Shown in pieces: positions 1 to 64,000 of a stretch of 64,000 bases of DNA; within the stretch, counting starts at the first letter, position 1, and each line of letters begins with the position of its first letter. The notes under the pieces were generated by a model. That model did not search any database. It worked only from the letters and a program-made list of their open reading frames with translations, and was not told the origin of the DNA. Source of the DNA: Nitrospira sp. (GTDB lineage Bacteria; Nitrospirota; Nitrospiria; Nitrospirales; Nitrospiraceae); assembly GCA_030444405.1 (NCBI GenBank), contig JARFPM010000020.1:1-64000 (forward strand), read 5' to 3'. The position numbers and the translations under genes were made by a program.

Positions 1-56
1 GACGGTGAGCTGCAACAACGGCAACGCCGGATCCTTTGCGCTGGAACGTCAATAGC

Positions 57-95
57 AGGATGTTGAACAAGTCCGCCAGCGGCGTTGTTGTCGTA
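57..95 (+). repeat. Partial copy of the 124-bp hairpin repeat
   Basis: About 35 bases match the left end of the repeat found complete at 14106-14229 and 35153-35276: the AGGATG-TTGAA core followed by the GTCCGCCAGCGGCGTT-like stretch. Similarity fades after about position 95 and no right arm follows. The start codon of the next gene lies inside this remnant. Confidence 0.7.
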
Positions 96-1355
96 AGAAT
101 TGCCTGCCTCACGGCAGCACTTTGTCTGCTGTCCACTTCATTCGTTCCACATGATCTCTGGGCGCAAGGCAGTGACGATCTGAAACGCGGGGTGGTGAAG
201 ATCACCGCGCAGGATGAGGGGCAGCAGCCTAAAGTTGGTACAGGAACTCTTGTACGAGTGGATCAGAATGCCGCGTACATCGTCACGGCGGCACATGTGA
301 TTGAGGGAGACCCCAAACCCATCGTGACGTTTTTCCCCAACCCTCAGCAACCGCTCGTGGCTCAGGTGGTCGGGATTCAAGGTGGAGATCAGCATGGGCT
401 TGCGGCGTTGCGTGTAGCCGGGCCGATTCCCGACGGCGTGGTGGCGTTGTCGCTGGATCTGACAACAAAAGTGGTCGGCGGGGAGGCCCTCACGTTCATA
501 GGCTTTCCGCGGACGATGCCTCCTTGGACTGTCTCGACGGGGAGTCTTAGCGGGATGAACGGGCCGACCCTCGCGTTTCAGGCTCTGGTCGAGGAGGGCC
601 ATTCCGGTGGACCACTCTTGCTGAACGGGCAGGTCATCGGCGTTGTAAGCGATGCCAGAGGACGGCTGGGGTATGCCGTACCGGCATCGATTCTTGCTGT
701 CGCTCTCCATGGATGGCGGATTGAGGCGCGTGCGAGCGACTCCATGGCGCCGCCGGAAAAACTCGATGCGGACAGTGTGCCCATGGTGCTGATTCGGTCT
801 GGACGCATCCCGACCAAGATGGTGGAAGTCTATATCGGAGGGAGGGCAGAAGAAGTTCAAGGTCCCGCGCGGTCTGTGTATCTAGCGGACGATCTGTATG
901 TCGAGAAAACGCTGGTCACGAACGCGCGCTATCGCCGATTTGTTGAAACCACCGGCGGAACGCCTCCTCCCGACCTGATGGAGGATGGCGCGTCGCTTGG
1001 TCCCGATGGACCGGTGGAAGGCGTGATGTGGCACGATGCCGTCGCCTACTGCCGATGGGTCCGCAAGAGGCTGCCGACGGAAGATGAGTGGGAGAAGGCG
1101 GCACGTGACACACAGGGGCGGATCTTGAACAACCAGGTGTATGAGTGGACGGCCACTACGTACCAAGAGTCCAGATGGAGTCCCTCGCCGCCGGAGGACC
1201 AGACGCGGAAGGTGCTTCGGGGGAGTCTTCAGGCTCTCGGCATTCAGAACGCTGTTGGCGACCTCGATTATCAGGTCCGCATGTACGCGAGCGCGTACGA
1301 GGGAGCGCCAGCCAGAGGCTTTCGCTGCGTGGAAGATATCAGAAAAGGACAATGA
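60..1355 (+). CDS. Secreted trypsin-like / FGE-sulfatase domain fusion protein
   Basis: ATG 60 gives 431 residues with a signal peptide (hydrophobic core about 14-28, likely cleavage after AQG); an in-frame TTG at 36 would add eight residues. Residues about 40-220 are a trypsin/HtrA-like domain: VTAAHVIEG holds the catalytic His and EEGHSGGPLL the Ser. The usual Asp of the DLAVL motif is replaced, the sequence here reading HGLAALRV, so activity is doubtful. Residues about 245-425 are a formylglycine-generating-enzyme/sulfatase-modifying domain (VYEWT, RGFRCV). Together these suggest a periplasmic protein with a protease-fold sensor and a carbohydrate- or substrate-binding FGE fold. The N-terminus overlaps a repeat remnant. 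Confidence 0.8.
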   Translation: MLNKSASGVVVVRIACLTAALCLLSTSFVPHDLWAQGSDDLKRGVVKITAQDEGQQPKVGTGTLVRVDQNAAYIVTAAHVIEGDPKPIVTFFPNPQQPLVAQVVGIQGGDQHGLAALRVAGPIPDGVVALSLDLTTKVVGGEALTFIGFPRTMPPWTVSTGSLSGMNGPTLAFQALVEEGHSGGPLLLNGQVIGVVSDARGRLGYAVPASILAVALHGWRIEARASDSMAPPEKLDADSVPMVLIRSGRIPTKMVEVYIGGRAEEVQGPARSVYLADDLYVEKTLVTNARYRRFVETTGGTPPPDLMEDGASLGPDGPVEGVMWHDAVAYCRWVRKRLPTEDEWEKAARDTQGRILNNQVYEWTATTYQESRWSPSPPEDQTRKVLRGSLQALGIQNAVGDLDYQVRMYASAYEGAPARGFRCVEDIRKGQ

Positions 1356-1429
1356 GACTCCCCCACCTTGCCCTTCCTCTCAAAGCCCCTTTACAATGCT
1401 TTCGCTATCACGCGTGAAAGGAGGCTCTC

Positions 1430-1780
1430 ATGAGTCTTGCCGATAATAAATGTGTGCCCTGTCGTGGCGGTGTGCCCCCGTTGCCGAATGAGCGCGCTCA
1501 GGCGTTATTGAAGGAACTGGGGCGCGGTTGGTCACTCAATGGGCAAGGACATCTTGAGCGGTTGTATACGTTCAAGGATTTCGCTCAGGCGCTCGCGTTT
1601 GTGAACAAGGTTGGCGCGGTCGCAGAGGCCGAAGGTCATCACCCCGATCTCTATCTCGCCTGGGGCAAGTGCAAGGTTGAGATTTGGACGCACAAGATCG
1701 ACGGCCTAACGGAAAGCGACTTCTATCTAGCAGCTAAGGCCGATCGGGAGTTTGAACCCTATCGATCCGCTGTCAGTTAA
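1430..1780 (+). CDS. phhB: 4a-hydroxytetrahydrobiopterin dehydratase (pterin-4-alpha-carbinolamine dehydratase)
   Basis: This 116-residue protein belongs to the PCD/DCoH family, which dehydrates 4a-hydroxy-tetrahydrobiopterin, the by-product of aromatic amino acid hydroxylases. The family signature is present: EGHHPDLYLAWGKCKVEIWTH followed by GLTESDF, with the active-site His pair in HHP and the His of WTH. The length is normal for the family. AAAGGAGG lies five bases before ATG 1430. No phenylalanine hydroxylase is visible nearby, so its partner is unknown; stand-alone PCD genes are common and may serve other pterin-dependent steps. Confidence 0.93.
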   Translation: MSLADNKCVPCRGGVPPLPNERAQALLKELGRGWSLNGQGHLERLYTFKDFAQALAFVNKVGAVAEAEGHHPDLYLAWGKCKVEIWTHKIDGLTESDFYLAAKADREFEPYRSAVS

Positions 1781-1821
1781 CCACCAACGCAGTTTCCTGC
1801 CATGAACGTACGAGGCGGTAG

Positions 1822-3672
1822 ATGAGCGAAGGAACCCAAATAGCGCTCGTCAACATGCCGTTCAGCTACGCCAAGTATCCGTCGATTCAACTTGGCACGC
1901 TCTCCGCCCTTCTGAAGTCCAACGGAATCCCGGTCGATTGCCACCATTTGAACGTTCGGTTCGCACACCTGATCGGCGTCGAGTTACACGAGAACATTTG
2001 TGAGAAGCGAGGGCTGTTTGGTGAGTGGCTATTCTCTTCACTGCTGTTTGGAGACAACCCGAAACGGGCGGAGTACCCACGAATATTTAAGCCGGTCTTT
2101 GAACAGCTGTCCCAACAGTGCGGCAAACCGATTGGCTACTTCGAGGAGATGGCGACACGCATCGCGCCGCAATTTCTCACCTGGGCCCTCACAGCCATCA
2201 ATTGGGGGCAGTACAAACTGGTCGGCTTTACCTCGACGTTCGATCAAAACGTCGCGAGCCTGACCATGGCCAAGTTGATCAAGGATCTGTACCCAGATGT
2301 GACAATCGTCTTCGGCGGAGCCAACTTCGACGGCGAGATGGGGCTTGAGCACTTCAGAGCGTTTCCCTTCATCGATCATGTCGTGGTTGGGGAGGGGGAA
2401 GAAAGTTTCCTGCCGTTGGTCCGTCAGGTTCTGGCCGATAGGACAGGGGACTATCCGAATGGCGTGACGTACCGGCAGGGCGAGAAGATCATGCTCACGC
2501 CGAATGCGTCGCTTTTTTCAGATTTTGCGAGGACCGGACCGCCAGATTATGGCGACTACTATCACCTGCTTGCGGAACTCGGCCAGACGGCGCAAGGGTT
2601 AGATCGCATACTGCTGTACGAAGGCTCTCGCGGCTGCTGGTGGGGAGAAAAGCATCATTGCACATTCTGTGGACTCAATGCGCAGAGCATGAAGTTCCGA
2701 GCAAAGAAACCTGAGCAGGTATTAAAGGAGATCGCCGACCTCTCACAGCGCTACGATGCCGTGCGATTCCGCCTCGTCGATAACATCATCGACATGGCCT
2801 ATGTCGATGATCTCTTCGGCAAACTGGCGCAGGACCATTGCGACCTGGATGTGTTCATCGAAACCAAGAGTAATCTACAGAAGCGCCAGATCAAGACCTT
2901 GGCTGCCGGCGGGGTGAAATGCATGCAGCCTGGGCTGGAAAGTCTGAGTCTCAATCAGCTGCGCGCCATGGACAAGGGCGCCACGCCGATGCAGAACATC
3001 ATCTGCCTCAAGTGGAGTCTCTACTATCATGTCACGGTGCTGTGGAATATCTTGCTCGGTTTTCCAGGAGAGACCAACGAGGATTACCAGCGGCAACTCG
3101 ACCTGATTCCGTCATTGCTCCACCTGCAGCCGCCGGAAGCCACCGGCAAGTTCTGGCTGCAGCGCTTCAGCCCTTACTTCACGCGGCCGCATGACTATGG
3201 AGTCCGCATCACCGGACCTGGGATGGCGTACGCATATGTGTACGACGCGCGGCAGGTCGATTTGAAGAAGATCGCCTACGACTTCGAGTACGAACTCGAC
3301 CACTGGCCCGTCGATCCACATGTCTATCAAGAGCTGGTCGCCGCGATCGAGGGCTGGCAGCGAATGCATAAGTCCGCAGATCGGCCGTTTCTGTATTATT
3401 CCAAAGCGCCGAACTATGTGACGGTCTACGACGGTAGGAATCCAGGAGCGCCGACGCGTCGACGGTATGAAGGGCTAGCGGCTTTGGTGATCGAAATCTG
3501 TAATGAATCGGCCAAGATTGCTGACCAGATCCGAGTAGCGGTAGCGGACCGAGCTGATTGCAGCGATGTGATCCTCTTGCCAGTTTTAAACGATCTCACG
3601 GCCCAACGTGTCTTGTACGAAGAACGGGGAAAATACTTTACATTAGCCATCCCTGAGAACCCGTATTTGTGA
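1822..3672 (+). CDS. RiPP maturation radical SAM C-methyltransferase (B12-binding)
   Basis: The 616-residue protein has an N-terminal cobalamin-binding-like domain (about 1-240; VFGGANFDGEMG is in the B12 loop region) and a radical SAM domain. The [4Fe-4S] cluster motif is C272-x7-C280-x2-C283 in the context RGCWWGEKHHCTFCGLN. The CWWG...CTFCGLN form is characteristic of the family annotated RiPP maturation radical SAM protein 1, which methylates unactivated carbons of ribosomal peptides. It starts at ATG 1822, 41 bases after phhB. No leader-type precursor peptide, ABC exporter or protease was recognised around it, so the substrate is unknown. Confidence 0.85.
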   Translation: MSEGTQIALVNMPFSYAKYPSIQLGTLSALLKSNGIPVDCHHLNVRFAHLIGVELHENICEKRGLFGEWLFSSLLFGDNPKRAEYPRIFKPVFEQLSQQCGKPIGYFEEMATRIAPQFLTWALTAINWGQYKLVGFTSTFDQNVASLTMAKLIKDLYPDVTIVFGGANFDGEMGLEHFRAFPFIDHVVVGEGEESFLPLVRQVLADRTGDYPNGVTYRQGEKIMLTPNASLFSDFARTGPPDYGDYYHLLAELGQTAQGLDRILLYEGSRGCWWGEKHHCTFCGLNAQSMKFRAKKPEQVLKEIADLSQRYDAVRFRLVDNIIDMAYVDDLFGKLAQDHCDLDVFIETKSNLQKRQIKTLAAGGVKCMQPGLESLSLNQLRAMDKGATPMQNIICLKWSLYYHVTVLWNILLGFPGETNEDYQRQLDLIPSLLHLQPPEATGKFWLQRFSPYFTRPHDYGVRITGPGMAYAYVYDARQVDLKKIAYDFEYELDHWPVDPHVYQELVAAIEGWQRMHKSADRPFLYYSKAPNYVTVYDGRNPGAPTRRRYEGLAALVIEICNESAKIADQIRVAVADRADCSDVILLPVLNDLTAQRVLYEERGKYFTLAIPENPYL

Positions 3673-3685
3673 TTCTTTTCCCCTC

Positions 3686-4018
3686 CTACATCGACAGCTT
3701 CTCGGCCACGTTTCGCATCTGCACGCCATGAATCAGCGACGCACCGCCGCGGATCGCACAGGCGACGTGGACGGCCTCGGTCATTTCCTCAACGTTTGAG
3801 CCTTTCTCCAGCGACGCCTGCGTGTAGGCGTCGATGCAATAGGGACATTGCACGGCATGGGCGACTGCGAGCGCAATGAGTGCCTTTTCACGCTCTGTCA
3901 GCGCACCCTCGGCAAACACCGCGTCGTAGTAGCCCATGAACTTCTCCCAGAGGGCTTTGTTGCCTTTTCCGATGTCTGAAAACTTGCCCAAATCATGCGA
4001 ATGGTAATATGAGTCCAT
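3686..4018 (-). CDS. Carboxymuconolactone decarboxylase (AhpD-like) family protein
   Basis: A 110-residue protein from ATG 4018, chosen because GGGAGGT lies just upstream; ATG 4036 is less likely. The CMD fold is evident (EREKALIALAVAHAVQCPYCIDAYTQASLEKG). The redox motif C-x2-C is kept, but the His that follows it in AhpD (CxxCxxxH) is Tyr here. Proteins of this subgroup are often labelled arsenosugar-biosynthesis peroxidase-like, yet no arsenosugar genes are visible. It converges with the radical SAM gene, with 13 bases between the stops. Its likely role is a small thiol peroxidase or redox protein. Confidence 0.8.
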   Translation of the reverse strand: MDSYYHSHDLGKFSDIGKGNKALWEKFMGYYDAVFAEGALTEREKALIALAVAHAVQCPYCIDAYTQASLEKGSNVEEMTEAVHVACAIRGGASLIHGVQMRNVAEKLSM

Positions 4019-4098
4019 AGAGACCTCCCATGTCATTTCAAAGGGGAATCATAGAGGAGAGAAGGGACAATAAACCCAAAACGGAAACAGGAAGACGG

Positions 4099-4380
4099 TC
4101 AGGCATTGCCCGGGGGCATGGGGTCGGCCTCTGACAGGGATTTGGAAAAGCGATTACCGACGATGTCGGTGGCCTTCGCCATGAGATCCATCACTTCTTG
4201 CCATTCATTGGGCAGCAGGTCTTGCTTCAACTGCGGATGGATCGCCCATTGGGCCTCGACCTGTGTTCCTCTGCGGCTGACCAGCACGCGGAGCAATTCC
4301 TCCTCCCAGGTCGGGTCGGCGGGATTATCGTTGGACGTCGACTTGTTCGGTTGGTCAGAAGGAGGGACGGCGCGTGCCAT
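4099..4380 (-). CDS. Hypothetical acidic small protein
   Basis: The 93-residue protein is not recognised. ATG 4380 has AGGAG five bases upstream; an in-frame GTG at 4386 is possible. The first 25 residues are polar and rich in Pro, Asn and Asp (probably disordered). The rest looks helical (WEEELLRVLV, LLPNEWQEVMDLMAKATDIVG). There is no signal peptide or transmembrane segment. It lies between the CMD gene and the inositol-phosphatase gene on the same strand, with 80 and 59 base gaps, so co-transcription is possible. It does not resemble known RiPP leader families. Confidence 0.7.
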   Translation of the reverse strand: MARAVPPSDQPNKSTSNDNPADPTWEEELLRVLVSRRGTQVEAQWAIHPQLKQDLLPNEWQEVMDLMAKATDIVGNRFSKSLSEADPMPPGNA

Positions 4381-4439
4381 AGTCACTCCTCAGTGTAAAT
4401 CATTCACACGACATACTGTATTCGCGATCATCTTATATA

Positions 4440-5264
4440 TCAAGTGGTCTCTTGGTTGAGGACTGCGAGCATGGGCTCATGGATCTGTCCATTGCTTGCC
4501 ACGAGTTCCTGCCCATAAATGGAAAGATCTTTTCCGCTGAAATCGGTCAGCCGCCCGCCGGCCTCTCGCACGATCACCGACCCGGCCGCCATATCCCATG
4601 GATTGAGCCGGACTTCCCAGAACCCATCGAAGCGCCCTGCCGCCACATAGCAGAGATCCAATGCTGCGGACCCCGTTCTCCTGAGTCCCTGGGCCTTGAG
4701 GGCAAATTTGACGAAATGATCGAGGTTATTGCGCGGCGTTTCTCTGATGTCGTAAGCAAAACCCGTCACCAACAGGCTGCTGTCGAGGGTCATCGTGTCG
4801 GACACATGGATGGGGCGGCCGTTCAACCGTGCACCTCGATGTTCAATGGCCGTGAACAGTTCATTCCGTGTGGGATCGAAGATCGCGCCAAGCACACAGC
4901 GCCCCTCGTACTCCAGGCCGATGGAGACGCAGTAGGCTGGATAGCCATGCGCAAAATTGGTTGTCCCATCCAGTGGATCGATGATCCACAGATAGGGCGA
5001 TTGCGCCTCTTCGAGACGACCCCGCTCTTCGGCCAAAAACCGGTGGGTTGGGAAATGAGTCTTGATACGATCGATGACGCATTGCTCGGCGGCACGGTCT
5101 GCGTCAGTGACCAAATTGATGGGGTTCTTATACTCGATGTGGAAACCGGCTCCAGCATATGTAAGCAGTAGGGCACCGGCTTCCTGGCTGGCGGTAACCG
5201 CTGCTTCGAGGAGAGCATCACGCGAGATTGGTTCGTCAGAAAGGGGCACGTCTGATTGTAGCAT
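4440..5264 (-). CDS. suhB: Inositol monophosphatase family protein
   Basis: A 274-residue Mg-dependent phosphatase of the IMPase/SuhB family, hydrolysing inositol-1-phosphate or related sugar phosphates in the cytoplasm. Metal-binding motifs are complete: AEERG, WIIDPLDGTTNFAHGYP and the C-terminal WDMAAGSVIVREAGG. The length is normal. ATG 5264 has no strong ribosome binding site. A second member of the same superfamily, of the CysQ type, lies at 59845-60675. The exact substrate cannot be told from sequence. Confidence 0.88.
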   Translation of the reverse strand: MLQSDVPLSDEPISRDALLEAAVTASQEAGALLLTYAGAGFHIEYKNPINLVTDADRAAEQCVIDRIKTHFPTHRFLAEERGRLEEAQSPYLWIIDPLDGTTNFAHGYPAYCVSIGLEYEGRCVLGAIFDPTRNELFTAIEHRGARLNGRPIHVSDTMTLDSSLLVTGFAYDIRETPRNNLDHFVKFALKAQGLRRTGSAALDLCYVAAGRFDGFWEVRLNPWDMAAGSVIVREAGGRLTDFSGKDLSIYGQELVASNGQIHEPMLAVLNQETT

Positions 5265-5395
5265 GGCCGAACTATCGAATTGAGGAAATCATGGGCCTTG
5301 TATCAGTACAAGGCTTGTCAACATGACCTATAAAAGTATTACTTGCGCGCAACAAGACATAGTTAGAATGAAATACATGATTCCAATAATAAATC

Positions 5396-5424
5396 TTGAC
5401 AGAGTTTACAAGCAATGCTACAAT
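5396..5424 (+). promoter_or_regulatory. Strong sigma-70-type promoter for the HARE-HTH gene
   Basis: TTGACA at 5396-5401 and TACAAT at 5419-5424 are separated by exactly 17 bases. The -35 is perfect and the -10 differs from TATAAT at one position. Transcription would begin near 5431, which rules out the in-frame ATG at 5415 as a start for the following gene. Confidence 0.75.
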
Positions 5425-5450
5425 GCAAGCATGCTTCTTGTGGGGCGATT

Positions 5451-5808
5451 GTGGAAGAATTATCAGATATTCTCGTCGGGCTGGAACAGCGAATCAACGC
5501 CTACAAAAGCCGGTTCCAGGACTTGGAGAAGAAGCGCCGCCGGCTCGATGACGAGATCGCGACTATTAAGAAATACCTCGAACTTGCAGAAAAGCGTCCC
5601 TCAAGCAGCCTATGAAATCCTCCGTGAATCGAATCGCTCGATGCACGCGAAAGAACTGGTGCAGCGCTTAATCGAAGGTGGGTTGCAGATCAAAGGGAAG
5701 ACGCCGCTCACGTCGATTGCGACGTCGCTCAAACGTGACAAACGCTTCAGAAAAGTCGGTCCTAATACGTTCGAAGCCTTGGATGATATGCTGATTCAAG
5801 CCGTGTAA
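5451..5808 (+). pseudogene. Coiled-coil / HARE-HTH protein, apparently frameshifted
   Basis: From GTG 5451 one frame encodes a 54-residue coiled coil (EELSDILVGLEQRINAYKSR onward, rich in Lys, Arg and Glu) and stops at 5615. Another frame carries a HARE-HTH winged-helix domain from about 5594 (VPQAAYEILRESNRSMHAKEL, then KTPLTSIATSLKRDKRF) to the stop at 5808. The frames meet at GCAGAAAAGCG near 5588, where removing one A joins them into a protein of about 118 residues. This could be a true frameshift, a sequencing or assembly indel, programmed shifting, or two overlapping genes with the second starting near ATG 5641. HARE-HTH domains are DNA-associated; the specific role is unknown. Confidence 0.6.
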
Positions 5809-5856
5809 CGGTTAGTCGACGGGCTTAACTCGACAGTGAGAAGGGGGGTGAGACTC

Positions 5857-5895
5857 TTGGCAACGAAGAAGGCAGCGAAGAAGAAGAAGAAGTAA
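5857..5895 (+). CDS. Possible 12-residue lysine-rich peptide
   Basis: TTG 5857 opens MATKKAAKKKKK and is preceded by AAGGGGGGTGA, a near-ideal ribosome binding site, eight bases away. It lies 48 bases after the HARE-HTH stop in the same frame, directly before a perfect hairpin. It could be a real micropeptide or the eroded end of a lysine-rich tail. The evidence is weak. Confidence 0.25.
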   Translation: MATKKAAKKKKK

Positions 5896-5912
5896 TCCCC
5901 GCCATGACTGAT

Positions 5913-5944
5913 ACGCCGGGGGTAAGGCCACTTACCCCCGGCGT
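5913..5944. terminator. Perfect 14-bp hairpin between convergent genes
   Basis: ACGCCGGGGGTAAG at 5913-5926 pairs without mismatch with 5931-5944 around a GCCA loop. It sits between the HARE-HTH region and the convergent lpxC. There is no T-run on either side, so it is either a bidirectional hairpin terminator of low T content or a transcript-stabilising structure. Confidence 0.6.
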
Positions 5945-6030
5945 ACCAAACTGCGATGTCCTGGAATGATAAGAACGTCCTATCTAAAGAACGGCCATCA
6001 GCCGAATCCCAAGAACGCCCAACTAGGAGA

Positions 6031-6960
6031 CTAAGAAGCCTGAAGTGCAACGGCCGGCTGAAGGTGAAGCGCATGTACTGCCGATCGCTTCCCTTCTCCT
6101 GAGGACTCTGCATTCAAAATCACCCACTTCTCCGGCTGGGTCAAGATCTGCTGGACCAACCGAGTGTGGAGTGCATGTCCCGACCGTTCTGCGACAATAT
6201 GACCGATAAAGGGCATTCCCAGAAGAGAGAAGTCACCGATCAGATCGAGCACCTTGTGGCGGACAAACTCGTCGCCGAATCGGAGGCCGGAATCATTGAC
6301 GACCCCGTCATCCGACAGCACAATGGTGTTGTCCAGGGTCCCGCCTTTGCCGAGCCCTCGAGCCCACAATGCTTGGACTTCGTACAGAAACCCGAATGTC
6401 CTGGCCTCGGCAATCTCATTCTCAAACGCGCTGGCGGAGCAATCATATGCATAGGTCTGTGTCTTGATCAAAGGATGCTCATAGTGAATGGAGTACGTAA
6501 TCCTCGGAGTGGAGGAAGGTTCGATCCGAACACGCTTCGATCCCTCGATCACTTCAATCGGCGCCATAATTTTAAGAAACGGCTGCTTCCGCTCCTGGGG
6601 GACGATGCCGACGGATTGAATCAGTCTGACAAACGGCGCGGCGCTTCCATCCATGACCGGCACCTCGCTTGCCGATACGTCTATGAAAACATTGTCGACA
6701 TGAAGACCGGACAGCGCCGATAGCAAATGCTCAATGGTCTGAACTTGGAACCCATTGCCGCAGATGGCGGTGCACAATTCGGTTGGGACTCGGTGTTCAA
6801 TGGAGGCGGAAAGATACGTATCAACGTCCGTCTTACGATTGACAAAAACCACGCCGGTGTCAGGCGGAGCGGGCCGCAGCGTAATCGACGCCGACTGGCC
6901 GGAGTGCAGTCCCACACCAGAACAGGTTACTGCCGATGCCAAAGTTTGTTGATTACGCAC
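6031..6960 (-). CDS. lpxC: UDP-3-O-acyl-N-acetylglucosamine deacetylase
   Basis: This 309-residue zinc deacetylase performs the committed step of lipid A synthesis in the cytoplasm. Zinc-ligand and catalytic motifs are present: TIEHLLSAL, the HKVLDLIGD pair (His and Asp), and the GHIVAERSGHALH catalytic His. The substrate-channel segments and normal length fit LpxC. The start is GTG 6960 with GGGAGG four bases upstream. The last 25 residues (EGKRSAVHALHLQPAVALQAS) extend slightly beyond the typical end. It is not in a division-cell-wall cluster here. Confidence 0.95.
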   Translation of the reverse strand: MRNQQTLASAVTCSGVGLHSGQSASITLRPAPPDTGVVFVNRKTDVDTYLSASIEHRVPTELCTAICGNGFQVQTIEHLLSALSGLHVDNVFIDVSASEVPVMDGSAAPFVRLIQSVGIVPQERKQPFLKIMAPIEVIEGSKRVRIEPSSTPRITYSIHYEHPLIKTQTYAYDCSASAFENEIAEARTFGFLYEVQALWARGLGKGGTLDNTIVLSDDGVVNDSGLRFGDEFVRHKVLDLIGDFSLLGMPFIGHIVAERSGHALHTRLVQQILTQPEKWVILNAESSGEGKRSAVHALHLQPAVALQAS

Positions 6961-7537
6961 AAGTCCTCCCTCATAGAGACAAATGCTTAAAACACAGGTT
7001 TGCGCATCATACTGCTGAGCAATTCGTGTGCCTAAACAAAATAGTTACAAGTAGTTGTTATTTCAATTAAATATAGTAAAAATTAAAAAATATAACTGTA
7101 TCCTAAAAAGCACAACTGTGTTTTTCTAGGAAGAGTAACCCGCGTTATTCATCATGGTTCGTGGCGGGCCTTCCTGCCAAACCGAGCTTGCTCATGCCGC
7201 CACGTTCGATCACATCGCGGCGGAGAGGTTCTTAGCCTTCGAGCTTGTACGCGGATCTGTCGAAGTAGCAACTCCGCGATTGCAGCAGAACCGTTCATGA
7301 ATAATGCACGCCAAGGCACGAAAATGAAGTTAGTCTAACCAGAAAGGAGGCGGACTATCGAAAAAACTTTACCCTATCATGCGAGATATATCGAGGCAAG
7401 ACCAAAAGATGGAGACAGTAGTGGTTCTACTCTCTCGGGTACTCCTGCGTAGCGATCGTGTGGAAAGATTTTCGCTCAACGTCGAAAAAGTTACTGCTGA
7501 AGGAGGGGGCAGCCAAAATAGCTACAACTATCTCCTC
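6961..7537. other. Intergenic region with an AT-rich block and inverted-repeat element
   Basis: The segment at about 7030-7130 is clearly more AT-rich than its surroundings, with runs such as AATTAAATATAG and AAAAATTAAAAAATATAA. It probably holds the lpxC promoter region or foreign DNA. The 166-bp element at 7142-7307 follows. From 7308 to 7537 I see no supported gene; an open frame at 7379-7576 lacks a well-placed ribosome binding site. Confidence 0.6.
7142..7307. repeat. 166-bp element bounded by imperfect terminal inverted repeats
   Basis: GCGTTATTCATCATGGTTC at the left end is matched by the reverse complement of the right end (GCATTATTCATGAACGGTTC). A nested stem CGTGGCGG (7160-7167) / CCGCCACG (7197-7204) lies inside. 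No open reading frame fits. It resembles a MITE or a large palindromic intergenic repeat; no target-site duplication is obvious. Confidence 0.65.
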
Positions 7538-7897
7538 TCACGCCGCATCACTTTGTGGTTTGGCTTCGTCCTTTAACGTTCCGAACCTTGATTCATACTC
7601 GGTCACTACACGAGTGAGCACGGCAGCCAACCGTTTTGCCGCGAAGGGATTCAGCACGATACGGTTCGTCAGCTGGACTTGGATGTTCGCCTGCCCCCGC
7701 TCCCATACATTATTCACGCCGAAAGCCAGCACCACTTCTTCGCGAGTCGAAGACACATTACACACATTCGCGTACGAACTCTGAAGGTTCGAGACGTCGA
7801 ACTGGACTGTCGGAGCAGCATTCGTCGGCCGAGTCGACTGAGAAGGGTTTGCTGAAGGCAAGCCCGTTGTATTCCCTGTAGGTCCCGTCTCCTTCAT
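7538..7897 (-). CDS. DUF3467 family protein
   Basis: A 119-residue protein from ATG 7897, which has AAGGAG six bases upstream. The first 40 residues are low-complexity and rich in Ser, Thr, Pro and Asn. Residues about 43-112 are a DUF3467 domain (FDVSNLQSSYANVCNVSSTREEVVLAFG, then LTNRIVLNPFAAKRLAAVL). DUF3467 proteins are small cytoplasmic proteins of unknown function. There is no signal peptide. It stands alone between two long intergenic stretches. Confidence 0.75.
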   Translation of the reverse strand: MKETGPTGNTTGLPSANPSQSTRPTNAAPTVQFDVSNLQSSYANVCNVSSTREEVVLAFGVNNVWERGQANIQVQLTNRIVLNPFAAKRLAAVLTRVVTEYESRFGTLKDEAKPQSDAA

Positions 7898-8198
7898 AGA
7901 AATCTCCTTGGGGTGGATGAACCTGTCGGCGACCGAAAGAGATGCATCTTCTCTCTGTCCTGAGCAAGTTACCAAGAAATATGACAGCCAAAAAGCAAAA
8001 ACAGGCTTTGTGCGATCGTGCCTATTGCCATCAGGCTCGTGACGTTATCACACGATGAAACCTGCATAAAGTCTGCGGCGTGACCCTATTGCACCATGCT
8101 GATGCAGATACGTATCAAAAGCGGAAAAGTGATGACAAACCAGGGAAATTGAGTACGTTCGTACGAGAGCACACAAATATCCTGCCTGTTCAACCGAT
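7898..8198. other. Intergenic region upstream of the export operon
   Basis: About 300 bases between divergent genes (DUF3467 and the TolC-like gene), so promoters for both must lie here. I see no convincing consensus promoter, repeat or small gene. Confidence 0.5.
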
Positions 8199-9803
8199 AT
8201 GGAAGGCAAAGCCGTGTTTGAACGCACGGAGCGGAATAGTCTGATCGAACGAAAGATAAGTGGTGTGGTGAACGGGCGAAGTTCTTCAGCTCAACGACTG
8301 AGCGGCCTGGCCGGCCCGTTGCCGATGCTTATGACCATCATTGCCGTCATCGGAGTGAATGGGTGTGCCATTAAACCGATACCGTTGACGACGGAGGAGG
8401 TTCAGTCGCGGGTAAAGAAAGACCGGGCTGTTCTGACATACGATCAAGAGCCTCTCGCTGGCCCGGTGGATCTCTACGAAGCGATGGCCAGGGCGTTGAA
8501 GTATAACCTCGAGGCGCGTGTCGAGCTGATGCACAAGATGTTGGCGCAGACGCAGCTCGACCTGTCTCACTACGCGATGCTGCCTCGTCTCGCAGCAAAC
8601 GCGGGATTCGACGGCCGCAGTAATTATTCCGGCGGCACGGCATATTCCTTGCTAACAGGGCAACAGATTCTCCAACCTTTCACCTCGGCCGAAAAGAACA
8701 TCTTCTCTGCCGATCTGTCCCTCAGTTGGAACGTGTTGGATTTCGGCTTGTCCTATATCCGAGCTAAGCAAGCGGCCGACGACGTTTTGATTGCGGACGA
8801 AGAACGGCGACGAGTGGCTAATCGGGTCATGCAGGATGTGCGCATCGGCTATTGGCGAGCCGTCAGCGCAGAGCGAATTCTCCCGTCCCTCAAGCTGCTG
8901 GATGAATGGGTGAAAGCCGCTCTTGATAAGGCACAAGCCGTTCAAGACGAACGGCTGAATTCGCCGTTGGTTCCCTTGCAATACAAGCTCGATCTCCTCA
9001 ATACACAGCGGTACATTCAACAGCTCTTCAGGGAGCTGAACACCGCCAAGCTTCAATTGGCCTCGCTGATCAACCTTCCTCCTGAGCAAGAGAAAGATCT
9101 CGTCCTGATCGTTCCTGAGCGAGAGGCCCAAACCGTGAACCTCCCGCCTGATATGGCGGTGTTGGAAGATCGGGCTCTGGTGGCCCGCCCGGAGCTCCGG
9201 ATGATCGATTACCGTCGTCGCATCAACGCACAGGAGGCCAGAGCAGCTATTCTGGAGATGATGCCCAGCCTGAATTTGCTCGTCGGGGAGAATTACAACA
9301 GCAACAAATTTCTGTTTAACAACCACTGGGCTGCCTATGCGGCACGAGCGAGTTGGAATTTGCTGAACCTCCTTCGGTATCCGGCTCGAGCCAAGACTAT
9401 CCAAGCGCAGGACAAGGTCTTGCACACGCAAAACCTCGCGCTGACCATGGCTGTCATGTCGCAGGTGCATGTCAGCGTGGCGCAAGTCGCTCATGCGAAG
9501 AAGGAGGTGTCGACGGCGGCTCTCTATTACGACACACAGTCTCAAATCACCGAGCAGACACGCCTAGCCTGGCGCACGGCCAGATTCAGCGAACAGGCGT
9601 TGCTGCGCGAGCGAGTGGCCCAAGTGGCGGCGCAGCTACGCTATGACGCCGTGGAAGCCGAGGCCCAAACAGCCTGGGCCGCGCTACTGGCTGCAGTCGG
9701 AGAGGATGTGTTGCCGAACGATCTGGAGCAGGAGCAGAGCTTGTCGGATCTCGCTCACCAACTTCGCGTCCGGTGGACGAAGAGCAAGGAGTTGTTCAAG
9801 TGA
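8199..9803 (+). CDS. TolC-family outer membrane efflux lipoprotein
   Basis: A protein of up to 534 residues. A hydrophobic stretch (LPMLMTIIAVIGVNG) ends in a lipobox with Cys at about residue 56, so it is probably lipid-anchored. The rest is an outer-membrane efflux protein fold with long helical repeats (VDLYEAMARALKYNLEARVEL, the signature of TolC-like proteins). ATG 8199 lacks a good ribosome binding site; later starts just before the signal sequence (for example ATG 8325) are possible. It opens an operon with three HlyD-type genes and so likely supplies the outer-membrane channel for the giant protein downstream. Confidence 0.88.
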   Translation: MEGKAVFERTERNSLIERKISGVVNGRSSSAQRLSGLAGPLPMLMTIIAVIGVNGCAIKPIPLTTEEVQSRVKKDRAVLTYDQEPLAGPVDLYEAMARALKYNLEARVELMHKMLAQTQLDLSHYAMLPRLAANAGFDGRSNYSGGTAYSLLTGQQILQPFTSAEKNIFSADLSLSWNVLDFGLSYIRAKQAADDVLIADEERRRVANRVMQDVRIGYWRAVSAERILPSLKLLDEWVKAALDKAQAVQDERLNSPLVPLQYKLDLLNTQRYIQQLFRELNTAKLQLASLINLPPEQEKDLVLIVPEREAQTVNLPPDMAVLEDRALVARPELRMIDYRRRINAQEARAAILEMMPSLNLLVGENYNSNKFLFNNHWAAYAARASWNLLNLLRYPARAKTIQAQDKVLHTQNLALTMAVMSQVHVSVAQVAHAKKEVSTAALYYDTQSQITEQTRLAWRTARFSEQALLRERVAQVAAQLRYDAVEAEAQTAWAALLAAVGEDVLPNDLEQEQSLSDLAHQLRVRWTKSKELFK

Positions 9804-10597
9804 CTCCCCGCGGCTGGCTGTTGAACGCGGGTGCTCTGTTGGGGGTATGGCTATTGATCTCACTGGTGCCGGCAGCAGCCGGTACAACCGGCACCAAGTT
9901 AGACTCTAAACCTGCGAGCAGCGCGGCTGAACTGAGCACGATCCGCGGAGTCGTAAAGGCGACGGCGCAAGCCACCTTGGCCAGCCAAGTCCAAGGCCGA
10001 ATCAGTCGGCTCCCGTTTAAGGAAGGACAGCGGTTCAAAAAAGGAGCGCTCTTGGTCGCCCTCGACTGTTCAAAATACCAGGCGGAACTAGCCAGCGCTC
10101 AAGCTGAATATCGCGGCAAGAAGAAGACTTATGAGAACAATCTTCGCCTGTCCGAACATCAAGCAGTCGGACAGCTTGAACTGGAGGTCTCTCAGGCCGA
10201 AGCCGAAAAAGCCTTTGCTACCGTGAGGGCCGCGCAAGTCAACGTCAACGGCTGTACGGTCCTCGCACCGTTTCCCGGACGGGTCGTCAAAACAATCGTC
10301 AACGAACACGAGAACGTTTTCCCCAATGATCAACTCATCAGTCTCTTGGATGACAGTCTGCTCGAGATCGAACTGATTTTGCCGTCGAAATCGCTGGCAT
10401 GGCTGAAAGTCGGCACGCCCTTCGAATACGCCGTCGATGAGACGGGACTCCGGTATCCGGCTGTGGTTCAAGATATCGGGGCAAACGTCGATCCAGCCAG
10501 CCAAACGGTGAAGGTGAAAGGCCTGTTTCGCACCCAGCCCGAGAATGTGCTTGCGGGGATGAGCGGGACCGCTTCGTTTGCTGAAATCCCACATTGA
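9800..10597 (+). CDS. HlyD-family periplasmic adaptor subunit
   Basis: 265 residues starting at GTG 9800, which overlaps the preceding stop (GTGA) and has AAGGAG eight bases upstream. It has a signal/anchor segment (LLNAGALLGVWLLISLVPAAAG), then a lipoyl-like/barrel-sandwich half (SQVQGRISRLPFKEGQRFKKG), a short helical hairpin (about 95-150), the second lipoyl half (TVLAPFPGRVVKTIVNEHENV) and a beta-barrel. It would link an inner-membrane component to the TolC-like protein in the periplasm. No ABC ATPase or RND pump is encoded here; the inner-membrane partner is probably one of the next two genes. Confidence 0.88.
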   Translation: MTPRGWLLNAGALLGVWLLISLVPAAAGTTGTKLDSKPASSAAELSTIRGVVKATAQATLASQVQGRISRLPFKEGQRFKKGALLVALDCSKYQAELASAQAEYRGKKKTYENNLRLSEHQAVGQLELEVSQAEAEKAFATVRAAQVNVNGCTVLAPFPGRVVKTIVNEHENVFPNDQLISLLDDSLLEIELILPSKSLAWLKVGTPFEYAVDETGLRYPAVVQDIGANVDPASQTVKVKGLFRTQPENVLAGMSGTASFAEIPH

Positions 10598-10607
10598 CCA
10601 CGCCGAC

Positions 10608-11975
10608 ATGGTGTCCGTAGAAGCCACGCCACGCAGCTCGCTCCCCAAAAACACCTCACTGGCGACACTCCTTCAGTTGGAGGGGATGGTTCGTGCCGCC
10701 CGGACTCAGCAAGAACTGCAATTTCTTTTCGTCAATGAAACGCGTCGACTCATTCCCTATCGGCAAGCGGTTTTGTTGAGTCCGCCGACTCCTGCGTCAC
10801 CACACTATGAAGTGCGAGCCGCGTCCAGTGTTCCTCTCGTGGATCGCACTGCACCTCTTATGCAATGGATCGAACGATTGATTCGAGATCTGCGCAAGAC
10901 GTCCACAAGCGATGACATTCGTCGTGTGATAGAAACCGATTGTCCTACCGATCTCAAATCAGATTGGCGGGAATTCACCGCAGGTCATGGTCTCTGGTGC
11001 CCACTGAAGCATCCGGATGAACAGATCCTGGGCGGCCTGTGGTTGACGAGGGACCAACCATGGCTGGATCACGAGGTGACAGTTCTGCAACGGCTCAGCG
11101 AAGCCTATGCGTACGCCTGGCGCGCCGTCGGTCCATCCACGAGCCACCGATGGCGATGGGGCCTGAGTCGCACCACGACATGGCTCCTCGCAGCAACGGT
11201 GTTGGGCGCACTCGCGATACCGGTTCCCATGTCAATATTGGCTCCTGCGAAGATCGTTGCCAAGGACCCCATGATCGTGAGCGCCCCTATCGACGGAGTC
11301 ATTGCGGAAATTGTCGTTCTGCCCAACAACGCCGTGTCCAAGGGCGACGTATTGTTTCGGTATGAGGACACGACCTTCAGGAGCGAGTATCAGGTCGCTG
11401 AGCGAAATCTAGATGTCGCAATGGCGCAGTATCGACGCGCGGCTCAGGGGTCGTTCGTAGAAGTCGATCAGAAAGCCGATGTCCCCCTATTAAAAGCCGA
11501 AGTAGAACTGCGCGAAACGGAACGGAACTATGCCTACGAACGACTAACCAAGGTAGAGGTCAAGGCCGACCAAGCCGGACTCGTCCTGTATACGGACAAA
11601 TCGGATTGGATCGGAAAACCGGTTGTAGTCGGCCAGCGCATCATGGAACTGGCGAACCCGCAGCAGCTGGAAGTGCGGATCGATCTCCCGGTGGAAGACG
11701 CCATTGTGTTACGGGAAGGCGCACCAGTGACGCTGTTTCTGAATGCCAATCCCTTTTCCAGCGTTCCTGCCACGGTGAGTCATGCGAGCTATCACGCTGA
11801 AGTCCTGCCGAACAATACCCTAGCGTACCGCGTGACGGCGCAGCTTGGGCAGGGGGCCTCGGAATTTCGCATCGGATGGCAGGGGAGCGCAAAAATCTAC
11901 GGGGATCAGGTCACGCTGTTTACGTATCTGTTCCGTCGCCCGATTTCTGCCATCAGGCCATGGATCGGCTTATGA
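10608..11975 (+). CDS. GAF-domain / HlyD membrane-fusion hybrid protein
   Basis: About 455 residues from ATG 10608 (TTG 10578 is also in frame; neither has a clear ribosome binding site). Residues about 15-180 form a GAF-like cytoplasmic domain (LLQLEGMVRAARTQQELQFL, ending WLDHEVTVLQRLSEAYAYAW). One transmembrane helix follows at about 195-215 (TTTWLLAATVLGALAIPVPM). The remainder is a HlyD adaptor (APIDGVIAEIVVLPNNAVSKGD, the helical pair, ADQAGLVLYTDKSDWIGKPV). A cytoplasmic small-molecule-type sensor joined to an export adaptor suggests gated secretion. It ends in an ATGA overlap with the next gene. Confidence 0.82.
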   Translation: MVSVEATPRSSLPKNTSLATLLQLEGMVRAARTQQELQFLFVNETRRLIPYRQAVLLSPPTPASPHYEVRAASSVPLVDRTAPLMQWIERLIRDLRKTSTSDDIRRVIETDCPTDLKSDWREFTAGHGLWCPLKHPDEQILGGLWLTRDQPWLDHEVTVLQRLSEAYAYAWRAVGPSTSHRWRWGLSRTTTWLLAATVLGALAIPVPMSILAPAKIVAKDPMIVSAPIDGVIAEIVVLPNNAVSKGDVLFRYEDTTFRSEYQVAERNLDVAMAQYRRAAQGSFVEVDQKADVPLLKAEVELRETERNYAYERLTKVEVKADQAGLVLYTDKSDWIGKPVVVGQRIMELANPQQLEVRIDLPVEDAIVLREGAPVTLFLNANPFSSVPATVSHASYHAEVLPNNTLAYRVTAQLGQGASEFRIGWQGSAKIYGDQVTLFTYLFRRPISAIRPWIGL

Positions 11976-14104
11976 ACCCGACGACGCATCAAGAGTGCAA
12001 GGCTTCTTTGCCGCCGTTCCGCGAGGATCTCCAGCTCCTCACCGGGGCTCCGGCGGCAGACGGGTCGCCGACCTGGGTGCTCGTTGATCCGGTCCGCGGA
12101 AAATATTTCCAGATTGGATGGGCTGCCTATCAGATGCTGTCACGCTGGAACGGCCGATCGGCAGAGGCAGTCCTGTCGGCGATCCATGCCGAGACCACCT
12201 GTCGCGTCACTCCCAAGGATATCGAGGATCTTCTGCGGTTCTTGTATGGCAATCATCTCATGAGGGAACCGCCGCAGGGAGGCTACCGAGCCTATGTCGC
12301 GCAAGCAGAAGCGGCAAAACCCCAGTGGCTCAAGTGGCTGGTACATCACTATCTGTTTTTCCAAGTGCCGTTGGTTAGGCCCGATCGATTTCTTCGCGCG
12401 ACGCTGCCCTATGTCGAATGGCTCTTTGCGCGATCGACGGCCTGGATCGTTGGGCTCATCGGATTGATGGGGATCTATCTCGCCTCGCGCCAGTGGGACG
12501 CCTTTACGGCCACCATGTTGCATTTTTTTACCCTCCGTGGCTTCGCGCTGTACGTCCTATGCTTGGCAATCGTCAAGGTGTTCCATGAGCTCGGCCATGC
12601 CTACACTGCGACCCGCTATGGCTGTCGGGTTTCCACGATGGGAATTGCCATGATCGTCATGGTGCCCATGCTCTATTCAGACACCTCCGATGCATGGAAA
12701 TTGACGTCTCGTCGCCAACGTGCCGCCATCGGTGCCGCCGGCATGGTGGTCGAATGTGGGTTGGCCGGCTTGGCCATCTTCACGTGGAGCTTTCTCGAGG
12801 ACGGGGTCGCGAGAAGCCTGGCATTCATCATGGCCACGACGAGCTTGATGCTGGGGGCCGGGATCAACCTCAATCCCTGCATGCGGTTCGATGGGTATTA
12901 CGTCCTATCGGACGTGCTGGGCGTTCCCAATTTGCATGATCGGGCGTTCGCCTTTGGCCAGTGGCATCTGAGACGGCTCCTGTTCGGTCTGGAAACGCCG
13001 ATGCCCGAACCAGTGGCTCCAGCCCGCCGCCGCTTCCTCATCGGGTTCGCGTGGGCCGTATGGGTGTACCGTCTGATGTTGTTTCTCGGTATCGCCTTCG
13101 TCGTCTATCACTTTTTCTTCAAATTACTGGGGCTCATTCTGTTTGCGATCGAGATCGGGTGGTTCATTCTGCTCCCAATCATGCGCGAACTGAATGCCTG
13201 GTGGATGTTGCGTGGAGCGGTTCGCGAACGGAAGCGCGTAGGGGTCTCAGCCGGGGCCGCGATCTCCCTGGTGGCGCTGCTGTTCATTCCGTGGTCGGAC
13301 CGGATCATCCTTCCAGCGGTGTTGGAATCCACCCCCCATGCCACGATCTATGCGCCCATGCCGGGGAGAATCGTCGAACTGGCACTCACCGAAGGGCGGC
13401 AGGTGGAGAAGGGGGACACCTTGGTCGAGTTGGAATCGCCGGCACTCGACAAAGATGTAGCCTTGACGCGCAAGCGAATCGAGGTCGAACAGTTGAGGGG
13501 GCGCCGTCAATTCGCCGATCAACAGGAACTCGCGAAGCATCAGGTGACGCTGGAAACTTTGAAGGCTCACCTCTCACAGCTCGAGGGGCTTGTGCAGCAG
13601 CAGCAGAATCTCTCGCTCACCGCGCCGATCTACGGGGTGGTCACCGACCGGTCGGAGGCCTTGCATGTGGGACGATGGATCAATAAGGAGTTGCCGATCG
13701 CGTACGTGGTCGATCCAGCGGGAGAGGAGCTGCATGCCTTGGCTCCTGAAACCGAGGTTGGCTACCTCCGTTCGGGCCAGTCTGCTCGATTCATTCCTGA
13801 AGGTCCGGAACGGCCGAGCTTGGAGGCGCAGGTCGTCGAAATTCGGGACATCGATGAAAGCAGCTTTACGGTTCCCTACCTGGCTTCTCTCTATGGCGGC
13901 GAGGTGCCGGTTCGAGAAGATGCCAATCACAAGTTGAGACCGGAAACCTCCGTGTATCGCATCACGCTGCGCCTCGTCGAGCCCTCTCCGCGCTGGAACC
14001 AGGCGGTGCGAGGGACCCTGCTGGTAGAAGGCCCTCGTATCAGCTTCGCCCAACGGGCCTGGGAGAAGGGGGCTCGGATTCTGATTCGCGAAAGCGGCGT
14101 GTAA
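11972..14104 (+). CDS. M50 (site-2-type) metalloprotease / HlyD fusion membrane protein
   Basis: 710 residues from ATG 11972, overlapping the previous stop. Residues about 20-110 resemble a small PqqD-like/winged N-domain (VLVDPVRGKYFQIGWAAYQML). A multi-pass membrane section follows, with the zinc motif HELGH and the second M50 motif NPCMRFDGYYVLSD. After about residue 440 comes a HlyD lipoyl/coiled-coil section (APMPGRIVELALTEGRQVEKGD, then LTAPIYGVVTDRSEALHVGRW). The layout suggests an inner-membrane protease that also forms part of the export conduit. The gene directly upstream of the giant protein is a natural candidate to process or thread it. Confidence 0.85.
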   Translation: MNPTTHQECKASLPPFREDLQLLTGAPAADGSPTWVLVDPVRGKYFQIGWAAYQMLSRWNGRSAEAVLSAIHAETTCRVTPKDIEDLLRFLYGNHLMREPPQGGYRAYVAQAEAAKPQWLKWLVHHYLFFQVPLVRPDRFLRATLPYVEWLFARSTAWIVGLIGLMGIYLASRQWDAFTATMLHFFTLRGFALYVLCLAIVKVFHELGHAYTATRYGCRVSTMGIAMIVMVPMLYSDTSDAWKLTSRRQRAAIGAAGMVVECGLAGLAIFTWSFLEDGVARSLAFIMATTSLMLGAGINLNPCMRFDGYYVLSDVLGVPNLHDRAFAFGQWHLRRLLFGLETPMPEPVAPARRRFLIGFAWAVWVYRLMLFLGIAFVVYHFFFKLLGLILFAIEIGWFILLPIMRELNAWWMLRGAVRERKRVGVSAGAAISLVALLFIPWSDRIILPAVLESTPHATIYAPMPGRIVELALTEGRQVEKGDTLVELESPALDKDVALTRKRIEVEQLRGRRQFADQQELAKHQVTLETLKAHLSQLEGLVQQQQNLSLTAPIYGVVTDRSEALHVGRWINKELPIAYVVDPAGEELHALAPETEVGYLRSGQSARFIPEGPERPSLEAQVVEIRDIDESSFTVPYLASLYGGEVPVREDANHKLRPETSVYRITLRLVEPSPRWNQAVRGTLLVEGPRISFAQRAWEKGARILIRESGV

Positions 14105-14105
14105 A

Positions 14106-14229
14106 CAGGATGTTGAAAAAGTCCTCCAGCTTCGTTCTCGCGTCGCTCAGAGGCTCAACATACAGACCTGTGTATGCCTCGCCTCTTCGCTCGCTGCGGC
14201 CTTGCTGGAAGGCCTTTTTGAACATCCTG
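14106..14229. repeat. 124-bp hairpin repeat, complete copy
   Basis: Bounded by CAGGATGTTGAAAAAG and its near-reverse complement CTTTTTGAACATCCTG. It shares most of its interior (GTTCTCGC, TCAGAGGCTCAAC, CTCTTCGCTCGCTGCGGCC) with the copy at 35153-35276, and both are 124 bp. It begins two bases after the stop of the M50-HlyD gene, so it may act as its transcript end. Confidence 0.85.
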
Positions 14230-14528
14230 CCCGCTCGACTGATTCGGTCCATCACCTCCAAGAGGTCGAAAGTTCACGAGCGTCAAAATGTCAAAATAGT
14301 GCTTCAACATTCTGCTAGAACCAGAGCGGCTGGTTAGGACCGGGAACCCTCGCTCCGACAGCATTGGACAAGCAAAGGGGGTCCCTCGTCACATTCTGTG
14401 ACCCTCAACGAACCCCTCCGCAGTGCACAGTCTAGAGCCCTTGTATAAAAAGGTGAATTTGTTTCGAGAAATGGCACTTGCCTTGCTAGCTTCATTGGAA
14501 TATCGGGAATGCAGGTCTTCCCAGTATT
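14230..14528. other. Leader region of the giant surface protein gene
   Basis: Together with the preceding repeat this makes a 424-base gap. A TATAAA-like box lies near 14444 (TTGTATAAAAAGG) and another -10-like TATTAT just before the start codon at 14529. No ribosome binding site is visible before 14529. No small gene is supported. Confidence 0.4.
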
Positions 14529-17500
14529 ATGCGAATACTACGCCGATCCAAGAAGGCCGCCGGGGGATCCACCTGCGGGCGCCGACGCACGCCAATAGAT
14601 CAGGGTGCAGCGGTCCCCACGTTTGGGATGTCTTGGCTCGCGCTCGAACCAAGGATCATGTTCGATGGAGCTGCCGTCGCCACGGCCAGCACCGTGACCA
14701 CCGAACAGGTCGCGCAACAGCAGACGGATGCGGCTGCCTCGCCCGATGACGCGACAACGGCTGACCCCACGCCTGAGGCACCTGCGCCCACGGGGGAACC
14801 CCAATTCACCGCCGACGACAAGGCCTTGTTCGATGCCCTAGCAGCATACGATCAATCGACTGCCCGCCAGGAAGTCGTATTTGTGTCCTCCAGCGTCCTG
14901 GAGTATCAGAAGCTCGTCGACGGGATCAGCCCCAACGTCGAAGTGCATATCCTCGACTCCTCCCGGGACGGCGTGCAGCAGATGGCGGAGATCCTCGCCG
15001 GCCGGACCAACATCGATGCGATCCACCTGATCGGCGAGGGCACCGAGGCCGAGATGCATCTCGGGGCCAGCTTCCTGACCCAGGATTCGATTAGCACGAC
15101 CTATGCACAATCGTTCCAGCAAATCGGTCAGAGCCTGTCACAAAACGCCGACCTCCTGATCTATGGTTCGAGTTTCGGCCATGGCGATGCCGGGCAATTG
15201 GCCCTGAACACGTTGGCCCAGCTCACGGGCGCCGATGTGGCCGCGAGCAAGGACCAGACCGGCAGCGCTGCCGAGCGCGGCAACTGGCAACTGGAAGTCT
15301 CCACCGGCCCGATCGAGACCGCCGTCGTGATCAGCGCCTCCACTCAAGCGACCTGGGACCATGCGCTGTCGACCTTCGCCGGCACCAACACGAACGATAC
15401 GGGCGCGGCGAGCCAGGACAATCTCGTGGCAGCCGTGCCGCAGCCGGGAGCCACGCGCCACGAAATCGCGTTCGTCGACACCTCCATTAAGGACTACGAA
15501 GCGTTGCTGGCCGACGTCAATCCGAACGCCACGGTGGTTCTGCTGGATGGCTCGCGCGATGGCATCCAGCAGATCGCCGATTATCTGACGAACCAGCAGA
15601 ACGTGGATGCGATACACATTGTGTCGCACGGCAGCGAGGGTTCCTTCCAGCTCGGCACTGCGGTGCTCAATGCGGACTCCATGAGCGAGCAGTATGCCGC
15701 GCTGCTGGGCGAGATCGGCAGCCATCTGTCCGCGAATTCGGACATCCTGGTCTACGGGTGCGATTTTGGCAAAGGCGATGCCGGCCAGGAAGCCATGATA
15801 CGGCTGGCCTCTCTGACCGGCGCCGATGTCGAGGCTTCTGATGATCTGACCGGAGCTGCGCAGTTGGGCGGCGACTGGGTGCTGGAGTTGTCGACCGGTC
15901 AGATCGAGACAGGTATCGTCTTCAGTGAGCAGGTGCGCACCGACTTCGATCATGTCCTTGTGCCGCCAGTGGCCGTGGATGATGCGTACTCGGTCAACGA
16001 AGATACGACGCTGGTTGTCGGTCCGCCAACCACGAATCTGGCGAACTATTGGAAATTCAACGATGGCGGGACGAGCCAAACCGCGGTGGACTCTGGATCG
16101 TTTGGCAATAACGGGACCCTGGGAAGCACCGCGGGTGTCGACGCAAACGATCCCGCCTGGACCGGCGGCTACGTTGGTACCAACGCACTGTCATTCGATG
16201 GGACCACTGACTACGTCTCGACGAACAGTACCATCGCGAAGACCGCCAGTAGCTTCACACTATCGGCATGGTTCCAAACCAATACCACGACGGGGTCCCA
16301 CCATATTCTCTGGGAGGGTTACACCGGTGGAAATGGATACGGCAATGGCGGGTCCACCAGCCCTGCGACCTCTGAAATGAGCCTCTCGGTTGGTGGCTAC
16401 AATGCGTCTTACGACAATAAGATTGTTTTCTCTCTCGGCTATGACGTACCTCCCACCACCGCTAACTCCATCTTTATTGCTTCGGCATCGAATTTCACGG
16501 ATACCGCCGGCTGGCATCATGTTGCAGTGACCGTATCCGATGTGGGCGGCGGGCTCAAGAGCGCTTCGCTATACGTGGATGGCCAACTCGAAGGGACTGA
16601 CCCCGGTAGTGAGAACGACCGCTCCGTATGGAATAGCCTCCTTATCGGTGGGACAAGTTCCGGGACACGATTATTCGGCGGCAAGATCGACGAGGTGCGA
16701 ATCTATGACACGGCCCTCTCGGGCGCACAGGTTCAAAGTATCGCGCAGGCCGGAGTCCTGCAGAACGACTCAGACATCGACAGCCCCCTGATCAAGGTGA
16801 ACACCAGCGTCGTAACCGGGCCGGCAAACGGCAGCTTAAGCATCAACTCCGACGGCTCGTTCACCTACACGCCCAACGTCAACTTCAGCGGCATCAACAG
16901 CTTCACGTACAAAGCCAACGACGGCACGGTCGATTCGAACGTGGCCACGGTCACCATCACGGTGAATCCGGTCAACGACGCGCCGGTGCTGGACAACACG
17001 AAGAGCCCGACGCTGACGGCGCAGAACGAAGACTCGGGCGCGCCGTCCGGTGCGGTGGGGACGCTGGTTTCATCGCTGGTCGATTTTGCCAGTCCGGCGG
17101 GTCAAGTCGATAACGTAACGGAGGTGGACAGCGGTGCGGTGTTCGGCATCGCGATCACCGCAGTGGATACCACCAATGGCACCTGGTTCTACTCGACCAA
17201 TAACGGGGTCAGCTGGAACGCGCTGGGTGCCGTGACCAATAGCAGTGCGCGACTGTTGGCCGCCGACGCCAACACGCGGCTCTATTTCCAGCCAAACGCC
17301 GACTATAACGGCTCGCTCCCCACAGCGATCACGTTCAGGGCCTGGGACCAGACCAGCGGCGCCAACGGGGGGACGGCCGACACGAGCACCAACGGCGGCA
17401 CGACCGCCTTCTCGACGGCGACGGATACGGCGAGCCTGACCATCAATCCGGTCAACGATGCGCCGGTGAACACCGTGCCGGGGCCGCAGACCGTGGTGCA

Positions 17501-20500
17501 GGACATTGCGCTCCCGATCAGTGGCGTGAGCGTCACCGATGTGGACGGCAACCTGGCGACGACGCAGCTGACGGTCACGAACGGGACGCTGACAGTGGAT
17601 CTGGCGGGCGGCGCCACCGTTAGTGCGGGGGCGAACGGGACGAACACGTTGACCCTGGCGGGCACCGAGGCGCAGATCAACGCGGCCCTGGCGACGCTGA
17701 CCTATCAAGGCACCTGGCACTTCACGGGCGGCGACACGCTGACGGTCACGAGCAGGGATGCGAACGCGGTCACCGACGTGGACACGGTGGCGCTGACGGT
17801 GACGCCGAACACCAACACGCCTGGCGTAAGCATCAACGTGCTGAATCCCACGCCGGTTGGAAATGAAATCCTTGTCAATACGACCGTCAGCGGCGACCAG
17901 TGGAATTACTACTGGTCGATCAGGACGGTCGCCGTTGCATCAGACGGAAGCTTCGTCAAGGTCTGGATCGATACGGGCGGTGCGGATGGAAGCCAGTACG
18001 GAGTGTTCGGCCAGCGATTTGACGTGAACGGCAACAAGCTCGGCGGGGAGTTCCTGGTCAATACCACCACGGGGAATAAGCAGGATAACGCTTCAGTCGC
18101 GATGGCGCCAGATGGCAGCTTCATCGTGCTGTGGGACAGCCCGGGCGATGGGGGATCCACAGGGATATTCGGTCAACGCTTTGCGGCAAACGGCACTCGC
18201 GTTGGCGGTGAATTCCTGGTCAATACGACAACGTTCGGCCAGCAACAATATCCGGAATTGGACTTTGCCGACGATGGAAGTTTTGTCGCTAGCTGGGTGG
18301 ACAGTGGCGGGGCAAATGCACAAACGGTATTTCAACGTTTTGACGCCGCAGGCGTGAAAGTCGGCGGCGAGGTGCTTCTATCGACCGTTTCCGGAACCGA
18401 CCAAGTCCTCGACTCTCTGGAAGTCAAAGGAGACGGTTCGTTCCTCGTGACTTGGACGGAAAACGGCGACGTCTATGGACGCTTGTACGACGCCAATACC
18501 AATCCAGTTACCGCCCAATTTCGCATCAACCAGTTCACGGCCGGCTCGCAGCAATACTCGGTTGTCCGAGCGGACAGCGCAGGGAATTTCGTCGTGGTGT
18601 GGGAAAGTAATGCTCAGGACGGCTCATTGAACGGCGTCTATGCTCGTCGTTTTGCGGCAGACGGCACTGCGCTGGGGAATGAATTTGCTGTTCCCACCAA
18701 CACCGTCGGCGACCAATACGGGCCAACACTTGCCATGGATCGCTTCGGCAATTTTGTGGTGTCTTGGACCGATGGGAATGCACTGGATGGCAGCGCGGAA
18801 TCGGTGTGGATGCAACGATTCGATGCCAACGGAAACCGTGTCGGCTCATCAGTCCAGGTGAACCAGACTGCAGGCGGCTATCAAGCGTACCCTGTTATGG
18901 ACATGAACGACGACGGCCGCCTGGTGATGGCATGGGAAGGAAACGGTCCTGGTGACACCTACGGCGTCTTCGTACGACTCTACCAACTGAACCCGGTCGT
19001 AACCGAAGGCTCCACCGCGCAATTCACCGTGGTCTTGAACACCGCGCCGACGGCTCCCGTGACCTTGAATCTATCGGTGTCGGACGTCACCGAAGCAACC
19101 CTCAGCACAAACACCTTGGTTTTCAACGGCGTGAACTGGAACATCCCGCAGGTCGTCACCATCACCGGGCTTGAAGATTGGATCATTGACGGCGACCAGT
19201 CAATCACACTGGTGACCGCTTCCACGTCCAGCGCCGATCCGACGTACAACGGGATCAATGCCAGTGACTTCCCGGTTCTCGTGAAAGATTCAGGCACACC
19301 GAACAGTGCTCCGGTGCTGGATGGGACAAAGACACCGGTCCTGACGGCGATCAACGAAGACGCCGGGGCGCCGGTGGGGGCGGTGGGCACGCTCGTGTCG
19401 AGCCTGGTGGACTTTGCGGCGCCGGCAGGTCAAGTGGACAACGTCACCGATCCGAATGCGGGGCAGTCTTTGGGGATCGCGATCACAGCGGCCGATACCA
19501 CCAACGGGACCTGGTACTACTCGACCAACGGCGGCATAATCTGGGTCGCCCTCGGGGCGGTGACGAACACCAGTGCGCGACTCTTGGCCGCCGACGCCAG
19601 CACACGGCTCTACTTCCAGCCGAACGCCGACTATAACGGCACGATCGCCAACGCGATCACGTTCCGGGCCTGGGATCGGACCAGCGGCGCCAACGGGGGC
19701 ACGGCCGACACGAGCACCACCGGCGGCACGACGGCCTTTTCCACCGTGATGGATACGGCGAGCCTCACCGTCAATCCCGTCAACGATGCGCCGGTGTTGA
19801 CCGGGGCCAACAACCTGGGGTCTATCAACGAGGACGCCACGAACCTAGGGATGGCTGTCTCCGCGCTGATCGCGGGAAATGTAACCGATGTGGACAGCGG
19901 CGCAGTCACGGGGATTGCTGTGATAGCGGTGGATAACAGTAACGGCACATGGCAGTACTCGACCGACGGCGCGTTGAGCTGGCAGAACTTTGGATCACCT
20001 TCGACCACCCAGGCCCGGCTCCTGGAGACTGACGCGAATACTATTGTGCGGTTCGTGCCCAATGCCGACTGGAACGGCACGGTTACCAACGGCCTGACCT
20101 TCCGGGCGTGGGACCATACGAGCGGGACACCGGGTGGGGTTGCGGACACAACAATAAACGGAGGCACCAGCGCCTTCAGCACCAATACCGCCTCGAGCAG
20201 CATCACGGTGAATCCGGTCAACGACGCTCCGGTGCTGGACAACACGAAGAGTCCGACGCTGACAGGGCAAAATGAAGACTCGGGCGCACCGGTGGGCGCA
20301 GTGGGGACGCTGGTCTCCGCGCTGGTGGACTTCGCCTCGCCATCGGGACAAGTGGACAACGTCACCGACATTGATTCCGGTGCGCTACTGGGCATCGCGG
20401 TGACGGCGGCCGACACGACCAACGGCACCTGGTTCTACTCGACCAATAACGGAACCAGTTGGAATGCACTTGGTGCAGTCAGCGACACTTCGGCCAGACT

Positions 20501-22967
20501 GCTTACGGTCGACGCCAATACGCGGCTCTACTTCCAGCCGAACGCCGACTACAACGGCTCGCTCCCCACGGCGATCACGTTCCGGGCCTGGGATCGGACC
20601 AGCGGCGCCAACGGGGGCGCGGCGGACACGAGCACCACCGGCGGCACGACGGCCTTTTCGACAGCGACGGATACGGCGAGCCTCACCATCACCCCGGTCA
20701 ACGATGCGCCGACCATCACGAACCTGGCGGGCGACAGTTTGGCCTATAACGAAGGCGACGGGGCGGTGGTGATCGAGCAGGGGGCCAACGCCGTGGTCGC
20801 CGACGTGGACAGCGCCGACTTCAACAGCGGCACCCTGACCGTGAGCTTCACGGCGGGCAGCGACAGCGCGGAGGACGTGCTCGCGATCCGCAACCAAGGG
20901 GCCGGAGCCGGCCAGATCGGCGTGAGTGGTGCGAACGTCACCTATCAAGGCGTGACCATCGGCACCTTTACCGGCGGCAGCAGCGGCGCGAACCTCGTCA
21001 TCACGTTCAACGCCAGCGCCACGCCGACGGCCGTCACCGCCCTCGTGCAGAACATTACCTATCAGGATACCGATACCAATGCGCCCACGACGGGGGCGCG
21101 CACCGTGCGCTTCGTCCTCACCGACGGCGACGGGGGCACCAGCGCCAATTACGACACGACCGTGACGGTCAGCGGGGTCAACGATGCGCCGGTGGTGGCG
21201 GGGGCGGGCGGCACGCTGGCTTATACCGAGGGGGACGGGCCGCAGGTGATCGATGCGACGCTCACCATCACCGATGTGGACGACACCAACATCGAGTCGG
21301 CCACCGTCAGTCTCACCGGCGGGTTCGTGAGCGGCGAAGACGTGCTGGCCTTTACCAACACGGGGACCATCACGGGGAGCTACAACGTCGGGACCGGGAT
21401 CTTGACCCTGACGGGCACGGACACCCTCGCCAACTACGAAGCGGCGCTGGAGAGCCTCACCTACGAGAACACCAACACCAATAATCCCAACACGGGCACC
21501 CGCACCGTGACCTGGGTGGTCAACGACGGCAATCTGAACTCCGCCGGGGTGACCAGCACGATCACGGTGGCGGCGGTCAACGATGCGCCGGTGGTGGCTT
21601 CCAATACCGGCTCCACAGTGGCGCAGGGTGGAACCGACCCCATTACTACCGCCGAGCTCCAGGTCACCGATGTGGACAATACACCCGCTCAGCTGACCTA
21701 TACAGTCACCGTTGCACCAGTGAATGGTCAACTTGAGCTCACCACTGCTCCTGGTGTCGCCATCATTAGTTTCACACAAGCGCAGATCAATGCGGGTCAG
21801 GTCGTCTATGTCCACAATGGTTCGTTTACCGCCAGCGACAACTTTACGTTTACGGTGAGCGACGGAGCAGGGGGCAATATCGGAGCCACGACGTTCGGTT
21901 TCACTGTGACGTCCGTGAATAGCGCTCCAACTCTTGCCGTGAATGCTGGCTCAACGGTCGTTCAAGGATTGACCGATGTCATCACAGCGGGTGAGTTGCA
22001 AGTGGCTGATCTGGATAACACGCCGGCCCAATTGGTCTATACGGTGACGACCGCTCCTCTCAATGGGCAACTCGAACTGACAACCGCTCCCGGCGTGGCG
22101 ATCACCACCTTCACGCAAGCTGACATCGATGCAGGTTGGCTCGTGTTCGTCCACAGTGGTGCTGCCGCGACGAGCGACAGTTTCACGTTCACCGTCAGTG
22201 ATGGAGCTGGAGGCACAATTGGTGCCTCCACGTTTACACTGACGGTTTCGCCATTCTTCCCACCGCCCGGTGGCGGAGATAGCGGTAGTGGCGGGGGCGA
22301 TGGCAGCACAGGAGGTTCTGGAGGCTCTGACTCAGGACCTGGACCGGGCTCAGGAACAGGGTCCGGGCCTGGAGGAAATAGCGCTGTCGTTCCACCTCCA
22401 ATACAGCCACCTCCAGCGTTGATAGGCGCGGGGGTGCCGGGGAAAGAACTGTCCGTGGTCGGCGCAACCAACGATCCGCTGCCGAGAGCCGTGATCGCGA
22501 ATCGAACGGTTGCCAGGATCGAACAGCCCACCCTCGGGATTCAGGAGCCGCCGGCGCGACCAGCGGAACTGTTTTCACTCCCGGTGAAAAAGGTATTGGC
22601 CGTCGGTCACAAGCTCGTCGAGCGGTTGACCAAACTAGCCGACGATCTGGAGCGTGGCATCCAAGAGCGCGAGCATCAGACCCACCTACTCGGGCGAGTG
22701 GCCTCATTCTCCGGGATGGCCTTATCTGCGGGGTTCGTGGCGTGGATTCTGCGCGGCGGCTCGCTGCTCGCGAGCTTCCTCGTCTCGATGCCGGCCTGGC
22801 GGCATTTTGATCCGCTGCCTGTCCTGGGTATAGGCGAAACAGACCGCCGGAAACACGATCGCAAGACCCGTGAGGAAGATGAACAAGAAAATAGGCAGTT
22901 CCGTGGTCTGGATCGCGTATTGAAATCGTCAAACAGCGGACAAGACAGCAAGAGACGAGACGCGTAA
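14529..22967 (+). CDS. Giant LEPR-motif, DUF4347, LamG and cadherin-like surface protein with C-terminal membrane anchor
   Basis: 2812 residues. The N-terminus is basic (MRILRRSKKA), then SWLALEPRIMFDGA at about 33-46 matches the LEPR-xLL type motif of giant surface proteins. Two DUF4347 modules follow (about 115-277 and 312-477). A LamG domain (about 500-740) interrupts a cadherin-like tandem-95 repeat. About 175-residue repeats with VNDAP ends recur, three of them nearly identical in DNA (16983, 19311, 20229). Residues about 1115-1490 hold roughly 50-residue DGSF...GQRF repeats, probably propeller blades. After a Gly/Pro-rich linker (about 2578-2645) come a helical stretch, a hydrophobic segment (about 2724-2757) and a Lys/Arg/Glu-rich tail. 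This implies adhesion or surface sensing, exported by the preceding genes. Start 14529 lacks a ribosome binding site; ATG near 14625 is an alternative. Confidence 0.85.
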   Translation: MRILRRSKKAAGGSTCGRRRTPIDQGAAVPTFGMSWLALEPRIMFDGAAVATASTVTTEQVAQQQTDAAASPDDATTADPTPEAPAPTGEPQFTADDKALFDALAAYDQSTARQEVVFVSSSVLEYQKLVDGISPNVEVHILDSSRDGVQQMAEILAGRTNIDAIHLIGEGTEAEMHLGASFLTQDSISTTYAQSFQQIGQSLSQNADLLIYGSSFGHGDAGQLALNTLAQLTGADVAASKDQTGSAAERGNWQLEVSTGPIETAVVISASTQATWDHALSTFAGTNTNDTGAASQDNLVAAVPQPGATRHEIAFVDTSIKDYEALLADVNPNATVVLLDGSRDGIQQIADYLTNQQNVDAIHIVSHGSEGSFQLGTAVLNADSMSEQYAALLGEIGSHLSANSDILVYGCDFGKGDAGQEAMIRLASLTGADVEASDDLTGAAQLGGDWVLELSTGQIETGIVFSEQVRTDFDHVLVPPVAVDDAYSVNEDTTLVVGPPTTNLANYWKFNDGGTSQTAVDSGSFGNNGTLGSTAGVDANDPAWTGGYVGTNALSFDGTTDYVSTNSTIAKTASSFTLSAWFQTNTTTGSHHILWEGYTGGNGYGNGGSTSPATSEMSLSVGGYNASYDNKIVFSLGYDVPPTTANSIFIASASNFTDTAGWHHVAVTVSDVGGGLKSASLYVDGQLEGTDPGSENDRSVWNSLLIGGTSSGTRLFGGKIDEVRIYDTALSGAQVQSIAQAGVLQNDSDIDSPLIKVNTSVVTGPANGSLSINSDGSFTYTPNVNFSGINSFTYKANDGTVDSNVATVTITVNPVNDAPVLDNTKSPTLTAQNEDSGAPSGAVGTLVSSLVDFASPAGQVDNVTEVDSGAVFGIAITAVDTTNGTWFYSTNNGVSWNALGAVTNSSARLLAADANTRLYFQPNADYNGSLPTAITFRAWDQTSGANGGTADTSTNGGTTAFSTATDTASLTINPVNDAPVNTVPGPQTVVQDIALPISGVSVTDVDGNLATTQLTVTNGTLTVDLAGGATVSAGANGTNTLTLAGTEAQINAALATLTYQGTWHFTGGDTLTVTSRDANAVTDVDTVALTVTPNTNTPGVSINVLNPTPVGNEILVNTTVSGDQWNYYWSIRTVAVASDGSFVKVWIDTGGADGSQYGVFGQRFDVNGNKLGGEFLVNTTTGNKQDNASVAMAPDGSFIVLWDSPGDGGSTGIFGQRFAANGTRVGGEFLVNTTTFGQQQYPELDFADDGSFVASWVDSGGANAQTVFQRFDAAGVKVGGEVLLSTVSGTDQVLDSLEVKGDGSFLVTWTENGDVYGRLYDANTNPVTAQFRINQFTAGSQQYSVVRADSAGNFVVVWESNAQDGSLNGVYARRFAADGTALGNEFAVPTNTVGDQYGPTLAMDRFGNFVVSWTDGNALDGSAESVWMQRFDANGNRVGSSVQVNQTAGGYQAYPVMDMNDDGRLVMAWEGNGPGDTYGVFVRLYQLNPVVTEGSTAQFTVVLNTAPTAPVTLNLSVSDVTEATLSTNTLVFNGVNWNIPQVVTITGLEDWIIDGDQSITLVTASTSSADPTYNGINASDFPVLVKDSGTPNSAPVLDGTKTPVLTAINEDAGAPVGAVGTLVSSLVDFAAPAGQVDNVTDPNAGQSLGIAITAADTTNGTWYYSTNGGIIWVALGAVTNTSARLLAADASTRLYFQPNADYNGTIANAITFRAWDRTSGANGGTADTSTTGGTTAFSTVMDTASLTVNPVNDAPVLTGANNLGSINEDATNLGMAVSALIAGNVTDVDSGAVTGIAVIAVDNSNGTWQYSTDGALSWQNFGSPSTTQARLLETDANTIVRFVPNADWNGTVTNGLTFRAWDHTSGTPGGVADTTINGGTSAFSTNTASSSITVNPVNDAPVLDNTKSPTLTGQNEDSGAPVGAVGTLVSALVDFASPSGQVDNVTDIDSGALLGIAVTAADTTNGTWFYSTNNGTSWNALGAVSDTSARLLTVDANTRLYFQPNADYNGSLPTAITFRAWDRTSGANGGAADTSTTGGTTAFSTATDTASLTITPVNDAPTITNLAGDSLAYNEGDGAVVIEQGANAVVADVDSADFNSGTLTVSFTAGSDSAEDVLAIRNQGAGAGQIGVSGANVTYQGVTIGTFTGGSSGANLVITFNASATPTAVTALVQNITYQDTDTNAPTTGARTVRFVLTDGDGGTSANYDTTVTVSGVNDAPVVAGAGGTLAYTEGDGPQVIDATLTITDVDDTNIESATVSLTGGFVSGEDVLAFTNTGTITGSYNVGTGILTLTGTDTLANYEAALESLTYENTNTNNPNTGTRTVTWVVNDGNLNSAGVTSTITVAAVNDAPVVASNTGSTVAQGGTDPITTAELQVTDVDNTPAQLTYTVTVAPVNGQLELTTAPGVAIISFTQAQINAGQVVYVHNGSFTASDNFTFTVSDGAGGNIGATTFGFTVTSVNSAPTLAVNAGSTVVQGLTDVITAGELQVADLDNTPAQLVYTVTTAPLNGQLELTTAPGVAITTFTQADIDAGWLVFVHSGAAATSDSFTFTVSDGAGGTIGASTFTLTVSPFFPPPGGGDSGSGGGDGSTGGSGGSDSGPGPGSGTGSGPGGNSAVVPPPIQPPPALIGAGVPGKELSVVGATNDPLPRAVIANRTVARIEQPTLGIQEPPARPAELFSLPVKKVLAVGHKLVERLTKLADDLERGIQEREHQTHLLGRVASFSGMALSAGFVAWILRGGSLLASFLVSMPAWRHFDPLPVLGIGETDRRKHDRKTREEDEQENRQFRGLDRVLKSSNSGQDSKRRDA
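16983..17466 (+). repeat. 484-bp coding repeat, copy 1
   Basis: It runs from CCGGTGCTGGACAACACG to the GTCAACGATGCGCCG junction inside the giant gene and encodes one 161-residue cadherin-like unit. It is highly similar in DNA to 19311-19795 and 20229-20712. A more diverged, shorter unit lies between the last two. Confidence 0.8.
19311..19795 (+). repeat. 485-bp coding repeat, copy 2
   Basis: Second copy of the unit described at 16983. It differs mainly at the start (GATGGGACAAAGACACCGG) and by scattered third-position changes. It lies just after the propeller-like section of the protein. Confidence 0.78.
20229..20712 (+). repeat. 484-bp coding repeat, copy 3
   Basis: Third long copy, closest to copy 1 over its first half (same DNTKSPTL opening) and to copy 2 over its second half (shared RTSGANGG and TTGGTTAFST codons). 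This patchwork suggests gene conversion or unequal crossing-over among copies. Confidence 0.75.
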
Positions 22968-22980
22968 GCGGAACGAAGTC

Positions 22981-24891
22981 ATGCGAGTGACACCGTTAGT
23001 CTGGGTGAGTTTTGGTCTGGTCAGCTTGACAGTCAGTGTCATGTTGGCAGGCGATTCGCTTGTTGATCTTGTGCCCAACCATGATCGCCAGGTCTTTGAA
23101 TATCGTCGCGACTTGGCAGAGTCTCTGGCAGTCCAATACTCGGCGTTGGCTGAACGAGAACAAATCGAGACGATCAAATTCGCGATGGAGACGCTGGCCA
23201 AGCGGAATCACGATATCTTGTCGCTGGCGCTCCTTCAAAAAGGCGGCGAAGCGATCGCGCAGGTTGGTGACCATACTCACGTATGGGTGCAGCCGGCCGG
23301 TGACGAATCAACGCTCCAATTCCTCCAAGTCCCGATCTTTTCCGGCGACCAGCCATGGGGTGTGCTTCAAGTGGCGTTTCGCCAAACTGAGGTGTCGGGC
23401 TTAGACCGCTTTCTGAAGGACCCATGGGTGCGTTTCCTGGCATTCGTCAGCGTAGTGGGATTTGTCGGCTACCTCTTCTTCATGAAACGCACACTGCGCC
23501 AGCTGGATCCCTCCGGCATTATTCCCACTCGTGTAAAAGCCGCGCTCGATGCGCTGACGCAGGGCGTGGTCATGATTGACACTCAAGACATCATCGTCCT
23601 GGCAAATGACTCATTCAGTCGTGCTGTGGGCAAGCCCGTGATGGCATTGATCGGATCTGACCTCGGGTCCCTCTCCTGGAAGCCAGTTACTCCATCAGCC
23701 TCGGTGTCGGTGCATCCCTGGACCAGGGCGATCATGGACAGGCAGCCCCAAGACAATACCCCTCTTCTCTTAAATCTTCCCGAGGGCGAACCGAGGAAAT
23801 TGATCGTCAATACGGTGCCGATTATGGACGACGGGTCCACGGTCAGAGGGGCGCTCGTCTCTTTTCACGATGTCACGGAGCTTGATCGGGCCAATTCTCA
23901 GCTCAAGGAAGCGAACAGTGAATTGGAAGCGTCACGTGTCCAAATTTTACAGAAGAACCAAGAACTCGAGGCCACGAATTCGAATTTGTACGTCGAGATC
24001 GACCAACGCAAAAAGGCCGAGGCCGAAAAAGAAAAATTGTATCAGCAACTCATGAACGCCTCACGCCAAGCCGGCATGGCGGATGTGGCCTCGAGCGTGC
24101 TCCATAATGTCGGCAACGTCCTCAACAGCATTAATGTGTCGACGGATACCTTGCTGAAGACGCTCAAAAAGCCGATGGTGGGAGACGTCTGCCGTATTGC
24201 GTCACTCTTCCACGAACATCAGGGCAACTTACAAGAATTCTTGACCGCAGACCCGAAGGGTAAGCAGATCCCTTCGTATCTTGGGTTGGTGGCCGAGTCT
24301 CTGAGTGGAAGCCATCAAACGATCCAAGGCGAACTCGACTCCCTTGTGAAAAAGGTCGACCACATCAAACAGGTGATCATGTCGCAGCAGGATATCGCAC
24401 GCGCCGGGAATATCCGTGAGCCCGCGTCGGCCGAAGATTTGATGGAACAGGCCTTGCTGATGGCGATGCCTGAACCTCAGAAATATCAAATCCAAGTCGT
24501 ACGCGAGTACAGCCCAGTCCCTACAACTATGACGGACCGACACCAAGTGTTGCAGGTATTGGTTAATTTGATCACCAACGCTAAGAACGCGATGGTTGAG
24601 CACTCGGGGACCAGGCGCCGCCTCACACTGCGCGTCGGAGTGCCTTCCTGCAAGGCTTTCGCCAGATTTGAAGTGATCGATACCGGCGGCGGGATCAAAC
24701 CGGAAAACCTCCCGAAGCTGTTTACGCAGGGCTTTACGACGAGAAAAGCTGGTCATGGATTAGGGCTCCATAGTGCCGCCATCGTTGCCAAGAATCTTCG
24801 TGGAACGCTGGAAGGGCAAAGCGCGGGCGAAGGGTGTGGAGCCACCTTCACACTGGACATCCCATTAATTCTAGCGGAGGCCGCCGCATGA
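22981..24891 (+). CDS. Membrane sensor histidine kinase linked to the giant protein
   Basis: 636 residues starting 13 bases after the giant gene. TM1 is at about 4-24, a periplasmic sensor at about 25-145, TM2 at about 147-166, a PAS domain at about 185-300 and a coiled coil at about 300-355. The dimerisation helix carries His375 in ASSVLHNVGNVLNSI, an HNVGN-type phospho-acceptor unlike the common SHEIRTP box. The ATPase domain has the N box (LVNLITNAKNAM), G1 (DTGGGI) and G2 (GHGLGLHSAA). It ends in an ATGA overlap with the next response-regulator gene. It probably senses the state of the surface protein or the periplasm and phosphorylates the receivers downstream. Confidence 0.88.
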   Translation: MRVTPLVWVSFGLVSLTVSVMLAGDSLVDLVPNHDRQVFEYRRDLAESLAVQYSALAEREQIETIKFAMETLAKRNHDILSLALLQKGGEAIAQVGDHTHVWVQPAGDESTLQFLQVPIFSGDQPWGVLQVAFRQTEVSGLDRFLKDPWVRFLAFVSVVGFVGYLFFMKRTLRQLDPSGIIPTRVKAALDALTQGVVMIDTQDIIVLANDSFSRAVGKPVMALIGSDLGSLSWKPVTPSASVSVHPWTRAIMDRQPQDNTPLLLNLPEGEPRKLIVNTVPIMDDGSTVRGALVSFHDVTELDRANSQLKEANSELEASRVQILQKNQELEATNSNLYVEIDQRKKAEAEKEKLYQQLMNASRQAGMADVASSVLHNVGNVLNSINVSTDTLLKTLKKPMVGDVCRIASLFHEHQGNLQEFLTADPKGKQIPSYLGLVAESLSGSHQTIQGELDSLVKKVDHIKQVIMSQQDIARAGNIREPASAEDLMEQALLMAMPEPQKYQIQVVREYSPVPTTMTDRHQVLQVLVNLITNAKNAMVEHSGTRRRLTLRVGVPSCKAFARFEVIDTGGGIKPENLPKLFTQGFTTRKAGHGLGLHSAAIVAKNLRGTLEGQSAGEGCGATFTLDIPLILAEAAA

Positions 24892-25769
24892 CGAACGACA
24901 ATCGACGAATTCTCGTGATCGACGATAACGTCAATATCCACGAGGACTTCCGGAAAATCTTGATGGCACCGAAAGAGTCGGACTCATTGGGTCAGGCTCG
25001 GGCCGCTTTGTTTGGAGAGGCTCCGACTCTTCCACCACAGATTCACTATGAGCTCGATTTTGCGAGTCAAGGGCGAGAGGGATTCGGTCTTGCTCAGAGT
25101 GCTCATCAGAGGGGGACTCCGTATGCAGTGGCCTTCGTGGATATGCGTATGCCACCGGGATGGGATGGTCTCGAGACGGTCGAACATCTTTGGTATGCCG
25201 ATCCTGATATCCAAATCGTAATTTGTTCCGCGTATTCCGATCATCCATGGGAAGATGTGAGTCGTCGCATCGGAGAAACCGACAAGCTGCTTGTTTTAAT
25301 GAAACCCTTCAACAGCATCGAGGTCGTTCAACTGGCCAATGCGTTGACGAAGAAATGGAACCTGGCGCGTTCGGTCAAGCAACAGATTGACAGTCTTGCG
25401 TACAGCGTGAGTCAGCGAACGGCTGAGTTGCAGGAAGCGAATAAACGTTTGCAAGAACGTGTTGCACGGGATGCGGAAACTGGAACGAATGGGGCATTGG
25501 AAGGTGCCGAGTCGATGTTCCGACAGAAGGAAGAATTTCTCGCGATCATGAGTCACGAAATCTTCGTGCCCATGAACGAGCTCGTCAGTAGGGCCGCCCT
25601 GCTGCTTGACGGCACTCTCAATCCTGGACAGCGGGAGCATATGGCGACCATACAGCGATGCGCACAAGATGTCCTGACGCTTCTCAAGGATATGCACGAG
25701 TTCATGGCTGGTCCGGGACAAGAAACTCGGGTGGGTGATCGTCGCAGTGTGAGGTCACGCGGTGAGTAG
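24888..25769 (+). CDS. Response regulator with truncated histidine-kinase-like tail
   Basis: 293 residues from ATG 24888 (ATGA overlap). The receiver domain spans about 6-145: the acidic pair in VIDDN, phospho-acceptor Asp in FVDMRMPPGWDG, and the Lys in MKPFNS. A coiled coil follows, then a HisKA-like segment with SHEIFVPMNEL, a decayed form of SHEIRTPMNG. The ATPase domain expected next is absent and the protein ends in a basic tail (VGDRRSVRSRGE). A fossil of a C-terminal receiver lies just beyond the stop, so this looks like the front part of a former hybrid kinase after an internal deletion. Confidence 0.82.
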   Translation: MTNDNRRILVIDDNVNIHEDFRKILMAPKESDSLGQARAALFGEAPTLPPQIHYELDFASQGREGFGLAQSAHQRGTPYAVAFVDMRMPPGWDGLETVEHLWYADPDIQIVICSAYSDHPWEDVSRRIGETDKLLVLMKPFNSIEVVQLANALTKKWNLARSVKQQIDSLAYSVSQRTAELQEANKRLQERVARDAETGTNGALEGAESMFRQKEEFLAIMSHEIFVPMNELVSRAALLLDGTLNPGQREHMATIQRCAQDVLTLLKDMHEFMAGPGQETRVGDRRSVRSRGE

Positions 25770-25776
25770 CGTTGAA

Positions 25777-25890
25777 GCCTCCTGCTTTGCAGGTGGGATG
25801 GACGGTTTCCTGCCGAAACCTGTGGGACTGAAAGAGCTATAGAGAACTGTCCGCCAATGGTTGCCTACAATTGATGCCCGCGCATCCTAG
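25777..25890 (+). pseudogene. Fossil of a receiver-domain C-terminus
   Basis: In frame with position 25777 the translation reads ASCFAGGMDGFLPKPVGLKEL, then a TAG at 25840-25842, then RTVRQWLPTIDARAS. AGMDGFLPKP is the classic end of a receiver domain with its conserved Lys, and the segment after the stop continues the usual last helix. The upstream part of that domain is missing. It is the remnant of the deleted portion of the preceding gene. Confidence 0.7.
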
Positions 25891-25926
25891 GAAGCATCGC
25901 CTGTTGGCGCGGTGAGAAAGATATGA

Positions 25927-27189
25927 ATGAAGCTGGATAGCAATGATAGTAGTCAAAACCGTCGGATCTTGGTCATTGACGACAACGTGTCGATCCACGA
26001 TGATTTTCGAAAGATCCTTCAACCGGGAACCGAGACACAGGTCCTGGATGAAGCCCGCGCGGCACTATTCGGTGACGAGCCTCTCGTGCAGGCTCTTGTT
26101 CGTTTCGAACTGGATTACGCTAATCAGGGCCAAGCCGCTTTGGCCCTGGTACAAATGGCGCGTCAGGAAGGACGGCCTTATGCGGTGGCTTTTGTGGACA
26201 TGCGCATGCCGCCAGGCTGGGATGGGTTGGAAACCATCGAGTATCTCTGGAAAGCCGATGCAGGGCTTCAGGTGGTCATTTGCACGGCCTATTCCGACCA
26301 GCCTTGGGACGAAATTCGGGCTCGAATCGGCAGGGACGATAAGTTGTTGATCCTCCAGAAACCGTTTAACGGCATCGAGGTCTTGCAGCTCGCCACCGCG
26401 CTCTCTCGAAAGTGGGACCTGGCTCGCGAGGTGGCAGGGCAACTGAATCTATTGAGCAATCTTGTCGATGAACGTACGAAGGAGCTTCAACGCGCGAACC
26501 AACAATTAACCGAAATGAATGAGGCTCTCGTACGGGCCGTGGCGGATCTTGAGGTAGCGCAGGCTGAAATTCTACGGCAAAACGGCGAGCTCGAGTGCCT
26601 GGCGTCGCGCGACCCGCTCACCGGATGTTTGAACCGCCGTGCATTTTACGAAGCTTTTGAAAAGGCTCTTGCTGAAAGTCGGGAGCATGGTAGCGAGCTC
26701 TGTTGTCTGATGGTAGACATCGACAATTTTAAGCTCATTAACGATCAATTCGGACATGCCGTGGGGGATCAAGCCATCCAAGCTGTCGCCAGCTGCCTTT
26801 GCAGCGGGCTGCGATTGACGGACACGGTGGGTCGGTATGGAGGAGAGGAGTTCTGTCTGATGTTTCCGCGTACGACGTTGACCGAAGCTTCTGACCTGGC
26901 GGAGCGTCTTCGGATTCGTATCGGAGCAGAGGCGACTGACAGGATGCGGATGGGCGCTGGCTTGGTGATCACGGTCAGTATTGGAGTTTCAGCAACGACC
27001 TTTGGGGCGCGGACCCCTTTGGAGTTGATTGATCAAGCGGACAAGGCTCTCTATGCTGCGAAGGAGGGGGGGCGGAATTGTGTCATGGCGCTCGATTTAC
27101 TCGTCCCCGGCATGAATCCTTCCGATCAACTTGAGCCCCAAGTCAGGCGAGTCACTCCACGCGTGTCGGGTACATCGATCGTCAGATAA
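25927..27189 (+). CDS. Receiver-GGDEF diguanylate cyclase
   Basis: 420 residues. An N-terminal receiver (about 12-150) is strongly similar to that of the preceding regulator: IDDNVSIHDDFRKIL, FVDMRMPPGWDG, QKPFNG. A coiled coil (about 175-225) leads to a GGDEF domain with active GGEEF and an intact RLTD inhibitory site five residues before it, so product inhibition by c-di-GMP is expected. It would convert the upstream kinase signal into c-di-GMP, a usual controller of adhesin display. ATG 25927 has only a weak ribosome binding site. The PilZ protein at 31513 is a possible c-di-GMP receptor. Confidence 0.92.
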   Translation: MKLDSNDSSQNRRILVIDDNVSIHDDFRKILQPGTETQVLDEARAALFGDEPLVQALVRFELDYANQGQAALALVQMARQEGRPYAVAFVDMRMPPGWDGLETIEYLWKADAGLQVVICTAYSDQPWDEIRARIGRDDKLLILQKPFNGIEVLQLATALSRKWDLAREVAGQLNLLSNLVDERTKELQRANQQLTEMNEALVRAVADLEVAQAEILRQNGELECLASRDPLTGCLNRRAFYEAFEKALAESREHGSELCCLMVDIDNFKLINDQFGHAVGDQAIQAVASCLCSGLRLTDTVGRYGGEEFCLMFPRTTLTEASDLAERLRIRIGAEATDRMRMGAGLVITVSIGVSATTFGARTPLELIDQADKALYAAKEGGRNCVMALDLLVPGMNPSDQLEPQVRRVTPRVSGTSIVR

Positions 27190-27354
27190 GGCCGCGAACT
27201 GGGTTATTGCTCGAAGACAACCGGAATAGGTTGCTTGCACGATTGCCTCGCGGACTCCTACAATTCTCCTCCTTCACCCACCTAGCTTTCTGCACCCGAA
27301 CATGAATGACGGTCGAGCCTGGTGTTGGAACGGAAACGGAAGAAGGAAGTCAAA

Positions 27355-27736
27355 CTACTTCACCGGAAGCTCGACGTCGACGCGCAACGTGCCCTCCTGA
27401 GGAACCATGACGTCGATGTCGAATGATCCTATGCGAGGATGCCATACCTTGAGGGTGAGTTCACCGGCGGGCACTCGATGGATCTCAAACCGACCATCAC
27501 TTAACGAGATGGCATAAGAGCGTTTTTTACGGGAGGGAACCACGACCGCATGTAGGCATGGTCGAGCAATAATCGGCATCTGGTGATTTGGTGGAGGCAA
27601 ACTCTTCATCTTGTGCGGGACCCTTGTAGGTGACGGTCACGACGATTGTCCTGGCTAGTGCGTTCGTTGAGGTACAGACCCAAAGACTCAAGAGGCACGA
27701 GCACCCAGCTACAAGGTAGCTTCCGAATCGATTCAC
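27355..27736 (-). pseudogene. Decayed secreted carboxypeptidase-regulatory-like protein
   Basis: GTG 27736 (GAGAGG seven bases upstream) opens a signal peptide (RFGSYLVAGCSCLLSLWV) and the start of a mature domain (ARTIVVTVTYKGPAQDEEF, a pattern seen in plastocyanin-linked carboxypeptidase-regulatory-like proteins). That frame then runs out. A second frame carries the matching C-terminus (GRFEIHRVPAGELTLKVWHP, ending VDVELPVK) to the stop at 27355. The middle is missing or compressed and the frames do not join, so this is most likely a pseudogene with deletion and frameshift. Confidence 0.6.
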
Positions 27737-27961
27737 GCGTATCCTCTCCGGTAAAGAAGAGAAGAACGGTACAGATTCCTCAGATCTTACAGGGATGAGA
27801 CGGTCGTCAAGCCGTTCACAGTTCCCGCAGATGGGGCATCGTGAAGCACTCTCATACTGCGCGAGGGGACTCTTGAGGTTGCAGCATGAGGAGAGTACAT
27901 AGAAGCGGAACGTCGATGGCTCCCGCAGAGTAAGAGGCTGTGCTCTCGTCACATCGGTGTA

Positions 27962-27967
27962 TATAAT
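27962..27967 (+). promoter_or_regulatory. Perfect -10 box close to the sdhC start
   Basis: TATAAT at 27962-27967 ends only nine bases before ATG 27977, and no Shine-Dalgarno sequence lies between. Transcription would begin at about 27974-27977, implying a leaderless or nearly leaderless sdhC message. The -35 region is weak. Confidence 0.5.
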
Positions 27968-27976
27968 ATTGCACGC

Positions 27977-28657
27977 ATGACACGCCCGTCTAACCATTTT
28001 CAGTCCTCAGTCGGCAGTAAAGTCGTCATGGCCTTGAGCGGACTGGGGCTCGTTATCTATGTTATTTTTCACATGTTGGGAAATCTTCAGGTGTTCGAAG
28101 GGTCCCATGCGCTCAATGGTTATGCGGCGTCTCTCCGAGACATGCCGATCCTCCTCTGGACAGCCCGGATTGGGTTGCTGAGCCTTGCGGCTCTCCACAT
28201 CGTCCTGGCGATCCAGTTGACCTTTCGGAATCGTCGTGCTCGCCCCGTCGCCTATGCGGTCCGTGAGTATCGCCAGGCATCTTTTGCATCCCGCACAATG
28301 GCCGCCTCCGGCCTTGTGCTCTTGCTTTTCATCATATTCCACCTGTTGCATCTGACGGCCGACGTCATCGATCCCTTTTCTGCCGATCGCCTCGACGCCG
28401 AAGGACATCGTGATGTGTATGGGAAGATCGTTCATGCCTTTCAGAATCCGTTCATCGTAGCGCTTTACGTGGCGGGCCAGTTGGGGCTGGGCCTGCATCT
28501 GACTCATGCCGTCACCAGCAGTTTACAGACATTGGGGCTGGAACATGCCGCATTCAACCGACTCTTCAATGCCGCCGGTCCCACGGTTGCGCTGCTGGTT
28601 GTTCTTGGCAATGTCGCCATCATCCTAGCCGTCTTCTTTGGGATCGTACGAGGATGA
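27977..28657 (+). CDS. sdhC: Succinate dehydrogenase / fumarate reductase cytochrome b subunit (B-type)
   Basis: 226 residues with five predicted membrane helices (for example [20 protein letters not shown] and [19 protein letters not shown]). Conserved His residues in FHMLGN, ALHIVLA, FHLLHLT and LHLTHA fit a di-heme cytochrome b. The [14 protein letters not shown] start matches single-subunit B-type anchors. It anchors SdhAB in the inner membrane and passes electrons to or from quinone. It is followed by sdhA with an ATGATG overlap. The start codon sits nine bases after a perfect -10 box, which suggests a leaderless transcript. Confidence 0.9.
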
Positions 28658-30567
28658 TGAAGCTTGATCCAAAAATTCCTCCCGGCCCACTGGAAACCAA
28701 ATGGGACCGTCGTCGGTTCAGCGAAAAATTGGTGAGTCCGAATAACAAGCGGAAGATCAGGGTCATCGTCGTCGGCACCGGCCTTGCGGGAGCCAGTGCG
28801 GCTTCAACCTTGGGACAGCTCGGCTATCAGGTGGAGTGCTTTTGTTTTCAGGATAGTCCACGCCGCGCCCACAGCATTGCGGCACAAGGAGGCATCAATG
28901 CCGCCAAGAATTACCAAGACGACGGAGACAGTGTAGGCCGCCTGTTCTATGACACGATCAAAGGTGGAGACTTCCGCTCTCGCGAGGCCAATGTCTACCG
29001 ACTCGCCCAGGTGAGTACACAAATCATCGATCAATGTGTGGCGCTCGGCATCCCGTTTGCCAGGGAGTACGGCGGGCAGCTGGCAAATCGATCGTTCGGG
29101 GGCGTCCAAGTCTCGCGTACGTTCTACTGCCGAGGACAGACCGGACAGCAACTTCTTTTGGGAGCCTATTCGGCGCTCTGCTGGCAGATTGAGCGAGGTC
29201 AGGTCACCATGCGGCCACGCACCGAGATGCTGGATCTTGTCGTGGTCGACGGGCAGGCTCGAGGAATCGTGGTGCGCGATCTTGTCACCGGACAGATGAG
29301 TACTCATACGGCTCATGCCGTGGTTCTTGCGACCGGCGGCTACAGCAATGTGTACTATCTGTCGACCAACGCGAGCGGCAGCAACGTGACAGCTACCTAT
29401 CGCGCGTGGAAGCAGGGTGCCGCATTCGCGAACCCCTGCTTTACGCAGATCCACCCCACAGCGATCCCGCCGGGGGACGTACATCAAGCCAAGTTGACCC
29501 TGATGTCCGAATCGCTTCGCAACGACGGGCGATTGTGGGTTCCGAAGATGGCGAGAGATCACCGGCCTCCGGAGGATATTCCCGCGGCGGAACGCGACTA
29601 CTTTCTGGAGCGTCGATACCCACGCTTCGGCAATCTCACACCACGGGATCTCGCATCCCGTGCCGTGAAGGCCGTGTGCGACGAAGGTCGCGGCGTCGGT
29701 CCGGGCGGCCACGGCGTGTACCTGGATTTCGCCGATGTACTCCACCAGGAGGGACTTGATGTGGTCCGGGAGCGCTACGGCAACCTCTTCGAGATGTATC
29801 AGCGGATCACAGGGGAAGATGCCTACCACGCACCCATGCGAATTTACCCGGCGCCGCACTATACGATGGGAGGGCTCTGGGTTGACTACAATCTCATGAG
29901 TACCATCCCGGGACTCTTTGTGATCGGCGAAGCGAACTTCGCGGATCACGGTGCCAATCGGCTCGGAGCCAGCTCTCTCATGCAAGGGCTTGCCGATGGC
30001 TATTTTATCTTGCCGTATACAATCGGGCATTATTTGGCGACGGCGAAGTTCACTCCTGTCGGTGAAGATCATCAGAAGTCTCGGGCGGCGCTTCAGCGCG
30101 CGACGGCGAGAATCAGCCGGCTCTTGAATTCAAAGGGGTGTCGAACGGCTGCCTCATTTCACCGGGAACTCGGGCAGCTCTTGTGGAATCATTGCGGCAT
30201 GTCCCGGAATGAGGAAGGGCTTAAATTGGCACTGACGTCGATCCCGGCTCTGCGGGAAGAATTTTGGCGTGGTGTGATGGTTCCGGGATCAGGAGAGGCC
30301 TTCAACCAAGAGTTGGAGTATGCAGGGCGAGTGGCGGACTACCTCGAATTCGCCGAACTGCTTTGTCACGATGCGTTGCATCGGGAGGAGTCATGCGGAG
30401 CGCACTTCCGAGAAGAGTATCAGACGGACGCGGGCGAGCCGCAACGTGACGACAGCCGTTTCGCGCACGTGGCTGCATGGGAGTACCGAGAAGGTGCATC
30501 GCCCGCTTTACACAAAGAACCCCTGCTTTTTGAATTCGTGCCGCCGACCACGAGAAGTTATCAGTAA
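28654..30567 (+). CDS. sdhA: Succinate dehydrogenase / fumarate reductase flavoprotein subunit
   Basis: 637 residues, typical length for the B-type flavoprotein. FAD-binding [18 protein letters not shown] lies at about 38-56. [19 protein letters not shown] contains the His expected to bind FAD covalently. Active-site motifs include HPTAIPPGD and the later [14 protein letters not shown]. It oxidises succinate to fumarate, or the reverse. ATG 28654 or 28657 overlaps the sdhC stop. The order C-A-B is that of B-type complexes. The reverse (fumarate reductase) direction cannot be excluded. Confidence 0.95.
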
Positions 30568-30619
30568 TCGGTGAGGAGGAAAAGGGCCAGGAGCGAGGGG
30601 AGTGAGATAGACGGATATC

Positions 30620-31276
30620 ATGAAATTCACGTTGAACATTTGGCGGCAGAAGGGCCCGGGCGAGAAAGGCCGGTTTGTGACGTATGAGGCTGGCGACGTG
30701 AGCTCCGGCATGTCGTTCTTGGAAATGCTCGATAGCGTAAATCAAGGATTGATCGCAAAGGGTGAAGAGCCGGTGGCGTTCGAGCAGGATTGCCGTGAAG
30801 GCATTTGTGGAAGTTGCTCGCTGGTGATCAATGGAATCCCGCATGGCCCGGACCGCGGCATTACTACCTGTCAGCTGTACATGCGGCGGTTTCCCGACGG
30901 AGCGGTCATCAGGATCGAGCCGTGGCGCGCACGGGCGTTTCCCATCATCAAGGATCTGGTGGTGGATCGCCGAGCGTTGGATCGAGTCATGCAGGCAGGG
31001 GGCTATATTTCCGTCAATACCGGTGGAGCGGTGGACGGGAACGTTCTGTTAGTCAGTAAGGACCAGGCCGAAACCGCGATGGATGCCGCCTCCTGTATTG
31101 GTTGTGGAGCCTGTGTGGCTGCATGTAAGAATGCCTCGGCCATGCTGTTTGTGGCGGCCAAGGTGTCTCACCTGGCGCTCTTGCCGCAAGGGAAGCCCGA
31201 GCGTACCCGTCGGGTAAGAGCGATGCTGGAAGCCATGGATCGAGAAGGATTCGGTTCTTGCGGCAATCACCGCTGA
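30620..31276 (+). CDS. sdhB: Succinate dehydrogenase iron-sulfur subunit, apparently C-terminally truncated
   Basis: 218 residues, about 20-30 fewer than usual. The [2Fe-2S] ligands are in CREGICGSC and the later TTCQ; the ferredoxin-type [13 protein letters not shown] is complete. The protein stops at GFGSCGNHR, where homologues continue with a CEAVCPK-like motif supplying the last ligands of the [4Fe-4S] and [3Fe-4S] clusters. The bases after the stop (GAGGCGGAGTCTCCCC) look like a worn version of such a motif and now form a hairpin. Either the subunit is damaged or this lineage uses a shortened form. A sequence error is less likely but possible. Confidence 0.88.
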
Positions 31277-31309
31277 GGCGGAGTCTCCCCATGCAGAGTC
31301 CGCCTAGCG
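31271..31309 (+). terminator. Hairpin overlapping the sdhB stop codon
   Basis: AGGCGGA (31276-31282) pairs with TCCGCCT (31299-31305), extended by CGCT (31271-31274) with AGCG (31306-31309) around one bulged G. No T-run follows. It is probably the end structure of the sdh operon. Confidence 0.55.
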
Positions 31310-31512
31310 GGTACGCTGACGGCACCGTCTTCTATCGTTTCGATTCCTAACCCAGCGCGATGCCGAGCGCCAGTTGCCAATCTCTCCATGGCGCAGAAGA
31401 CTGATGGAAGCCGATTTGCGCCAGATGGCAATCAGCTTGACTGTGGGGGAAAGGCCTTTATAGTGCGAATGAGGATGCAGCAAAAGCCCTCAAGCGGCGG
31501 AGATGAGACCGA

Positions 31513-32019
31513 ATGAGTCGTCAAGTGCTCTGCCCGCGATGTCGAAAGGATGGAGCGCTTCGTGCGCGGCCACAATCGCCGCGTGAACTGGTCGCGGCAT
31601 TGGTCTGGATCGTTCCGTATCATTGTGGACACTGTAGCCACCGGTTTCTGGCTCGTCGCGTGAGCATGGCGGGATCCTCTTATCCCATCGAGCGCCGGGA
31701 ACATCTCCGTATCCCTGTTCGTCTGTGCCTATCGTTTTCCGGGGGAAAAGTGAGGGGTGATGGCACTGTGCTGGACCTCTCCCTGGGCGGTTGCATCATC
31801 AAGAGTGAGACCCACGTGCGGGTTGACGATATTTTTTACCTGGAGATCGTGATCGCCGCTGATGAAGCTCCCGTCGAAGTAGCCGCCATGGTGCGGTCAG
31901 TGAGTGCGCGCGGCATCGCCTTCAAGTTTCTTCGCAAGGCCCAAGAGAACAAACGCCTTCTGACCTTTATCCAATCACACTCCGGCTCCACCTCCAACGT
32001 CCTCTCCAAGGCCGTCTAG
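31513..32019 (+). CDS. Zinc-ribbon / PilZ domain protein
   Basis: 168 residues. The N-terminal part has two Cys pairs (CPRC at about 7-10 and CGHC at about 38-41) forming a probable zinc ribbon. Residues about 60-155 are a PilZ domain with the c-di-GMP-binding pattern RREHLR followed by DLSLGGC (the DxSxxG motif). It is therefore a likely cytoplasmic c-di-GMP receptor. It stands alone between the sdh operon and lemA; the diguanylate cyclase at 25927 is the nearest visible source of its ligand. The target is unknown. Confidence 0.85.
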   Translation: MSRQVLCPRCRKDGALRARPQSPRELVAALVWIVPYHCGHCSHRFLARRVSMAGSSYPIERREHLRIPVRLCLSFSGGKVRGDGTVLDLSLGGCIIKSETHVRVDDIFYLEIVIAADEAPVEVAAMVRSVSARGIAFKFLRKAQENKRLLTFIQSHSGSTSNVLSKAV

Positions 32020-32224
32020 CCGACCGTCACCGGCTAGTCACGATCTCCTGGCCTTGATAGATGCCCAGAGTACGGTGTCGCACTTGAAACCCGCCGGGCT
32101 CATGAATCGATCCTCCCGTGACATTGGCCCTCTTGATCGACATATCTTAATGATTATGCCCATGGTAGCATGATCGCGAGATGTGGGGATGTTGCGTCCT
32201 GCTCTACTGCTGAAGGAGGGACCG

Positions 32225-32827
32225 ATGGGGTGTACTTACTGGAAGAAGACTTTGATCACCGTCACGATGATCAGTGCATTGTCAGTGTCCGGCTGCGGTT
32301 ACAACGACCTCCAAGGCTTGGACGAAGATACGAAGGCTGCGTGGAGTGAAGTGATCAATCAATACCAGCGCCGCGCCGACCTCATTCCGAACCTCGTTGC
32401 GACGGTCAAAGGGTACGCGGCTCATGAAAAAGAAACCCTTGAGGGGGTTGTGAATGCCAGAGCCAAGGCGACCGGAATTCAAGTGACGCCCGAGATGCTC
32501 AAGGACCCAGCCGCATTCGAGGCATTTCAAAAAGCCCAAGCCGGTCTGACATCGGCGTTAGGCCGACTGATTGCGATCGCTGAAAACTATCCGAACCTCA
32601 AGGCCGATCAAAGTTTCAGGGACCTCCAAAGCCAGCTGGAGGGGACGGAAAACCGGATTACGGTGGCGCGTAAGCGATACATCGATCGAGTGGCGGCATA
32701 CAACAAGATGGTCCGGTATTTCCCGACCAACCTGACTGCCAAGTTTCTTCTACACCTCGAAGAGCGGCCCAATTTTACGGTTGCCGATGAAAATGCAGTG
32801 GCGAAGCCGCCTGAAGTGAAATTTTGA
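32225..32827 (+). CDS. lemA: LemA family lipoprotein
   Basis: 200 residues from ATG 32225, which follows GAAGGAGGGACCG. The signal sequence ends in a lipobox (ALSVSGCGYND). The LemA core is clear: AAWSEVINQYQRRADLIPNLVATVKGYAAHE, then ARAKATGI and YPNLKADQSFRDLQSQLEGTENRI. LemA proteins are membrane-anchored coiled-coil proteins of uncertain function and are very often paired with TPM-domain genes, as here: the next two genes encode TPM proteins. The three appear to form an operon. Confidence 0.93.
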   Translation: MGCTYWKKTLITVTMISALSVSGCGYNDLQGLDEDTKAAWSEVINQYQRRADLIPNLVATVKGYAAHEKETLEGVVNARAKATGIQVTPEMLKDPAAFEAFQKAQAGLTSALGRLIAIAENYPNLKADQSFRDLQSQLEGTENRITVARKRYIDRVAAYNKMVRYFPTNLTAKFLLHLEERPNFTVADENAVAKPPEVKF

Positions 32828-32834
32828 GCCGAGG

Positions 32835-33737
32835 GTGAAACAGAGAAGCAGGTTGAGATTACTCAGCATGACTCGCCCCGCATTCTGCTGCTACCTGGCA
32901 GCCGCCACGTTCTCCCTCGCAACATCTGCTTCTGCGCTTGATGTTCCTCCCTTAACTGGGCGAGTCGTCGATCTCGCCCATGTCTTGCAGAATTCCGTGG
33001 TTGAGTCGCTGACAACGCAACTGGCGGCGCATGAAGCCCAATCGAGTAATCAAGTTGCGGTTCTCATCGTTCCCTCCCTCGAAGGCGAATCCCTTGAAGA
33101 ATTCTCGCATCGTGTAGCGACGACCTGGAAACTCGGTCAGAAAGGCACCGACAACGGTGTCCTGTTGTTGGTGGCGATCCAGGAACGCAAGGTTCGTATC
33201 GAGGTCGGGTACGGGTTGGAGGGTGTCCTAACGGACGCCCGTTCGGCACAGATCATCAGGAATGAGATCGTGCCTCGGTTTCGCGCCGGTGATATGCCGG
33301 GCGGAGTCACTGCGGGGATTAACGCCATTATAAAAACTATCGAAGGAACGTATCAGGCTTCCGAAAAGGGAGCCCCTCGGCAAGAGAGCGATGTCATTGG
33401 GCAGGTCGCGATTGCCGTCATTGTTGGATTGCTCGTGGGGCTCGTGTTCATGAACATCCATCGTTTGATCGGGCCGGTCGCGGGTGCAGGGATCTCCGCA
33501 CTCCTGGCGCCCTGGTTGGTCCCGGCACTCATGGCGAGCGGCATCACCCTGCTTCTCCTGCTGGCGATTGGTGCCTCTGGTACCGGGGGAAGGAGAAGTC
33601 GATCCAGCGGTATGGAAGATTGGGTTGGGTACAGTAGCCGTGGCGGCGGGTGGGGCGGAGGTTCATTTGGTGGTGGGGGTGGGTTCAGTGGCGGTGGAGG
33701 GGATTTCGGAGGGGGAGGTGCCAGTGGAAACTGGTGA
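32835..33737 (+). CDS. TPM-domain (YgcG-type) membrane protein with Gly-rich tail
   Basis: About 300 residues; GTG 32835 or ATG 32868 is the start, neither with a clean ribosome binding site. A signal peptide (CCYLAAATFSLATSASA) precedes a TPM domain (about 36-170; LTGRVVDLAHVLQNS, RKVRIEVGYGLEGVLTDA). A double hydrophobic region follows at about 195-250, and the C-terminus is almost pure Gly/Ser/Phe (GGGGFSGGGGDFGGGGASGNW), typical of the family. Some TPM proteins have phosphatase activity in photosystem repair, but the bacterial role is unclear. Its end overlaps the next gene by 14 bases. Confidence 0.88.
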   Translation: MKQRSRLRLLSMTRPAFCCYLAAATFSLATSASALDVPPLTGRVVDLAHVLQNSVVESLTTQLAAHEAQSSNQVAVLIVPSLEGESLEEFSHRVATTWKLGQKGTDNGVLLLVAIQERKVRIEVGYGLEGVLTDARSAQIIRNEIVPRFRAGDMPGGVTAGINAIIKTIEGTYQASEKGAPRQESDVIGQVAIAVIVGLLVGLVFMNIHRLIGPVAGAGISALLAPWLVPALMASGITLLLLLAIGASGTGGRRSRSSGMEDWVGYSSRGGGWGGGSFGGGGGFSGGGGDFGGGGASGNW

Positions 33738-34386
33738 AGGGGTGAAACTCGCAGCCGAGGAGCGCGAGCGGATCAAGCTGGCTGTGCATGCGGCAGAACA
33801 ACACACGAATGCGGAGATCGTCCCAATGATCGTCAGCCGGTCCGGCCTCTACCGCGATGTGCAACATCGCTCTGGACTGATCCTTGCCTTGTCTACACTC
33901 ACCATTCTCTTGACCACTGAAATACTCTGGCTTCCCTGGGGCTGGCATGCTTCTAATGCGGCCTGGCTGGTGCTGGCGACGATCCTGGCCTATGGTGCAG
34001 GAGTATGGCTCGGTGCCTGTGACCCTCTTATTCGCCTGCTCACACCGACCGATCGGATGCGACATAAAGTCAGGCTCAGAGCTGAACGTGCCTTCGCGCA
34101 GCATGCCATCTCGCAGACCCGTGAGCGGACCGGCGTGCTGATTCTGGTGTCTCTCTTGGAGCGTCAAGTCTTCGTGCTCCCGGATCAACCCCTGTTTCAA
34201 CGAGTTCCGATGGAACGGTGGTCGCAGGTTGTCCAGTCCGCGGTCGACCGATTAAAGACGGGTGACATCGTCGGCGGGCTGTGCCAAGGCATCGAGACGT
34301 GCGGCCTCCTGCTTGCCGAGATCTGCCCAGGCCGTCCGGGTGACAATCCCGATGAATTGTCGAATGAATTGGTCCAGGAGCCATAA
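33724..34386 (+). CDS. Second TPM-domain membrane protein
   Basis: 220 residues from GTG 33724, with GGAGG six to ten bases upstream inside the Gly-rich codons of the preceding gene; the two genes overlap by 14 bases in different frames. The TPM-like N-terminus (ERERIKLAVHAAEQHTNAEIVPMIV) is split by two membrane helices (about 50-95) from the rest (AFAQHAISQTRERTGVLILVSLLERQVFVLPD). The second TPM member after LemA is usually of this shorter, Gly-free form. It is likely to act with LemA and the first TPM protein at the membrane. Confidence 0.82.
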   Translation: METGEGVKLAAEERERIKLAVHAAEQHTNAEIVPMIVSRSGLYRDVQHRSGLILALSTLTILLTTEILWLPWGWHASNAAWLVLATILAYGAGVWLGACDPLIRLLTPTDRMRHKVRLRAERAFAQHAISQTRERTGVLILVSLLERQVFVLPDQPLFQRVPMERWSQVVQSAVDRLKTGDIVGGLCQGIETCGLLLAEICPGRPGDNPDELSNELVQEP

Positions 34387-34507
34387 GGAATCTGCTTCCC
34401 TCCCTGAGGCGCTCAATAAAACACCGCGGTCAACCGATAGATAAGGGACCAGGCGGGACCAATGGTTGGCTAGGATCAGTCAATTGGGACAAGGAGGGAG
34501 CGACATC

Positions 34508-35008
34508 ATGTGGAAGCAGGAAGAGGCGGAAGGGGAAGCGGGAGAGCGGGAACGGGAGCGGTGGGTGGAGGACAAGCGCAACCCATCACAGAGCGGGCCG
34601 ACACTTCCGGATGAAGTGGCCTTTGTCGGAAAGGATGTCGATTTCAAGGGGGTCATTACCTATTCCGGCACAGTACGGATTGATGGGTCCTTGGACGGCG
34701 AAGTTCACACCGACGGCGGCTTGCTCGTCGGTCCTGAGGCAGTGCTGAAGGCCAAAGTCTCAGCCGGGACGGTGGTGTGCCAAGGAACCATCCACGGCGA
34801 TATTCAGGCGAAGGACCAGATTGTGCTCCGTGCTCCGGCCGTTGTGCAAGGGAGCCTGACCACTCCGATCCTTTCGATGGAAGAGGGTGTGGTGTTCAAT
34901 GGGACGTTGGAGATGAAGCCGCAGGCCAAGGCTGAGGGATCAAGGGACCTAGGAGCAAACGTCGTAAACATCACGAGTCGGCCCCCTGTTCAACGACTCG
35001 CGGCGTGA
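34508..35008 (+). CDS. Bactofilin-family cytoskeletal protein
   Basis: 166 residues from ATG 34508 (AAGGAGG ten bases upstream). After a charged Glu/Arg-rich N-terminus (about 1-45), residues about 48-145 form the bactofilin beta-helix: VAFVGKDVDFKGVITYSGTV, RIDGSLDGEVHTDGGLLVG and repeated short strands with Gly turns. A Pro/Ala-rich tail follows. Bactofilins polymerise without nucleotide and organise cell-wall or surface structures. It is a single gene followed by the 209-bp repeat element. Confidence 0.9.
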   Translation: MWKQEEAEGEAGERERERWVEDKRNPSQSGPTLPDEVAFVGKDVDFKGVITYSGTVRIDGSLDGEVHTDGGLLVGPEAVLKAKVSAGTVVCQGTIHGDIQAKDQIVLRAPAVVQGSLTTPILSMEEGVVFNGTLEMKPQAKAEGSRDLGANVVNITSRPPVQRLAA

Positions 35009-35148
35009 CGAGTGTCCAGAGCCTCTGGTGCGAACCGCTGACCAGCGCTAGGGGCCTGGCTCCGCAAGAGGTCAACTCGCGTTCTCTACTTCTTCTTTCA
35101 CCTGTTCTGTAACTCATGGCCTAATTTATTGATAGCCATCCAGTATTT

Positions 35149-35357
35149 CTAGCAGGATGCGGAAAAAGCCCGCCAGCGGCGTTCTCGCATCACTCAGAGG
35201 CTCAACGTACGGCACAGAGTACGATTCGCCTCTTCGCTCGCTGCGGCCTTGCTGGACGGCCTTTTTGCGCATCCTGCATGGCTGTTCAGCGTCGTCTCAA
35301 CCCTGGCAATTCGTGACGGCTACAGGGGGCCGAATGAGTTTTTCCGCAGCCTGCTAG
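35149..35357. repeat. 209-bp element with near-perfect 19-bp terminal inverted repeats
   Basis: CTAGCAGGATGCGGAAAAA at the left end and the reverse complement of the right end (CTAGCAGGCTGCGGAAAAA) differ at one base. The complete 124-bp hairpin repeat is nested at the left, sharing the left arm. It looks like a non-coding mobile or palindromic intergenic element. Confidence 0.75.
35153..35276. repeat. 124-bp hairpin repeat, second complete copy
   Basis: It has the same length and order of blocks as 14106-14229. Its arms are CAGGATGCGGAAAAAG and CTTTTTGCGCATCCTG. Two adjacent arm bases differ from the other copy (CG in place of TT) and the opposite arm changes to match (CG in place of AA), so pairing is kept. 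Confidence 0.85.
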
Positions 35358-35412
35358 ATGGCTTTTTCTCCATCGATAGACTGCTCACCACCGTTCCGCT
35401 AGAATCCGGTCC

Positions 35413-37026
35413 ATGTCAGAGCCTACCGTTTCGACCGATGCTCCCGCCAAACCTCAGGACGAGAATCAGTCGGTCGTCAAAGCGGCTGGGATGATTGGGG
35501 TCGCGACGTTCTCGAGTCGCGTGCTCGGTTTTGTCCGTGACATGGTTCTCGCCAAGCTCTTCGGCGCCACGCCGTCAGCCGACGCCTTCTTCGTCGCCTA
35601 TCGTATCCCAAATCTGCTCCGTGAGCTCTTTGCCGAGGGTTCGATGTCTGCCGCGTTCATTCCCGTTTTCACCGAATACCACACGCTCAAATCCAAACAA
35701 GATGCGTGGGAGCTGGCAAGTGCGGCATTTACAACGCTGCTGACCATTGTGACGGGCATTACCATGCTCGGGATCTTGGGGGCGGCAGGTATTGTCTGGC
35801 TCTTGGCGCCGGGGTTCCATGACGATCCGGCCCGGCTTGAAATGACGACGTTGCTCACGCGCATGATGTTCCCCTATCTTATTTTTATCAGCCTTGCCGC
35901 GCTGGCCATGGGGATCCTCAATTCTCTGCGGGCCTTCGCGGCACCGGCGTTTTCTCCGGTCTTTTTCAACCTGTTCATCATCGGGTGCTCGCTGTTTCTC
36001 GCGCCGACCATGCGGGAACCCATCCTCGGTGTTGCCATTGGTGTCGTGGCCGGGGGTGCAGCCCAGTTTGCGATGCAGTTGCCGGGGCTCAAGCTGCGCG
36101 GCATGTTGTTCGGGTTCACGTTCAATCCCGGCCATCCCGGTGTGCGAAAGATCGGTCGGCTGATGATTCCATCGCTGCTCGGGTTGTCGGTGACACAGAT
36201 CAACATCACCGTGAGCACGATTCTGGGGTCGTTTTTTGCTGGTGGCCCCACCTATCTGTTCTATGGCATGCGGCTCATCCAATTTCCGCTCGGCATTTTT
36301 GGCGTCGCGTTGGCGACGGCTATCCTCCCGACCTTATCGGCACAAGCGGCACGAGACGCCTTGGACGAACTACGCACGACGCTCGGTTTCGGTCTGCGCA
36401 TGATCCTCTTTATCATCCTGCCGGCGATGGTGGGCTTGATTCTGTTGCGGACGCCGATCGTGCATCTCTTTTTTGAGCATGGGACGTTCACGGCGCATGA
36501 CACCGCTGAAACAGCTTTTGCGGTGCTGTGCTATTCCCTTGGCTTGTGGGCATTCGGTGGGGTGCGCATCATTGTCTCGGCGTTCTATTCGTTGAAAGAC
36601 ACCACCACTCCGGCCATTTCCGCTGCGATTGCGGTGGTGGCGAATATCCTGTTTTCACTGGTGCTGATGGCTCACCTTGGAGCGGCAGGGCTGGCGCTTG
36701 CAACGGCGCTGGCTGCCATGGTGAATGGGGCCATTCTGGTCGTGGTGTTGAATCGACGGCTGGGCGGTGTCGAGTGGAAATCAGTGATCCGCTCGGCTGG
36801 ACGAGTGCTTGTGGCCTGTGTACCCATCGTGATGGCCTGTTGGTGGGTGGCTGGTGCACAGATCTGGACTCAGCCCGACGACTGGGCCGAGAAATCCGCG
36901 ATGCTTGTTGCTGCCATCGGGTTGAGTGTCGGCGGATATCTTGGTGTCCATACCTTGTTCGGGTCGGATGAATTGAGTGTTGTGTGGGGGATGGTGCGGA
37001 AGAAATTCGGTCGGTTCATCGGATAA
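35413..37026 (+). CDS. murJ: Lipid II flippase MurJ (MviN)
   Basis: 537 residues with about 14 membrane helices of the MATE-like MurJ fold. Hallmarks include TFSSRVLGFVRDMVLAKLFGATPSADAFF near the N-terminus and YRIPNLLRELFAEGSMSAAFIPVF. It transports lipid II across the inner membrane for peptidoglycan synthesis. The length is normal. It is followed 14 bases later by ogt. ATG 35413 has no strong ribosome binding site. Confidence 0.95.
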   Translation: MSEPTVSTDAPAKPQDENQSVVKAAGMIGVATFSSRVLGFVRDMVLAKLFGATPSADAFFVAYRIPNLLRELFAEGSMSAAFIPVFTEYHTLKSKQDAWELASAAFTTLLTIVTGITMLGILGAAGIVWLLAPGFHDDPARLEMTTLLTRMMFPYLIFISLAALAMGILNSLRAFAAPAFSPVFFNLFIIGCSLFLAPTMREPILGVAIGVVAGGAAQFAMQLPGLKLRGMLFGFTFNPGHPGVRKIGRLMIPSLLGLSVTQINITVSTILGSFFAGGPTYLFYGMRLIQFPLGIFGVALATAILPTLSAQAARDALDELRTTLGFGLRMILFIILPAMVGLILLRTPIVHLFFEHGTFTAHDTAETAFAVLCYSLGLWAFGGVRIIVSAFYSLKDTTTPAISAAIAVVANILFSLVLMAHLGAAGLALATALAAMVNGAILVVVLNRRLGGVEWKSVIRSAGRVLVACVPIVMACWWVAGAQIWTQPDDWAEKSAMLVAAIGLSVGGYLGVHTLFGSDELSVVWGMVRKKFGRFIG

Positions 37027-37040
37027 TCAGGAGCAGTGCG

Positions 37041-37565
37041 ATGAGTCGTGCCATAATATTTGAGTCGTCCTGGGGTTGGATGGGAATCGCGGAATCTCCG
37101 AAAGGGATTCAGGCGATTGTGTTGCCGAAACCCTCGAAACGGGCTGTCGAATCCGATCTCAGGGCACAATCAGAAGCAGGCGGGCCAATACAACAAGGTG
37201 AGTCCGCACGACTGGACGCAGCTCGTCGCCAGCTGCTCGACTATCTTGCCGGAAAGCGGAATACCTTTGATGTTCCCGTTGATCTCTCGCAGGGAACATC
37301 GTTCCAGCGGCAAGTCTGGCGGACGCTACAACGGGTCCCCTACGGCAAACTCCGTTCATATCAATGGATCGCTCTTCGTGTGGGCGGACCGCACTATGCG
37401 CGAGCGGTCGGCAACGCCGTCGGCGCCAATCCGTTGCCCATCGTCATCCCTTGTCACCGGATCGTCGCCCACGATGCCTCGCTCGGAGGATTCTCCGGCG
37501 GACTGGCCATGAAACGCAAATTGCTCTCCCTTGAGGGGACGCTTCCCATGCTGAGGAGTAAATAG
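37041..37565 (+). CDS. ogt: Methylated-DNA--[protein]-cysteine S-methyltransferase
   Basis: 174 residues from ATG 37041 with AGGAG seven bases upstream. The C-terminal domain holds the suicide acceptor motif IPCHRIV, preceded by GTSFQRQVWRTLQRVPYGKLRSY and followed by LGGFSGGLAMKRKLLSLE. It repairs O6-alkylguanine and O4-alkylthymine by moving the alkyl group onto its own Cys. The length is typical of Ogt; the N-terminal Ada regulatory half is absent. It is probably co-transcribed with murJ. Confidence 0.93.
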   Translation: MSRAIIFESSWGWMGIAESPKGIQAIVLPKPSKRAVESDLRAQSEAGGPIQQGESARLDAARRQLLDYLAGKRNTFDVPVDLSQGTSFQRQVWRTLQRVPYGKLRSYQWIALRVGGPHYARAVGNAVGANPLPIVIPCHRIVAHDASLGGFSGGLAMKRKLLSLEGTLPMLRSK

Positions 37566-37640
37566 CAGGTGGCATATGGCCTGTAGTTTGAGCGACAAGG
37601 ATTTACGGAAAGCTTGTTCTATGTGCCATAGGCCATCTGC
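37565..37640. repeat. Short inverted repeat between ogt and dtd
   Basis: GCAGGTGGCATATGGC (37565-37580) pairs with GCCATAGGCCATCTGC (37625-37640) at 14 of 16 positions, with a 44-base loop. It begins at the last base of the ogt stop codon and is built on a CATATGGC motif. It may end or stabilise the murJ-ogt transcript. Confidence 0.55.
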
Positions 37641-37661
37641 CATATGCTCGTCGGTATTCGG

Positions 37662-38111
37662 ATGAAAGCGGTCCTTCAGCGCGTCATCAATGCTTCGGTC
37701 GAGGTCGATGACAAAGTCGTGGGTCGGATCCAACATGGCTTGATGGTCTTGTTAGGAGTCGCGAAGGGCGATGACGAGTCGGATACGCAGTACCTGGTCG
37801 ACAAGATTCGGAGCCTCCGCATTTTCGCCGATGATCAAGGTAAAATGAATCGATCGCTGACAGATGTAGGTGGCGCGGTATTGTTGGTATCCCAATTCAC
37901 GTTGTTGGGCCGAACCGACAACGGACGTCGTCCCAGCTTTGATGGGGCTGCTCCTCCCGATTTGGCTAAGCGCCTCTATGAGCAGGTCGCGGCTGATCTG
38001 CGGGCATGCGGAACACCGGTTGAAACGGGTGTTTTTGCCGCACATATGCAAGTGGCCTTGGTGAACGACGGACCGGTGACGTTCGTGGTGGACAGTAGGG
38101 AAGGGCGCTAA
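37662..38111 (+). CDS. dtd: D-aminoacyl-tRNA deacylase
   Basis: 149 residues from ATG 37662 ([16 protein letters not shown]). An upstream ATG at 37644 is in frame but does not fit the family start. It hydrolyses D-aminoacyl-tRNA and glycyl-tRNA(Ala) mischarges. Family motifs SQFTLLG and NDGPVTF (the Gly-Pro dual that enforces chirality) are present, as is the KMNRSL segment. Full normal length. Confidence 0.95.
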
Positions 38112-38228
38112 TTCGAACTCAAGATTTGGTGTTAGGGTTCCGATAGAATCGACAAGAATGGAAATCGGTTCGTAGGCGAAATCTGATATACTGAGCTGAA
38201 GTCTCATCGGACTTCGCAGGAGGTGGAG

Positions 38229-38795
38229 ATGGGAAGCCAAGTTCCTCCACGACATCCTCTCCGGCAACTTTTCGGCGCATTAACCGAGAAGAGCTTTACG
38301 GAGCACCTCGGCTGGCCAGATGCCAAGGTCACGTCATACGTATCCAACCTGCTGGTCGATTTTACCCATACGGATCAGCTCTATAAGATCAGGAATCGAG
38401 AGAATCAGCAGGTCGATTCGGTTGTGGAGTTGCTCTTCGAATCCGAGATCATGCTCGAAGCCCAATCACTGGACCGTGAACGTGATGTGCATCGTCACAT
38501 TGGTGATTTCACTCTGTTCATGGCCGGGTTGTTTCCTGAGTACCTTCGCCGTCTCAAGTCGGCTGGGCGTATTTATCACAAAGACTTTCTCGTGGACTAC
38601 GTGAAGACAGGCAAACGATCGTACGGAATCGTCGCGCAGATCGGTCGTGATGATGCAGAAACCAGCTTGCCCTTGTTTCAAAAACTGTCCGAGAATTTTG
38701 AACTCTGTGTGACGGGTCTGGGTTTTGTACGGTCCGATCTCGATCGCATGCAGAATCCCGCCTATCAGAAGACCCGGGACTTGCTCTTGAATTGA
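38229..38795 (+). CDS. Conserved-looking hypothetical protein
   Basis: 188 residues from ATG 38229, preceded by AGGAGGTGGAG. I do not recognise the family. The sequence is soluble and mostly helical, rich in charged residues (HPLRQLFGALTEKSFTEHLG, VELLFESEIMLEAQSLDRER, GLFPEYLRRLKSAGR). It has no signal peptide or membrane segment and only one Cys. It ends within the start of the isoaspartyl peptidase gene (TTGA overlap), so the two are probably translationally coupled. Confidence 0.8.
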   Translation: MGSQVPPRHPLRQLFGALTEKSFTEHLGWPDAKVTSYVSNLLVDFTHTDQLYKIRNRENQQVDSVVELLFESEIMLEAQSLDRERDVHRHIGDFTLFMAGLFPEYLRRLKSAGRIYHKDFLVDYVKTGKRSYGIVAQIGRDDAETSLPLFQKLSENFELCVTGLGFVRSDLDRMQNPAYQKTRDLLLN

Positions 38796-39667
38796 AATCT
38801 GTCCGCCCCATCATCCTTGTGCACGGGGGTGCCGGTCCCCGCGCCATGACCTCACCACAAGCTGCGTGCCTACGTGCCGTCTTGCAACTCGGTTATCATT
38901 TACTGGATCGGGGCAGCTCAGCGCTCGTTGCCGTCGAACAGACCATTCGCGTGCTTGAGCGGAGCGGACTCTTTAATGCAGGAAAAGGAGCGCATCTGCA
39001 ACTGGATGGTGTGCGGCGGATGGATGCGTCCATTATGGAAGGGGACAGCTTGCGCGCCGGTGCGGTAGCATCTATCGAAGGCACCGTTTATCCCATCAGT
39101 GTCGCGAGGTGCGTGATGGAAGAAACGGATCATGTGTTGCTCGTGGGCCCGATGGCAACGAAGTTCGCCAGGTATTTCAAGATGGAGCGCCACGGGCTTC
39201 GAACGCCGCCCCGCCGGCTGCCCTACGGCACGATGCTGAAGCAGATACGATCTGCTCGGAATCAGCATGGGACCGTTGGGGCCGTGGCACTCGATCGAAC
39301 CGGGACGGTCGCAGCCGGTGCCTCGACCGGTGGGATCGATCTGATGTTGCCAGGACGAGTCGGGGATACACCGATCATCGGCTGCGGGGTGTATGCTGAT
39401 AACGAGGCCGGCGCGGTGTCGATGACGGGATGGGGCGAGAGCATCATTCGCTTGGCGGTTGCCAAAGAGATTTGCGATCGATTGGCTCAAGGAACCGCAC
39501 CGGCAACCGCAGCACGAGTAGTCCTGAAGCGGCTGGTCACAAGAGTACAGGGAGCTGCCGGGGCGTTAGTCCTTGGTCCGAATGGGCGATTTGCCATTGA
39601 GCATGTCACACCCCACATGGCTGCCGGATGGTGGGATGGAAGAAGCGAGCCCACAGTAAGAGATTAG
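38792..39667 (+). CDS. iaaA: Isoaspartyl peptidase / L-asparaginase (Ntn hydrolase)
   Basis: 291 residues of the plant-type asparaginase family. HGTVGAVALDRTGTVAAGASTGG contains the Thr that becomes the N-terminal nucleophile after self-cleavage; the opening IILVHGGAG and the DASIMEG segment also fit. It removes isoaspartyl dipeptides from damaged proteins. The start is TTG 38792, overlapping the previous stop; MTSPQ at 38846 would be too late for the conserved opening. Slightly shorter than E. coli IaaA (321 residues). Confidence 0.9.
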   Translation: MKSVRPIILVHGGAGPRAMTSPQAACLRAVLQLGYHLLDRGSSALVAVEQTIRVLERSGLFNAGKGAHLQLDGVRRMDASIMEGDSLRAGAVASIEGTVYPISVARCVMEETDHVLLVGPMATKFARYFKMERHGLRTPPRRLPYGTMLKQIRSARNQHGTVGAVALDRTGTVAAGASTGGIDLMLPGRVGDTPIIGCGVYADNEAGAVSMTGWGESIIRLAVAKEICDRLAQGTAPATAARVVLKRLVTRVQGAAGALVLGPNGRFAIEHVTPHMAAGWWDGRSEPTVRD

Positions 39668-39673
39668 ATTCCC

Positions 39674-40108
39674 ATGAGCAATATTGTGTTTCATCTCGCC
39701 TTTCCGATCCATGACGTGGAAGCCTCGCTTCAGTTCTACGTGGATGGCTTAGGCTGTACGGTCGGGCGTCGATCGAAACAGGCCATCACGCTCGGTTTGG
39801 CGGGGCATCAACTGGTTGGGCATCTCGCCACAGATCATTTGCCGCAAAAGGGAATCTACCCTCGTCATTTTGGACTGATCTTTCTTTCAGAACTGGAATG
39901 GCAGGCGCTGGCGGATCGGGCCAAGGCGAAAGGGCTTCCCTTCTATCAACAGCCACGCGTGCGATTTCCCGGCACGCGCATCGAGCACCGTACGTTCTTT
40001 CTTGAAGATCCTTCGCATAATCTACTCGAATTCAAACACTACACCTACGAATCAGCGATCTTCGGTGAACAGGATCATAGCCAGGTAGGCGATGCTGGGG
40101 AGATCTAG
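39674..40108 (+). CDS. VOC (glyoxalase/bleomycin resistance) family protein
   Basis: 144 residues with two beta-alpha-beta-beta-beta modules. It opens NIVFHLAFPIHDVEASLQFYVDGLGC and ends RTFFLEDPSHNLLEFKHY, with the metal-ligand His and Glu positions (FHLAFP, LLEFKHY) present. Family members include glyoxalase I and extradiol dioxygenases; the substrate is not predictable. It starts six bases after the iaaA stop and so probably belongs to the same operon. Confidence 0.88.
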   Translation: MSNIVFHLAFPIHDVEASLQFYVDGLGCTVGRRSKQAITLGLAGHQLVGHLATDHLPQKGIYPRHFGLIFLSELEWQALADRAKAKGLPFYQQPRVRFPGTRIEHRTFFLEDPSHNLLEFKHYTYESAIFGEQDHSQVGDAGEI

Positions 40109-40115
40109 CGGAACT

Positions 40116-40922
40116 TTATTGCAGGCGTCTGCGGGAAGAAAGGACGACGTTATCCATCCATCGAAGGATGCGTTGATGCCGGCGTGTCAGGAATGTGGTT
40201 TTCCTGAGGGGGTCGTATCGTTGGGGGCTTGGGAGGATGGCAGCCAACCAGGCGGCTTCGTCCTCGGTCAGATCGGAGGCGGATTTTCCGAAGTGATGAC
40301 GAGCCGCGGCTTCTGCCCCATACACGCCGCGCCCCCATTCCGCGACATTGAGGTACAGTTCGAGGATACGTGTCTTGGTCAACTGGTGTTCAAGCGAGCG
40401 TGTGATCAAGGCTTCACGGGCCTTGCGGAACAGCGAACGCTCTGATGACAGATAAAGATTTTTCGCCAGCTGCTGGGTAATGGTGCTCCCGCCTCGTTTT
40501 AGTTCTCCGGCTTCAAGATTGTACAGCGCGGCATCGCGGATGCCCTCCCAATCAAATCCCTCATGGACAAAGAACGAGGCATCCTCCGCCGCGATCACGG
40601 CACGTTGCAACTCCGGCGCGATTCGGCTTAGGGGTGTCCAGATCCATTGTCGCTTGCCGGGGCGTCCCTGTTCGGCTGCTCTTGCCAGTCGATGGTCCAT
40701 GAGGGCCGTCGATGTCGGGTTGGTTCTTGCAAGGAGGTCTGTGTCGGGAAGAGTGCTGAGCCAGCCCAGCGCAAGGATGCTTAAAGGAAGTCCGATGAGC
40801 ACGGTACTCCAGATGAGAACACGGGCCACCGTGCGTCGGCCGGTTGACTTGGGGTACGGAGAATCGTATGTGTAGTGACGCAGAAAGGTCGGACTGTGAT
40901 TTGCCTTCTGTCTTGAATCCAT
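40116..40922 (-). CDS. mtgA: Monofunctional peptidoglycan glycosyltransferase
   Basis: 268 residues: one N-terminal membrane helix (about 35-55; VLIWSTVLIGLPLSILALGWL) and a GT51 domain. Catalytic motifs are AVIAAEDASFFVHEGFDW, GGSTITQQLAKNLYLS and EALITRSLEHQLTKTRILELYLN. It polymerises lipid II into glycan strands at the periplasmic face. Start ATG 40922 is 17 bases from the divergent engB start, so each promoter lies within the other gene's upstream coding sequence. Confidence 0.94.
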   Translation of the reverse strand: MDSRQKANHSPTFLRHYTYDSPYPKSTGRRTVARVLIWSTVLIGLPLSILALGWLSTLPDTDLLARTNPTSTALMDHRLARAAEQGRPGKRQWIWTPLSRIAPELQRAVIAAEDASFFVHEGFDWEGIRDAALYNLEAGELKRGGSTITQQLAKNLYLSSERSLFRKAREALITRSLEHQLTKTRILELYLNVAEWGRGVYGAEAAARHHFGKSASDLTEDEAAWLAAILPSPQRYDPLRKTTFLTRRHQRILRWMDNVVLSSRRRLQ

Positions 40923-40938
40923 CGATCAGCCTGACGGC

Positions 40939-41559
40939 ATGAAAATCTTCGCAGCTGAGTTTATCAAAAGTTGTGTATCTCCAGAACAATTTCCTTCCGG
41001 CGAGCTCCACGAGATTGCCTTTGTGGGGCGCTCCAATGTGGGCAAATCGTCGGTGATCAATTCGCTACTCAATCGTCGGGACCTGGCAAAAGTCAGCCGG
41101 ACGCCCGGAAAGACGAGGGCTGTGAATGTGTTTCTGGTATCGACTTCCGATCCGGACCTGTCACAGTTCTATCTCGTGGACTTGCCGGGCTACGGGTTTG
41201 CCAAGGTTTCCAAATCCCAGCGTGCGCAATGGGGACCTCTGATCGAAGCTTACCTCGACGACCGAGCTTCTCTGCTGGCCGTCGTGTTATTGGTGGAAAG
41301 CCGGGTCGTGACCGATCTGGATCGTCAGACCATCGCGTGGCTCCGATCAATCCGCCGGAATCCTCTCGTCCTTGCAACCAAGGTCGACAAGTTGAAGTCC
41401 AGCGAACGGGTGCGGACTCTGAGGCAGACACATCGGGACTTAGGACTTGTCGAGGGGGAAATGTTGATTCCTTATTCCTCGGTGACCGGAGACGGCCGGG
41501 ATCGGGTGTGGAGAGCCTTACGTGAGGCGGCAGGCAGCCTGCGCACGGACCCCGCTTGA
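40939..41559 (+). CDS. engB: Ribosome biogenesis GTPase YsxC/EngB
   Basis: 206 residues with all GTPase motifs: G1 GRSNVGKSS, G2 TPGKTRAVN, G3 DLPGYGFAK, and G4 TKVDKL. It is needed for assembly of the 50S ribosomal subunit. The typical start is MKIFAAEFIKSCVSPEQFP. It is convergent with the SurA-like gene, with 21 bases between stops. Confidence 0.95.
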   Translation: MKIFAAEFIKSCVSPEQFPSGELHEIAFVGRSNVGKSSVINSLLNRRDLAKVSRTPGKTRAVNVFLVSTSDPDLSQFYLVDLPGYGFAKVSKSQRAQWGPLIEAYLDDRASLLAVVLLVESRVVTDLDRQTIAWLRSIRRNPLVLATKVDKLKSSERVRTLRQTHRDLGLVEGEMLIPYSSVTGDGRDRVWRALREAAGSLRTDPA

Positions 41560-41580
41560 TCTCAGCTTGGGCACAGAGGG

Positions 41581-42570
41581 CTATCGGTGGACTGTGCCCG
41601 CATCATCTTGCTGGAACTTGATCTCGATATAGGCTTTGTTTTTGAGCTCAACGAGCCAGGCTTCATACATCTCTTGGCTCTTCTGCTTATAGACCTGTTC
41701 CTGAAGTTCCCGCTGTACGTCCTCGTATCGGCGAAACTGTTTCGGCTTTCGGTCATCCATACGGATAATCTGGATTCCCTCCGGGCTCTCGATGATGTCT
41801 GAGATTCCTCCCGGCACCAAGTGGGCGACCGCTTGTTCGATGGCGGGAATGAGTTCCCCCTGTCGGACCCATCCGAGTCGTCCGCCCTGCAAGGCATTGG
41901 CGCCGTCGGAATACTGCTGGGCGACATCTTCAAATTTCTCTCCTCGCTTCAAATCGTCCATGGCCAGGCGGGCTTTGGTCAAGGCCTCGGCCAATCCATC
42001 CGGAGAGCGCGGTCGAATGATGATCTGGCTCAGTTGGTACTCTTCGGGAAGGGCGAAACGATCGCGATGTTCTTGGTAGAACCGCTTGAGCTCAGAGTCT
42101 CCGACGGTAATGTTGCCGCGAATATGCTGGTCCGCGACTCTCATGAGCAGGAGCTGATCGCGAACGGTCTGCACATGACTCGGGTTGGTGATGTCGAGGG
42201 GACTCCCTTGCCGCTTCATCTCTTCAAGGGCTTGCTTCACTTCCTGGTCCGACACCTCGACTCTCTTGGCCTTAGCTTCCTGCAGCTGCAATCGCCGTTC
42301 GATGAGCTTCGTCAAGGCCATGTACTCGGCTGTTTTCAACCGTTGGGCGAGGTCGGTTCCACGGTGCTCGCGGGAAAGCCGCTCTTGCTCGGTTTCAAAC
42401 TCACGCTTCACATCCGACAACATGATCAATTCGGAATTGACGATGGCGACGATGCGATCTTGAAGCCGAGCCTCGGAAAGGGCCGGGGGCCATATCGAGA
42501 GCATCAAGAGGGTGAGTGGCATCGCGAACCGGACCACCCACTCGGATCCGACCGATACGTGCCTCACCAT
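41581..42570 (-). CDS. surA: SurA-like periplasmic peptidyl-prolyl isomerase/chaperone
   Basis: 329 residues with a signal peptide (MPLTLLMLSIWPPALSEA), a SurA N-domain (DRIVAIVNSELIMLSDVKRE) and one parvulin domain at about 180-280 (YQLSQIIIRP, FEDVAQQYSDGANALQGGRLGWV, SPEGIQIIRMDD). E. coli SurA has two parvulin domains, so this is the single-domain form. It aids outer-membrane protein folding. It is last in the rfaE2-mfd-parvulin-surA group. Confidence 0.9.
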   Translation of the reverse strand: MVRHVSVGSEWVVRFAMPLTLLMLSIWPPALSEARLQDRIVAIVNSELIMLSDVKREFETEQERLSREHRGTDLAQRLKTAEYMALTKLIERRLQLQEAKAKRVEVSDQEVKQALEEMKRQGSPLDITNPSHVQTVRDQLLLMRVADQHIRGNITVGDSELKRFYQEHRDRFALPEEYQLSQIIIRPRSPDGLAEALTKARLAMDDLKRGEKFEDVAQQYSDGANALQGGRLGWVRQGELIPAIEQAVAHLVPGGISDIIESPEGIQIIRMDDRKPKQFRRYEDVQRELQEQVYKQKSQEMYEAWLVELKNKAYIEIKFQQDDAGTVHR

Positions 42571-42644
42571 ACGTTCATCTCGCGTTAAGAGCTCTGATGC
42601 ATGATTCTACACGAAGCGGCGGGTTCGTGGACATCGGGCAGAAC

Positions 42645-43541
42645 TCAGCGTTTACCGGTGTCCTCGGTGATATGGCGGGAGGCTTCGGCGAAGCGAACCA
42701 CGGCATTTGCCCGAATATCGGCGATGACTTCGTCGAATCGGTTGCGGCGCTTATCGGACAGTAATTCTTGGCGGAGCCGTTCCTGCGTCGCCAAGTCGGC
42801 TTGAATAATGGTTTCGTCAAGCGGGGTCAGCATGACCAGGTAATAGCCGTGGTCGGTCTTGATCGGCGCACTGACCATCCCGAGTTTGAGGGTGCGGATG
42901 ACGGCATCGACTTCGGGGAGGACCAGTCCTTTTCGGTAGGGCCCGAGCTCACCACCCTTGGATTTCGTCTTTTCGTCGATCGAGTATCGCTGCGCAAACT
43001 TGGCGAAACTCCCGCCTCGATTCACTTGTGCTTCCAGGTCTCTGGCGGCATACACATTGGGGAGCAGCATTACCGAGACATTGGCCTTCAAGGGGTCCAA
43101 TAGTTGGCTGGCGTGCTTTTCGTAGTAGGCATCCAGCTCCGCCTGGGTGAGCTCGACCTTGGACTGGAGCTTGTCTTTCAACAGTTCGTCGAGAATCAGC
43201 TGTTCTTTATACCGCTGGGTCTTGTCCCGAATCGCATCGTCCCGATCAAGGCCTCGGCGACGGGCTTCCTGCATCAACAGCTCCCGGGTGATGAGTTCCT
43301 CCAGGAATTTTCGCTTGCCACCCTCCTTCTCGTAGCGGGAACGTGTGGCTTTGGAGAGCTCACCCCACCGAAGGTCGAATTCGGTTTGGGTGATGGCTCG
43401 TCCATTCACCAAGGCGACAACCGGTTCTTCCTGTCGCTCAGCGCACCCCGATATCATCGGCACCATACCGACCAACATGCCGACAAGCAGCCCCGATGCC
43501 CAATATGCTCTGCAGTAGAACAGGATGTGGGAGGGCATCAT
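42645..43541 (-). CDS. Parvulin-type peptidyl-prolyl isomerase lipoprotein
   Basis: 298 residues from ATG 43541 (ATG 43538 is also possible; both follow the mfd stop). The signal sequence ends in a lipobox (GMVPMISGCAERQ). A SurA-like N-domain (VALVNGRAITQTEFDLRWGEL) leads to a parvulin domain at about 165-265 (VSVMLLPNVYAARDLEAQV, RYSIDEKTKSKGGELGPYRKG, IKTDHGYYLVML). It is a probable lipid-anchored folding factor in the periplasm, partner to the SurA-like protein encoded 74 bases downstream. Confidence 0.88.
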   Translation of the reverse strand: MMPSHILFYCRAYWASGLLVGMLVGMVPMISGCAERQEEPVVALVNGRAITQTEFDLRWGELSKATRSRYEKEGGKRKFLEELITRELLMQEARRRGLDRDDAIRDKTQRYKEQLILDELLKDKLQSKVELTQAELDAYYEKHASQLLDPLKANVSVMLLPNVYAARDLEAQVNRGGSFAKFAQRYSIDEKTKSKGGELGPYRKGLVLPEVDAVIRTLKLGMVSAPIKTDHGYYLVMLTPLDETIIQADLATQERLRQELLSDKRRNRFDEVIADIRANAVVRFAEASRHITEDTGKR

Positions 43542-43566
43542 AAGTCGTGGCACACGTGGATCTCGA

Positions 43567-46500
43567 TTAAGAGGCAGTCGTTTCCTTTTCGATGGTCTTG
43601 GTATCACAGAGATCGAGGCTTTGCAAGATTGCGTTGAGTTCCGAAAAAAGCGCCGGCCAGTCGCCATGACGCATCTGGATCTCGAATGAGGTGGGGCTCG
43701 GGAACCGCAGCCGCTTCTTGAACTGGTCCATCAATCGGTGGACGGATCGCTCAGGGATGACCGCTTTGGGGTGAAACACAACCTTGGCCGTCTGACCGTG
43801 CACCTCGATCGAGGCCAGGCGCAGGCGTTTGGCGTGAGTCCTGAGTTGCATCACCTCAAGCAGTCGTTCGACCGGCTCCGGTGGAGGGCCGTACCGGTCT
43901 TGAATCTCTCCATGCAACAGGGCCAGCTCGCCGATTTGACCGCAAGCTGTCAGCCGTTTATAGAGGGACAGACGGTGATGCGGATCGGCCACGTACTGTT
44001 CCGGAATAAACGCCGAAACCGGCAATTGCAGAGTCGGGTCAGGCTCCTCCTCTATCACGTGCCCCTTCAACCGTTGGACGGCCTGCTCCACCATCTGCAT
44101 ATACAGGTCCAAGCCGATTGCGGCGATATGGCCCGACTGTTGTTTGCCCAGAAGATTACCTGCCCCTCGAATCTCAAGGTCTGCCGCAGCGATACGGAAT
44201 CCGGATCCGAGTTCCGTGAATTGCTGAATCGCGATCAATCGTTTCTGCGCATCGCCGGTGAGCGTGCCCTCATCGGGGATCAGGAAGTAGGCATAGGCCT
44301 GTTCTCCGCCGCGTCCGACCCGTCCGCGCAACTGATACAGTTGCGCGAGGCCGAATAAATCCGCTCGATTGACGATGATGGTATTGGCGTTGGGCACATC
44401 AAGTCCGGACTGGATGATGGCCGAGGCGATTAAGACATCTGCCTCGCGCTTCACGAATTTCAGCATCACGGCTTCCAACGGTCTGGCATCCATCTGGCCG
44501 TGCGCCATGACCATACGAGCTTCGGGAACCAACTGGTGCAGCCACGCCCCGATCCGCTCCATGGTTTCCACCCGATTGTGAACGAAATAAACTTGTCCTC
44601 CTCGCCCGAGCTCACGAAGGATGGCGTCTCGCACGGCCTTGTCGCTGAATCGGACCACCTCGGTCTTGATCGCCAATCGCCCGGCGGGTGGAGTATCGAT
44701 GATCGAGAGATCTCGAACGCTCGACATCGCCATTTGGAGGGTGCGCGGAATGGGAGTGGCGGTTAAGGTCAGGACATCGACCTGGGTGCGAAGTTGCTTG
44801 AGCCTTTCTTTATGTTTGACGCCGAACCATTGCTCTTCATCGATGATCACGAGACCGAGTTGCCGGAATGCCACGTCTTTCTGCAGCAGCCGGTGAGTGC
44901 CGATCACGACATCGACGGTTCCCGCCGCCACGTCCTTCAGAATAGCTTTGGTCTCCTTGGACGACTGAAACCGTGAGAGCAGTGCCACGCGCATCGGAAA
45001 GGGTGCGAAGCGTTCGGCAAAGTTCTCATAATGTTGATGGGCCAGGAGTGTGGTCGGGACCAGCACCGCCACTTGGCGGTCATGCTCCACGGCCTTGAAG
45101 GCTGCGCGCATGGCCACTTCTGTCTTTCCGTACCCGACGTCCCCGCAGACCAACCGATCCATGGGCTTGAACGACTCCATGTCGCGTCCGATGTCCTCGA
45201 TGGCTCTTAGCTGATCGGCTGTTTCTTCGTACTCAAAGGCCGCTTCAAATTCGTGATAGAGAGTCGTAGTCGCGCCGTAGGCATTCCGTTTCACCAGCTC
45301 GCGGTTTGCGTAGAGATCGATCAATTCTTGGGCCATCTCCTCGATATCCTTTTTCACCCGCGCGGTGGTCTTGGCCCAACTGGTGCCGCCCAGGCGATCG
45401 AGCCGCGGGACATGGCCTTCGGCTCCGCTGTGCCGTTGGACCTGGTTCAACCGATCGAGGGGGACATAGAGGGTATCTCCACCAGCAAACTCGAGAATCA
45501 GGAAGTCGCTCTCGAAATCCTGGACCGAGAGGCGCTTGAGTCCTCGATATTTGGCGATGCCGTGCTGCACATGCACGACGTAGTCGCCTACGTTGAGGTC
45601 TTCCAAGGAAGAGAGGAAGGTCGCCGTTCGGCTTTTCGGCTGCGGTTTGTGACGGGCACCTTTCGCGAATAACTCTTCTTCCGTCAGGAGCGCGAGCCGA
45701 AGGTCTCCGGAGAGAAACCCCGCCGAGAGATCGCCGTGCAGAACATAAAACGGCGGCTTACCGGTCTTGTGGTCGGACCAGACTGTCGGTTTCCATGGGT
45801 CGGCAGGCAAATCATGCTCTCGGAGGAGGGCGAGCAACCGGTCGACCTGCCCGCGGCTTCGCGCCACCAAGACGACCCGTTGTTCGTTCCGGAGCCCTTC
45901 CAATAGACTCAGTGTCTGGCTGAAGGCAGTGCCCCTGATACCGAGTCCGATACTCCCCGGCGCTTGCGCGGAAAAAGAAAAAGTCTGATTCCAAGTTGGG
46001 TCCGGCGCCGTCAGCGGCTCAAGAGCCAACATGGGCCACGTCGCCGTCCGCTGTCGGATGCCTTGCCAGGTCAGGAAGAGGCGTTCGGGCGAGGGATATG
46101 GGTGTGCGGCATCACGGTCCACATGACGGAGGTATCCATCGTCGATCTTCTCCCAGGCCGCTTCACAGGTTTTTTTCAGCGTATCCGGTTGATCAAGGGT
46201 GAGGAAAGGAACTGCTGTGAGATAGTCGAACAATGTGTCCATGGAATCGTATAGATCAGGGCTTCTCCACTCAGCATCCGCTTGGATAGGCATAATTGCA
46301 TCCGGGGCCTGTGGAGGCCGAACGAACTCCCGGGCGGGCAATACCCAACCATCGTTCAATTTTTCGATGGAGGTCTGGGTTGAGGGGTCGAACAAGCGAA
46401 TCGATTCGACCTGGTCTCCAAGAAATTCCACGCGGATCGGATTGGGGTAGGCGGTCGAGAAGATATCAACGATGCCGCCACGGATGCTGAATTCCCCTGG

Positions 46501-47037
46501 AATTTCCACGACGGACACTCGTCGGTATCCCAGGCGAAGGAGGTTGGTGATGAGCGAGTCCCGTTCGAAGGCTGCCGCAGTTTCGAAGCGAAAGACCGCC
46601 TGCTCGAATGTCGAGCGCGGAAGGACACGGTGCATTGCAGCGGCGACGGAGGTGACGAGAACGGTGGGCGGGTTGACCAACAGGCGGTGAAGCGTCGTCA
46701 TCCGGTGTGCAATCAGCCCCACATGCGGCGCCGTCGCTTCATAGGGGAGCGTTTCCCACTCCGGGAACCAGGCGAGGTCCTCGACCGGACGACCCATGAG
46801 TTCATGGAAGAAGCACAAGTCATTGAACATTCGTTCGGCGGACTCGTCGTTCGTCGTCACAACGACCCATGGACCGGCGCGGTCTGGAGCACCTTGGCGG
46901 GGGTCGTTCAGCAGGGTCAGCGCGCAGGCCGCAGTGGAACCATGGGCTCCCAGCAGGCAGATACGAGACTGTGCTTGGCCAAGTGCCGAACGAAGCGGAG
47001 CGAGCCAGGATGGGGTGGGGGTGTTGGTTTCAGACAC
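43567..47037 (-). CDS. mfd: Transcription-repair coupling factor
   Basis: 1156 residues, the normal length. The UvrB-homology N-terminus is followed by the RNA-polymerase-interacting domain (NVGDYVVHVQHGIAKYRGLKRL). The RecG-like translocase module has Walker A GDVGYGKTEVA, Walker B DEEQWFG, TATPIPRTLQ and the TRG-like VGRGGEQAYAYFL. The C-terminal TRCF domain lies at about 1010-1110. It releases RNA polymerase stalled at lesions and recruits UvrA. It starts three bases after the rfaE2-type gene. Confidence 0.97.
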   Translation of the reverse strand: MSETNTPTPSWLAPLRSALGQAQSRICLLGAHGSTAACALTLLNDPRQGAPDRAGPWVVVTTNDESAERMFNDLCFFHELMGRPVEDLAWFPEWETLPYEATAPHVGLIAHRMTTLHRLLVNPPTVLVTSVAAAMHRVLPRSTFEQAVFRFETAAAFERDSLITNLLRLGYRRVSVVEIPGEFSIRGGIVDIFSTAYPNPIRVEFLGDQVESIRLFDPSTQTSIEKLNDGWVLPAREFVRPPQAPDAIMPIQADAEWRSPDLYDSMDTLFDYLTAVPFLTLDQPDTLKKTCEAAWEKIDDGYLRHVDRDAAHPYPSPERLFLTWQGIRQRTATWPMLALEPLTAPDPTWNQTFSFSAQAPGSIGLGIRGTAFSQTLSLLEGLRNEQRVVLVARSRGQVDRLLALLREHDLPADPWKPTVWSDHKTGKPPFYVLHGDLSAGFLSGDLRLALLTEEELFAKGARHKPQPKSRTATFLSSLEDLNVGDYVVHVQHGIAKYRGLKRLSVQDFESDFLILEFAGGDTLYVPLDRLNQVQRHSGAEGHVPRLDRLGGTSWAKTTARVKKDIEEMAQELIDLYANRELVKRNAYGATTTLYHEFEAAFEYEETADQLRAIEDIGRDMESFKPMDRLVCGDVGYGKTEVAMRAAFKAVEHDRQVAVLVPTTLLAHQHYENFAERFAPFPMRVALLSRFQSSKETKAILKDVAAGTVDVVIGTHRLLQKDVAFRQLGLVIIDEEQWFGVKHKERLKQLRTQVDVLTLTATPIPRTLQMAMSSVRDLSIIDTPPAGRLAIKTEVVRFSDKAVRDAILRELGRGGQVYFVHNRVETMERIGAWLHQLVPEARMVMAHGQMDARPLEAVMLKFVKREADVLIASAIIQSGLDVPNANTIIVNRADLFGLAQLYQLRGRVGRGGEQAYAYFLIPDEGTLTGDAQKRLIAIQQFTELGSGFRIAAADLEIRGAGNLLGKQQSGHIAAIGLDLYMQMVEQAVQRLKGHVIEEEPDPTLQLPVSAFIPEQYVADPHHRLSLYKRLTACGQIGELALLHGEIQDRYGPPPEPVERLLEVMQLRTHAKRLRLASIEVHGQTAKVVFHPKAVIPERSVHRLMDQFKKRLRFPSPTSFEIQMRHGDWPALFSELNAILQSLDLCDTKTIEKETTAS

Positions 47038-47040
47038 GCA

Positions 47041-47523
47041 TCACTTCGCGGTTGACCGGATGCGTTGAAGGAGACTGGTCGTGGAGAGATCGGGAACCAG
47101 CGGGATCGTCTTGACCACTCCTCCACGAGCTTCGACAATTTCGCGGCCGACGATCCGGTCGATCACCCAATCCCCGCCCTTCACCAGGACGTCCGGTTGA
47201 ACGGCCGTGATGAGCTGGAGAGGGGCCGATTCATCGAAAATGGCCACAAAATCCACACAACCCAGGGCTGCCAGTATCTCAGCCCGTTGCGCTTCCGGGA
47301 CAATCGGTCGGTCGGGTGCCTTGTCCAGCGTACGGACTGAGGCGTCACTGTTTACCCCGACGACCAGAACATCCCCGAGGGCCTTGGCGGCCTGCAGATA
47401 CCGGGTATGTCCGATATGCATCAGGTCGAAACAGCCGTTTGTGAAAACGATCCGCTTCCCCTTTGCCCGTTCACCGGCAAGTACGGAGAGGAGTTGATCG
47501 CGGGGCAACACCTTTGTGGTCAC
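47041..47523 (-). CDS. rfaE2: D-glycero-beta-D-manno-heptose 1-phosphate adenylyltransferase
   Basis: 160 residues of the nucleotidyltransferase family: [25 protein letters not shown] contains the HxGH signature, and [23 protein letters not shown] follows. It corresponds to the C-terminal half of HldE; the kinase half is separate or elsewhere. It makes ADP-heptose for lipopolysaccharide core synthesis, the same pathway as gmhA at 52290-52868. It is first in the operon with mfd. Confidence 0.93.
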
Positions 47524-47739
47524 CCCTCCATCATACCGTGCATTCCGTGCCGTCGGCTACATGGAAAGAGTGTCGTGCCGTAGGGCGTCTGTCATCGGCT
47601 CATAGGCTATTCCGTGAACGTAACAGTGTTTCCTGGCGTTGATCTCAAGTCATCAGGTAATGGACCGATAGAGCACGTAACGGACTCTAAGGCCCGGCAA
47701 GCGACCCGGTTTGGGCTTGGGTGTGCCAGGAGAGTGACG

Positions 47740-50610
47740 ATGGTTGTGGATGGGGTGAGTACGTTTTGGATCATTGCAACGGCCAATGTTCTGTTGGTCG
47801 CCCTCATGATTTTCTTCCTCATACAGACATCCCGACGAGCGCGGGCCGAAAGGATCCTCGCAGAGGCCGAACGAATCCGATTCCAGGAAAACGAGCAGAG
47901 GTTCCGGAGTATTTTGGATCAGCGGCAAGCTCTCCAGCATGCTGTGGCCAAAGTGCTCGCAGGAGCCTCCACCGTCGAGCAAGCGGTACCCGATCTCCTC
48001 CAGGCAATTGTCCTGAATCTCGATTGGCATGTCGGTTTGTTCTGGCAGGTGCAGGATGACCGGCGAACCATTGCCTGCACGCAGGGCTGGTCGGTCGATA
48101 CGACGGTGGTGCAGGAGTTCATGAGAAGAAGTCGGCAGGGGACCCACACTGCCGGTTCCGATCTGCCGGGGCACTGTTGGGCTCGCGGCGAGCCGCTGTG
48201 GGTAGAGGATGTTGCAAGAAACCCCATGTTTACGCGTGGGTCTGTCGAAGCGACAGGAATGCTGCACGCGGCCTGCGCCTTTCCGATTTGGCTGAGGGCT
48301 AACGTCTACGGTGTCATAGAGCTATTCGGTAACGAGCCTCAGACCGAGGATTGGGATTTACTGAGAGCCTTGGGCACGGTCGGAAGGCAAATCGGCCTTT
48401 TCGTCGAACGAACTGAAGTGGAAGCAGCGCTGCATGAGCACGAAGCCCGCACCAGCCTGATCATCGACACAGCCCTCGACGCCGTGATCACGATGGATCA
48501 TACAGGTCGAATCACCGAGTGGAATGTCCAGGCTGAACAGGTGTTCGGCTGGCCTGCGCATGAGGTGATCGGGCGCGATGCAGCCGAGACCATCTTTCCG
48601 CCGTCCCATCGCCTCAGCTATCGCGAGTATGTTCAGCGACTCCTTGAACCCAGGGACGCGCCCCTCTCAAACAGGCTGGTCGAAATGATCGGTCTCAGGC
48701 GCGACAGCCGGGAATTCCCGGTTGAAATCGCCATGACGCCCTTAGCCGTCGAGGGGGCCGTCATCTTCAGCGCATTTATCCGAGACATTACGAGCCGAAA
48801 AGAAGCGGAGCAGGCGCTGAAGGATTATGCCCAGCAGTTGGAGCATATCAATCAGCAGCTGGATGACGCATTGAGGGAAGCCAGAGCCGCCACCGAGGCC
48901 AAGTCGTCGTTCCTCGCGACCATGAGTCACGAAATTCGGACACCGATGAATGGTGTGATCGGGATGACCGGTCTCTTGCTGGAAACCACGTTGACGGATG
49001 AACAGCGTGAATACGCTGAAACAGTTCGGACCTGCGGCGACCATCTGCTGACGATCATCAACGACATTCTCGATTTTTCGAAGATTGAAGCGGGAAAACT
49101 GGATTTGGAGGTGATTGAGTTCGATCTTCGTCTTGCCATCGAGGAGTCCTTGGACCTCGTAGCAGAACGCGCGTCCTCCAAAGGGCTCAATTTGGCCTGT
49201 CTCTTCCACGCCGACGTGCCGCGAAATCTGCTTGGTGATCCGAGTCGTCTCCGGCAGGTTGTGCTGAACTTGACGGCCAACGCCATCAAGTTCACCGAAA
49301 GCGGAGATGTGGTCGTGGAAGTGACGGTTGAGTCTCAATCGAAGGAGAAAGCGATGATTCGCGTCGCGGTCACGGACACCGGTATCGGGATCTCCGAGCA
49401 AGCCCGCGAACGGCTGTTTCGGTCGTTCAGCCAAGCCGATGGGTCCACGACCAGGAAATATGGTGGGACCGGTCTCGGTCTTGCGATTTGCAAACGTCTT
49501 GTCGAGATGATGGGAGGAACGATTGGGGTGATGAGCCGAGTTGGGGAAGGAAGCTGTTTTTGGTTTACGGTGAATCTGCCAAAGCAGGTTGATTGTTCCC
49601 TCAGTGCCGATACCTCTGCCACCGTGTTGGCAGGTCTCCGAATCTTGATCGTGGAAGAGAAGGCCATCAATCGAAGGATTTTGGAGCTGATGACCAAGGG
49701 ATGGGGGATGCAACCGATGGTGGTCCACAGCGGCTCCGAGGCATTGGATGTCCTGAGCCGTCGGCGCGGCCAACCGCGGTTCGACCTAGGGCTGTTGGAT
49801 GTGGATATGAGTCCGACGGACGGGATCGAATTGGCACGTGCGATAAGGGCACGAGCTGAAGGAGCCGGCATCAATCTCATCCTGCTCACGTCGTTCGGTC
49901 GGCGAGGAGATGCGAAGGCAGCCAAAGAAGCGGGATTAGCAGCCTACCTGACCAAGCCTATTCGTGAGCGACAGTTGTACGATTGTCTCGTCGCGGTCAT
50001 CACGCAACGCCCCGTTGCTTCAGGTCTGCCGACCACGAGGGAGGCGCCACCGCTCATCACACGGCACACCCTTGCAGAAACCAAGGCTAAGTTGGACCTC
50101 CGCATTCTCCTGGCCGAGGACAACATCATTAATCAGAAAGTGGCCGCTCGCCTCTTCCAGCGGTTGGGGTATCGAATTGACGTCGTGGCCGACGGCCGTG
50201 AGGTGGTCGAGGCGGTGTCACGTATTCGTTATGACGTGGTGTTCATGGATTGCCAGATGCCGGACATGGATGGTTTCGAAGCAACACGGGTGATCCGACA
50301 ACGTGAAGTGTTCCTCGTGAAGCCCGCTTCGCCAGCTCCGCGAGGCCCTCGGCTTCGCCGCGAGGCGAGCGAGCGTGAAGAGCAAAATGAGATACGAGCG
50401 ACGAACGACGAACGACGTGGCACGCCTCGCGTGCTGATCATCGCCATGACCGCGAACGCCATGCAGGGAGACCGCGAACGCTGTCTGGATGCGGGGATGG
50501 ACGACTATCTCTCAAAACCTATTTCGGTAGACGCGCTGGCCGCAGTCTTGGACCGAGTCAATCAGGAGCACGAACGTTCTCGATCGGACAAAAGCCAAGA
50601 AGCCGCATAG
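47740..50610 (+). CDS. Hybrid sensor histidine kinase (TM-GAF-PAS-HisKA-HATPase-REC-REC)
   Basis: 956 residues from ATG 47740, chosen for AGGAG eight bases upstream and a neat N-terminal membrane helix (about 6-27); an ATG at 47614 is in frame. GAF is at about 70-220 and PAS at about 232-345. HisKA has His397 in TMSHEIRTPMNG. HATPase is at about 500-625 (LNLTANAIKFTESGD, DTGIGI, GGTGLGLAI). The first receiver, at about 640-755, has an unusual IVEEK acidic pair. The second receiver, at about 790-950, has LAEDN, FMDCQMPDMDG and SKP. A charged insertion of about 40 residues (encoded around 50306-50433) splits the second receiver. No cognate output gene is adjacent. Confidence 0.92.
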   Translation: MVVDGVSTFWIIATANVLLVALMIFFLIQTSRRARAERILAEAERIRFQENEQRFRSILDQRQALQHAVAKVLAGASTVEQAVPDLLQAIVLNLDWHVGLFWQVQDDRRTIACTQGWSVDTTVVQEFMRRSRQGTHTAGSDLPGHCWARGEPLWVEDVARNPMFTRGSVEATGMLHAACAFPIWLRANVYGVIELFGNEPQTEDWDLLRALGTVGRQIGLFVERTEVEAALHEHEARTSLIIDTALDAVITMDHTGRITEWNVQAEQVFGWPAHEVIGRDAAETIFPPSHRLSYREYVQRLLEPRDAPLSNRLVEMIGLRRDSREFPVEIAMTPLAVEGAVIFSAFIRDITSRKEAEQALKDYAQQLEHINQQLDDALREARAATEAKSSFLATMSHEIRTPMNGVIGMTGLLLETTLTDEQREYAETVRTCGDHLLTIINDILDFSKIEAGKLDLEVIEFDLRLAIEESLDLVAERASSKGLNLACLFHADVPRNLLGDPSRLRQVVLNLTANAIKFTESGDVVVEVTVESQSKEKAMIRVAVTDTGIGISEQARERLFRSFSQADGSTTRKYGGTGLGLAICKRLVEMMGGTIGVMSRVGEGSCFWFTVNLPKQVDCSLSADTSATVLAGLRILIVEEKAINRRILELMTKGWGMQPMVVHSGSEALDVLSRRRGQPRFDLGLLDVDMSPTDGIELARAIRARAEGAGINLILLTSFGRRGDAKAAKEAGLAAYLTKPIRERQLYDCLVAVITQRPVASGLPTTREAPPLITRHTLAETKAKLDLRILLAEDNIINQKVAARLFQRLGYRIDVVADGREVVEAVSRIRYDVVFMDCQMPDMDGFEATRVIRQREVFLVKPASPAPRGPRLRREASEREEQNEIRATNDERRGTPRVLIIAMTANAMQGDRERCLDAGMDDYLSKPISVDALAAVLDRVNQEHERSRSDKSQEAA

Positions 50611-50624
50611 CTCGCATTCCCCCA

Positions 50625-51320
50625 TCACGTCAATTCGAGCTTCAATTGCTCCGGCGCTCTGCTCGACCCAGTCGGTCTGGCTGACCGGTGTGATGAGTCT
50701 AAGGCAGGAGTCAGGTAAGGCTTGGGACGATCCTCGATCAGTTGGGTTGGCGAGACAAGTTCCTGTAGTGGGCCTCGACAGGATCCGCACTGGTGGCGCT
50801 TTGGTTGGATCGTTCTTCGGTGCCGTCGATAGAGACGCCCGCAATCTTGGCATCGCCAGGCGAACTTCGACAAGGCAATCACTTCCTTCTCCAGCGAGTG
50901 GTAGGTCGTAATGGCGACTTCCCCGGATCGATTGATCTGCGTCATCTTCCGCAAAAAATCGAGTCCATGATCCGGTCGACACTTCAGCACATCGAACTGC
51001 CATTGATGGATCATTTCATGAGCCAAGGTGTTGAGCAGTTCCTGTTCCGCGTACGGCGTCCGTGCGGCAAGCTGTTCAAACAACGGAAGAGATAGGCGAA
51101 TTTCGCGAAGACGGTTAGTCATGGCGAGGGGGGAGAATGCCCTTGGACCCTGGCGACAGGCAAACATCCCGACAGAGGCGGTCAACCGCTGACTCCAGAC
51201 GATCTCGATTGGCCTGAGTGAACCGGCAAAGTACCGTGCGTTCAGGTGCTGCCAACGAGCCTGTAGCTCTTCGGTAGGAAGGGGTATCGGAAAGCTCGGG
51301 CCTGCCGAAGTCGATGTCAT
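50625..51320 (-). CDS. SprT-like metalloprotease-fold protein
   Basis: 231 residues. Zinc motif LAHEMIHQWQF lies at about 98-108, with a downstream HGLDFLRKM His. A C-terminal zinc ribbon (CQDCGRLYRR, then CGSCRGPL) matches SprT/Spartan-like proteins. Eukaryotic relatives cut DNA-protein crosslinks; bacterial SprT is poorly characterised. A low-complexity tail (about 200-231) follows. The start overlaps the stop of the deoxyhypusine-synthase-like gene (ATGA). Confidence 0.85.
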   Translation of the reverse strand: MTSTSAGPSFPIPLPTEELQARWQHLNARYFAGSLRPIEIVWSQRLTASVGMFACRQGPRAFSPLAMTNRLREIRLSLPLFEQLAARTPYAEQELLNTLAHEMIHQWQFDVLKCRPDHGLDFLRKMTQINRSGEVAITTYHSLEKEVIALSKFAWRCQDCGRLYRRHRRTIQPKRHQCGSCRGPLQELVSPTQLIEDRPKPYLTPALDSSHRSARPTGSSRAPEQLKLELT

Positions 51321-52306
51321 CCCAGTTTCTCCAGGACAGCCGCCGCGAGTAGCGGCAGCATGATTTCGTGGTGACCGGTCAAGGAATAGCCTTGCCCACC
51401 TTTTTGCGTGGGCCGCCGCACGACGTTGGTCTGCGGCCGATAATGGGAGAGAAAATCCATGTTCACGGTGGTAATGTTCACGATCGGATGGCCGAGGTTT
51501 CTGCCTAAGGACAATGTTTTTAAGAAGACCTCCGGAAGGATCACCGCCGAGCCGATGTTGAGATAGACGCCGCCTTCCATCCCAGCGACGACGGCAGTCA
51601 GACGCCTGAAGTCCAAGAGAGAAGTGGCTCCGATGGCGGCACCGTCCGCCGAGGGATGCATGTGGATAATGTCGGTCCCGACCGCGACATGTACGGTCAC
51701 CGGAATGCCGAGTCGCGCGCCGGTGGACAAAATGCTGATGGCTCGATTCGGGAATTGATCGGCTGTTTGGGTCATGTAGAGGCCAATGGCCTCGCCCAAT
51801 CCAAGGCCGTCTTTCGCGCCACGCGCGATGGCTTCATTCAGGATCCGTCCCGTTTCCTCCGCCATGCCGAACCGACCCTCGTCGATCTCGGCATCGACTT
51901 CTTCGGAGGTGTGACCCATGAGGGCCAATTCGAAATCGTGAATAATACCCGCCCCGTTCATGGCGACTGCCGTGATGATGCGTCGTTCCATCAAGTCCGT
52001 GATGATCGGAGCCAGCCCCACCTTGATCACATGGGCGCCGATTCCGGCGATGACGGGGCGGCGTTTTCGATGCGCCTTCACGATTGCGTGGGTGACGGCC
52101 CGCAATGTCTTGACCGCCAAGATGTCCGGGAGGCGGCAATAGAAGGTCGAGAAAGCCCCGCCGGGTTTCCACGGTGCGGCCAAGTCAGAGAGCCGGACCT
52201 TGCTATGTCGCTTTTTCAACGGATACGTCTTGAGATCGGACGCATTGATCGGAGGGATCAAAGCGGGAGGCCGAGTCGAGAGAGTCCGGTCAGGACGCTT
52301 TCCCAA
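51317..52306 (-). CDS. Deoxyhypusine-synthase-like protein
   Basis: 329 residues of the DHS superfamily (NAD-dependent aminobutyl transfer in the eukaryotic and archaeal enzymes). Features seen are VIKVGLAPIITDLMERRIITAVAMNGAGIIHDFELALMG, GTDIIHMHPSADG and the Gly-rich MEGGVYLNIGSAVILPEVFLK. Bacteria lack eIF5A and hypusine, so a homospermidine-synthase-like or other polyamine/amine reaction is more likely. It overlaps the end of gmhA by 17 bases and the start of the SprT-like gene, forming a tight operon. Confidence 0.8.
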   Translation of the reverse strand: MGKRPDRTLSTRPPALIPPINASDLKTYPLKKRHSKVRLSDLAAPWKPGGAFSTFYCRLPDILAVKTLRAVTHAIVKAHRKRRPVIAGIGAHVIKVGLAPIITDLMERRIITAVAMNGAGIIHDFELALMGHTSEEVDAEIDEGRFGMAEETGRILNEAIARGAKDGLGLGEAIGLYMTQTADQFPNRAISILSTGARLGIPVTVHVAVGTDIIHMHPSADGAAIGATSLLDFRRLTAVVAGMEGGVYLNIGSAVILPEVFLKTLSLGRNLGHPIVNITTVNMDFLSHYRPQTNVVRRPTQKGGQGYSLTGHHEIMLPLLAAAVLEKLG

Positions 52307-52868
52307 GGAGATGATCCTCTACCAGTTCGCACAAGACGTGGCCGAGCGTGATGTGACTTTCTTGAATCCGAGACGTGACCGTGGACGGAACGAGGAAGGG
52401 ATAATCGACCAACCCGGCCAGCCTTCCGCCGTTGGCGCCGGTCCAGGCGATCGTAGTCAAGCCACAATCGCGGGCCGCCTCGACACCTTTCAGCACGTTT
52501 GGAGAATTCCCACTCGTGCTGATGCCGATGGCGATGTCGCCTTGTCGGCCGTGCGCCCGCACCTGGCGGGCAAATAGTTCCTCATAGCCATAGTCGTTCG
52601 CGATGCAGGTAATGGCGGCGATATCCGTCGCCAAGGCGATGGCGGGCAAGGGCACCCGCTCGCGCCTATATCGTCCCACGAACTCCGCCGCGATATGCGC
52701 GGCGTCGGTCGAGCTTCCGCCGTTACCGAAGAGAAGGACTTTGTTGCCGTTCTGGAAGGCTTTGGCGATGAGCGTCGCGACCTGTACGATACGATCGGCG
52801 TGATCATGTGCAAACTGCTGTTTGACTCGGGCACTGTCTGCAAAAGCCGTCAAAACAATTCCTTGCAT
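52290..52868 (-). CDS. gmhA: Phosphoheptose (sedoheptulose 7-phosphate) isomerase
   Basis: 192 residues with a SIS domain: KVLLFGNGGSSTDAAHIAAEFVGRY, ISTSGNSPNVLKGVEAARD and the C-terminal RIQESHITLGHVLCELVE carrying catalytic residues. It makes D-glycero-D-manno-heptose 7-phosphate, the first step to ADP-heptose for lipopolysaccharide. The pathway link is to the rfaE2 gene at 47041. It is first in the operon with the deoxyhypusine-synthase-like and SprT-like genes. Confidence 0.95.
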   Translation of the reverse strand: MQGIVLTAFADSARVKQQFAHDHADRIVQVATLIAKAFQNGNKVLLFGNGGSSTDAAHIAAEFVGRYRRERVPLPAIALATDIAAITCIANDYGYEELFARQVRAHGRQGDIAIGISTSGNSPNVLKGVEAARDCGLTTIAWTGANGGRLAGLVDYPFLVPSTVTSRIQESHITLGHVLCELVEDHLLGKAS

Positions 52869-52976
52869 GGCGCGATTCTAGGGAAGGGTGCCTAGGCTGT
52901 CAAGGATACGAGACGTCTCCATTTGCTGCGGCATCAAATTGAATGGCCGTGCATCCGATGATATAGTCGTCCCGCC

Positions 52977-54233
52977 ATGGCACAAGACCAACCCATCAAG
53001 ACGCTTGTGATTGCATTGGTCGGTGACGCGGCGTCGGCGGTCTATTCAATCAACAGGCTCAACCCGGACACGTTGTGTTTCGTGTTGCCTGAAGGAAGCA
53101 AGGCCTTGGTGGAGTCGGACGTCCAGCCGAAGATCCAACAGATGCCGAGGCGGTGGGATTGGATCGTGACGGCGGACGCTACAGAGTTCCCATCCACCTA
53201 TCAGACTATCGCGCGGTCCCTACCGGATCTCTTACGGACATGGGAAATACAGCCGGGGGAGGTGGTCGTGGATCTGAGCGGAGCGACCGCGGCGATGGCG
53301 GGTGCGCTCACCTTGGTGGCGCTCCCGTGGACTTCTCGGGTGGTCGAGCTGGTTCCTGCGCGCGAAGGTTTGGAGGGTGATCGTGTCGAGTTGGGTCCCA
53401 AAACGCTCGTCTGGACTCAGACGAATCCATGGGATGAGCAGGGGACGGTGTCTCGCCGAGAAGGATGTGAGCTATTCAACCGAGGCCTGTTTCACGCCGC
53501 CGCCAAAACGTTTCACGACATAGAACAACTGGTGAGTGGTGGACAGAAGCCCTTGTATCGGGCATTGAGGGATTTAGCCGAGGGCTATGAGTTGTGGGAA
53601 CGGTTCCATTATCGCCAGGCCTGGGACAAATTAAAGACCGCCACCAAGGCCCTTGAGATGGCTTCGCTGTGGGGCGGACCTCCAGGGCTGAAGCAGATAA
53701 TCTCTTTGCTCAAGGCCAACGCGAGTTTCCTCGAAAGGCTCGTGCTGGATCCGGCCGAGGTCAAAGAATTCGTGCCGTTGGATTTGTTGGCTCACGCCGA
53801 CAGAAAACTCCTCGCGGGGCGAGACCCCGAATCGGCCATGACGGCGCTTGTTCGTGCGCTGGAGGCGTTCGCGCAAGTCCGGCTCTATAAATCGCACAAG
53901 ATCAAAAGTTGGGATGTGTCGCCGGGACAGCTTCCGCAAGGCCTACAGGAAATCTGCCGCACGTGTTATCTCGAGGACATCGACGGCAAATACAAACTGC
54001 CGCTCCAAGCCCAGTTTCGTGTGCTAGCTGGACTGGGTGATCAACTGGGCCAAGCCTTTCTCAAGGAATGGCAGAAGATGAAGCCGTTGCTGGATGCGGC
54101 GAACCATGCGGTGTTGGGACATGGTTTCGAGCCCATCAAGGCTGAGCGAGTGCAGCAGTTGTATGATGTCGTAGTCCGACTCACCGGGGTGGCGGATCCT
54201 TCGCTGCCGAAGTTTCCCGCACTGCATCTCTAG
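52977..54233 (+). CDS. Solitary CARF-domain protein of the Cas02710 (TIGR02710) type
   Basis: 418 residues. The N-terminal CARF/Rossmann domain (about 8-150) has LVGDAASAVYSINRLNPD and the ligand-loop-like DLSGATAAMAGALTLVALPW, where relatives typically show a D-T/S-G-G-T-K-x-M pattern. The helical remainder resembles Cas02710/Csm6-like proteins. Near the C-terminus AANHAVLGHG occupies the place of a HEPN R-x4-6-H motif, but the Arg position is Ala. No cas genes or CRISPR array lie in the window. If active it would respond to a cyclic nucleotide; the ribonuclease function may be lost. Confidence 0.75.
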   Translation: MAQDQPIKTLVIALVGDAASAVYSINRLNPDTLCFVLPEGSKALVESDVQPKIQQMPRRWDWIVTADATEFPSTYQTIARSLPDLLRTWEIQPGEVVVDLSGATAAMAGALTLVALPWTSRVVELVPAREGLEGDRVELGPKTLVWTQTNPWDEQGTVSRREGCELFNRGLFHAAAKTFHDIEQLVSGGQKPLYRALRDLAEGYELWERFHYRQAWDKLKTATKALEMASLWGGPPGLKQIISLLKANASFLERLVLDPAEVKEFVPLDLLAHADRKLLAGRDPESAMTALVRALEAFAQVRLYKSHKIKSWDVSPGQLPQGLQEICRTCYLEDIDGKYKLPLQAQFRVLAGLGDQLGQAFLKEWQKMKPLLDAANHAVLGHGFEPIKAERVQQLYDVVVRLTGVADPSLPKFPALHL

Positions 54234-54318
54234 TGCCACCGTTCGCGAAACGTGATGTTCGGTCATCTCATCAAGCGACTTTGAAGAGTAACCGTTCACG
54301 GGATACGAGTTTGAACGC

Positions 54319-54765
54319 ATGCGAGATACGCTTCACGAACGGCGAAATACGATCGAGGTGAAAATTTACTACGAAGACACCGACTGCGGCGGGGTCGTCT
54401 ACTACGCCAACTATCTGAGGTATTTTGAGCGGGCGCGGACCCACTATCTCGAAGATCGGGGACTGTCGGTGGCAGGGCTCATGTACGAAGGAACGGTGTT
54501 TGTCGTCGTGCATGCAGAGGTAAATTATCGGTCGCCCGCCCGCTATGGCGACACGTTGGTCATCGAGACGGTCGTCTCCGACATGACGGCTGCGTCGTTC
54601 ACCTTCGCCCATGTGGTCAAGGACAAAGTCAGTGGGCGTGTCGTGGCCGAAGGGTCGGCCAGACTAGCGGCGACGGACGGCAACGGCAAGGTGAAGCGCC
54701 TGGACAAGGTAACTGTCGCTGCGATACAGTCGGAGGGGCATTCTGCCGAGAGACGTCATGCGTAA
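54319..54765 (+). CDS. ybgC: YbgC/FadM-type acyl-CoA thioesterase
   Basis: 148 residues with a single hotdog fold. YYEDTDCGGVVYYANYLRYFERAR contains the catalytic Asp and the HxxYxxY-like region (Val-Val-Tyr-Tyr in this member). It hydrolyses short or medium acyl-CoA or acyl-ACP. Members are often linked with tol-pal genes, but here it is next to a protoglobin gene. ATG 54319 lacks a clear ribosome binding site. The last 20 residues are polar and extend beyond the fold. Confidence 0.9.
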   Translation: MRDTLHERRNTIEVKIYYEDTDCGGVVYYANYLRYFERARTHYLEDRGLSVAGLMYEGTVFVVVHAEVNYRSPARYGDTLVIETVVSDMTAASFTFAHVVKDKVSGRVVAEGSARLAATDGNGKVKRLDKVTVAAIQSEGHSAERRHA

Positions 54766-54963
54766 TGTGCAGTGCGTGGAGCCGGCGGCCGTTCGCTGTT
54801 TTCTGCAAGGGACGAACCACGGTTCACAAACTGCGCCCTGTCCGGCAATCGTCCAATAACCAGCGCGGCGCCTGGATCTAGCGGCTGCTCTCAGCCAGCG
54901 CGTTGTCGCCATGCCCTGATTTGTGAGAGCGGCCATCGCAACAAGATGAAAGGAGTGTCCCTT

Positions 54964-55557
54964 ATGAGCCAGCAGATTCCCGGATATACCTATGGCACCT
55001 CGGCGGTCGCGAAGTCACCGGTGAGCCTTGCCGATTTCGAGTTGATGAAGAAGAGCGCGTTATTCGGCGAGGAGGACGTGAAGTATTTACGTCTCTCGCA
55101 CGATGTGGTGAAGGACCAGGTGGAAGCCATTTTGGACGTGTGGTACGGCTTCGTCGGATCCCAGCCGCATCTGCTCCAATCGTTTCTCGGTAAAAGTGAC
55201 GGCAAGCCGCTCGGTGATTACTTGGGCGGGGTGCGCAAGCGGTTCGGCCAGTGGATTCTCGACACGGCCCGTGCGGAATACGATCAGAAGTGGCTCGATT
55301 ATCAACATGAGATCGGTTTGCGCCATCATCGTACGAAGAAGAACCAGACGGACGGGGCGGCGGCGTCAGCGGCGATCGTGCCGTTTCGCGATCTCTTTGC
55401 GCTCATTTTCCCAGTGACCGTTACATTGAAGCCCTTTCTCGCGAAGAAGGGCCACTCGGCCGAGGAAGTTGAGAAGATGTATGCGGCATGGGTCAAGTCC
55501 TGCCTGCTCCAGATCACGCTCTGGAGCCACCCCTACGTCAAAGCCGGCGATTTCTAA
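54964..55557 (+). CDS. Protoglobin
   Basis: 197 residues from ATG 54964 (AAAGGAG eight bases upstream; ATG 54946 is in frame). The fold matches protoglobin/globin-coupled sensor heme domains: DVKYLRLSHDVVKDQVEAILDVWYGFVGSQPHLL, the proximal-His region WLDYQHEIGLRHH, and PFRDLFALIFPVTVTLKPFL. No signalling domain is attached. It likely binds O2, NO or CO in the cytoplasm. It is followed by a hairpin with a T-run. Confidence 0.9.
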   Translation: MSQQIPGYTYGTSAVAKSPVSLADFELMKKSALFGEEDVKYLRLSHDVVKDQVEAILDVWYGFVGSQPHLLQSFLGKSDGKPLGDYLGGVRKRFGQWILDTARAEYDQKWLDYQHEIGLRHHRTKKNQTDGAAASAAIVPFRDLFALIFPVTVTLKPFLAKKGHSAEEVEKMYAAWVKSCLLQITLWSHPYVKAGDF

Positions 55558-55577
55558 TCAGGCATTGAGTCGAATTC

Positions 55578-55640
55578 GGGGACATTCTAATCGAGACCGA
55601 GGATGCACTCGGTGCGATCTGGGATGTCCCCATTCTTTTT
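55578..55640 (+). terminator. Two-level hairpin terminator after protoglobin
   Basis: GGGGACAT (55578-55585) pairs with ATGTCCCC (55624-55631), enclosing an inner stem ACCGAG / CTCGGT (55596-55601 / 55608-55613). ATTCTTTTT follows immediately. It fits a Rho-independent terminator. Confidence 0.75.
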
Positions 55641-55714
55641 GTTGCCCGTGATTTCTCCCGAGCGCATTTCTGGCTGCAACGCCGGGACCATGTCCCTTCC
55701 CGGAGCGCGCAACA

Positions 55715-55954
55715 GTGGGTAACGAATGGCTGCCGCGAATTTGGAGGGAGTGGAAAACGGGATGGATGATGTTCCGGAATGAAGAAAACCTCAAGTGGAG
55801 AGGCGTTCTGGATTGGGCGGTGCACTCGTCAACCGAGTGGGTGGCCAAGATTGGGTTTGAAGCCGGTTACAACCGCGTGACCAATCGAGCCGCTCGTTCC
55901 GCAGACACCGCGGACATCTCCGGGGTCGTCCGGTTGGGGATCGTGGCTCGCTGA
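55715..55954 (+). pseudogene. Possible outer-membrane-protein C-terminal fragment
   Basis: An open frame of 79 codons from GTG 55715 without a good ribosome binding site. The translation LDWAVHSSTEWVAKIGFEAGYNRVTNRAARS and the ending ISGVVRLGIVAR alternate aromatic and polar residues like the last strands of a beta-barrel, but no signal peptide or body precedes it. It could be a gene remnant or a short unrecognised protein. It is convergent with the OmpA gene, one base between stops. Confidence 0.35.
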
Positions 55955-55955
55955 G

Positions 55956-57686
55956 TCAACGATGGGTCACCGGTTGAGTGGAGAATCCCTGGAGTTTCTT
56001 GCCGACTTGCGTTTTCACATCGCCGTAATTGGCGCCCGATTCTGACCACTGCGTAATCACGATTTCCATTCGCCGGTTCTTACTCCGGCCTTTTTCGGTG
56101 TCATTGGCGGCAATAGGTTTGGTATCTGCGTACCCCACGGCTTTGACTCGATCGGCCTCAAGCCCTCCGTTGACCAGTGCCTGAATGGCATGTTCGGCCC
56201 GTGCTCGGGAGAGTTCGATGTTATCTCGAAAGCCCTTCCGAGGGTCGTTTCGGACCGGCGTGTTGTCGGTATGCCCGGCAACCTCCACGCTCTCGTAACG
56301 GAATCCGTGCAAGACGGCTCCGACCCGCTCGAGCAACGAGGTGCCTCCTAAGGTAACAGTGGCATCGCCTGCGGGGAATAACTCACCAGTTGCAAACGCG
56401 AGGGTCAGCCGATTTCCTCGCTGCCTCAAGCTCGCACTGCCCTTCTTGAGTTCGGGCTGCAATAGGCTCGCAAGTCTCTCACTCATCTTGCTGAGGTCGC
56501 TGCTTAATGAGGTTTCTGCGTCGTCTGCAACTGCGGGGCTGGCCGGGAGCAGGCTGGTCACGGCTAGATTCTGATCGATTGATTGAAGAGGAAGCGTGTT
56601 CTTGTCGGGAGAGCTCTCCTCTTGAGCAGGAGCCGACTCGGCCTGCTTGGACGAATTGCGCTCGAGGTCCGCCAGCAGCTGCTTCGTGCGTGCGAGTTCC
56701 GCGTCCCTCGCCATGAGTTGGGGGTTGAGATCTGCCAACTTTTGTGTGACTTGTTTGAGGTCGTCCTTGACCTGCGCCAGTTCTTGCTCTTTCTTCGCCG
56801 TCTGTAGTTCTGCATCGGCTGCCCGGCGTCTGGCCTGAGCCAGCTCCTGCTCTTTCCCCGCCGCCAGCTGTTGTTCTGTTTCGGCCATGCGCCGCTTGGC
56901 CTGTGATAGTTCCTGCTCTTTCCCTGCCGCCATTTGCTGCTCGACTTCGGCTGCCCGCCGTTTGGCCTGAGCCAGCTCCTGCTCTTTCCCGGCCATTTGT
57001 TGTTCGACTTCGGCGACACGCCGCTTGGCCTGCACCAGTTCCTGCTCTTTCCTCACCGTCTGTTGTTCTGCGTCGGCTGCGCGGCGCTTGGCCTGACCCA
57101 ATTCTTGTTCTCTGCCTGTCGTCTGTTGTTCTGCTTCAGCCGTGCGCCGTTTGGCCTGAGCCAGCTCCTGCTCTTTCCCGGCCATTTGTTGTTCGACTTC
57201 GGCGACACGCCGCTTGGCCTGCACCAGTTCCTGCTCTTTCCTCACCGTCTGTTGTTCTGCATCAGCTGCGCGGCGCTTGGCCTGACCCAATTCTTGCCCT
57301 TTCCCGGCCGCCGCCAGCTGTTGTTCGACTTCGACGACACGCCGCTTGGCCTGGTTGAGTTCCTCAGTTTGCGACGCAAGATCTTCTCGAAGCTTCTTGG
57401 AATTCTCGTGGGCGTTGGATCTCAGGGCTGCGATCTCATTATCCTTGGCATGGAGCTGGAGAACGAGCTCACCGATCCGTCGCTTTGCATTCTCCAGATT
57501 ACCGCTGGCAAGTTGTCGCTCAAGCTCATCGATTCTTTGCTTGGCTTGCTGGAGACTGTTTCTCATCACGCTCAATTCTTCTTGCGGCGACTGGCCGTCT
57601 GAATCTCCGACGGCCATAGAAGCCGGCACGTTTCCACATAACATGGCGATGAATACGAGAGCGAAGGCGGATAACTTGATGATCAT
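55956..57686 (-). CDS. OmpA-family protein with long repetitive coiled coil
   Basis: 576 residues. The signal peptide is MIIKLSAFALVFIAMLCGNVPASMA. Residues about 30-340 form a coiled coil built of 21-residue (three-heptad) units such as KEQELVQAKRRVAEVEQQMAG. After a linker, residues about 455-555 are an OmpA peptidoglycan-binding domain: VAGHTDNTPVRNDPRKGFRDNIELSRARAEH, then ADTKPIAANDTEKGRSKNRRMEIVI. It is probably anchored to peptidoglycan with the rod spanning the periplasm. Part of the coil arose by a 189-bp duplication. Confidence 0.9.
   Translation of the reverse strand: MIIKLSAFALVFIAMLCGNVPASMAVGDSDGQSPQEELSVMRNSLQQAKQRIDELERQLASGNLENAKRRIGELVLQLHAKDNEIAALRSNAHENSKKLREDLASQTEELNQAKRRVVEVEQQLAAAGKGQELGQAKRRAADAEQQTVRKEQELVQAKRRVAEVEQQMAGKEQELAQAKRRTAEAEQQTTGREQELGQAKRRAADAEQQTVRKEQELVQAKRRVAEVEQQMAGKEQELAQAKRRAAEVEQQMAAGKEQELSQAKRRMAETEQQLAAGKEQELAQARRRAADAELQTAKKEQELAQVKDDLKQVTQKLADLNPQLMARDAELARTKQLLADLERNSSKQAESAPAQEESSPDKNTLPLQSIDQNLAVTSLLPASPAVADDAETSLSSDLSKMSERLASLLQPELKKGSASLRQRGNRLTLAFATGELFPAGDATVTLGGTSLLERVGAVLHGFRYESVEVAGHTDNTPVRNDPRKGFRDNIELSRARAEHAIQALVNGGLEADRVKAVGYADTKPIAANDTEKGRSKNRRMEIVITQWSESGANYGDVKTQVGKKLQGFSTQPVTHR
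56960..57107 (-). repeat. Coiled-coil coding repeat, 189-bp period, copy 1
   Basis: This segment is almost identical to 57149-57296, offset by exactly 189 bases (63 codons, three 21-residue units). Only a few substitutions separate them (for example GCGTCGGCTGC versus GCATCAGCTGC), so the duplication appears recent. Confidence 0.8.
57149..57296 (-). repeat. Coiled-coil coding repeat, 189-bp period, copy 2
   Basis: Partner of 56960-57107. Less similar 63-bp units flank both copies. Confidence 0.8.
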
Positions 57687-58010
57687 GTCTCACCCACAAG
57701 TAGAGGAGGTGCAAAGGTCAAGAACGGATGGGCGCTCTACCAACGAATTGCAACACACTCATGTGTACAGAATTCCGCTCACGAAGCGGCGGAAGTACCT
57801 GAGTTGAACCCTAAACCGATGTCGGCGCTTTCCCTCTTCATGAATGGAAAGAGGAAAAGCGATCCTATCGCCTTCCTGATTCACTTTGCAACGGGGCAGT
57901 GAAGCCGTTCACGATCGCGGTGGTGGTCGTCCACAGTCTGCTGGATGTCACCCGCGACGGCAGGCGAGGGCGGATATGGTGACGAATCGAATGGGTGAGC
58001 CGCTACCGCA
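57687..58010. other. Intergenic region upstream of the OmpA gene
   Basis: 324 bases. It holds a small palindrome ACACACTCATGTGT near 57755 and a short hairpin around 57829-57855 (CTTTCC / GGAAAG). I see no gene and no clear promoter. Confidence 0.4.
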
Positions 58011-58337
58011 TTAATCGACCGGGTAGAGCGGATCTCTTCCCGAGGACCGTTTCGGTCGCTCGATGTAACTCCCCGAACAGCGATAGCCTTCCTGATTCAA
58101 GAATGGCAAAAGTAGCATGAGGAAATTCGAGTCAACTTCTACGTCGTCGGGCACCAATCGCCCGTTGTTATCGCGTGCTGCCAGCTTTAGATTGAGCAGA
58201 CAGCCTTCTCTAGTATACCCAGTTGCGGTAACAATTTTAGTCCGATCCGGCCCTCCTGCTGCCTTGTGAGTTTGGGATGCGCAGGCAACCAGGAACATCA
58301 AAGCGACGACAGTAAGTAAGAAGTAAAAGCCTTTCAT
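58011..58337 (-). CDS. Small hypothetical lipoprotein
   Basis: 108 residues from ATG 58337 (GAGGT a few bases upstream). A signal sequence (FYFLLTVVALMFLVACAS) with lipobox Cys at about residue 19 is clear. The mature part includes TATGYTREGCLLNLKLAARDNN and NQEGYRCSGSYIE with two Cys that could form a disulfide. No family recognised. Probably a periplasmic lipid-anchored protein. Confidence 0.75.
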   Translation of the reverse strand: MKGFYFLLTVVALMFLVACASQTHKAAGGPDRTKIVTATGYTREGCLLNLKLAARDNNGRLVPDDVEVDSNFLMLLLPFLNQEGYRCSGSYIERPKRSSGRDPLYPVD

Positions 58338-58343
58338 TACCAC

Positions 58344-58908
58344 CTCGAAAATCTCTTAATACCCACCGGATTGGTGATTTCAACGTGCGAAGATCACAGA
58401 ATTTGGAGATTGTCGGAGAAATGCAAGAAGGGTGTCAAGAAACCGGCGGAGAGGTCTGGATTTTAAGGAGCTTCATCATGCATTGCATGGAGCTTGAAAC
58501 GCACGGGGACAACGCCTCAAATCCTGGTCCCCACCTTCTGTGGATAACCTTGTGAACAAGTCGGTTCCTGTGCCAAATCACGCACAAATGACATGTCTAT
58601 TTATCAAACTGCCTACTTTTTAGGCGTCCGCACCGTATCGGAAGAGCCACAACTAATAGTGGTCCTATCATTCTTCTAGAAGTTTTTCGCGCATTCCTAG
58701 CAGTGCCCGCCCAGCATCAAAAAACAAGCCTTACCAGCGTCGCTGGTCAGACGGCCAGGTGCATGGCTATCCACAGCCACAAGGATTTTCTGTGGATGGC
58801 AGACTAATTGACACGTCTAGAGCGCTGTTTGTCATCTGTCAAGAGCCGGTCGGAAAAGAAAGGAGCCTCGTCGGTGAAGAAGGCAGGGCCAAATGGCTGC
58901 GAGCGGTA
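58344..58908. other. Long intergenic region with DnaA-box-like sites
   Basis: About 565 bases without a supported gene. A perfect DnaA box (TTATCCACA on the minus strand) lies at 58539-58547, an 8/9 match at 58767-58775 and a 7/9 match at 58791-58799. The last two also form an inverted repeat (GCTATCCACAG / CTGTGGATGGC). No dnaA, dnaN or gidA gene is in the window. Confidence 0.45.
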
Positions 58909-59085
58909 CTACTTTTTTCGGTAAACATTGAGCCCGACCTTCTCTTGCCGATTCGGAATGGTCACGTTCCCTTCAGTGGAAGCAATGATGACAGTCTTGC
59001 CCGTTGAAGAGGGACCGAACTCCTTGGAGAGGTCTACTTTAATCGTCAACACAGACCCCTCGATGCTCATCTCAACGTTTTTCAT
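58909..59085 (-). CDS. 58-residue hypothetical protein
   Basis: ATG 59085 follows AAAGGACGCGATC. The product begins MKNVEMSIEGSVLTIKVDLS and continues KEFGPSSTGKTVIIASTEG, ending GLNVYRKK. It looks like a compact beta-rich protein with alternating hydrophobic residues, no signal peptide and no Cys. Codon use and the ribosome binding site support a real gene. I do not know its function, though the pattern looks like a conserved small-protein family. Confidence 0.75.
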   Translation of the reverse strand: MKNVEMSIEGSVLTIKVDLSKEFGPSSTGKTVIIASTEGNVTIPNRQEKVGLNVYRKK

Positions 59086-59246
59086 GATCGCGTCCTTTCA
59101 TTCGCAGGAGAAGCTCCTTGGTCCTCAGCGACGATCCTATGGGACTCTGTTCACGAGGTCGCCCTATGGCTCCCCCAAGGCCGAGCCCGGATACGAGGTT
59201 CATTTGGCTCCATTGGAGGATGGACATCCTTCCTCACAGGATCAGG

Positions 59247-59708
59247 CTAGCGAGGAAAGGTGGTGCCGGCGAGTTTCTTTGCGACGCCGGGTAAGTGGTT
59301 TTGCGCATCGGCACCTTGAAAGCTGAAGGTCAACAGAAAACCAGAACACTGCGTGTATCCGGTGCCGCCGGGGCCTTTGCCGTTTCGAAAATCACCGACA
59401 ACCATGTCGCCTGCGGTACAAACCGGGAATGCCGTTCTCTTGAACGCCGGGTTCTGCAAGTACATGTCCATCATCTGTTTGATCTCCGCCGCTGTTTCGT
59501 TTTGTTTGTCGATGTGCACATACACCGACAGCACCTGACCATTGGGCCATTGCCAGGCGCAGCCCTCACCCGTTCCTCTCGCGGACTGGACTGCAGATAA
59601 TGCTGGAGATGCAAGCAGATTACAAACTTGAGCTGCCATGGGGCCTACTGCGTAGGCGGGTGATGCCCAGAGTAACCCACAGATGGCGATGAAATCTCTC
59701 AGTTTCAA
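59247..59708 (-). CDS. Hypothetical secreted protein
   Basis: 153 residues with a signal peptide (FIAICGLLWASPAYA) and four Cys in the mature part (QVCNLL, GCAWQW, PVCTAG, TQCSGF), suggesting two disulfides in the periplasm. The segment GEGCAWQWPNGQVLSVYVHID resembles DUF3558-like or beta-lactamase-inhibitor-like small secreted folds, but I cannot assign a family. It ends about 160 bases from the 58-residue gene on the same strand. Confidence 0.75.
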   Translation of the reverse strand: MKLRDFIAICGLLWASPAYAVGPMAAQVCNLLASPALSAVQSARGTGEGCAWQWPNGQVLSVYVHIDKQNETAAEIKQMMDMYLQNPAFKRTAFPVCTAGDMVVGDFRNGKGPGGTGYTQCSGFLLTFSFQGADAQNHLPGVAKKLAGTTFPR

Positions 59709-59844
59709 GGTGCGTTTCCTCGGGAAAATACATCCGGCACAAGGATCAGTACGCGCCGTGCCGCCGGCCGTTCACGTTGACGATGCAGAACGAACAGGTG
59801 AATTGTAGCCCCTGTGGTTTGCCCGTTCAATGGGCTACTCTACG

Positions 59845-60675
59845 TCAACTTAGCCTCTCGCCCGCTACCCTATGCCATTGGTAGGAAGATAGTTCCAGGA
59901 TGCCCGTTGCAATAAAGGGGGGATTGAGAAGATCAGGTTTGTTATACCGAAGCGGTTGGCCATGAAGATCGGTCATCGCACCTCCGGCCGATGAGAGAAC
60001 ACAGTGGCCTGCGGCCGTATCCCATTCTCGAGTCGGTCCAAATCTCGGGTAGATGTCCGCCGAACCTTCCGCAACCAAGCAGAACTTGAGAGAGCTTCCG
60101 ATCTGGACGGTGTCATACGTTCCGAGGGCTCGGAGAAACGCCTCCGCCTCTGCTCCTGGATGAGAACGACTGACGACGACCTTTAATTTTCGGCCTCCCT
60201 TCCGGTGCACGACGATGCGGCTGGGTCTTTCGCGGCTCGATTCCTGTCGAAATGCTCCCTTTCCTAGAACGGCGGAGTAGGTCCGGCCGAGCGCCGGAGC
60301 ATGGACAACGCCGAGAAGGGGTTCACCCCTGACGATCAAGGCGATATTGACGGTGAATTCGCCGTTCCGTTTGATGAATTCTTTTGTCCCATCCAGGGGA
60401 TCGACTAACCAATACGTTTCCCATCTCTGGCGCTCTGAGTAAGGAATCGATTCTGACTCTTCGGAAAGCACCGGCACCATCGGCGTCAACTCCTGCAATC
60501 CGGCGAGGATCACACGATGGGCCGCCAAGTCGGCGCGGGTCACGGGAGAGACGTCTTCCTTGAGCCTTACGTCCAATTCTCCCTCGTTGTACAGAGCCAT
60601 AATCGCCAGACCCGCTTCCTTCGCCAGTGAAACGATAGCCTCCAACGGTGGGTTTGAAGCTGAATCTACCGTCAT
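59845..60675 (-). CDS. cysQ: 3'(2'),5'-bisphosphate nucleotidase CysQ
   Basis: 276 residues of the IMPase superfamily, CysQ branch. Metal motifs: LSEESESIPYSER, WLVDPLDGTKEFIKRNGEFTVNIALI and REWDTAAGHCVLSSAGG. The KEFIKRNGEFTVNIA form separates it from SuhB. It converts adenosine 3',5'-bisphosphate to AMP in sulfur metabolism. ATG 60675 gives a full-length product. Confidence 0.93.
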   Translation of the reverse strand: MTVDSASNPPLEAIVSLAKEAGLAIMALYNEGELDVRLKEDVSPVTRADLAAHRVILAGLQELTPMVPVLSEESESIPYSERQRWETYWLVDPLDGTKEFIKRNGEFTVNIALIVRGEPLLGVVHAPALGRTYSAVLGKGAFRQESSRERPSRIVVHRKGGRKLKVVVSRSHPGAEAEAFLRALGTYDTVQIGSSLKFCLVAEGSADIYPRFGPTREWDTAAGHCVLSSAGGAMTDLHGQPLRYNKPDLLNPPFIATGILELSSYQWHRVAGERLS

Positions 60676-60848
60676 GGCGCGTTCATCCTCACTGAGGGGC
60701 GATTGTCCAGCCTGCAGAGGTAGCGGTGACCCACCACTCTGGTTCTGACCATCGAACCTTTTCTTTCCCTATGCCGGTTCCATCGATATGGCATATTCTT
60801 GATCTTCATTTCGGGACGCGAGAAAACCATAGAATTCTTTCTATCCTT

Positions 60849-61685
60849 TTAGGGTCCAGGGGGCCTCGCTGCTGCCGGCACGGTTACCATACTTACTTTC
60901 AGTGGATCAACATACAGCGCCCTAAGGTATTGGATTGGCGATGAAGAGCGCAAGCTTACTGCACGGCTATGCCGGCCTTGATGAAGAGGCAGACGCCTAT
61001 TGTTGTATGGAATCAAGGTGACGGTTTCGATCCGACGTTCGTTGCTGCGCCCGTCGGTTACACGTAGGATGACCTCATGCCGCAGTGGTCCCCAGCTCTC
61101 AAACGTGACATGGATAGCTGAATTTCGCTCCGTACGAGGCACGATTAAACCTTCCCCGGATTCAATATCGTAGCCCTTCACCCGCCGATAGCCACTGGCA
61201 GGGATGTAGTCGTAGGCAAGCGCTTGACTATTGGTTGCCCAATGGAATGCCATCACGTCTCCTTCCGTGATGACGTCGATCTCTCGCACGGCCATCGAGG
61301 CAAGATCCAATATGCCCACCAGATTGTGATGTCCCGCAGTGGAAAACGCTGCATACCGTCCGTCCGGTGAAACGCAAACCAGCTCAAATCGCTGTGGGTG
61401 GTAAAAAAGACCAGGCGCCAGGGTCGATTCAGTCGGCAAACTTTGAAGGAGAAGTTGAGAGGGTGTTGTCCGATTGGAGGGAATCACCAGGATGGCTTGT
61501 CGGTCGGGCGCCAGACGCACGGTCGGATATGCGGATATGGGCTGCCCACCGCAGGCCAGTAAGAGGCCCCCGATTACAAAAAGTCCCAGCGTGGAACATC
61601 GGTCACGACCGGCACTGACCCGCGTATCGGTCTCAGAGTCCTGGAATCGGTTGCTCGGTCGCTCCGGCCCAGAAGTAATTGTCAT
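60849..61685 (-). CDS. Putative lipoprotein with beta-propeller-like repeats
   Basis: 278 residues from ATG 61685, preceded by AAGGA and overlapping the end of the amidase gene by 53 bases. A hydrophobic segment (TLGLFVIGGLLLACGG) contains a possible lipobox Cys at about residue 44, rather far from the start. The mature region has propeller-like strands (VSPDGRYAAFSTAGHHNLVGIL, FHWATNSQALAYDYI). The last 40 residues are basic and Pro-rich. The start is uncertain and function unknown. Confidence 0.65.
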   Translation of the reverse strand: MTITSGPERPSNRFQDSETDTRVSAGRDRCSTLGLFVIGGLLLACGGQPISAYPTVRLAPDRQAILVIPSNRTTPSQLLLQSLPTESTLAPGLFYHPQRFELVCVSPDGRYAAFSTAGHHNLVGILDLASMAVREIDVITEGDVMAFHWATNSQALAYDYIPASGYRRVKGYDIESGEGLIVPRTERNSAIHVTFESWGPLRHEVILRVTDGRSNERRIETVTLIPYNNRRLPLHQGRHSRAVSLRSSSPIQYLRALYVDPLKVSMVTVPAAARPPGP

Positions 61686-62373
61686 CCGAGTCCTTATACC
61701 AATGGGCATTGCCGTTGACGGTCATTCCATTACTCGTCCAGCCTTGATATTTTAATTTCCGCCCTTTCTTGATCTTACGGACCACCGCTGTTGCGGTTGT
61801 GGGGGCCAGTTCGCGAATGTTCAAGTCGACGCGCGCTTTCACGGCGCCCGGTTTCTTGATGAAATTGAACGTGGCTGGATCACGCTGGAACTCATTGGCC
61901 ATGTCGACAAGCTTGTCGACATCGGCTTCGAATCCCGGACAGGTCTTATCGGAGCGGATCTCTCGATGGCCGATGATATGATCGCGGTCGCAGGGGATGG
62001 CCCACCGTCGGCATATCTCATCAATCAATCTAGCGCTGGCGTCATACAGTGCATTGGACCAGGGCGTGTCCTCTCGCCCTTCATGTTCAATGCCGATCGT
62101 ATACCAGTTCGGATTGACATCGGCTTTCAATAACCGCCAAGACGGAGACACGATGCGGCCTGCATGCCAAGCCCGGTCGCTCTCACCCACGTATTGATGA
62201 ATCTCACCGTCCTTGCCGATCCCGTAGTGGGCGGACACGCCCGATTCTTCGTTCTTGAACCAAGCATCGGTGCCCTTGAGTGTGCCTTCCATGATGTGGA
62301 TCACGATCGCTTCGGGCCTGAATCCTTCCCGTCCCTTGTCTTTGTTCGGACTCCCGATCCATTGAACAGCCAT
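61633..62373 (-). CDS. N-acetylmuramoyl-L-alanine amidase with SH3-like domain
   Basis: 246 residues. The Amidase_2 domain at about 15-150 has zinc ligands in AIVIHIMEG, the DRAWHAGRI region and the C-terminal DHIIGHREIRSDKTCPGF. The C-terminal bacterial SH3 (about 175-240; VDLNIRELAPTTATAVVRKIKKGRKL) likely binds the wall. No signal peptide is visible, so it may be released by lysis or belong to a phage-like or recycling pathway. It lies 59 bases after the protease-nuclease fusion gene on the same strand. Confidence 0.88.
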   Translation of the reverse strand: MAVQWIGSPNKDKGREGFRPEAIVIHIMEGTLKGTDAWFKNEESGVSAHYGIGKDGEIHQYVGESDRAWHAGRIVSPSWRLLKADVNPNWYTIGIEHEGREDTPWSNALYDASARLIDEICRRWAIPCDRDHIIGHREIRSDKTCPGFEADVDKLVDMANEFQRDPATFNFIKKPGAVKARVDLNIRELAPTTATAVVRKIKKGRKLKYQGWTSNGMTVNGNAHWYKDSDDNYFWAGATEQPIPGL

Positions 62374-62432
62374 GTAAGTCTCCCAGATGATTTTCTGATT
62401 CTGAGGAATCTTGTAAAGCGCCTGCGGTTATA

Positions 62433-64000
62433 CTAATCCCCTAAGCCGCTCTCGAATCCGATCTTCTTGGCCAACCTCGGGTGATCAATGAGCGGGTTGC
62501 GGTTGCCCTGTCGACGGAAGATGGCTTGGTTGCGATGCCGCTCATAGTCATCCACCGGGAATGCCTTGTGCCATTGGAGCAGCGTGGCGATGCGATCTCT
62601 AGTGTACTCCTTTGCCGTGGCATTGATCTCGCCGGGATAGCGAAGTAGGAAATAGAGTGTCGCACGTGCGACGGCACCCTTGCCTCCGCCGGGTTCGAAT
62701 TTGTTTTCTTCCCGTTTGCCGCACTCGTTTCGCGTGACCTCTTCAAAGTCCGGGAAGTCAAAGTAGGGTGTGTTGCCACGGAAGCTATTGCATCCCGACT
62801 CGCAGGCAAAGAGATGATGAAGGTCTCCGCGCATCGGCTCTTTTTTCCCAAACCAAGACTGGGGGACTACGTGCTCGCAGTTAAAAGGTAGCGCCGCTTC
62901 CAAGAGATCCAATTCCTGAGCGAATTGCGAGGCCGTCATGGTGGACTCCCGCAGCGCGAGCTCCCTCATTCGTAAGCCACGTTCCTGCTCGATCCTGAAG
63001 TCTTCCCGAATCAGTTCCTCCGGGTCAAACTCCATCCCTGAGTAGATGCTGCGCAGTTTGCGGTTCGGCCGAAGATCGATCCATGGATAGAGTTCTTTGC
63101 TTGGCTTGTACCCAGGTTTTGTCGAATGAGTGCTTCTGACCAAATCGGAGAGCTTACTGAATAACCTGTCCGGTGACAGGGAGGAAGAGAGACCCGCGTA
63201 ATAGGATTTTTTGTCTTTTGTGTCGCCCTTCTTGTCGTAGTAGGGCCTGGCCTGTGCTTGGCGCGCTTCTTCCAGATTGGCTCGGAGTTCTTCATCCCGC
63301 GTCGCACCTGTGGCGGGGAGCAACTGTACCGTGGAAGGCAGAACCGGTTTGGTGTGACCGGTTGCAACCTGTTGGGAGAGGGTTTGCGTGGGTCGGCTGT
63401 CGCCGAGCTGAACGCTGATGTTCAGCGGAATGGTCCATGTGGCTACCCCCTCGCTGATGCGCGGCGATCCAAGTGTTCCTCCTGGCATGTTTGGAGTCTG
63501 GGCGGCCATCGTTGGAACTGCCTCGAACAGTTGGTCTCTCAGTTGACGGCCCAGGCTGTCCAGTGACTGGTTCTTGGTATGCTTCACAATGCGACTGATG
63601 CGAATCCCCTCGTTGGCGATCCAGTCGATGGCTCCATCACCCATGTCCATCGTCCAGAGCGTGTTATTCCGGGTCAGGATCCGACCCTGGTCGTCTCGTT
63701 TCGGTACACCCGAATGGTGGACCCCCACCACTTCCCACTGGTCATTGAATAACGGTGACCCCGACGAACCCGGAGCCGTATCCGTGTGATAGTGGATAAA
63801 ATTTTCCAGCATGTCGATGATTTGATTCTCGCGTAGAGCAATTTGCTTGGGTTGCCCGTTCGGGTGTTGCACGATCGTAACGTACTCACCGTTGATCACC
63901 TTCCCTTCGTCTTCGATCAGGCGAAGCCAACCGAACTCCTCGATCCCGCGACCCTCCACTGATCGTTCGGACACCGCGATGAGCGAAAAGTCCAGCGGCT
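62433..64000 (-). CDS. Trypsin-like protease / endonuclease I fusion (partial, runs off the window)
   Basis: At least 522 residues; the reading frame stays open to the window edge, so the N-terminus is missing. The first residues (LDFSLIAV) carry the catalytic Asp of a trypsin-like domain, and DTAPGSSGSPLFND holds the Ser. A linker of about 130 residues with DDKKxK-rich stretches follows. The C-terminal part is an endonuclease I (EndA) domain: FNCEHVVPQSWFGKKEPMRGDLHHLFACESGCNSFRGNTPYFDF and GEINATAKEYTRDRI. The combination suggests a secreted or defence-related effector that couples a protease fold to DNA cleavage. Confidence 0.85.
   Translation of the reverse strand, partial: PLDFSLIAVSERSVEGRGIEEFGWLRLIEDEGKVINGEYVTIVQHPNGQPKQIALRENQIIDMLENFIHYHTDTAPGSSGSPLFNDQWEVVGVHHSGVPKRDDQGRILTRNNTLWTMDMGDGAIDWIANEGIRISRIVKHTKNQSLDSLGRQLRDQLFEAVPTMAAQTPNMPGGTLGSPRISEGVATWTIPLNISVQLGDSRPTQTLSQQVATGHTKPVLPSTVQLLPATGATRDEELRANLEEARQAQARPYYDKKGDTKDKKSYYAGLSSSLSPDRLFSKLSDLVRSTHSTKPGYKPSKELYPWIDLRPNRKLRSIYSGMEFDPEELIREDFRIEQERGLRMRELALRESTMTASQFAQELDLLEAALPFNCEHVVPQSWFGKKEPMRGDLHHLFACESGCNSFRGNTPYFDFPDFEEVTRNECGKREENKFEPGGGKGAVARATLYFLLRYPGEINATAKEYTRDRIATLLQWHKAFPVDDYERHRNQAIFRRQGNRNPLIDHPRLAKKIGFESGLGD

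Follow-up and report, generated by a model that had tools for sequence, protein, structure and literature searches.

Sequence comparison shows that four export genes and the gene of a giant protein with an LEPR leader form a conserved unit. In a Nitrospira sp. MAG, this unit belongs to a block of eight genes, all on the forward strand, at 8199-27189 of contig JARFPM010000020.1 (Table 1; the window is the whole 64,000-nucleotide stretch of this contig that was analysed). We read the locus as encoding a system that exports one class of giants without an ABC pump, joined in Nitrospirota by a signalling add-on, and give this reading, including the proposed steps from leader capture to c-di-GMP, a probability of about 0.6.

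Results

Locus and exporter proteins

Open reading frames and Pfam/NCBIfam matches recovered all eight genes described in an earlier note on this DNA, at the same coordinates. For one of them, a proposed GAF-HlyD fusion, the HlyD part held, while the GAF match stayed below threshold and was found in only 3 of 16 homologues. Two likely starts lie downstream of those in the ORF list, the GAF-HlyD gene beginning at ATG 10608 (ORF 10578) and the M50-HlyD gene at ATG 11972 (ORF 11876); the first HlyD gene perhaps uses a GTG start that overlaps the TolC stop. Only 13 bases separate the end of the giant gene from the kinase start.

Table 1. Features of the eight-gene block, in window coordinates
Feature	Position	Strand	Evidence
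TolC-like outer-membrane channel, predicted lipoprotein	8199..9803	+	PF02321 (OEP/TolC) 9e-26
HlyD/RND-type periplasmic adaptor	9773..10597	+	HlyD_3, RND_mfp; TIGR01730 2.4e-36, above cutoff
GAF-like domain, TM and HlyD adaptor	10608..11975	+	HlyD_3 3.8e-14; one clear TM; GAF weak, 0.0016
PqqD-like, M50 site-2-type intramembrane metalloprotease and HlyD	11972..14104	+	PF02163 (1.6e-9, above cutoff), PF13437 (HlyD_3)
Giant surface protein, 2812 aa	14529..22967	+	LEPR leader, 2x DUF4347 (2e-105), LamG, cadherin/Big repeats, C-terminal cassette
LEPR-type leader: basic N-terminus, then WLALEPRIMFDGAAVATA	14529..14700	+	NF012209 19.2 bits
C-terminal cassette: TM, PAWRHFDPLPVL, charged tail with FRGLDRVL	22560..22967	+	Sequence features of the giant
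HNVGN-type sensor histidine kinase	22981..24891	+	Two TMs, PAS, HATPase; HNVGN motif intact
Receiver protein, HisKA-like C-terminus, no ATPase domain	24888..25769	+	Pfam; ATGA overlap with kinase
Receiver-GGDEF diguanylate cyclase	25927..27189	+	PF00990 1e-43; GGEEF and RxxD I-site intact

The protease site of the M50-HlyD protein is intact in the locus (HExxH and DGYY), and both motifs, which place the protein in the M50/site-2 family, are invariant among 27 proteins of the same exporter type (type A) and 16 of a sister exporter (type B). Its best NCBIfam match is the daptide M50 model NF041824, at 166 bits and below the cutoff of 300. The N-terminus of the type-A protein is homologous, at 98%, to the PqqD domain of type B. 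A PqqD profile matched 19 of 20 type-B N-termini (best 2e-7; PDB 3g2b 5e-4) and 3 of 20 type-A proteins, the window protein lying below the cutoff. Through this homology to type B, the type-A N-terminus would be a PqqD-like, leader-binding fold. AlphaFold models of the M50-HlyD and GAF-HlyD proteins (pLDDT 35 and 39, respectively) were too poor for use. The TolC lipobox is kept in most type-A relatives.

Exporter and giant travel together

Is the association of exporter and giant a common arrangement? Among 246 Nitrospirota genomes, DUF4347 was present in 35 of the 36 with a type-A M50-HlyD protein and in 3 of the 210 without (Fisher 8e-38, ~1e-37; p-values are inflated by kinship among the genomes); within one genus, the corresponding counts were 18/19 and 0/10. 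In the single exception, G167, DNA resembling both ends of a giant remains between the M50-HlyD gene and the kinase. Indeed, DUF4347 lies at most 8 kb from 33 of 38 Nitrospirota M50 loci, and three of the other five are accounted for by a contig end, an N gap and the collapsed giant of G167. The four export genes also flank giants in Azospirillum, Variovorax, Burkholderia, Citrobacter, E. coli and Kosakonia and, by ORF search, in Cupriavidus, so that the set spans Nitrospirota and the Alpha-, Beta- and Gammaproteobacteria; this cross-phylum evidence consists of plasmid records. The exporter is carried on E. coli and Citrobacter plasmids and occurs in 22 of 5426 complete E. coli genomes. No ABC gene was found among the Pfam/NCBIfam matches of the window block. 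The earlier note had inferred an ABC-independent four-gene exporter for the giant and had called for a survey of other genomes; the inference was supported, with the gene content conserved in unrelated phyla and no ABC gene belonging to the unit.

Leaders follow the exporter type

The LEPR motif previously noticed on the window giant was confirmed by NCBIfam NF012209 (19.2 bits, cutoff 17). Wherever the start of a giant adjoining a type-A exporter was read, the giant carries the leader motif, and the motif follows the exporter type, being LExRxx[FY]D for type A and LExRxLL for type B. This leader does not look like a classical Sec signal, and no TM was predicted at the N-terminus of the window giant. 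DUF4347 proteins without the leader had no exporter of this kind nearby; one Qingshengfaniella giant has the leader, with no exporter in the stretch examined.

The type-B exporter, which is also present in the window's own genome, differs in its gene content: a SecA gene was found in 20 of 20 type-B loci, Alphaproteobacteria included, and in 0 of 27 type-A loci. The dedicated SecA of type B points to Sec-driven export. As type-A loci contain no SecA gene, the motor of type A is a guess; a housekeeping SecA is encoded in the genome of the window MAG.

A C-terminal cassette predicts an adjacent kinase

Nitrospirota giants can end in a cassette of a membrane segment with a central LRSG/LRGG break, the motif PAWxxxDPLP and a tail. 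In the window giant, one TM was predicted near the C-terminus (residues 2734-2752). The segment is absent from proteobacterial and several Nitrospira giants, and a cassette search on plasmids gave only weak Pseudomonas matches, none inside a giant. The inner-membrane anchoring proposed in the earlier note stands as a prediction, for one class of giants only.

The kinase was adjacent to 15 of 21 cassette-bearing giants in Nitrospirota and to none of 15 cassette-free giants, which leaves six cassette giants without it. Across genus, family and order, the two genes are found linked at different sites in the genome and with kinases that have diverged from one another. The kinase was not seen beside giants in the annotated proteobacterial loci examined and is kept without a giant in about eight loci; genome G235, for example, has a kinase orthologue, with neither giant nor exporter detected. 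Kinases of this kind without a giant fall within groups of giant-linked kinases, and giant remnants adjoin several of them, so the loss of the giant is secondary. Not seen in the proteobacterial loci examined and retained after giant loss in several genomes, the kinase is a lineage-specific add-on that is not strictly dedicated; the dedicated monitor envisaged in the earlier note was too strong a term, although the linkage itself is statistically strong in this phylum. In Nitrospira, one giant class seems to be connected to a kinase expected to control c-di-GMP. An apparent fusion of giant and kinase genes in a 3419-aa frame of genome G036 was rejected as the product of an N-filled assembly gap.

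Discussion

We propose the following route. In the cytoplasm, the LEPR leader would be captured by the PqqD-like domain, and SecA, dedicated in type B and housekeeping in type A, would drive the chain through SecYEG with its N-terminus first. The leader would be cut in the membrane by the M50 protease, and the chain would cross the envelope via the three HlyD-type adaptors and the TolC lipoprotein. Where the cassette is present, its membrane segment may act as a stop-transfer anchor, leaving the giant tethered to the inner membrane with the bulk of the protein outside and a short cytoplasmic tail. Coupling of the tail or the membrane segment to the adjacent HNVGN kinase would then allow signalling via the receiver proteins to the diguanylate cyclase, and c-di-GMP could be set by whether the surface fibre is present, assembled or being pulled. 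More tentatively, at somewhat less than even odds, the system may be a distinct Gram-negative pathway in which the LEPR leader is read by a PqqD-M50-HlyD receptor-protease and the Sec-energised substrate passes directly into a TolC duct; in the variant with the cassette, the substrate threaded from the inner membrane outward would be a mechanical or assembly sensor with c-di-GMP as its output.

TolC and HlyD are standard partners of type I secretion, and an ABC transporter encoded elsewhere might energise export while the M50-HlyD protein merely matures the substrate. One type-A locus, in Phyllobacterium (L042), does lie within a few kb of a type I ABC gene. We consider this explanation unlikely, as the other 26 of 27 type-A neighbourhoods contained no ORF with an ABC signature, two HlyD domains of the set are on membrane proteins, the sister exporter brings SecA instead, and the conserved signal of the giant is N-terminal, with no RTX GGxGxD repeats in its 2812 residues. 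A role of the exporter in the efflux of small molecules or peptides, the giant reaching the surface by another route, would suit the RND-adaptor subfamily of the first HlyD protein and the small peptides matured by M50 relatives (daptide). However, exporter and giants are closely associated and adjacent in different phyla and on plasmids, and the leader matches the exporter type, which makes this role very improbable.

Two further alternatives concern the protease and the kinase. Membrane segments are cut by M50/site-2 proteases, and the C-terminal segment of the giant has the central LRSG/LRGG break; the M50 protease might cleave this segment to release the giant from the cell on demand, as LapG does, in place of leader trimming. 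Yet the exporters of giants that have no such segment show the same degree of conservation at the protease site, and the orientation of the segment is opposite to the usual preference of site-2 proteases for segments with the N-terminus inside; we therefore think this improbable. The kinase and cyclase genes might also be unrelated neighbours, linked by shared ancestry only. The giant-less loci and the proteobacterial giants speak for this view, while the recurrence of the linkage at different sites, its dependence on the cassette and the secondary nature of giant loss argue against it, so that we regard it as rather doubtful and favour a functional add-on.

How does the system compare with known ones? 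Type I secretion (HlyB-HlyD-TolC) is defined by its ABC engine. The likeness lies in the TolC-family channel, the HlyD-family adaptors and giant repetitive substrates; the window system differs in having no ABC transporter, in its three HlyD-type proteins, one of them protease-fused, and in a conserved N-terminal LEPR leader where type I substrates have a C-terminal RTX signal. With LapA/LapD/LapG and BpfA retention it shares a giant adhesin-like protein, c-di-GMP genes and a TolC-type exporter. However, neither LapD nor LapG was found among the eight genes by Pfam/NCBIfam, the predicted anchor is a C-terminal inner-membrane segment, and the signal would start at the adhesin and reach the cyclase through the kinase. 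Daptide and epipeptide proteases (MpaP, LiaK/YydH) likewise link M50 intramembrane proteolysis to leader-peptide maturation; here the protease shares its chain with PqqD-like and HlyD domains, and its partners are giants of Gram-negative hosts. Accessory SecA (SecA2) resembles type B, where a special class of substrates is likewise served by a second SecA, a short one; type B differs from it by its Gram-negative setting and HlyD/TolC partners, and the window locus by having no SecA. The RSP/Big proteins of plasmid R27 were considered as a studied homologue and rejected, their reported export being by a type IV system (PMC6764697, PMC8730810).

In the open-access literature, we found no description of an export system for LEPR-XLL or DUF4347 giants, or of M50, SecA or PqqD with HlyD. 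New here are the sister exporter with SecA, the PqqD-like N-terminus and invariant protease site of the M50-HlyD protein, the match of leader and exporter, and a cassette that predicts an adjacent kinase. The conserved unit offers a testable route for giant LEPR proteins, names their likely receptor, protease and motor, and would work without the engine that defines type I secretion. Nitrospira are nitrite oxidisers known for flocs and biofilms, and c-di-GMP is a biofilm signal; the link between cassette and kinase would wire a surface fibre directly to it. The LEPR-XLL family (NF012209), to which the window giant belongs by score, is itself defined by its motif, and the largest of the giants examined reaches about 16,239 residues.

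Results

All eight genes of the block, as the earlier note had described them, proved to be real, and the catalytic motifs of its protease, kinase and cyclase are all intact. The block lies between an upstream gene that we take to be lpxC and downstream genes that are presumably succinate dehydrogenase/fumarate reductase-like. The window genome (3.46 Mb, 99.6% complete) encodes an M50-HlyD protein that is 72-81% identical to the closest named loci, which are Nitrospira MAGs. The weakest element is the GAF domain of the GAF-HlyD fusion, which is sub-threshold in the window and matched by 3/16 homologues. In related genomes, the kinase-to-cyclase interval holds additional receiver proteins.

Do the exporter and the giant belong together? 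Among 246 evenly drawn Nitrospirota genomes, we found the close (type A) M50-HlyD in 36, DUF4347 in 38 and both together in 35 (Fisher 8e-38; related genomes are not independent). Within the genus, DUF4347 is present in 18/19 genomes with type-A M50-HlyD versus 0/10 without it (p 5e-7), and DUF4347 lies at most 8 kb from 33 of the 38 type-A loci. The lone type-A genome without DUF4347, G167, has, between its M50-HlyD and kinase genes, sequence like both ends of the giant fused together; the giant was therefore either deleted there or collapsed in assembly. The order TolC, HlyD, GAF-like-HlyD, M50-HlyD is constant in Nitrospirota and recurs, with the giant on the opposite side, in Azospirillum, Variovorax, Citrobacter, Burkholderia, E. 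coli, Kosakonia and, by ORF search, Cupriavidus. The proposed ABC-independent unit of four export genes and giant is supported.

A second M50-HlyD in the window's genome (27% identical) belongs to a type-B cluster, the sister exporter, in which the reading frames of SecA and of GAF-HlyD are each split, reflecting either decay or sequencing error. A SecA-like gene was present in 20/20 type-B loci (16 Nitrospirota, 4 Alphaproteobacteria), against 0/27 for type A; the window genome has a housekeeping SecA.

HExxH and DGYY are retained in 27 type-A and 16 type-B M50-HlyD proteins, bar one DGYH/DGYF variation. The N-terminus appears PqqD-like: 19/20 type-B members match (best 2e-7), the type-B profile matches the solved PqqD structure 3g2b (5e-4), and the type-A N-terminus matches PqqD weakly on its own (3/20) and the type-B N-terminus with 98% probability. 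PqqD folds are leader-peptide binders in systems that mature peptides. The giant's leader follows its exporter neighbour, LExRxx[FY]D with type A and LExRxLL with type B; the LEPR motif is absent at the annotated start of the type-B giant L163. From two lines of sequence evidence, we infer that the PqqD-like domain reads the leader and M50 trims it.

The giants of fourteen kinase-linked loci end in a common cassette. It opens with a hydrophobic stretch centred on LRSG or LRGG, followed in most by PAWxxxDPLPVV, and continues with a charged tail and EFxGLxxxLD. Among giants found via M50 or DUF4347 only, the kinase directly follows 15/21 with the cassette versus 0/15 without (p 1e-5; classes set after sequence inspection, genomes related). 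The kinase sensor region occurs in 30/246 genomes, one match being marginal. Eight loci have the kinase without giant or exporter, at least six of them in the window's lpxC-side context. Since these kinases nest among giant-linked ones, and L141, L143 and L155 retain remnants of the giant's 3' end, the loss of the giant is secondary, and the kinase therefore has value without it. In the annotated proteobacterial loci, neither kinase nor cyclase adjoins the giant. The kinase's proposed dedication to the giant is supported in part: the kinase is linked with cassette giants in Nitrospirota but is not strictly dedicated to them.

Coordinates of individual features
Feature	Locus	Position (strand)	Remarks
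Receiver protein	window	24888-25769 (+)	HisKA-like domain at end, without ATPase domain
Csm6-like HEPN protein	window	52977-54233 (+)	PF09670, PF22205; CRISPR type III accessory
Type-B cluster	L006 (G000, window's genome, contig C8)	32000-50000	neighbours: LEPR-like giant, GAF-position/HlyD gene, SecA, HlyD, TolC
Small DUF3467 protein	L159	9744-10064	recurs next to type-B exporters, Alphaproteobacteria
	L160	7641-7985	
~770-aa protein, N-terminal membrane segment	L104	10318-12630	near cassette giant; kinase missing
	L111	1800-4112	near cassette giant; kinase missing
	L114	5234-7546	near cassette giant
	L125	1752-4070	near cassette giant
Variovorax giant	L040 (CP063167.1)	19413-68132	~16,239 residues; adjoins type-A exporter

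Discussion

Type I secretion has an ABC engine and an RTX signal, whereas the system described here has neither. No ABC-signature ORF neighbours 26 of 27 type-A loci, Phyllobacterium being the lone exception (L048, an adjoining piece without M50 in the scan, is left out of the count). The leaderless DUF4347 proteins of Phaeobacter, Rhizobium and Acaryochloris have no type-A-like exporter nearby; those of Phaeobacter and Rhizobium have RTX-like repeats at the end, the latter with a type I ABC gene in its vicinity. Qingshengfaniella is a counter-case, with a leader and no exporter found within the stretch read. The system behaves like a tripartite exporter, yet is not a type I system, and we class it as a variant of tripartite export, though it stands a fair chance of being a separate pathway.

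Conserved units, intact catalytic sites, the leader-exporter match, type-B SecA and the cassette-kinase linkage can be read from the sequences, and the system is conserved and real; the open-access papers searched do not appear to describe it. The SecA of type-B loci is the best clue to the export engine; by extrapolation, type A may be driven by the housekeeping SecA. We propose that the giant would be exported by Sec in the N-to-C direction, lose its leader by cleavage, pass via TolC and become anchored by stop-transfer, and that the kinase would be coupled to it, with c-di-GMP as the putative output.

The type-A exporter is also found on E. coli and Citrobacter plasmids (L088), where it accompanies a ~4473-aa DUF4347 giant and adjoins genes for resistance to copper/silver or tellurite. 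Among 5426 complete E. coli genomes, the exporter gene occurs in 22, chiefly on plasmids.
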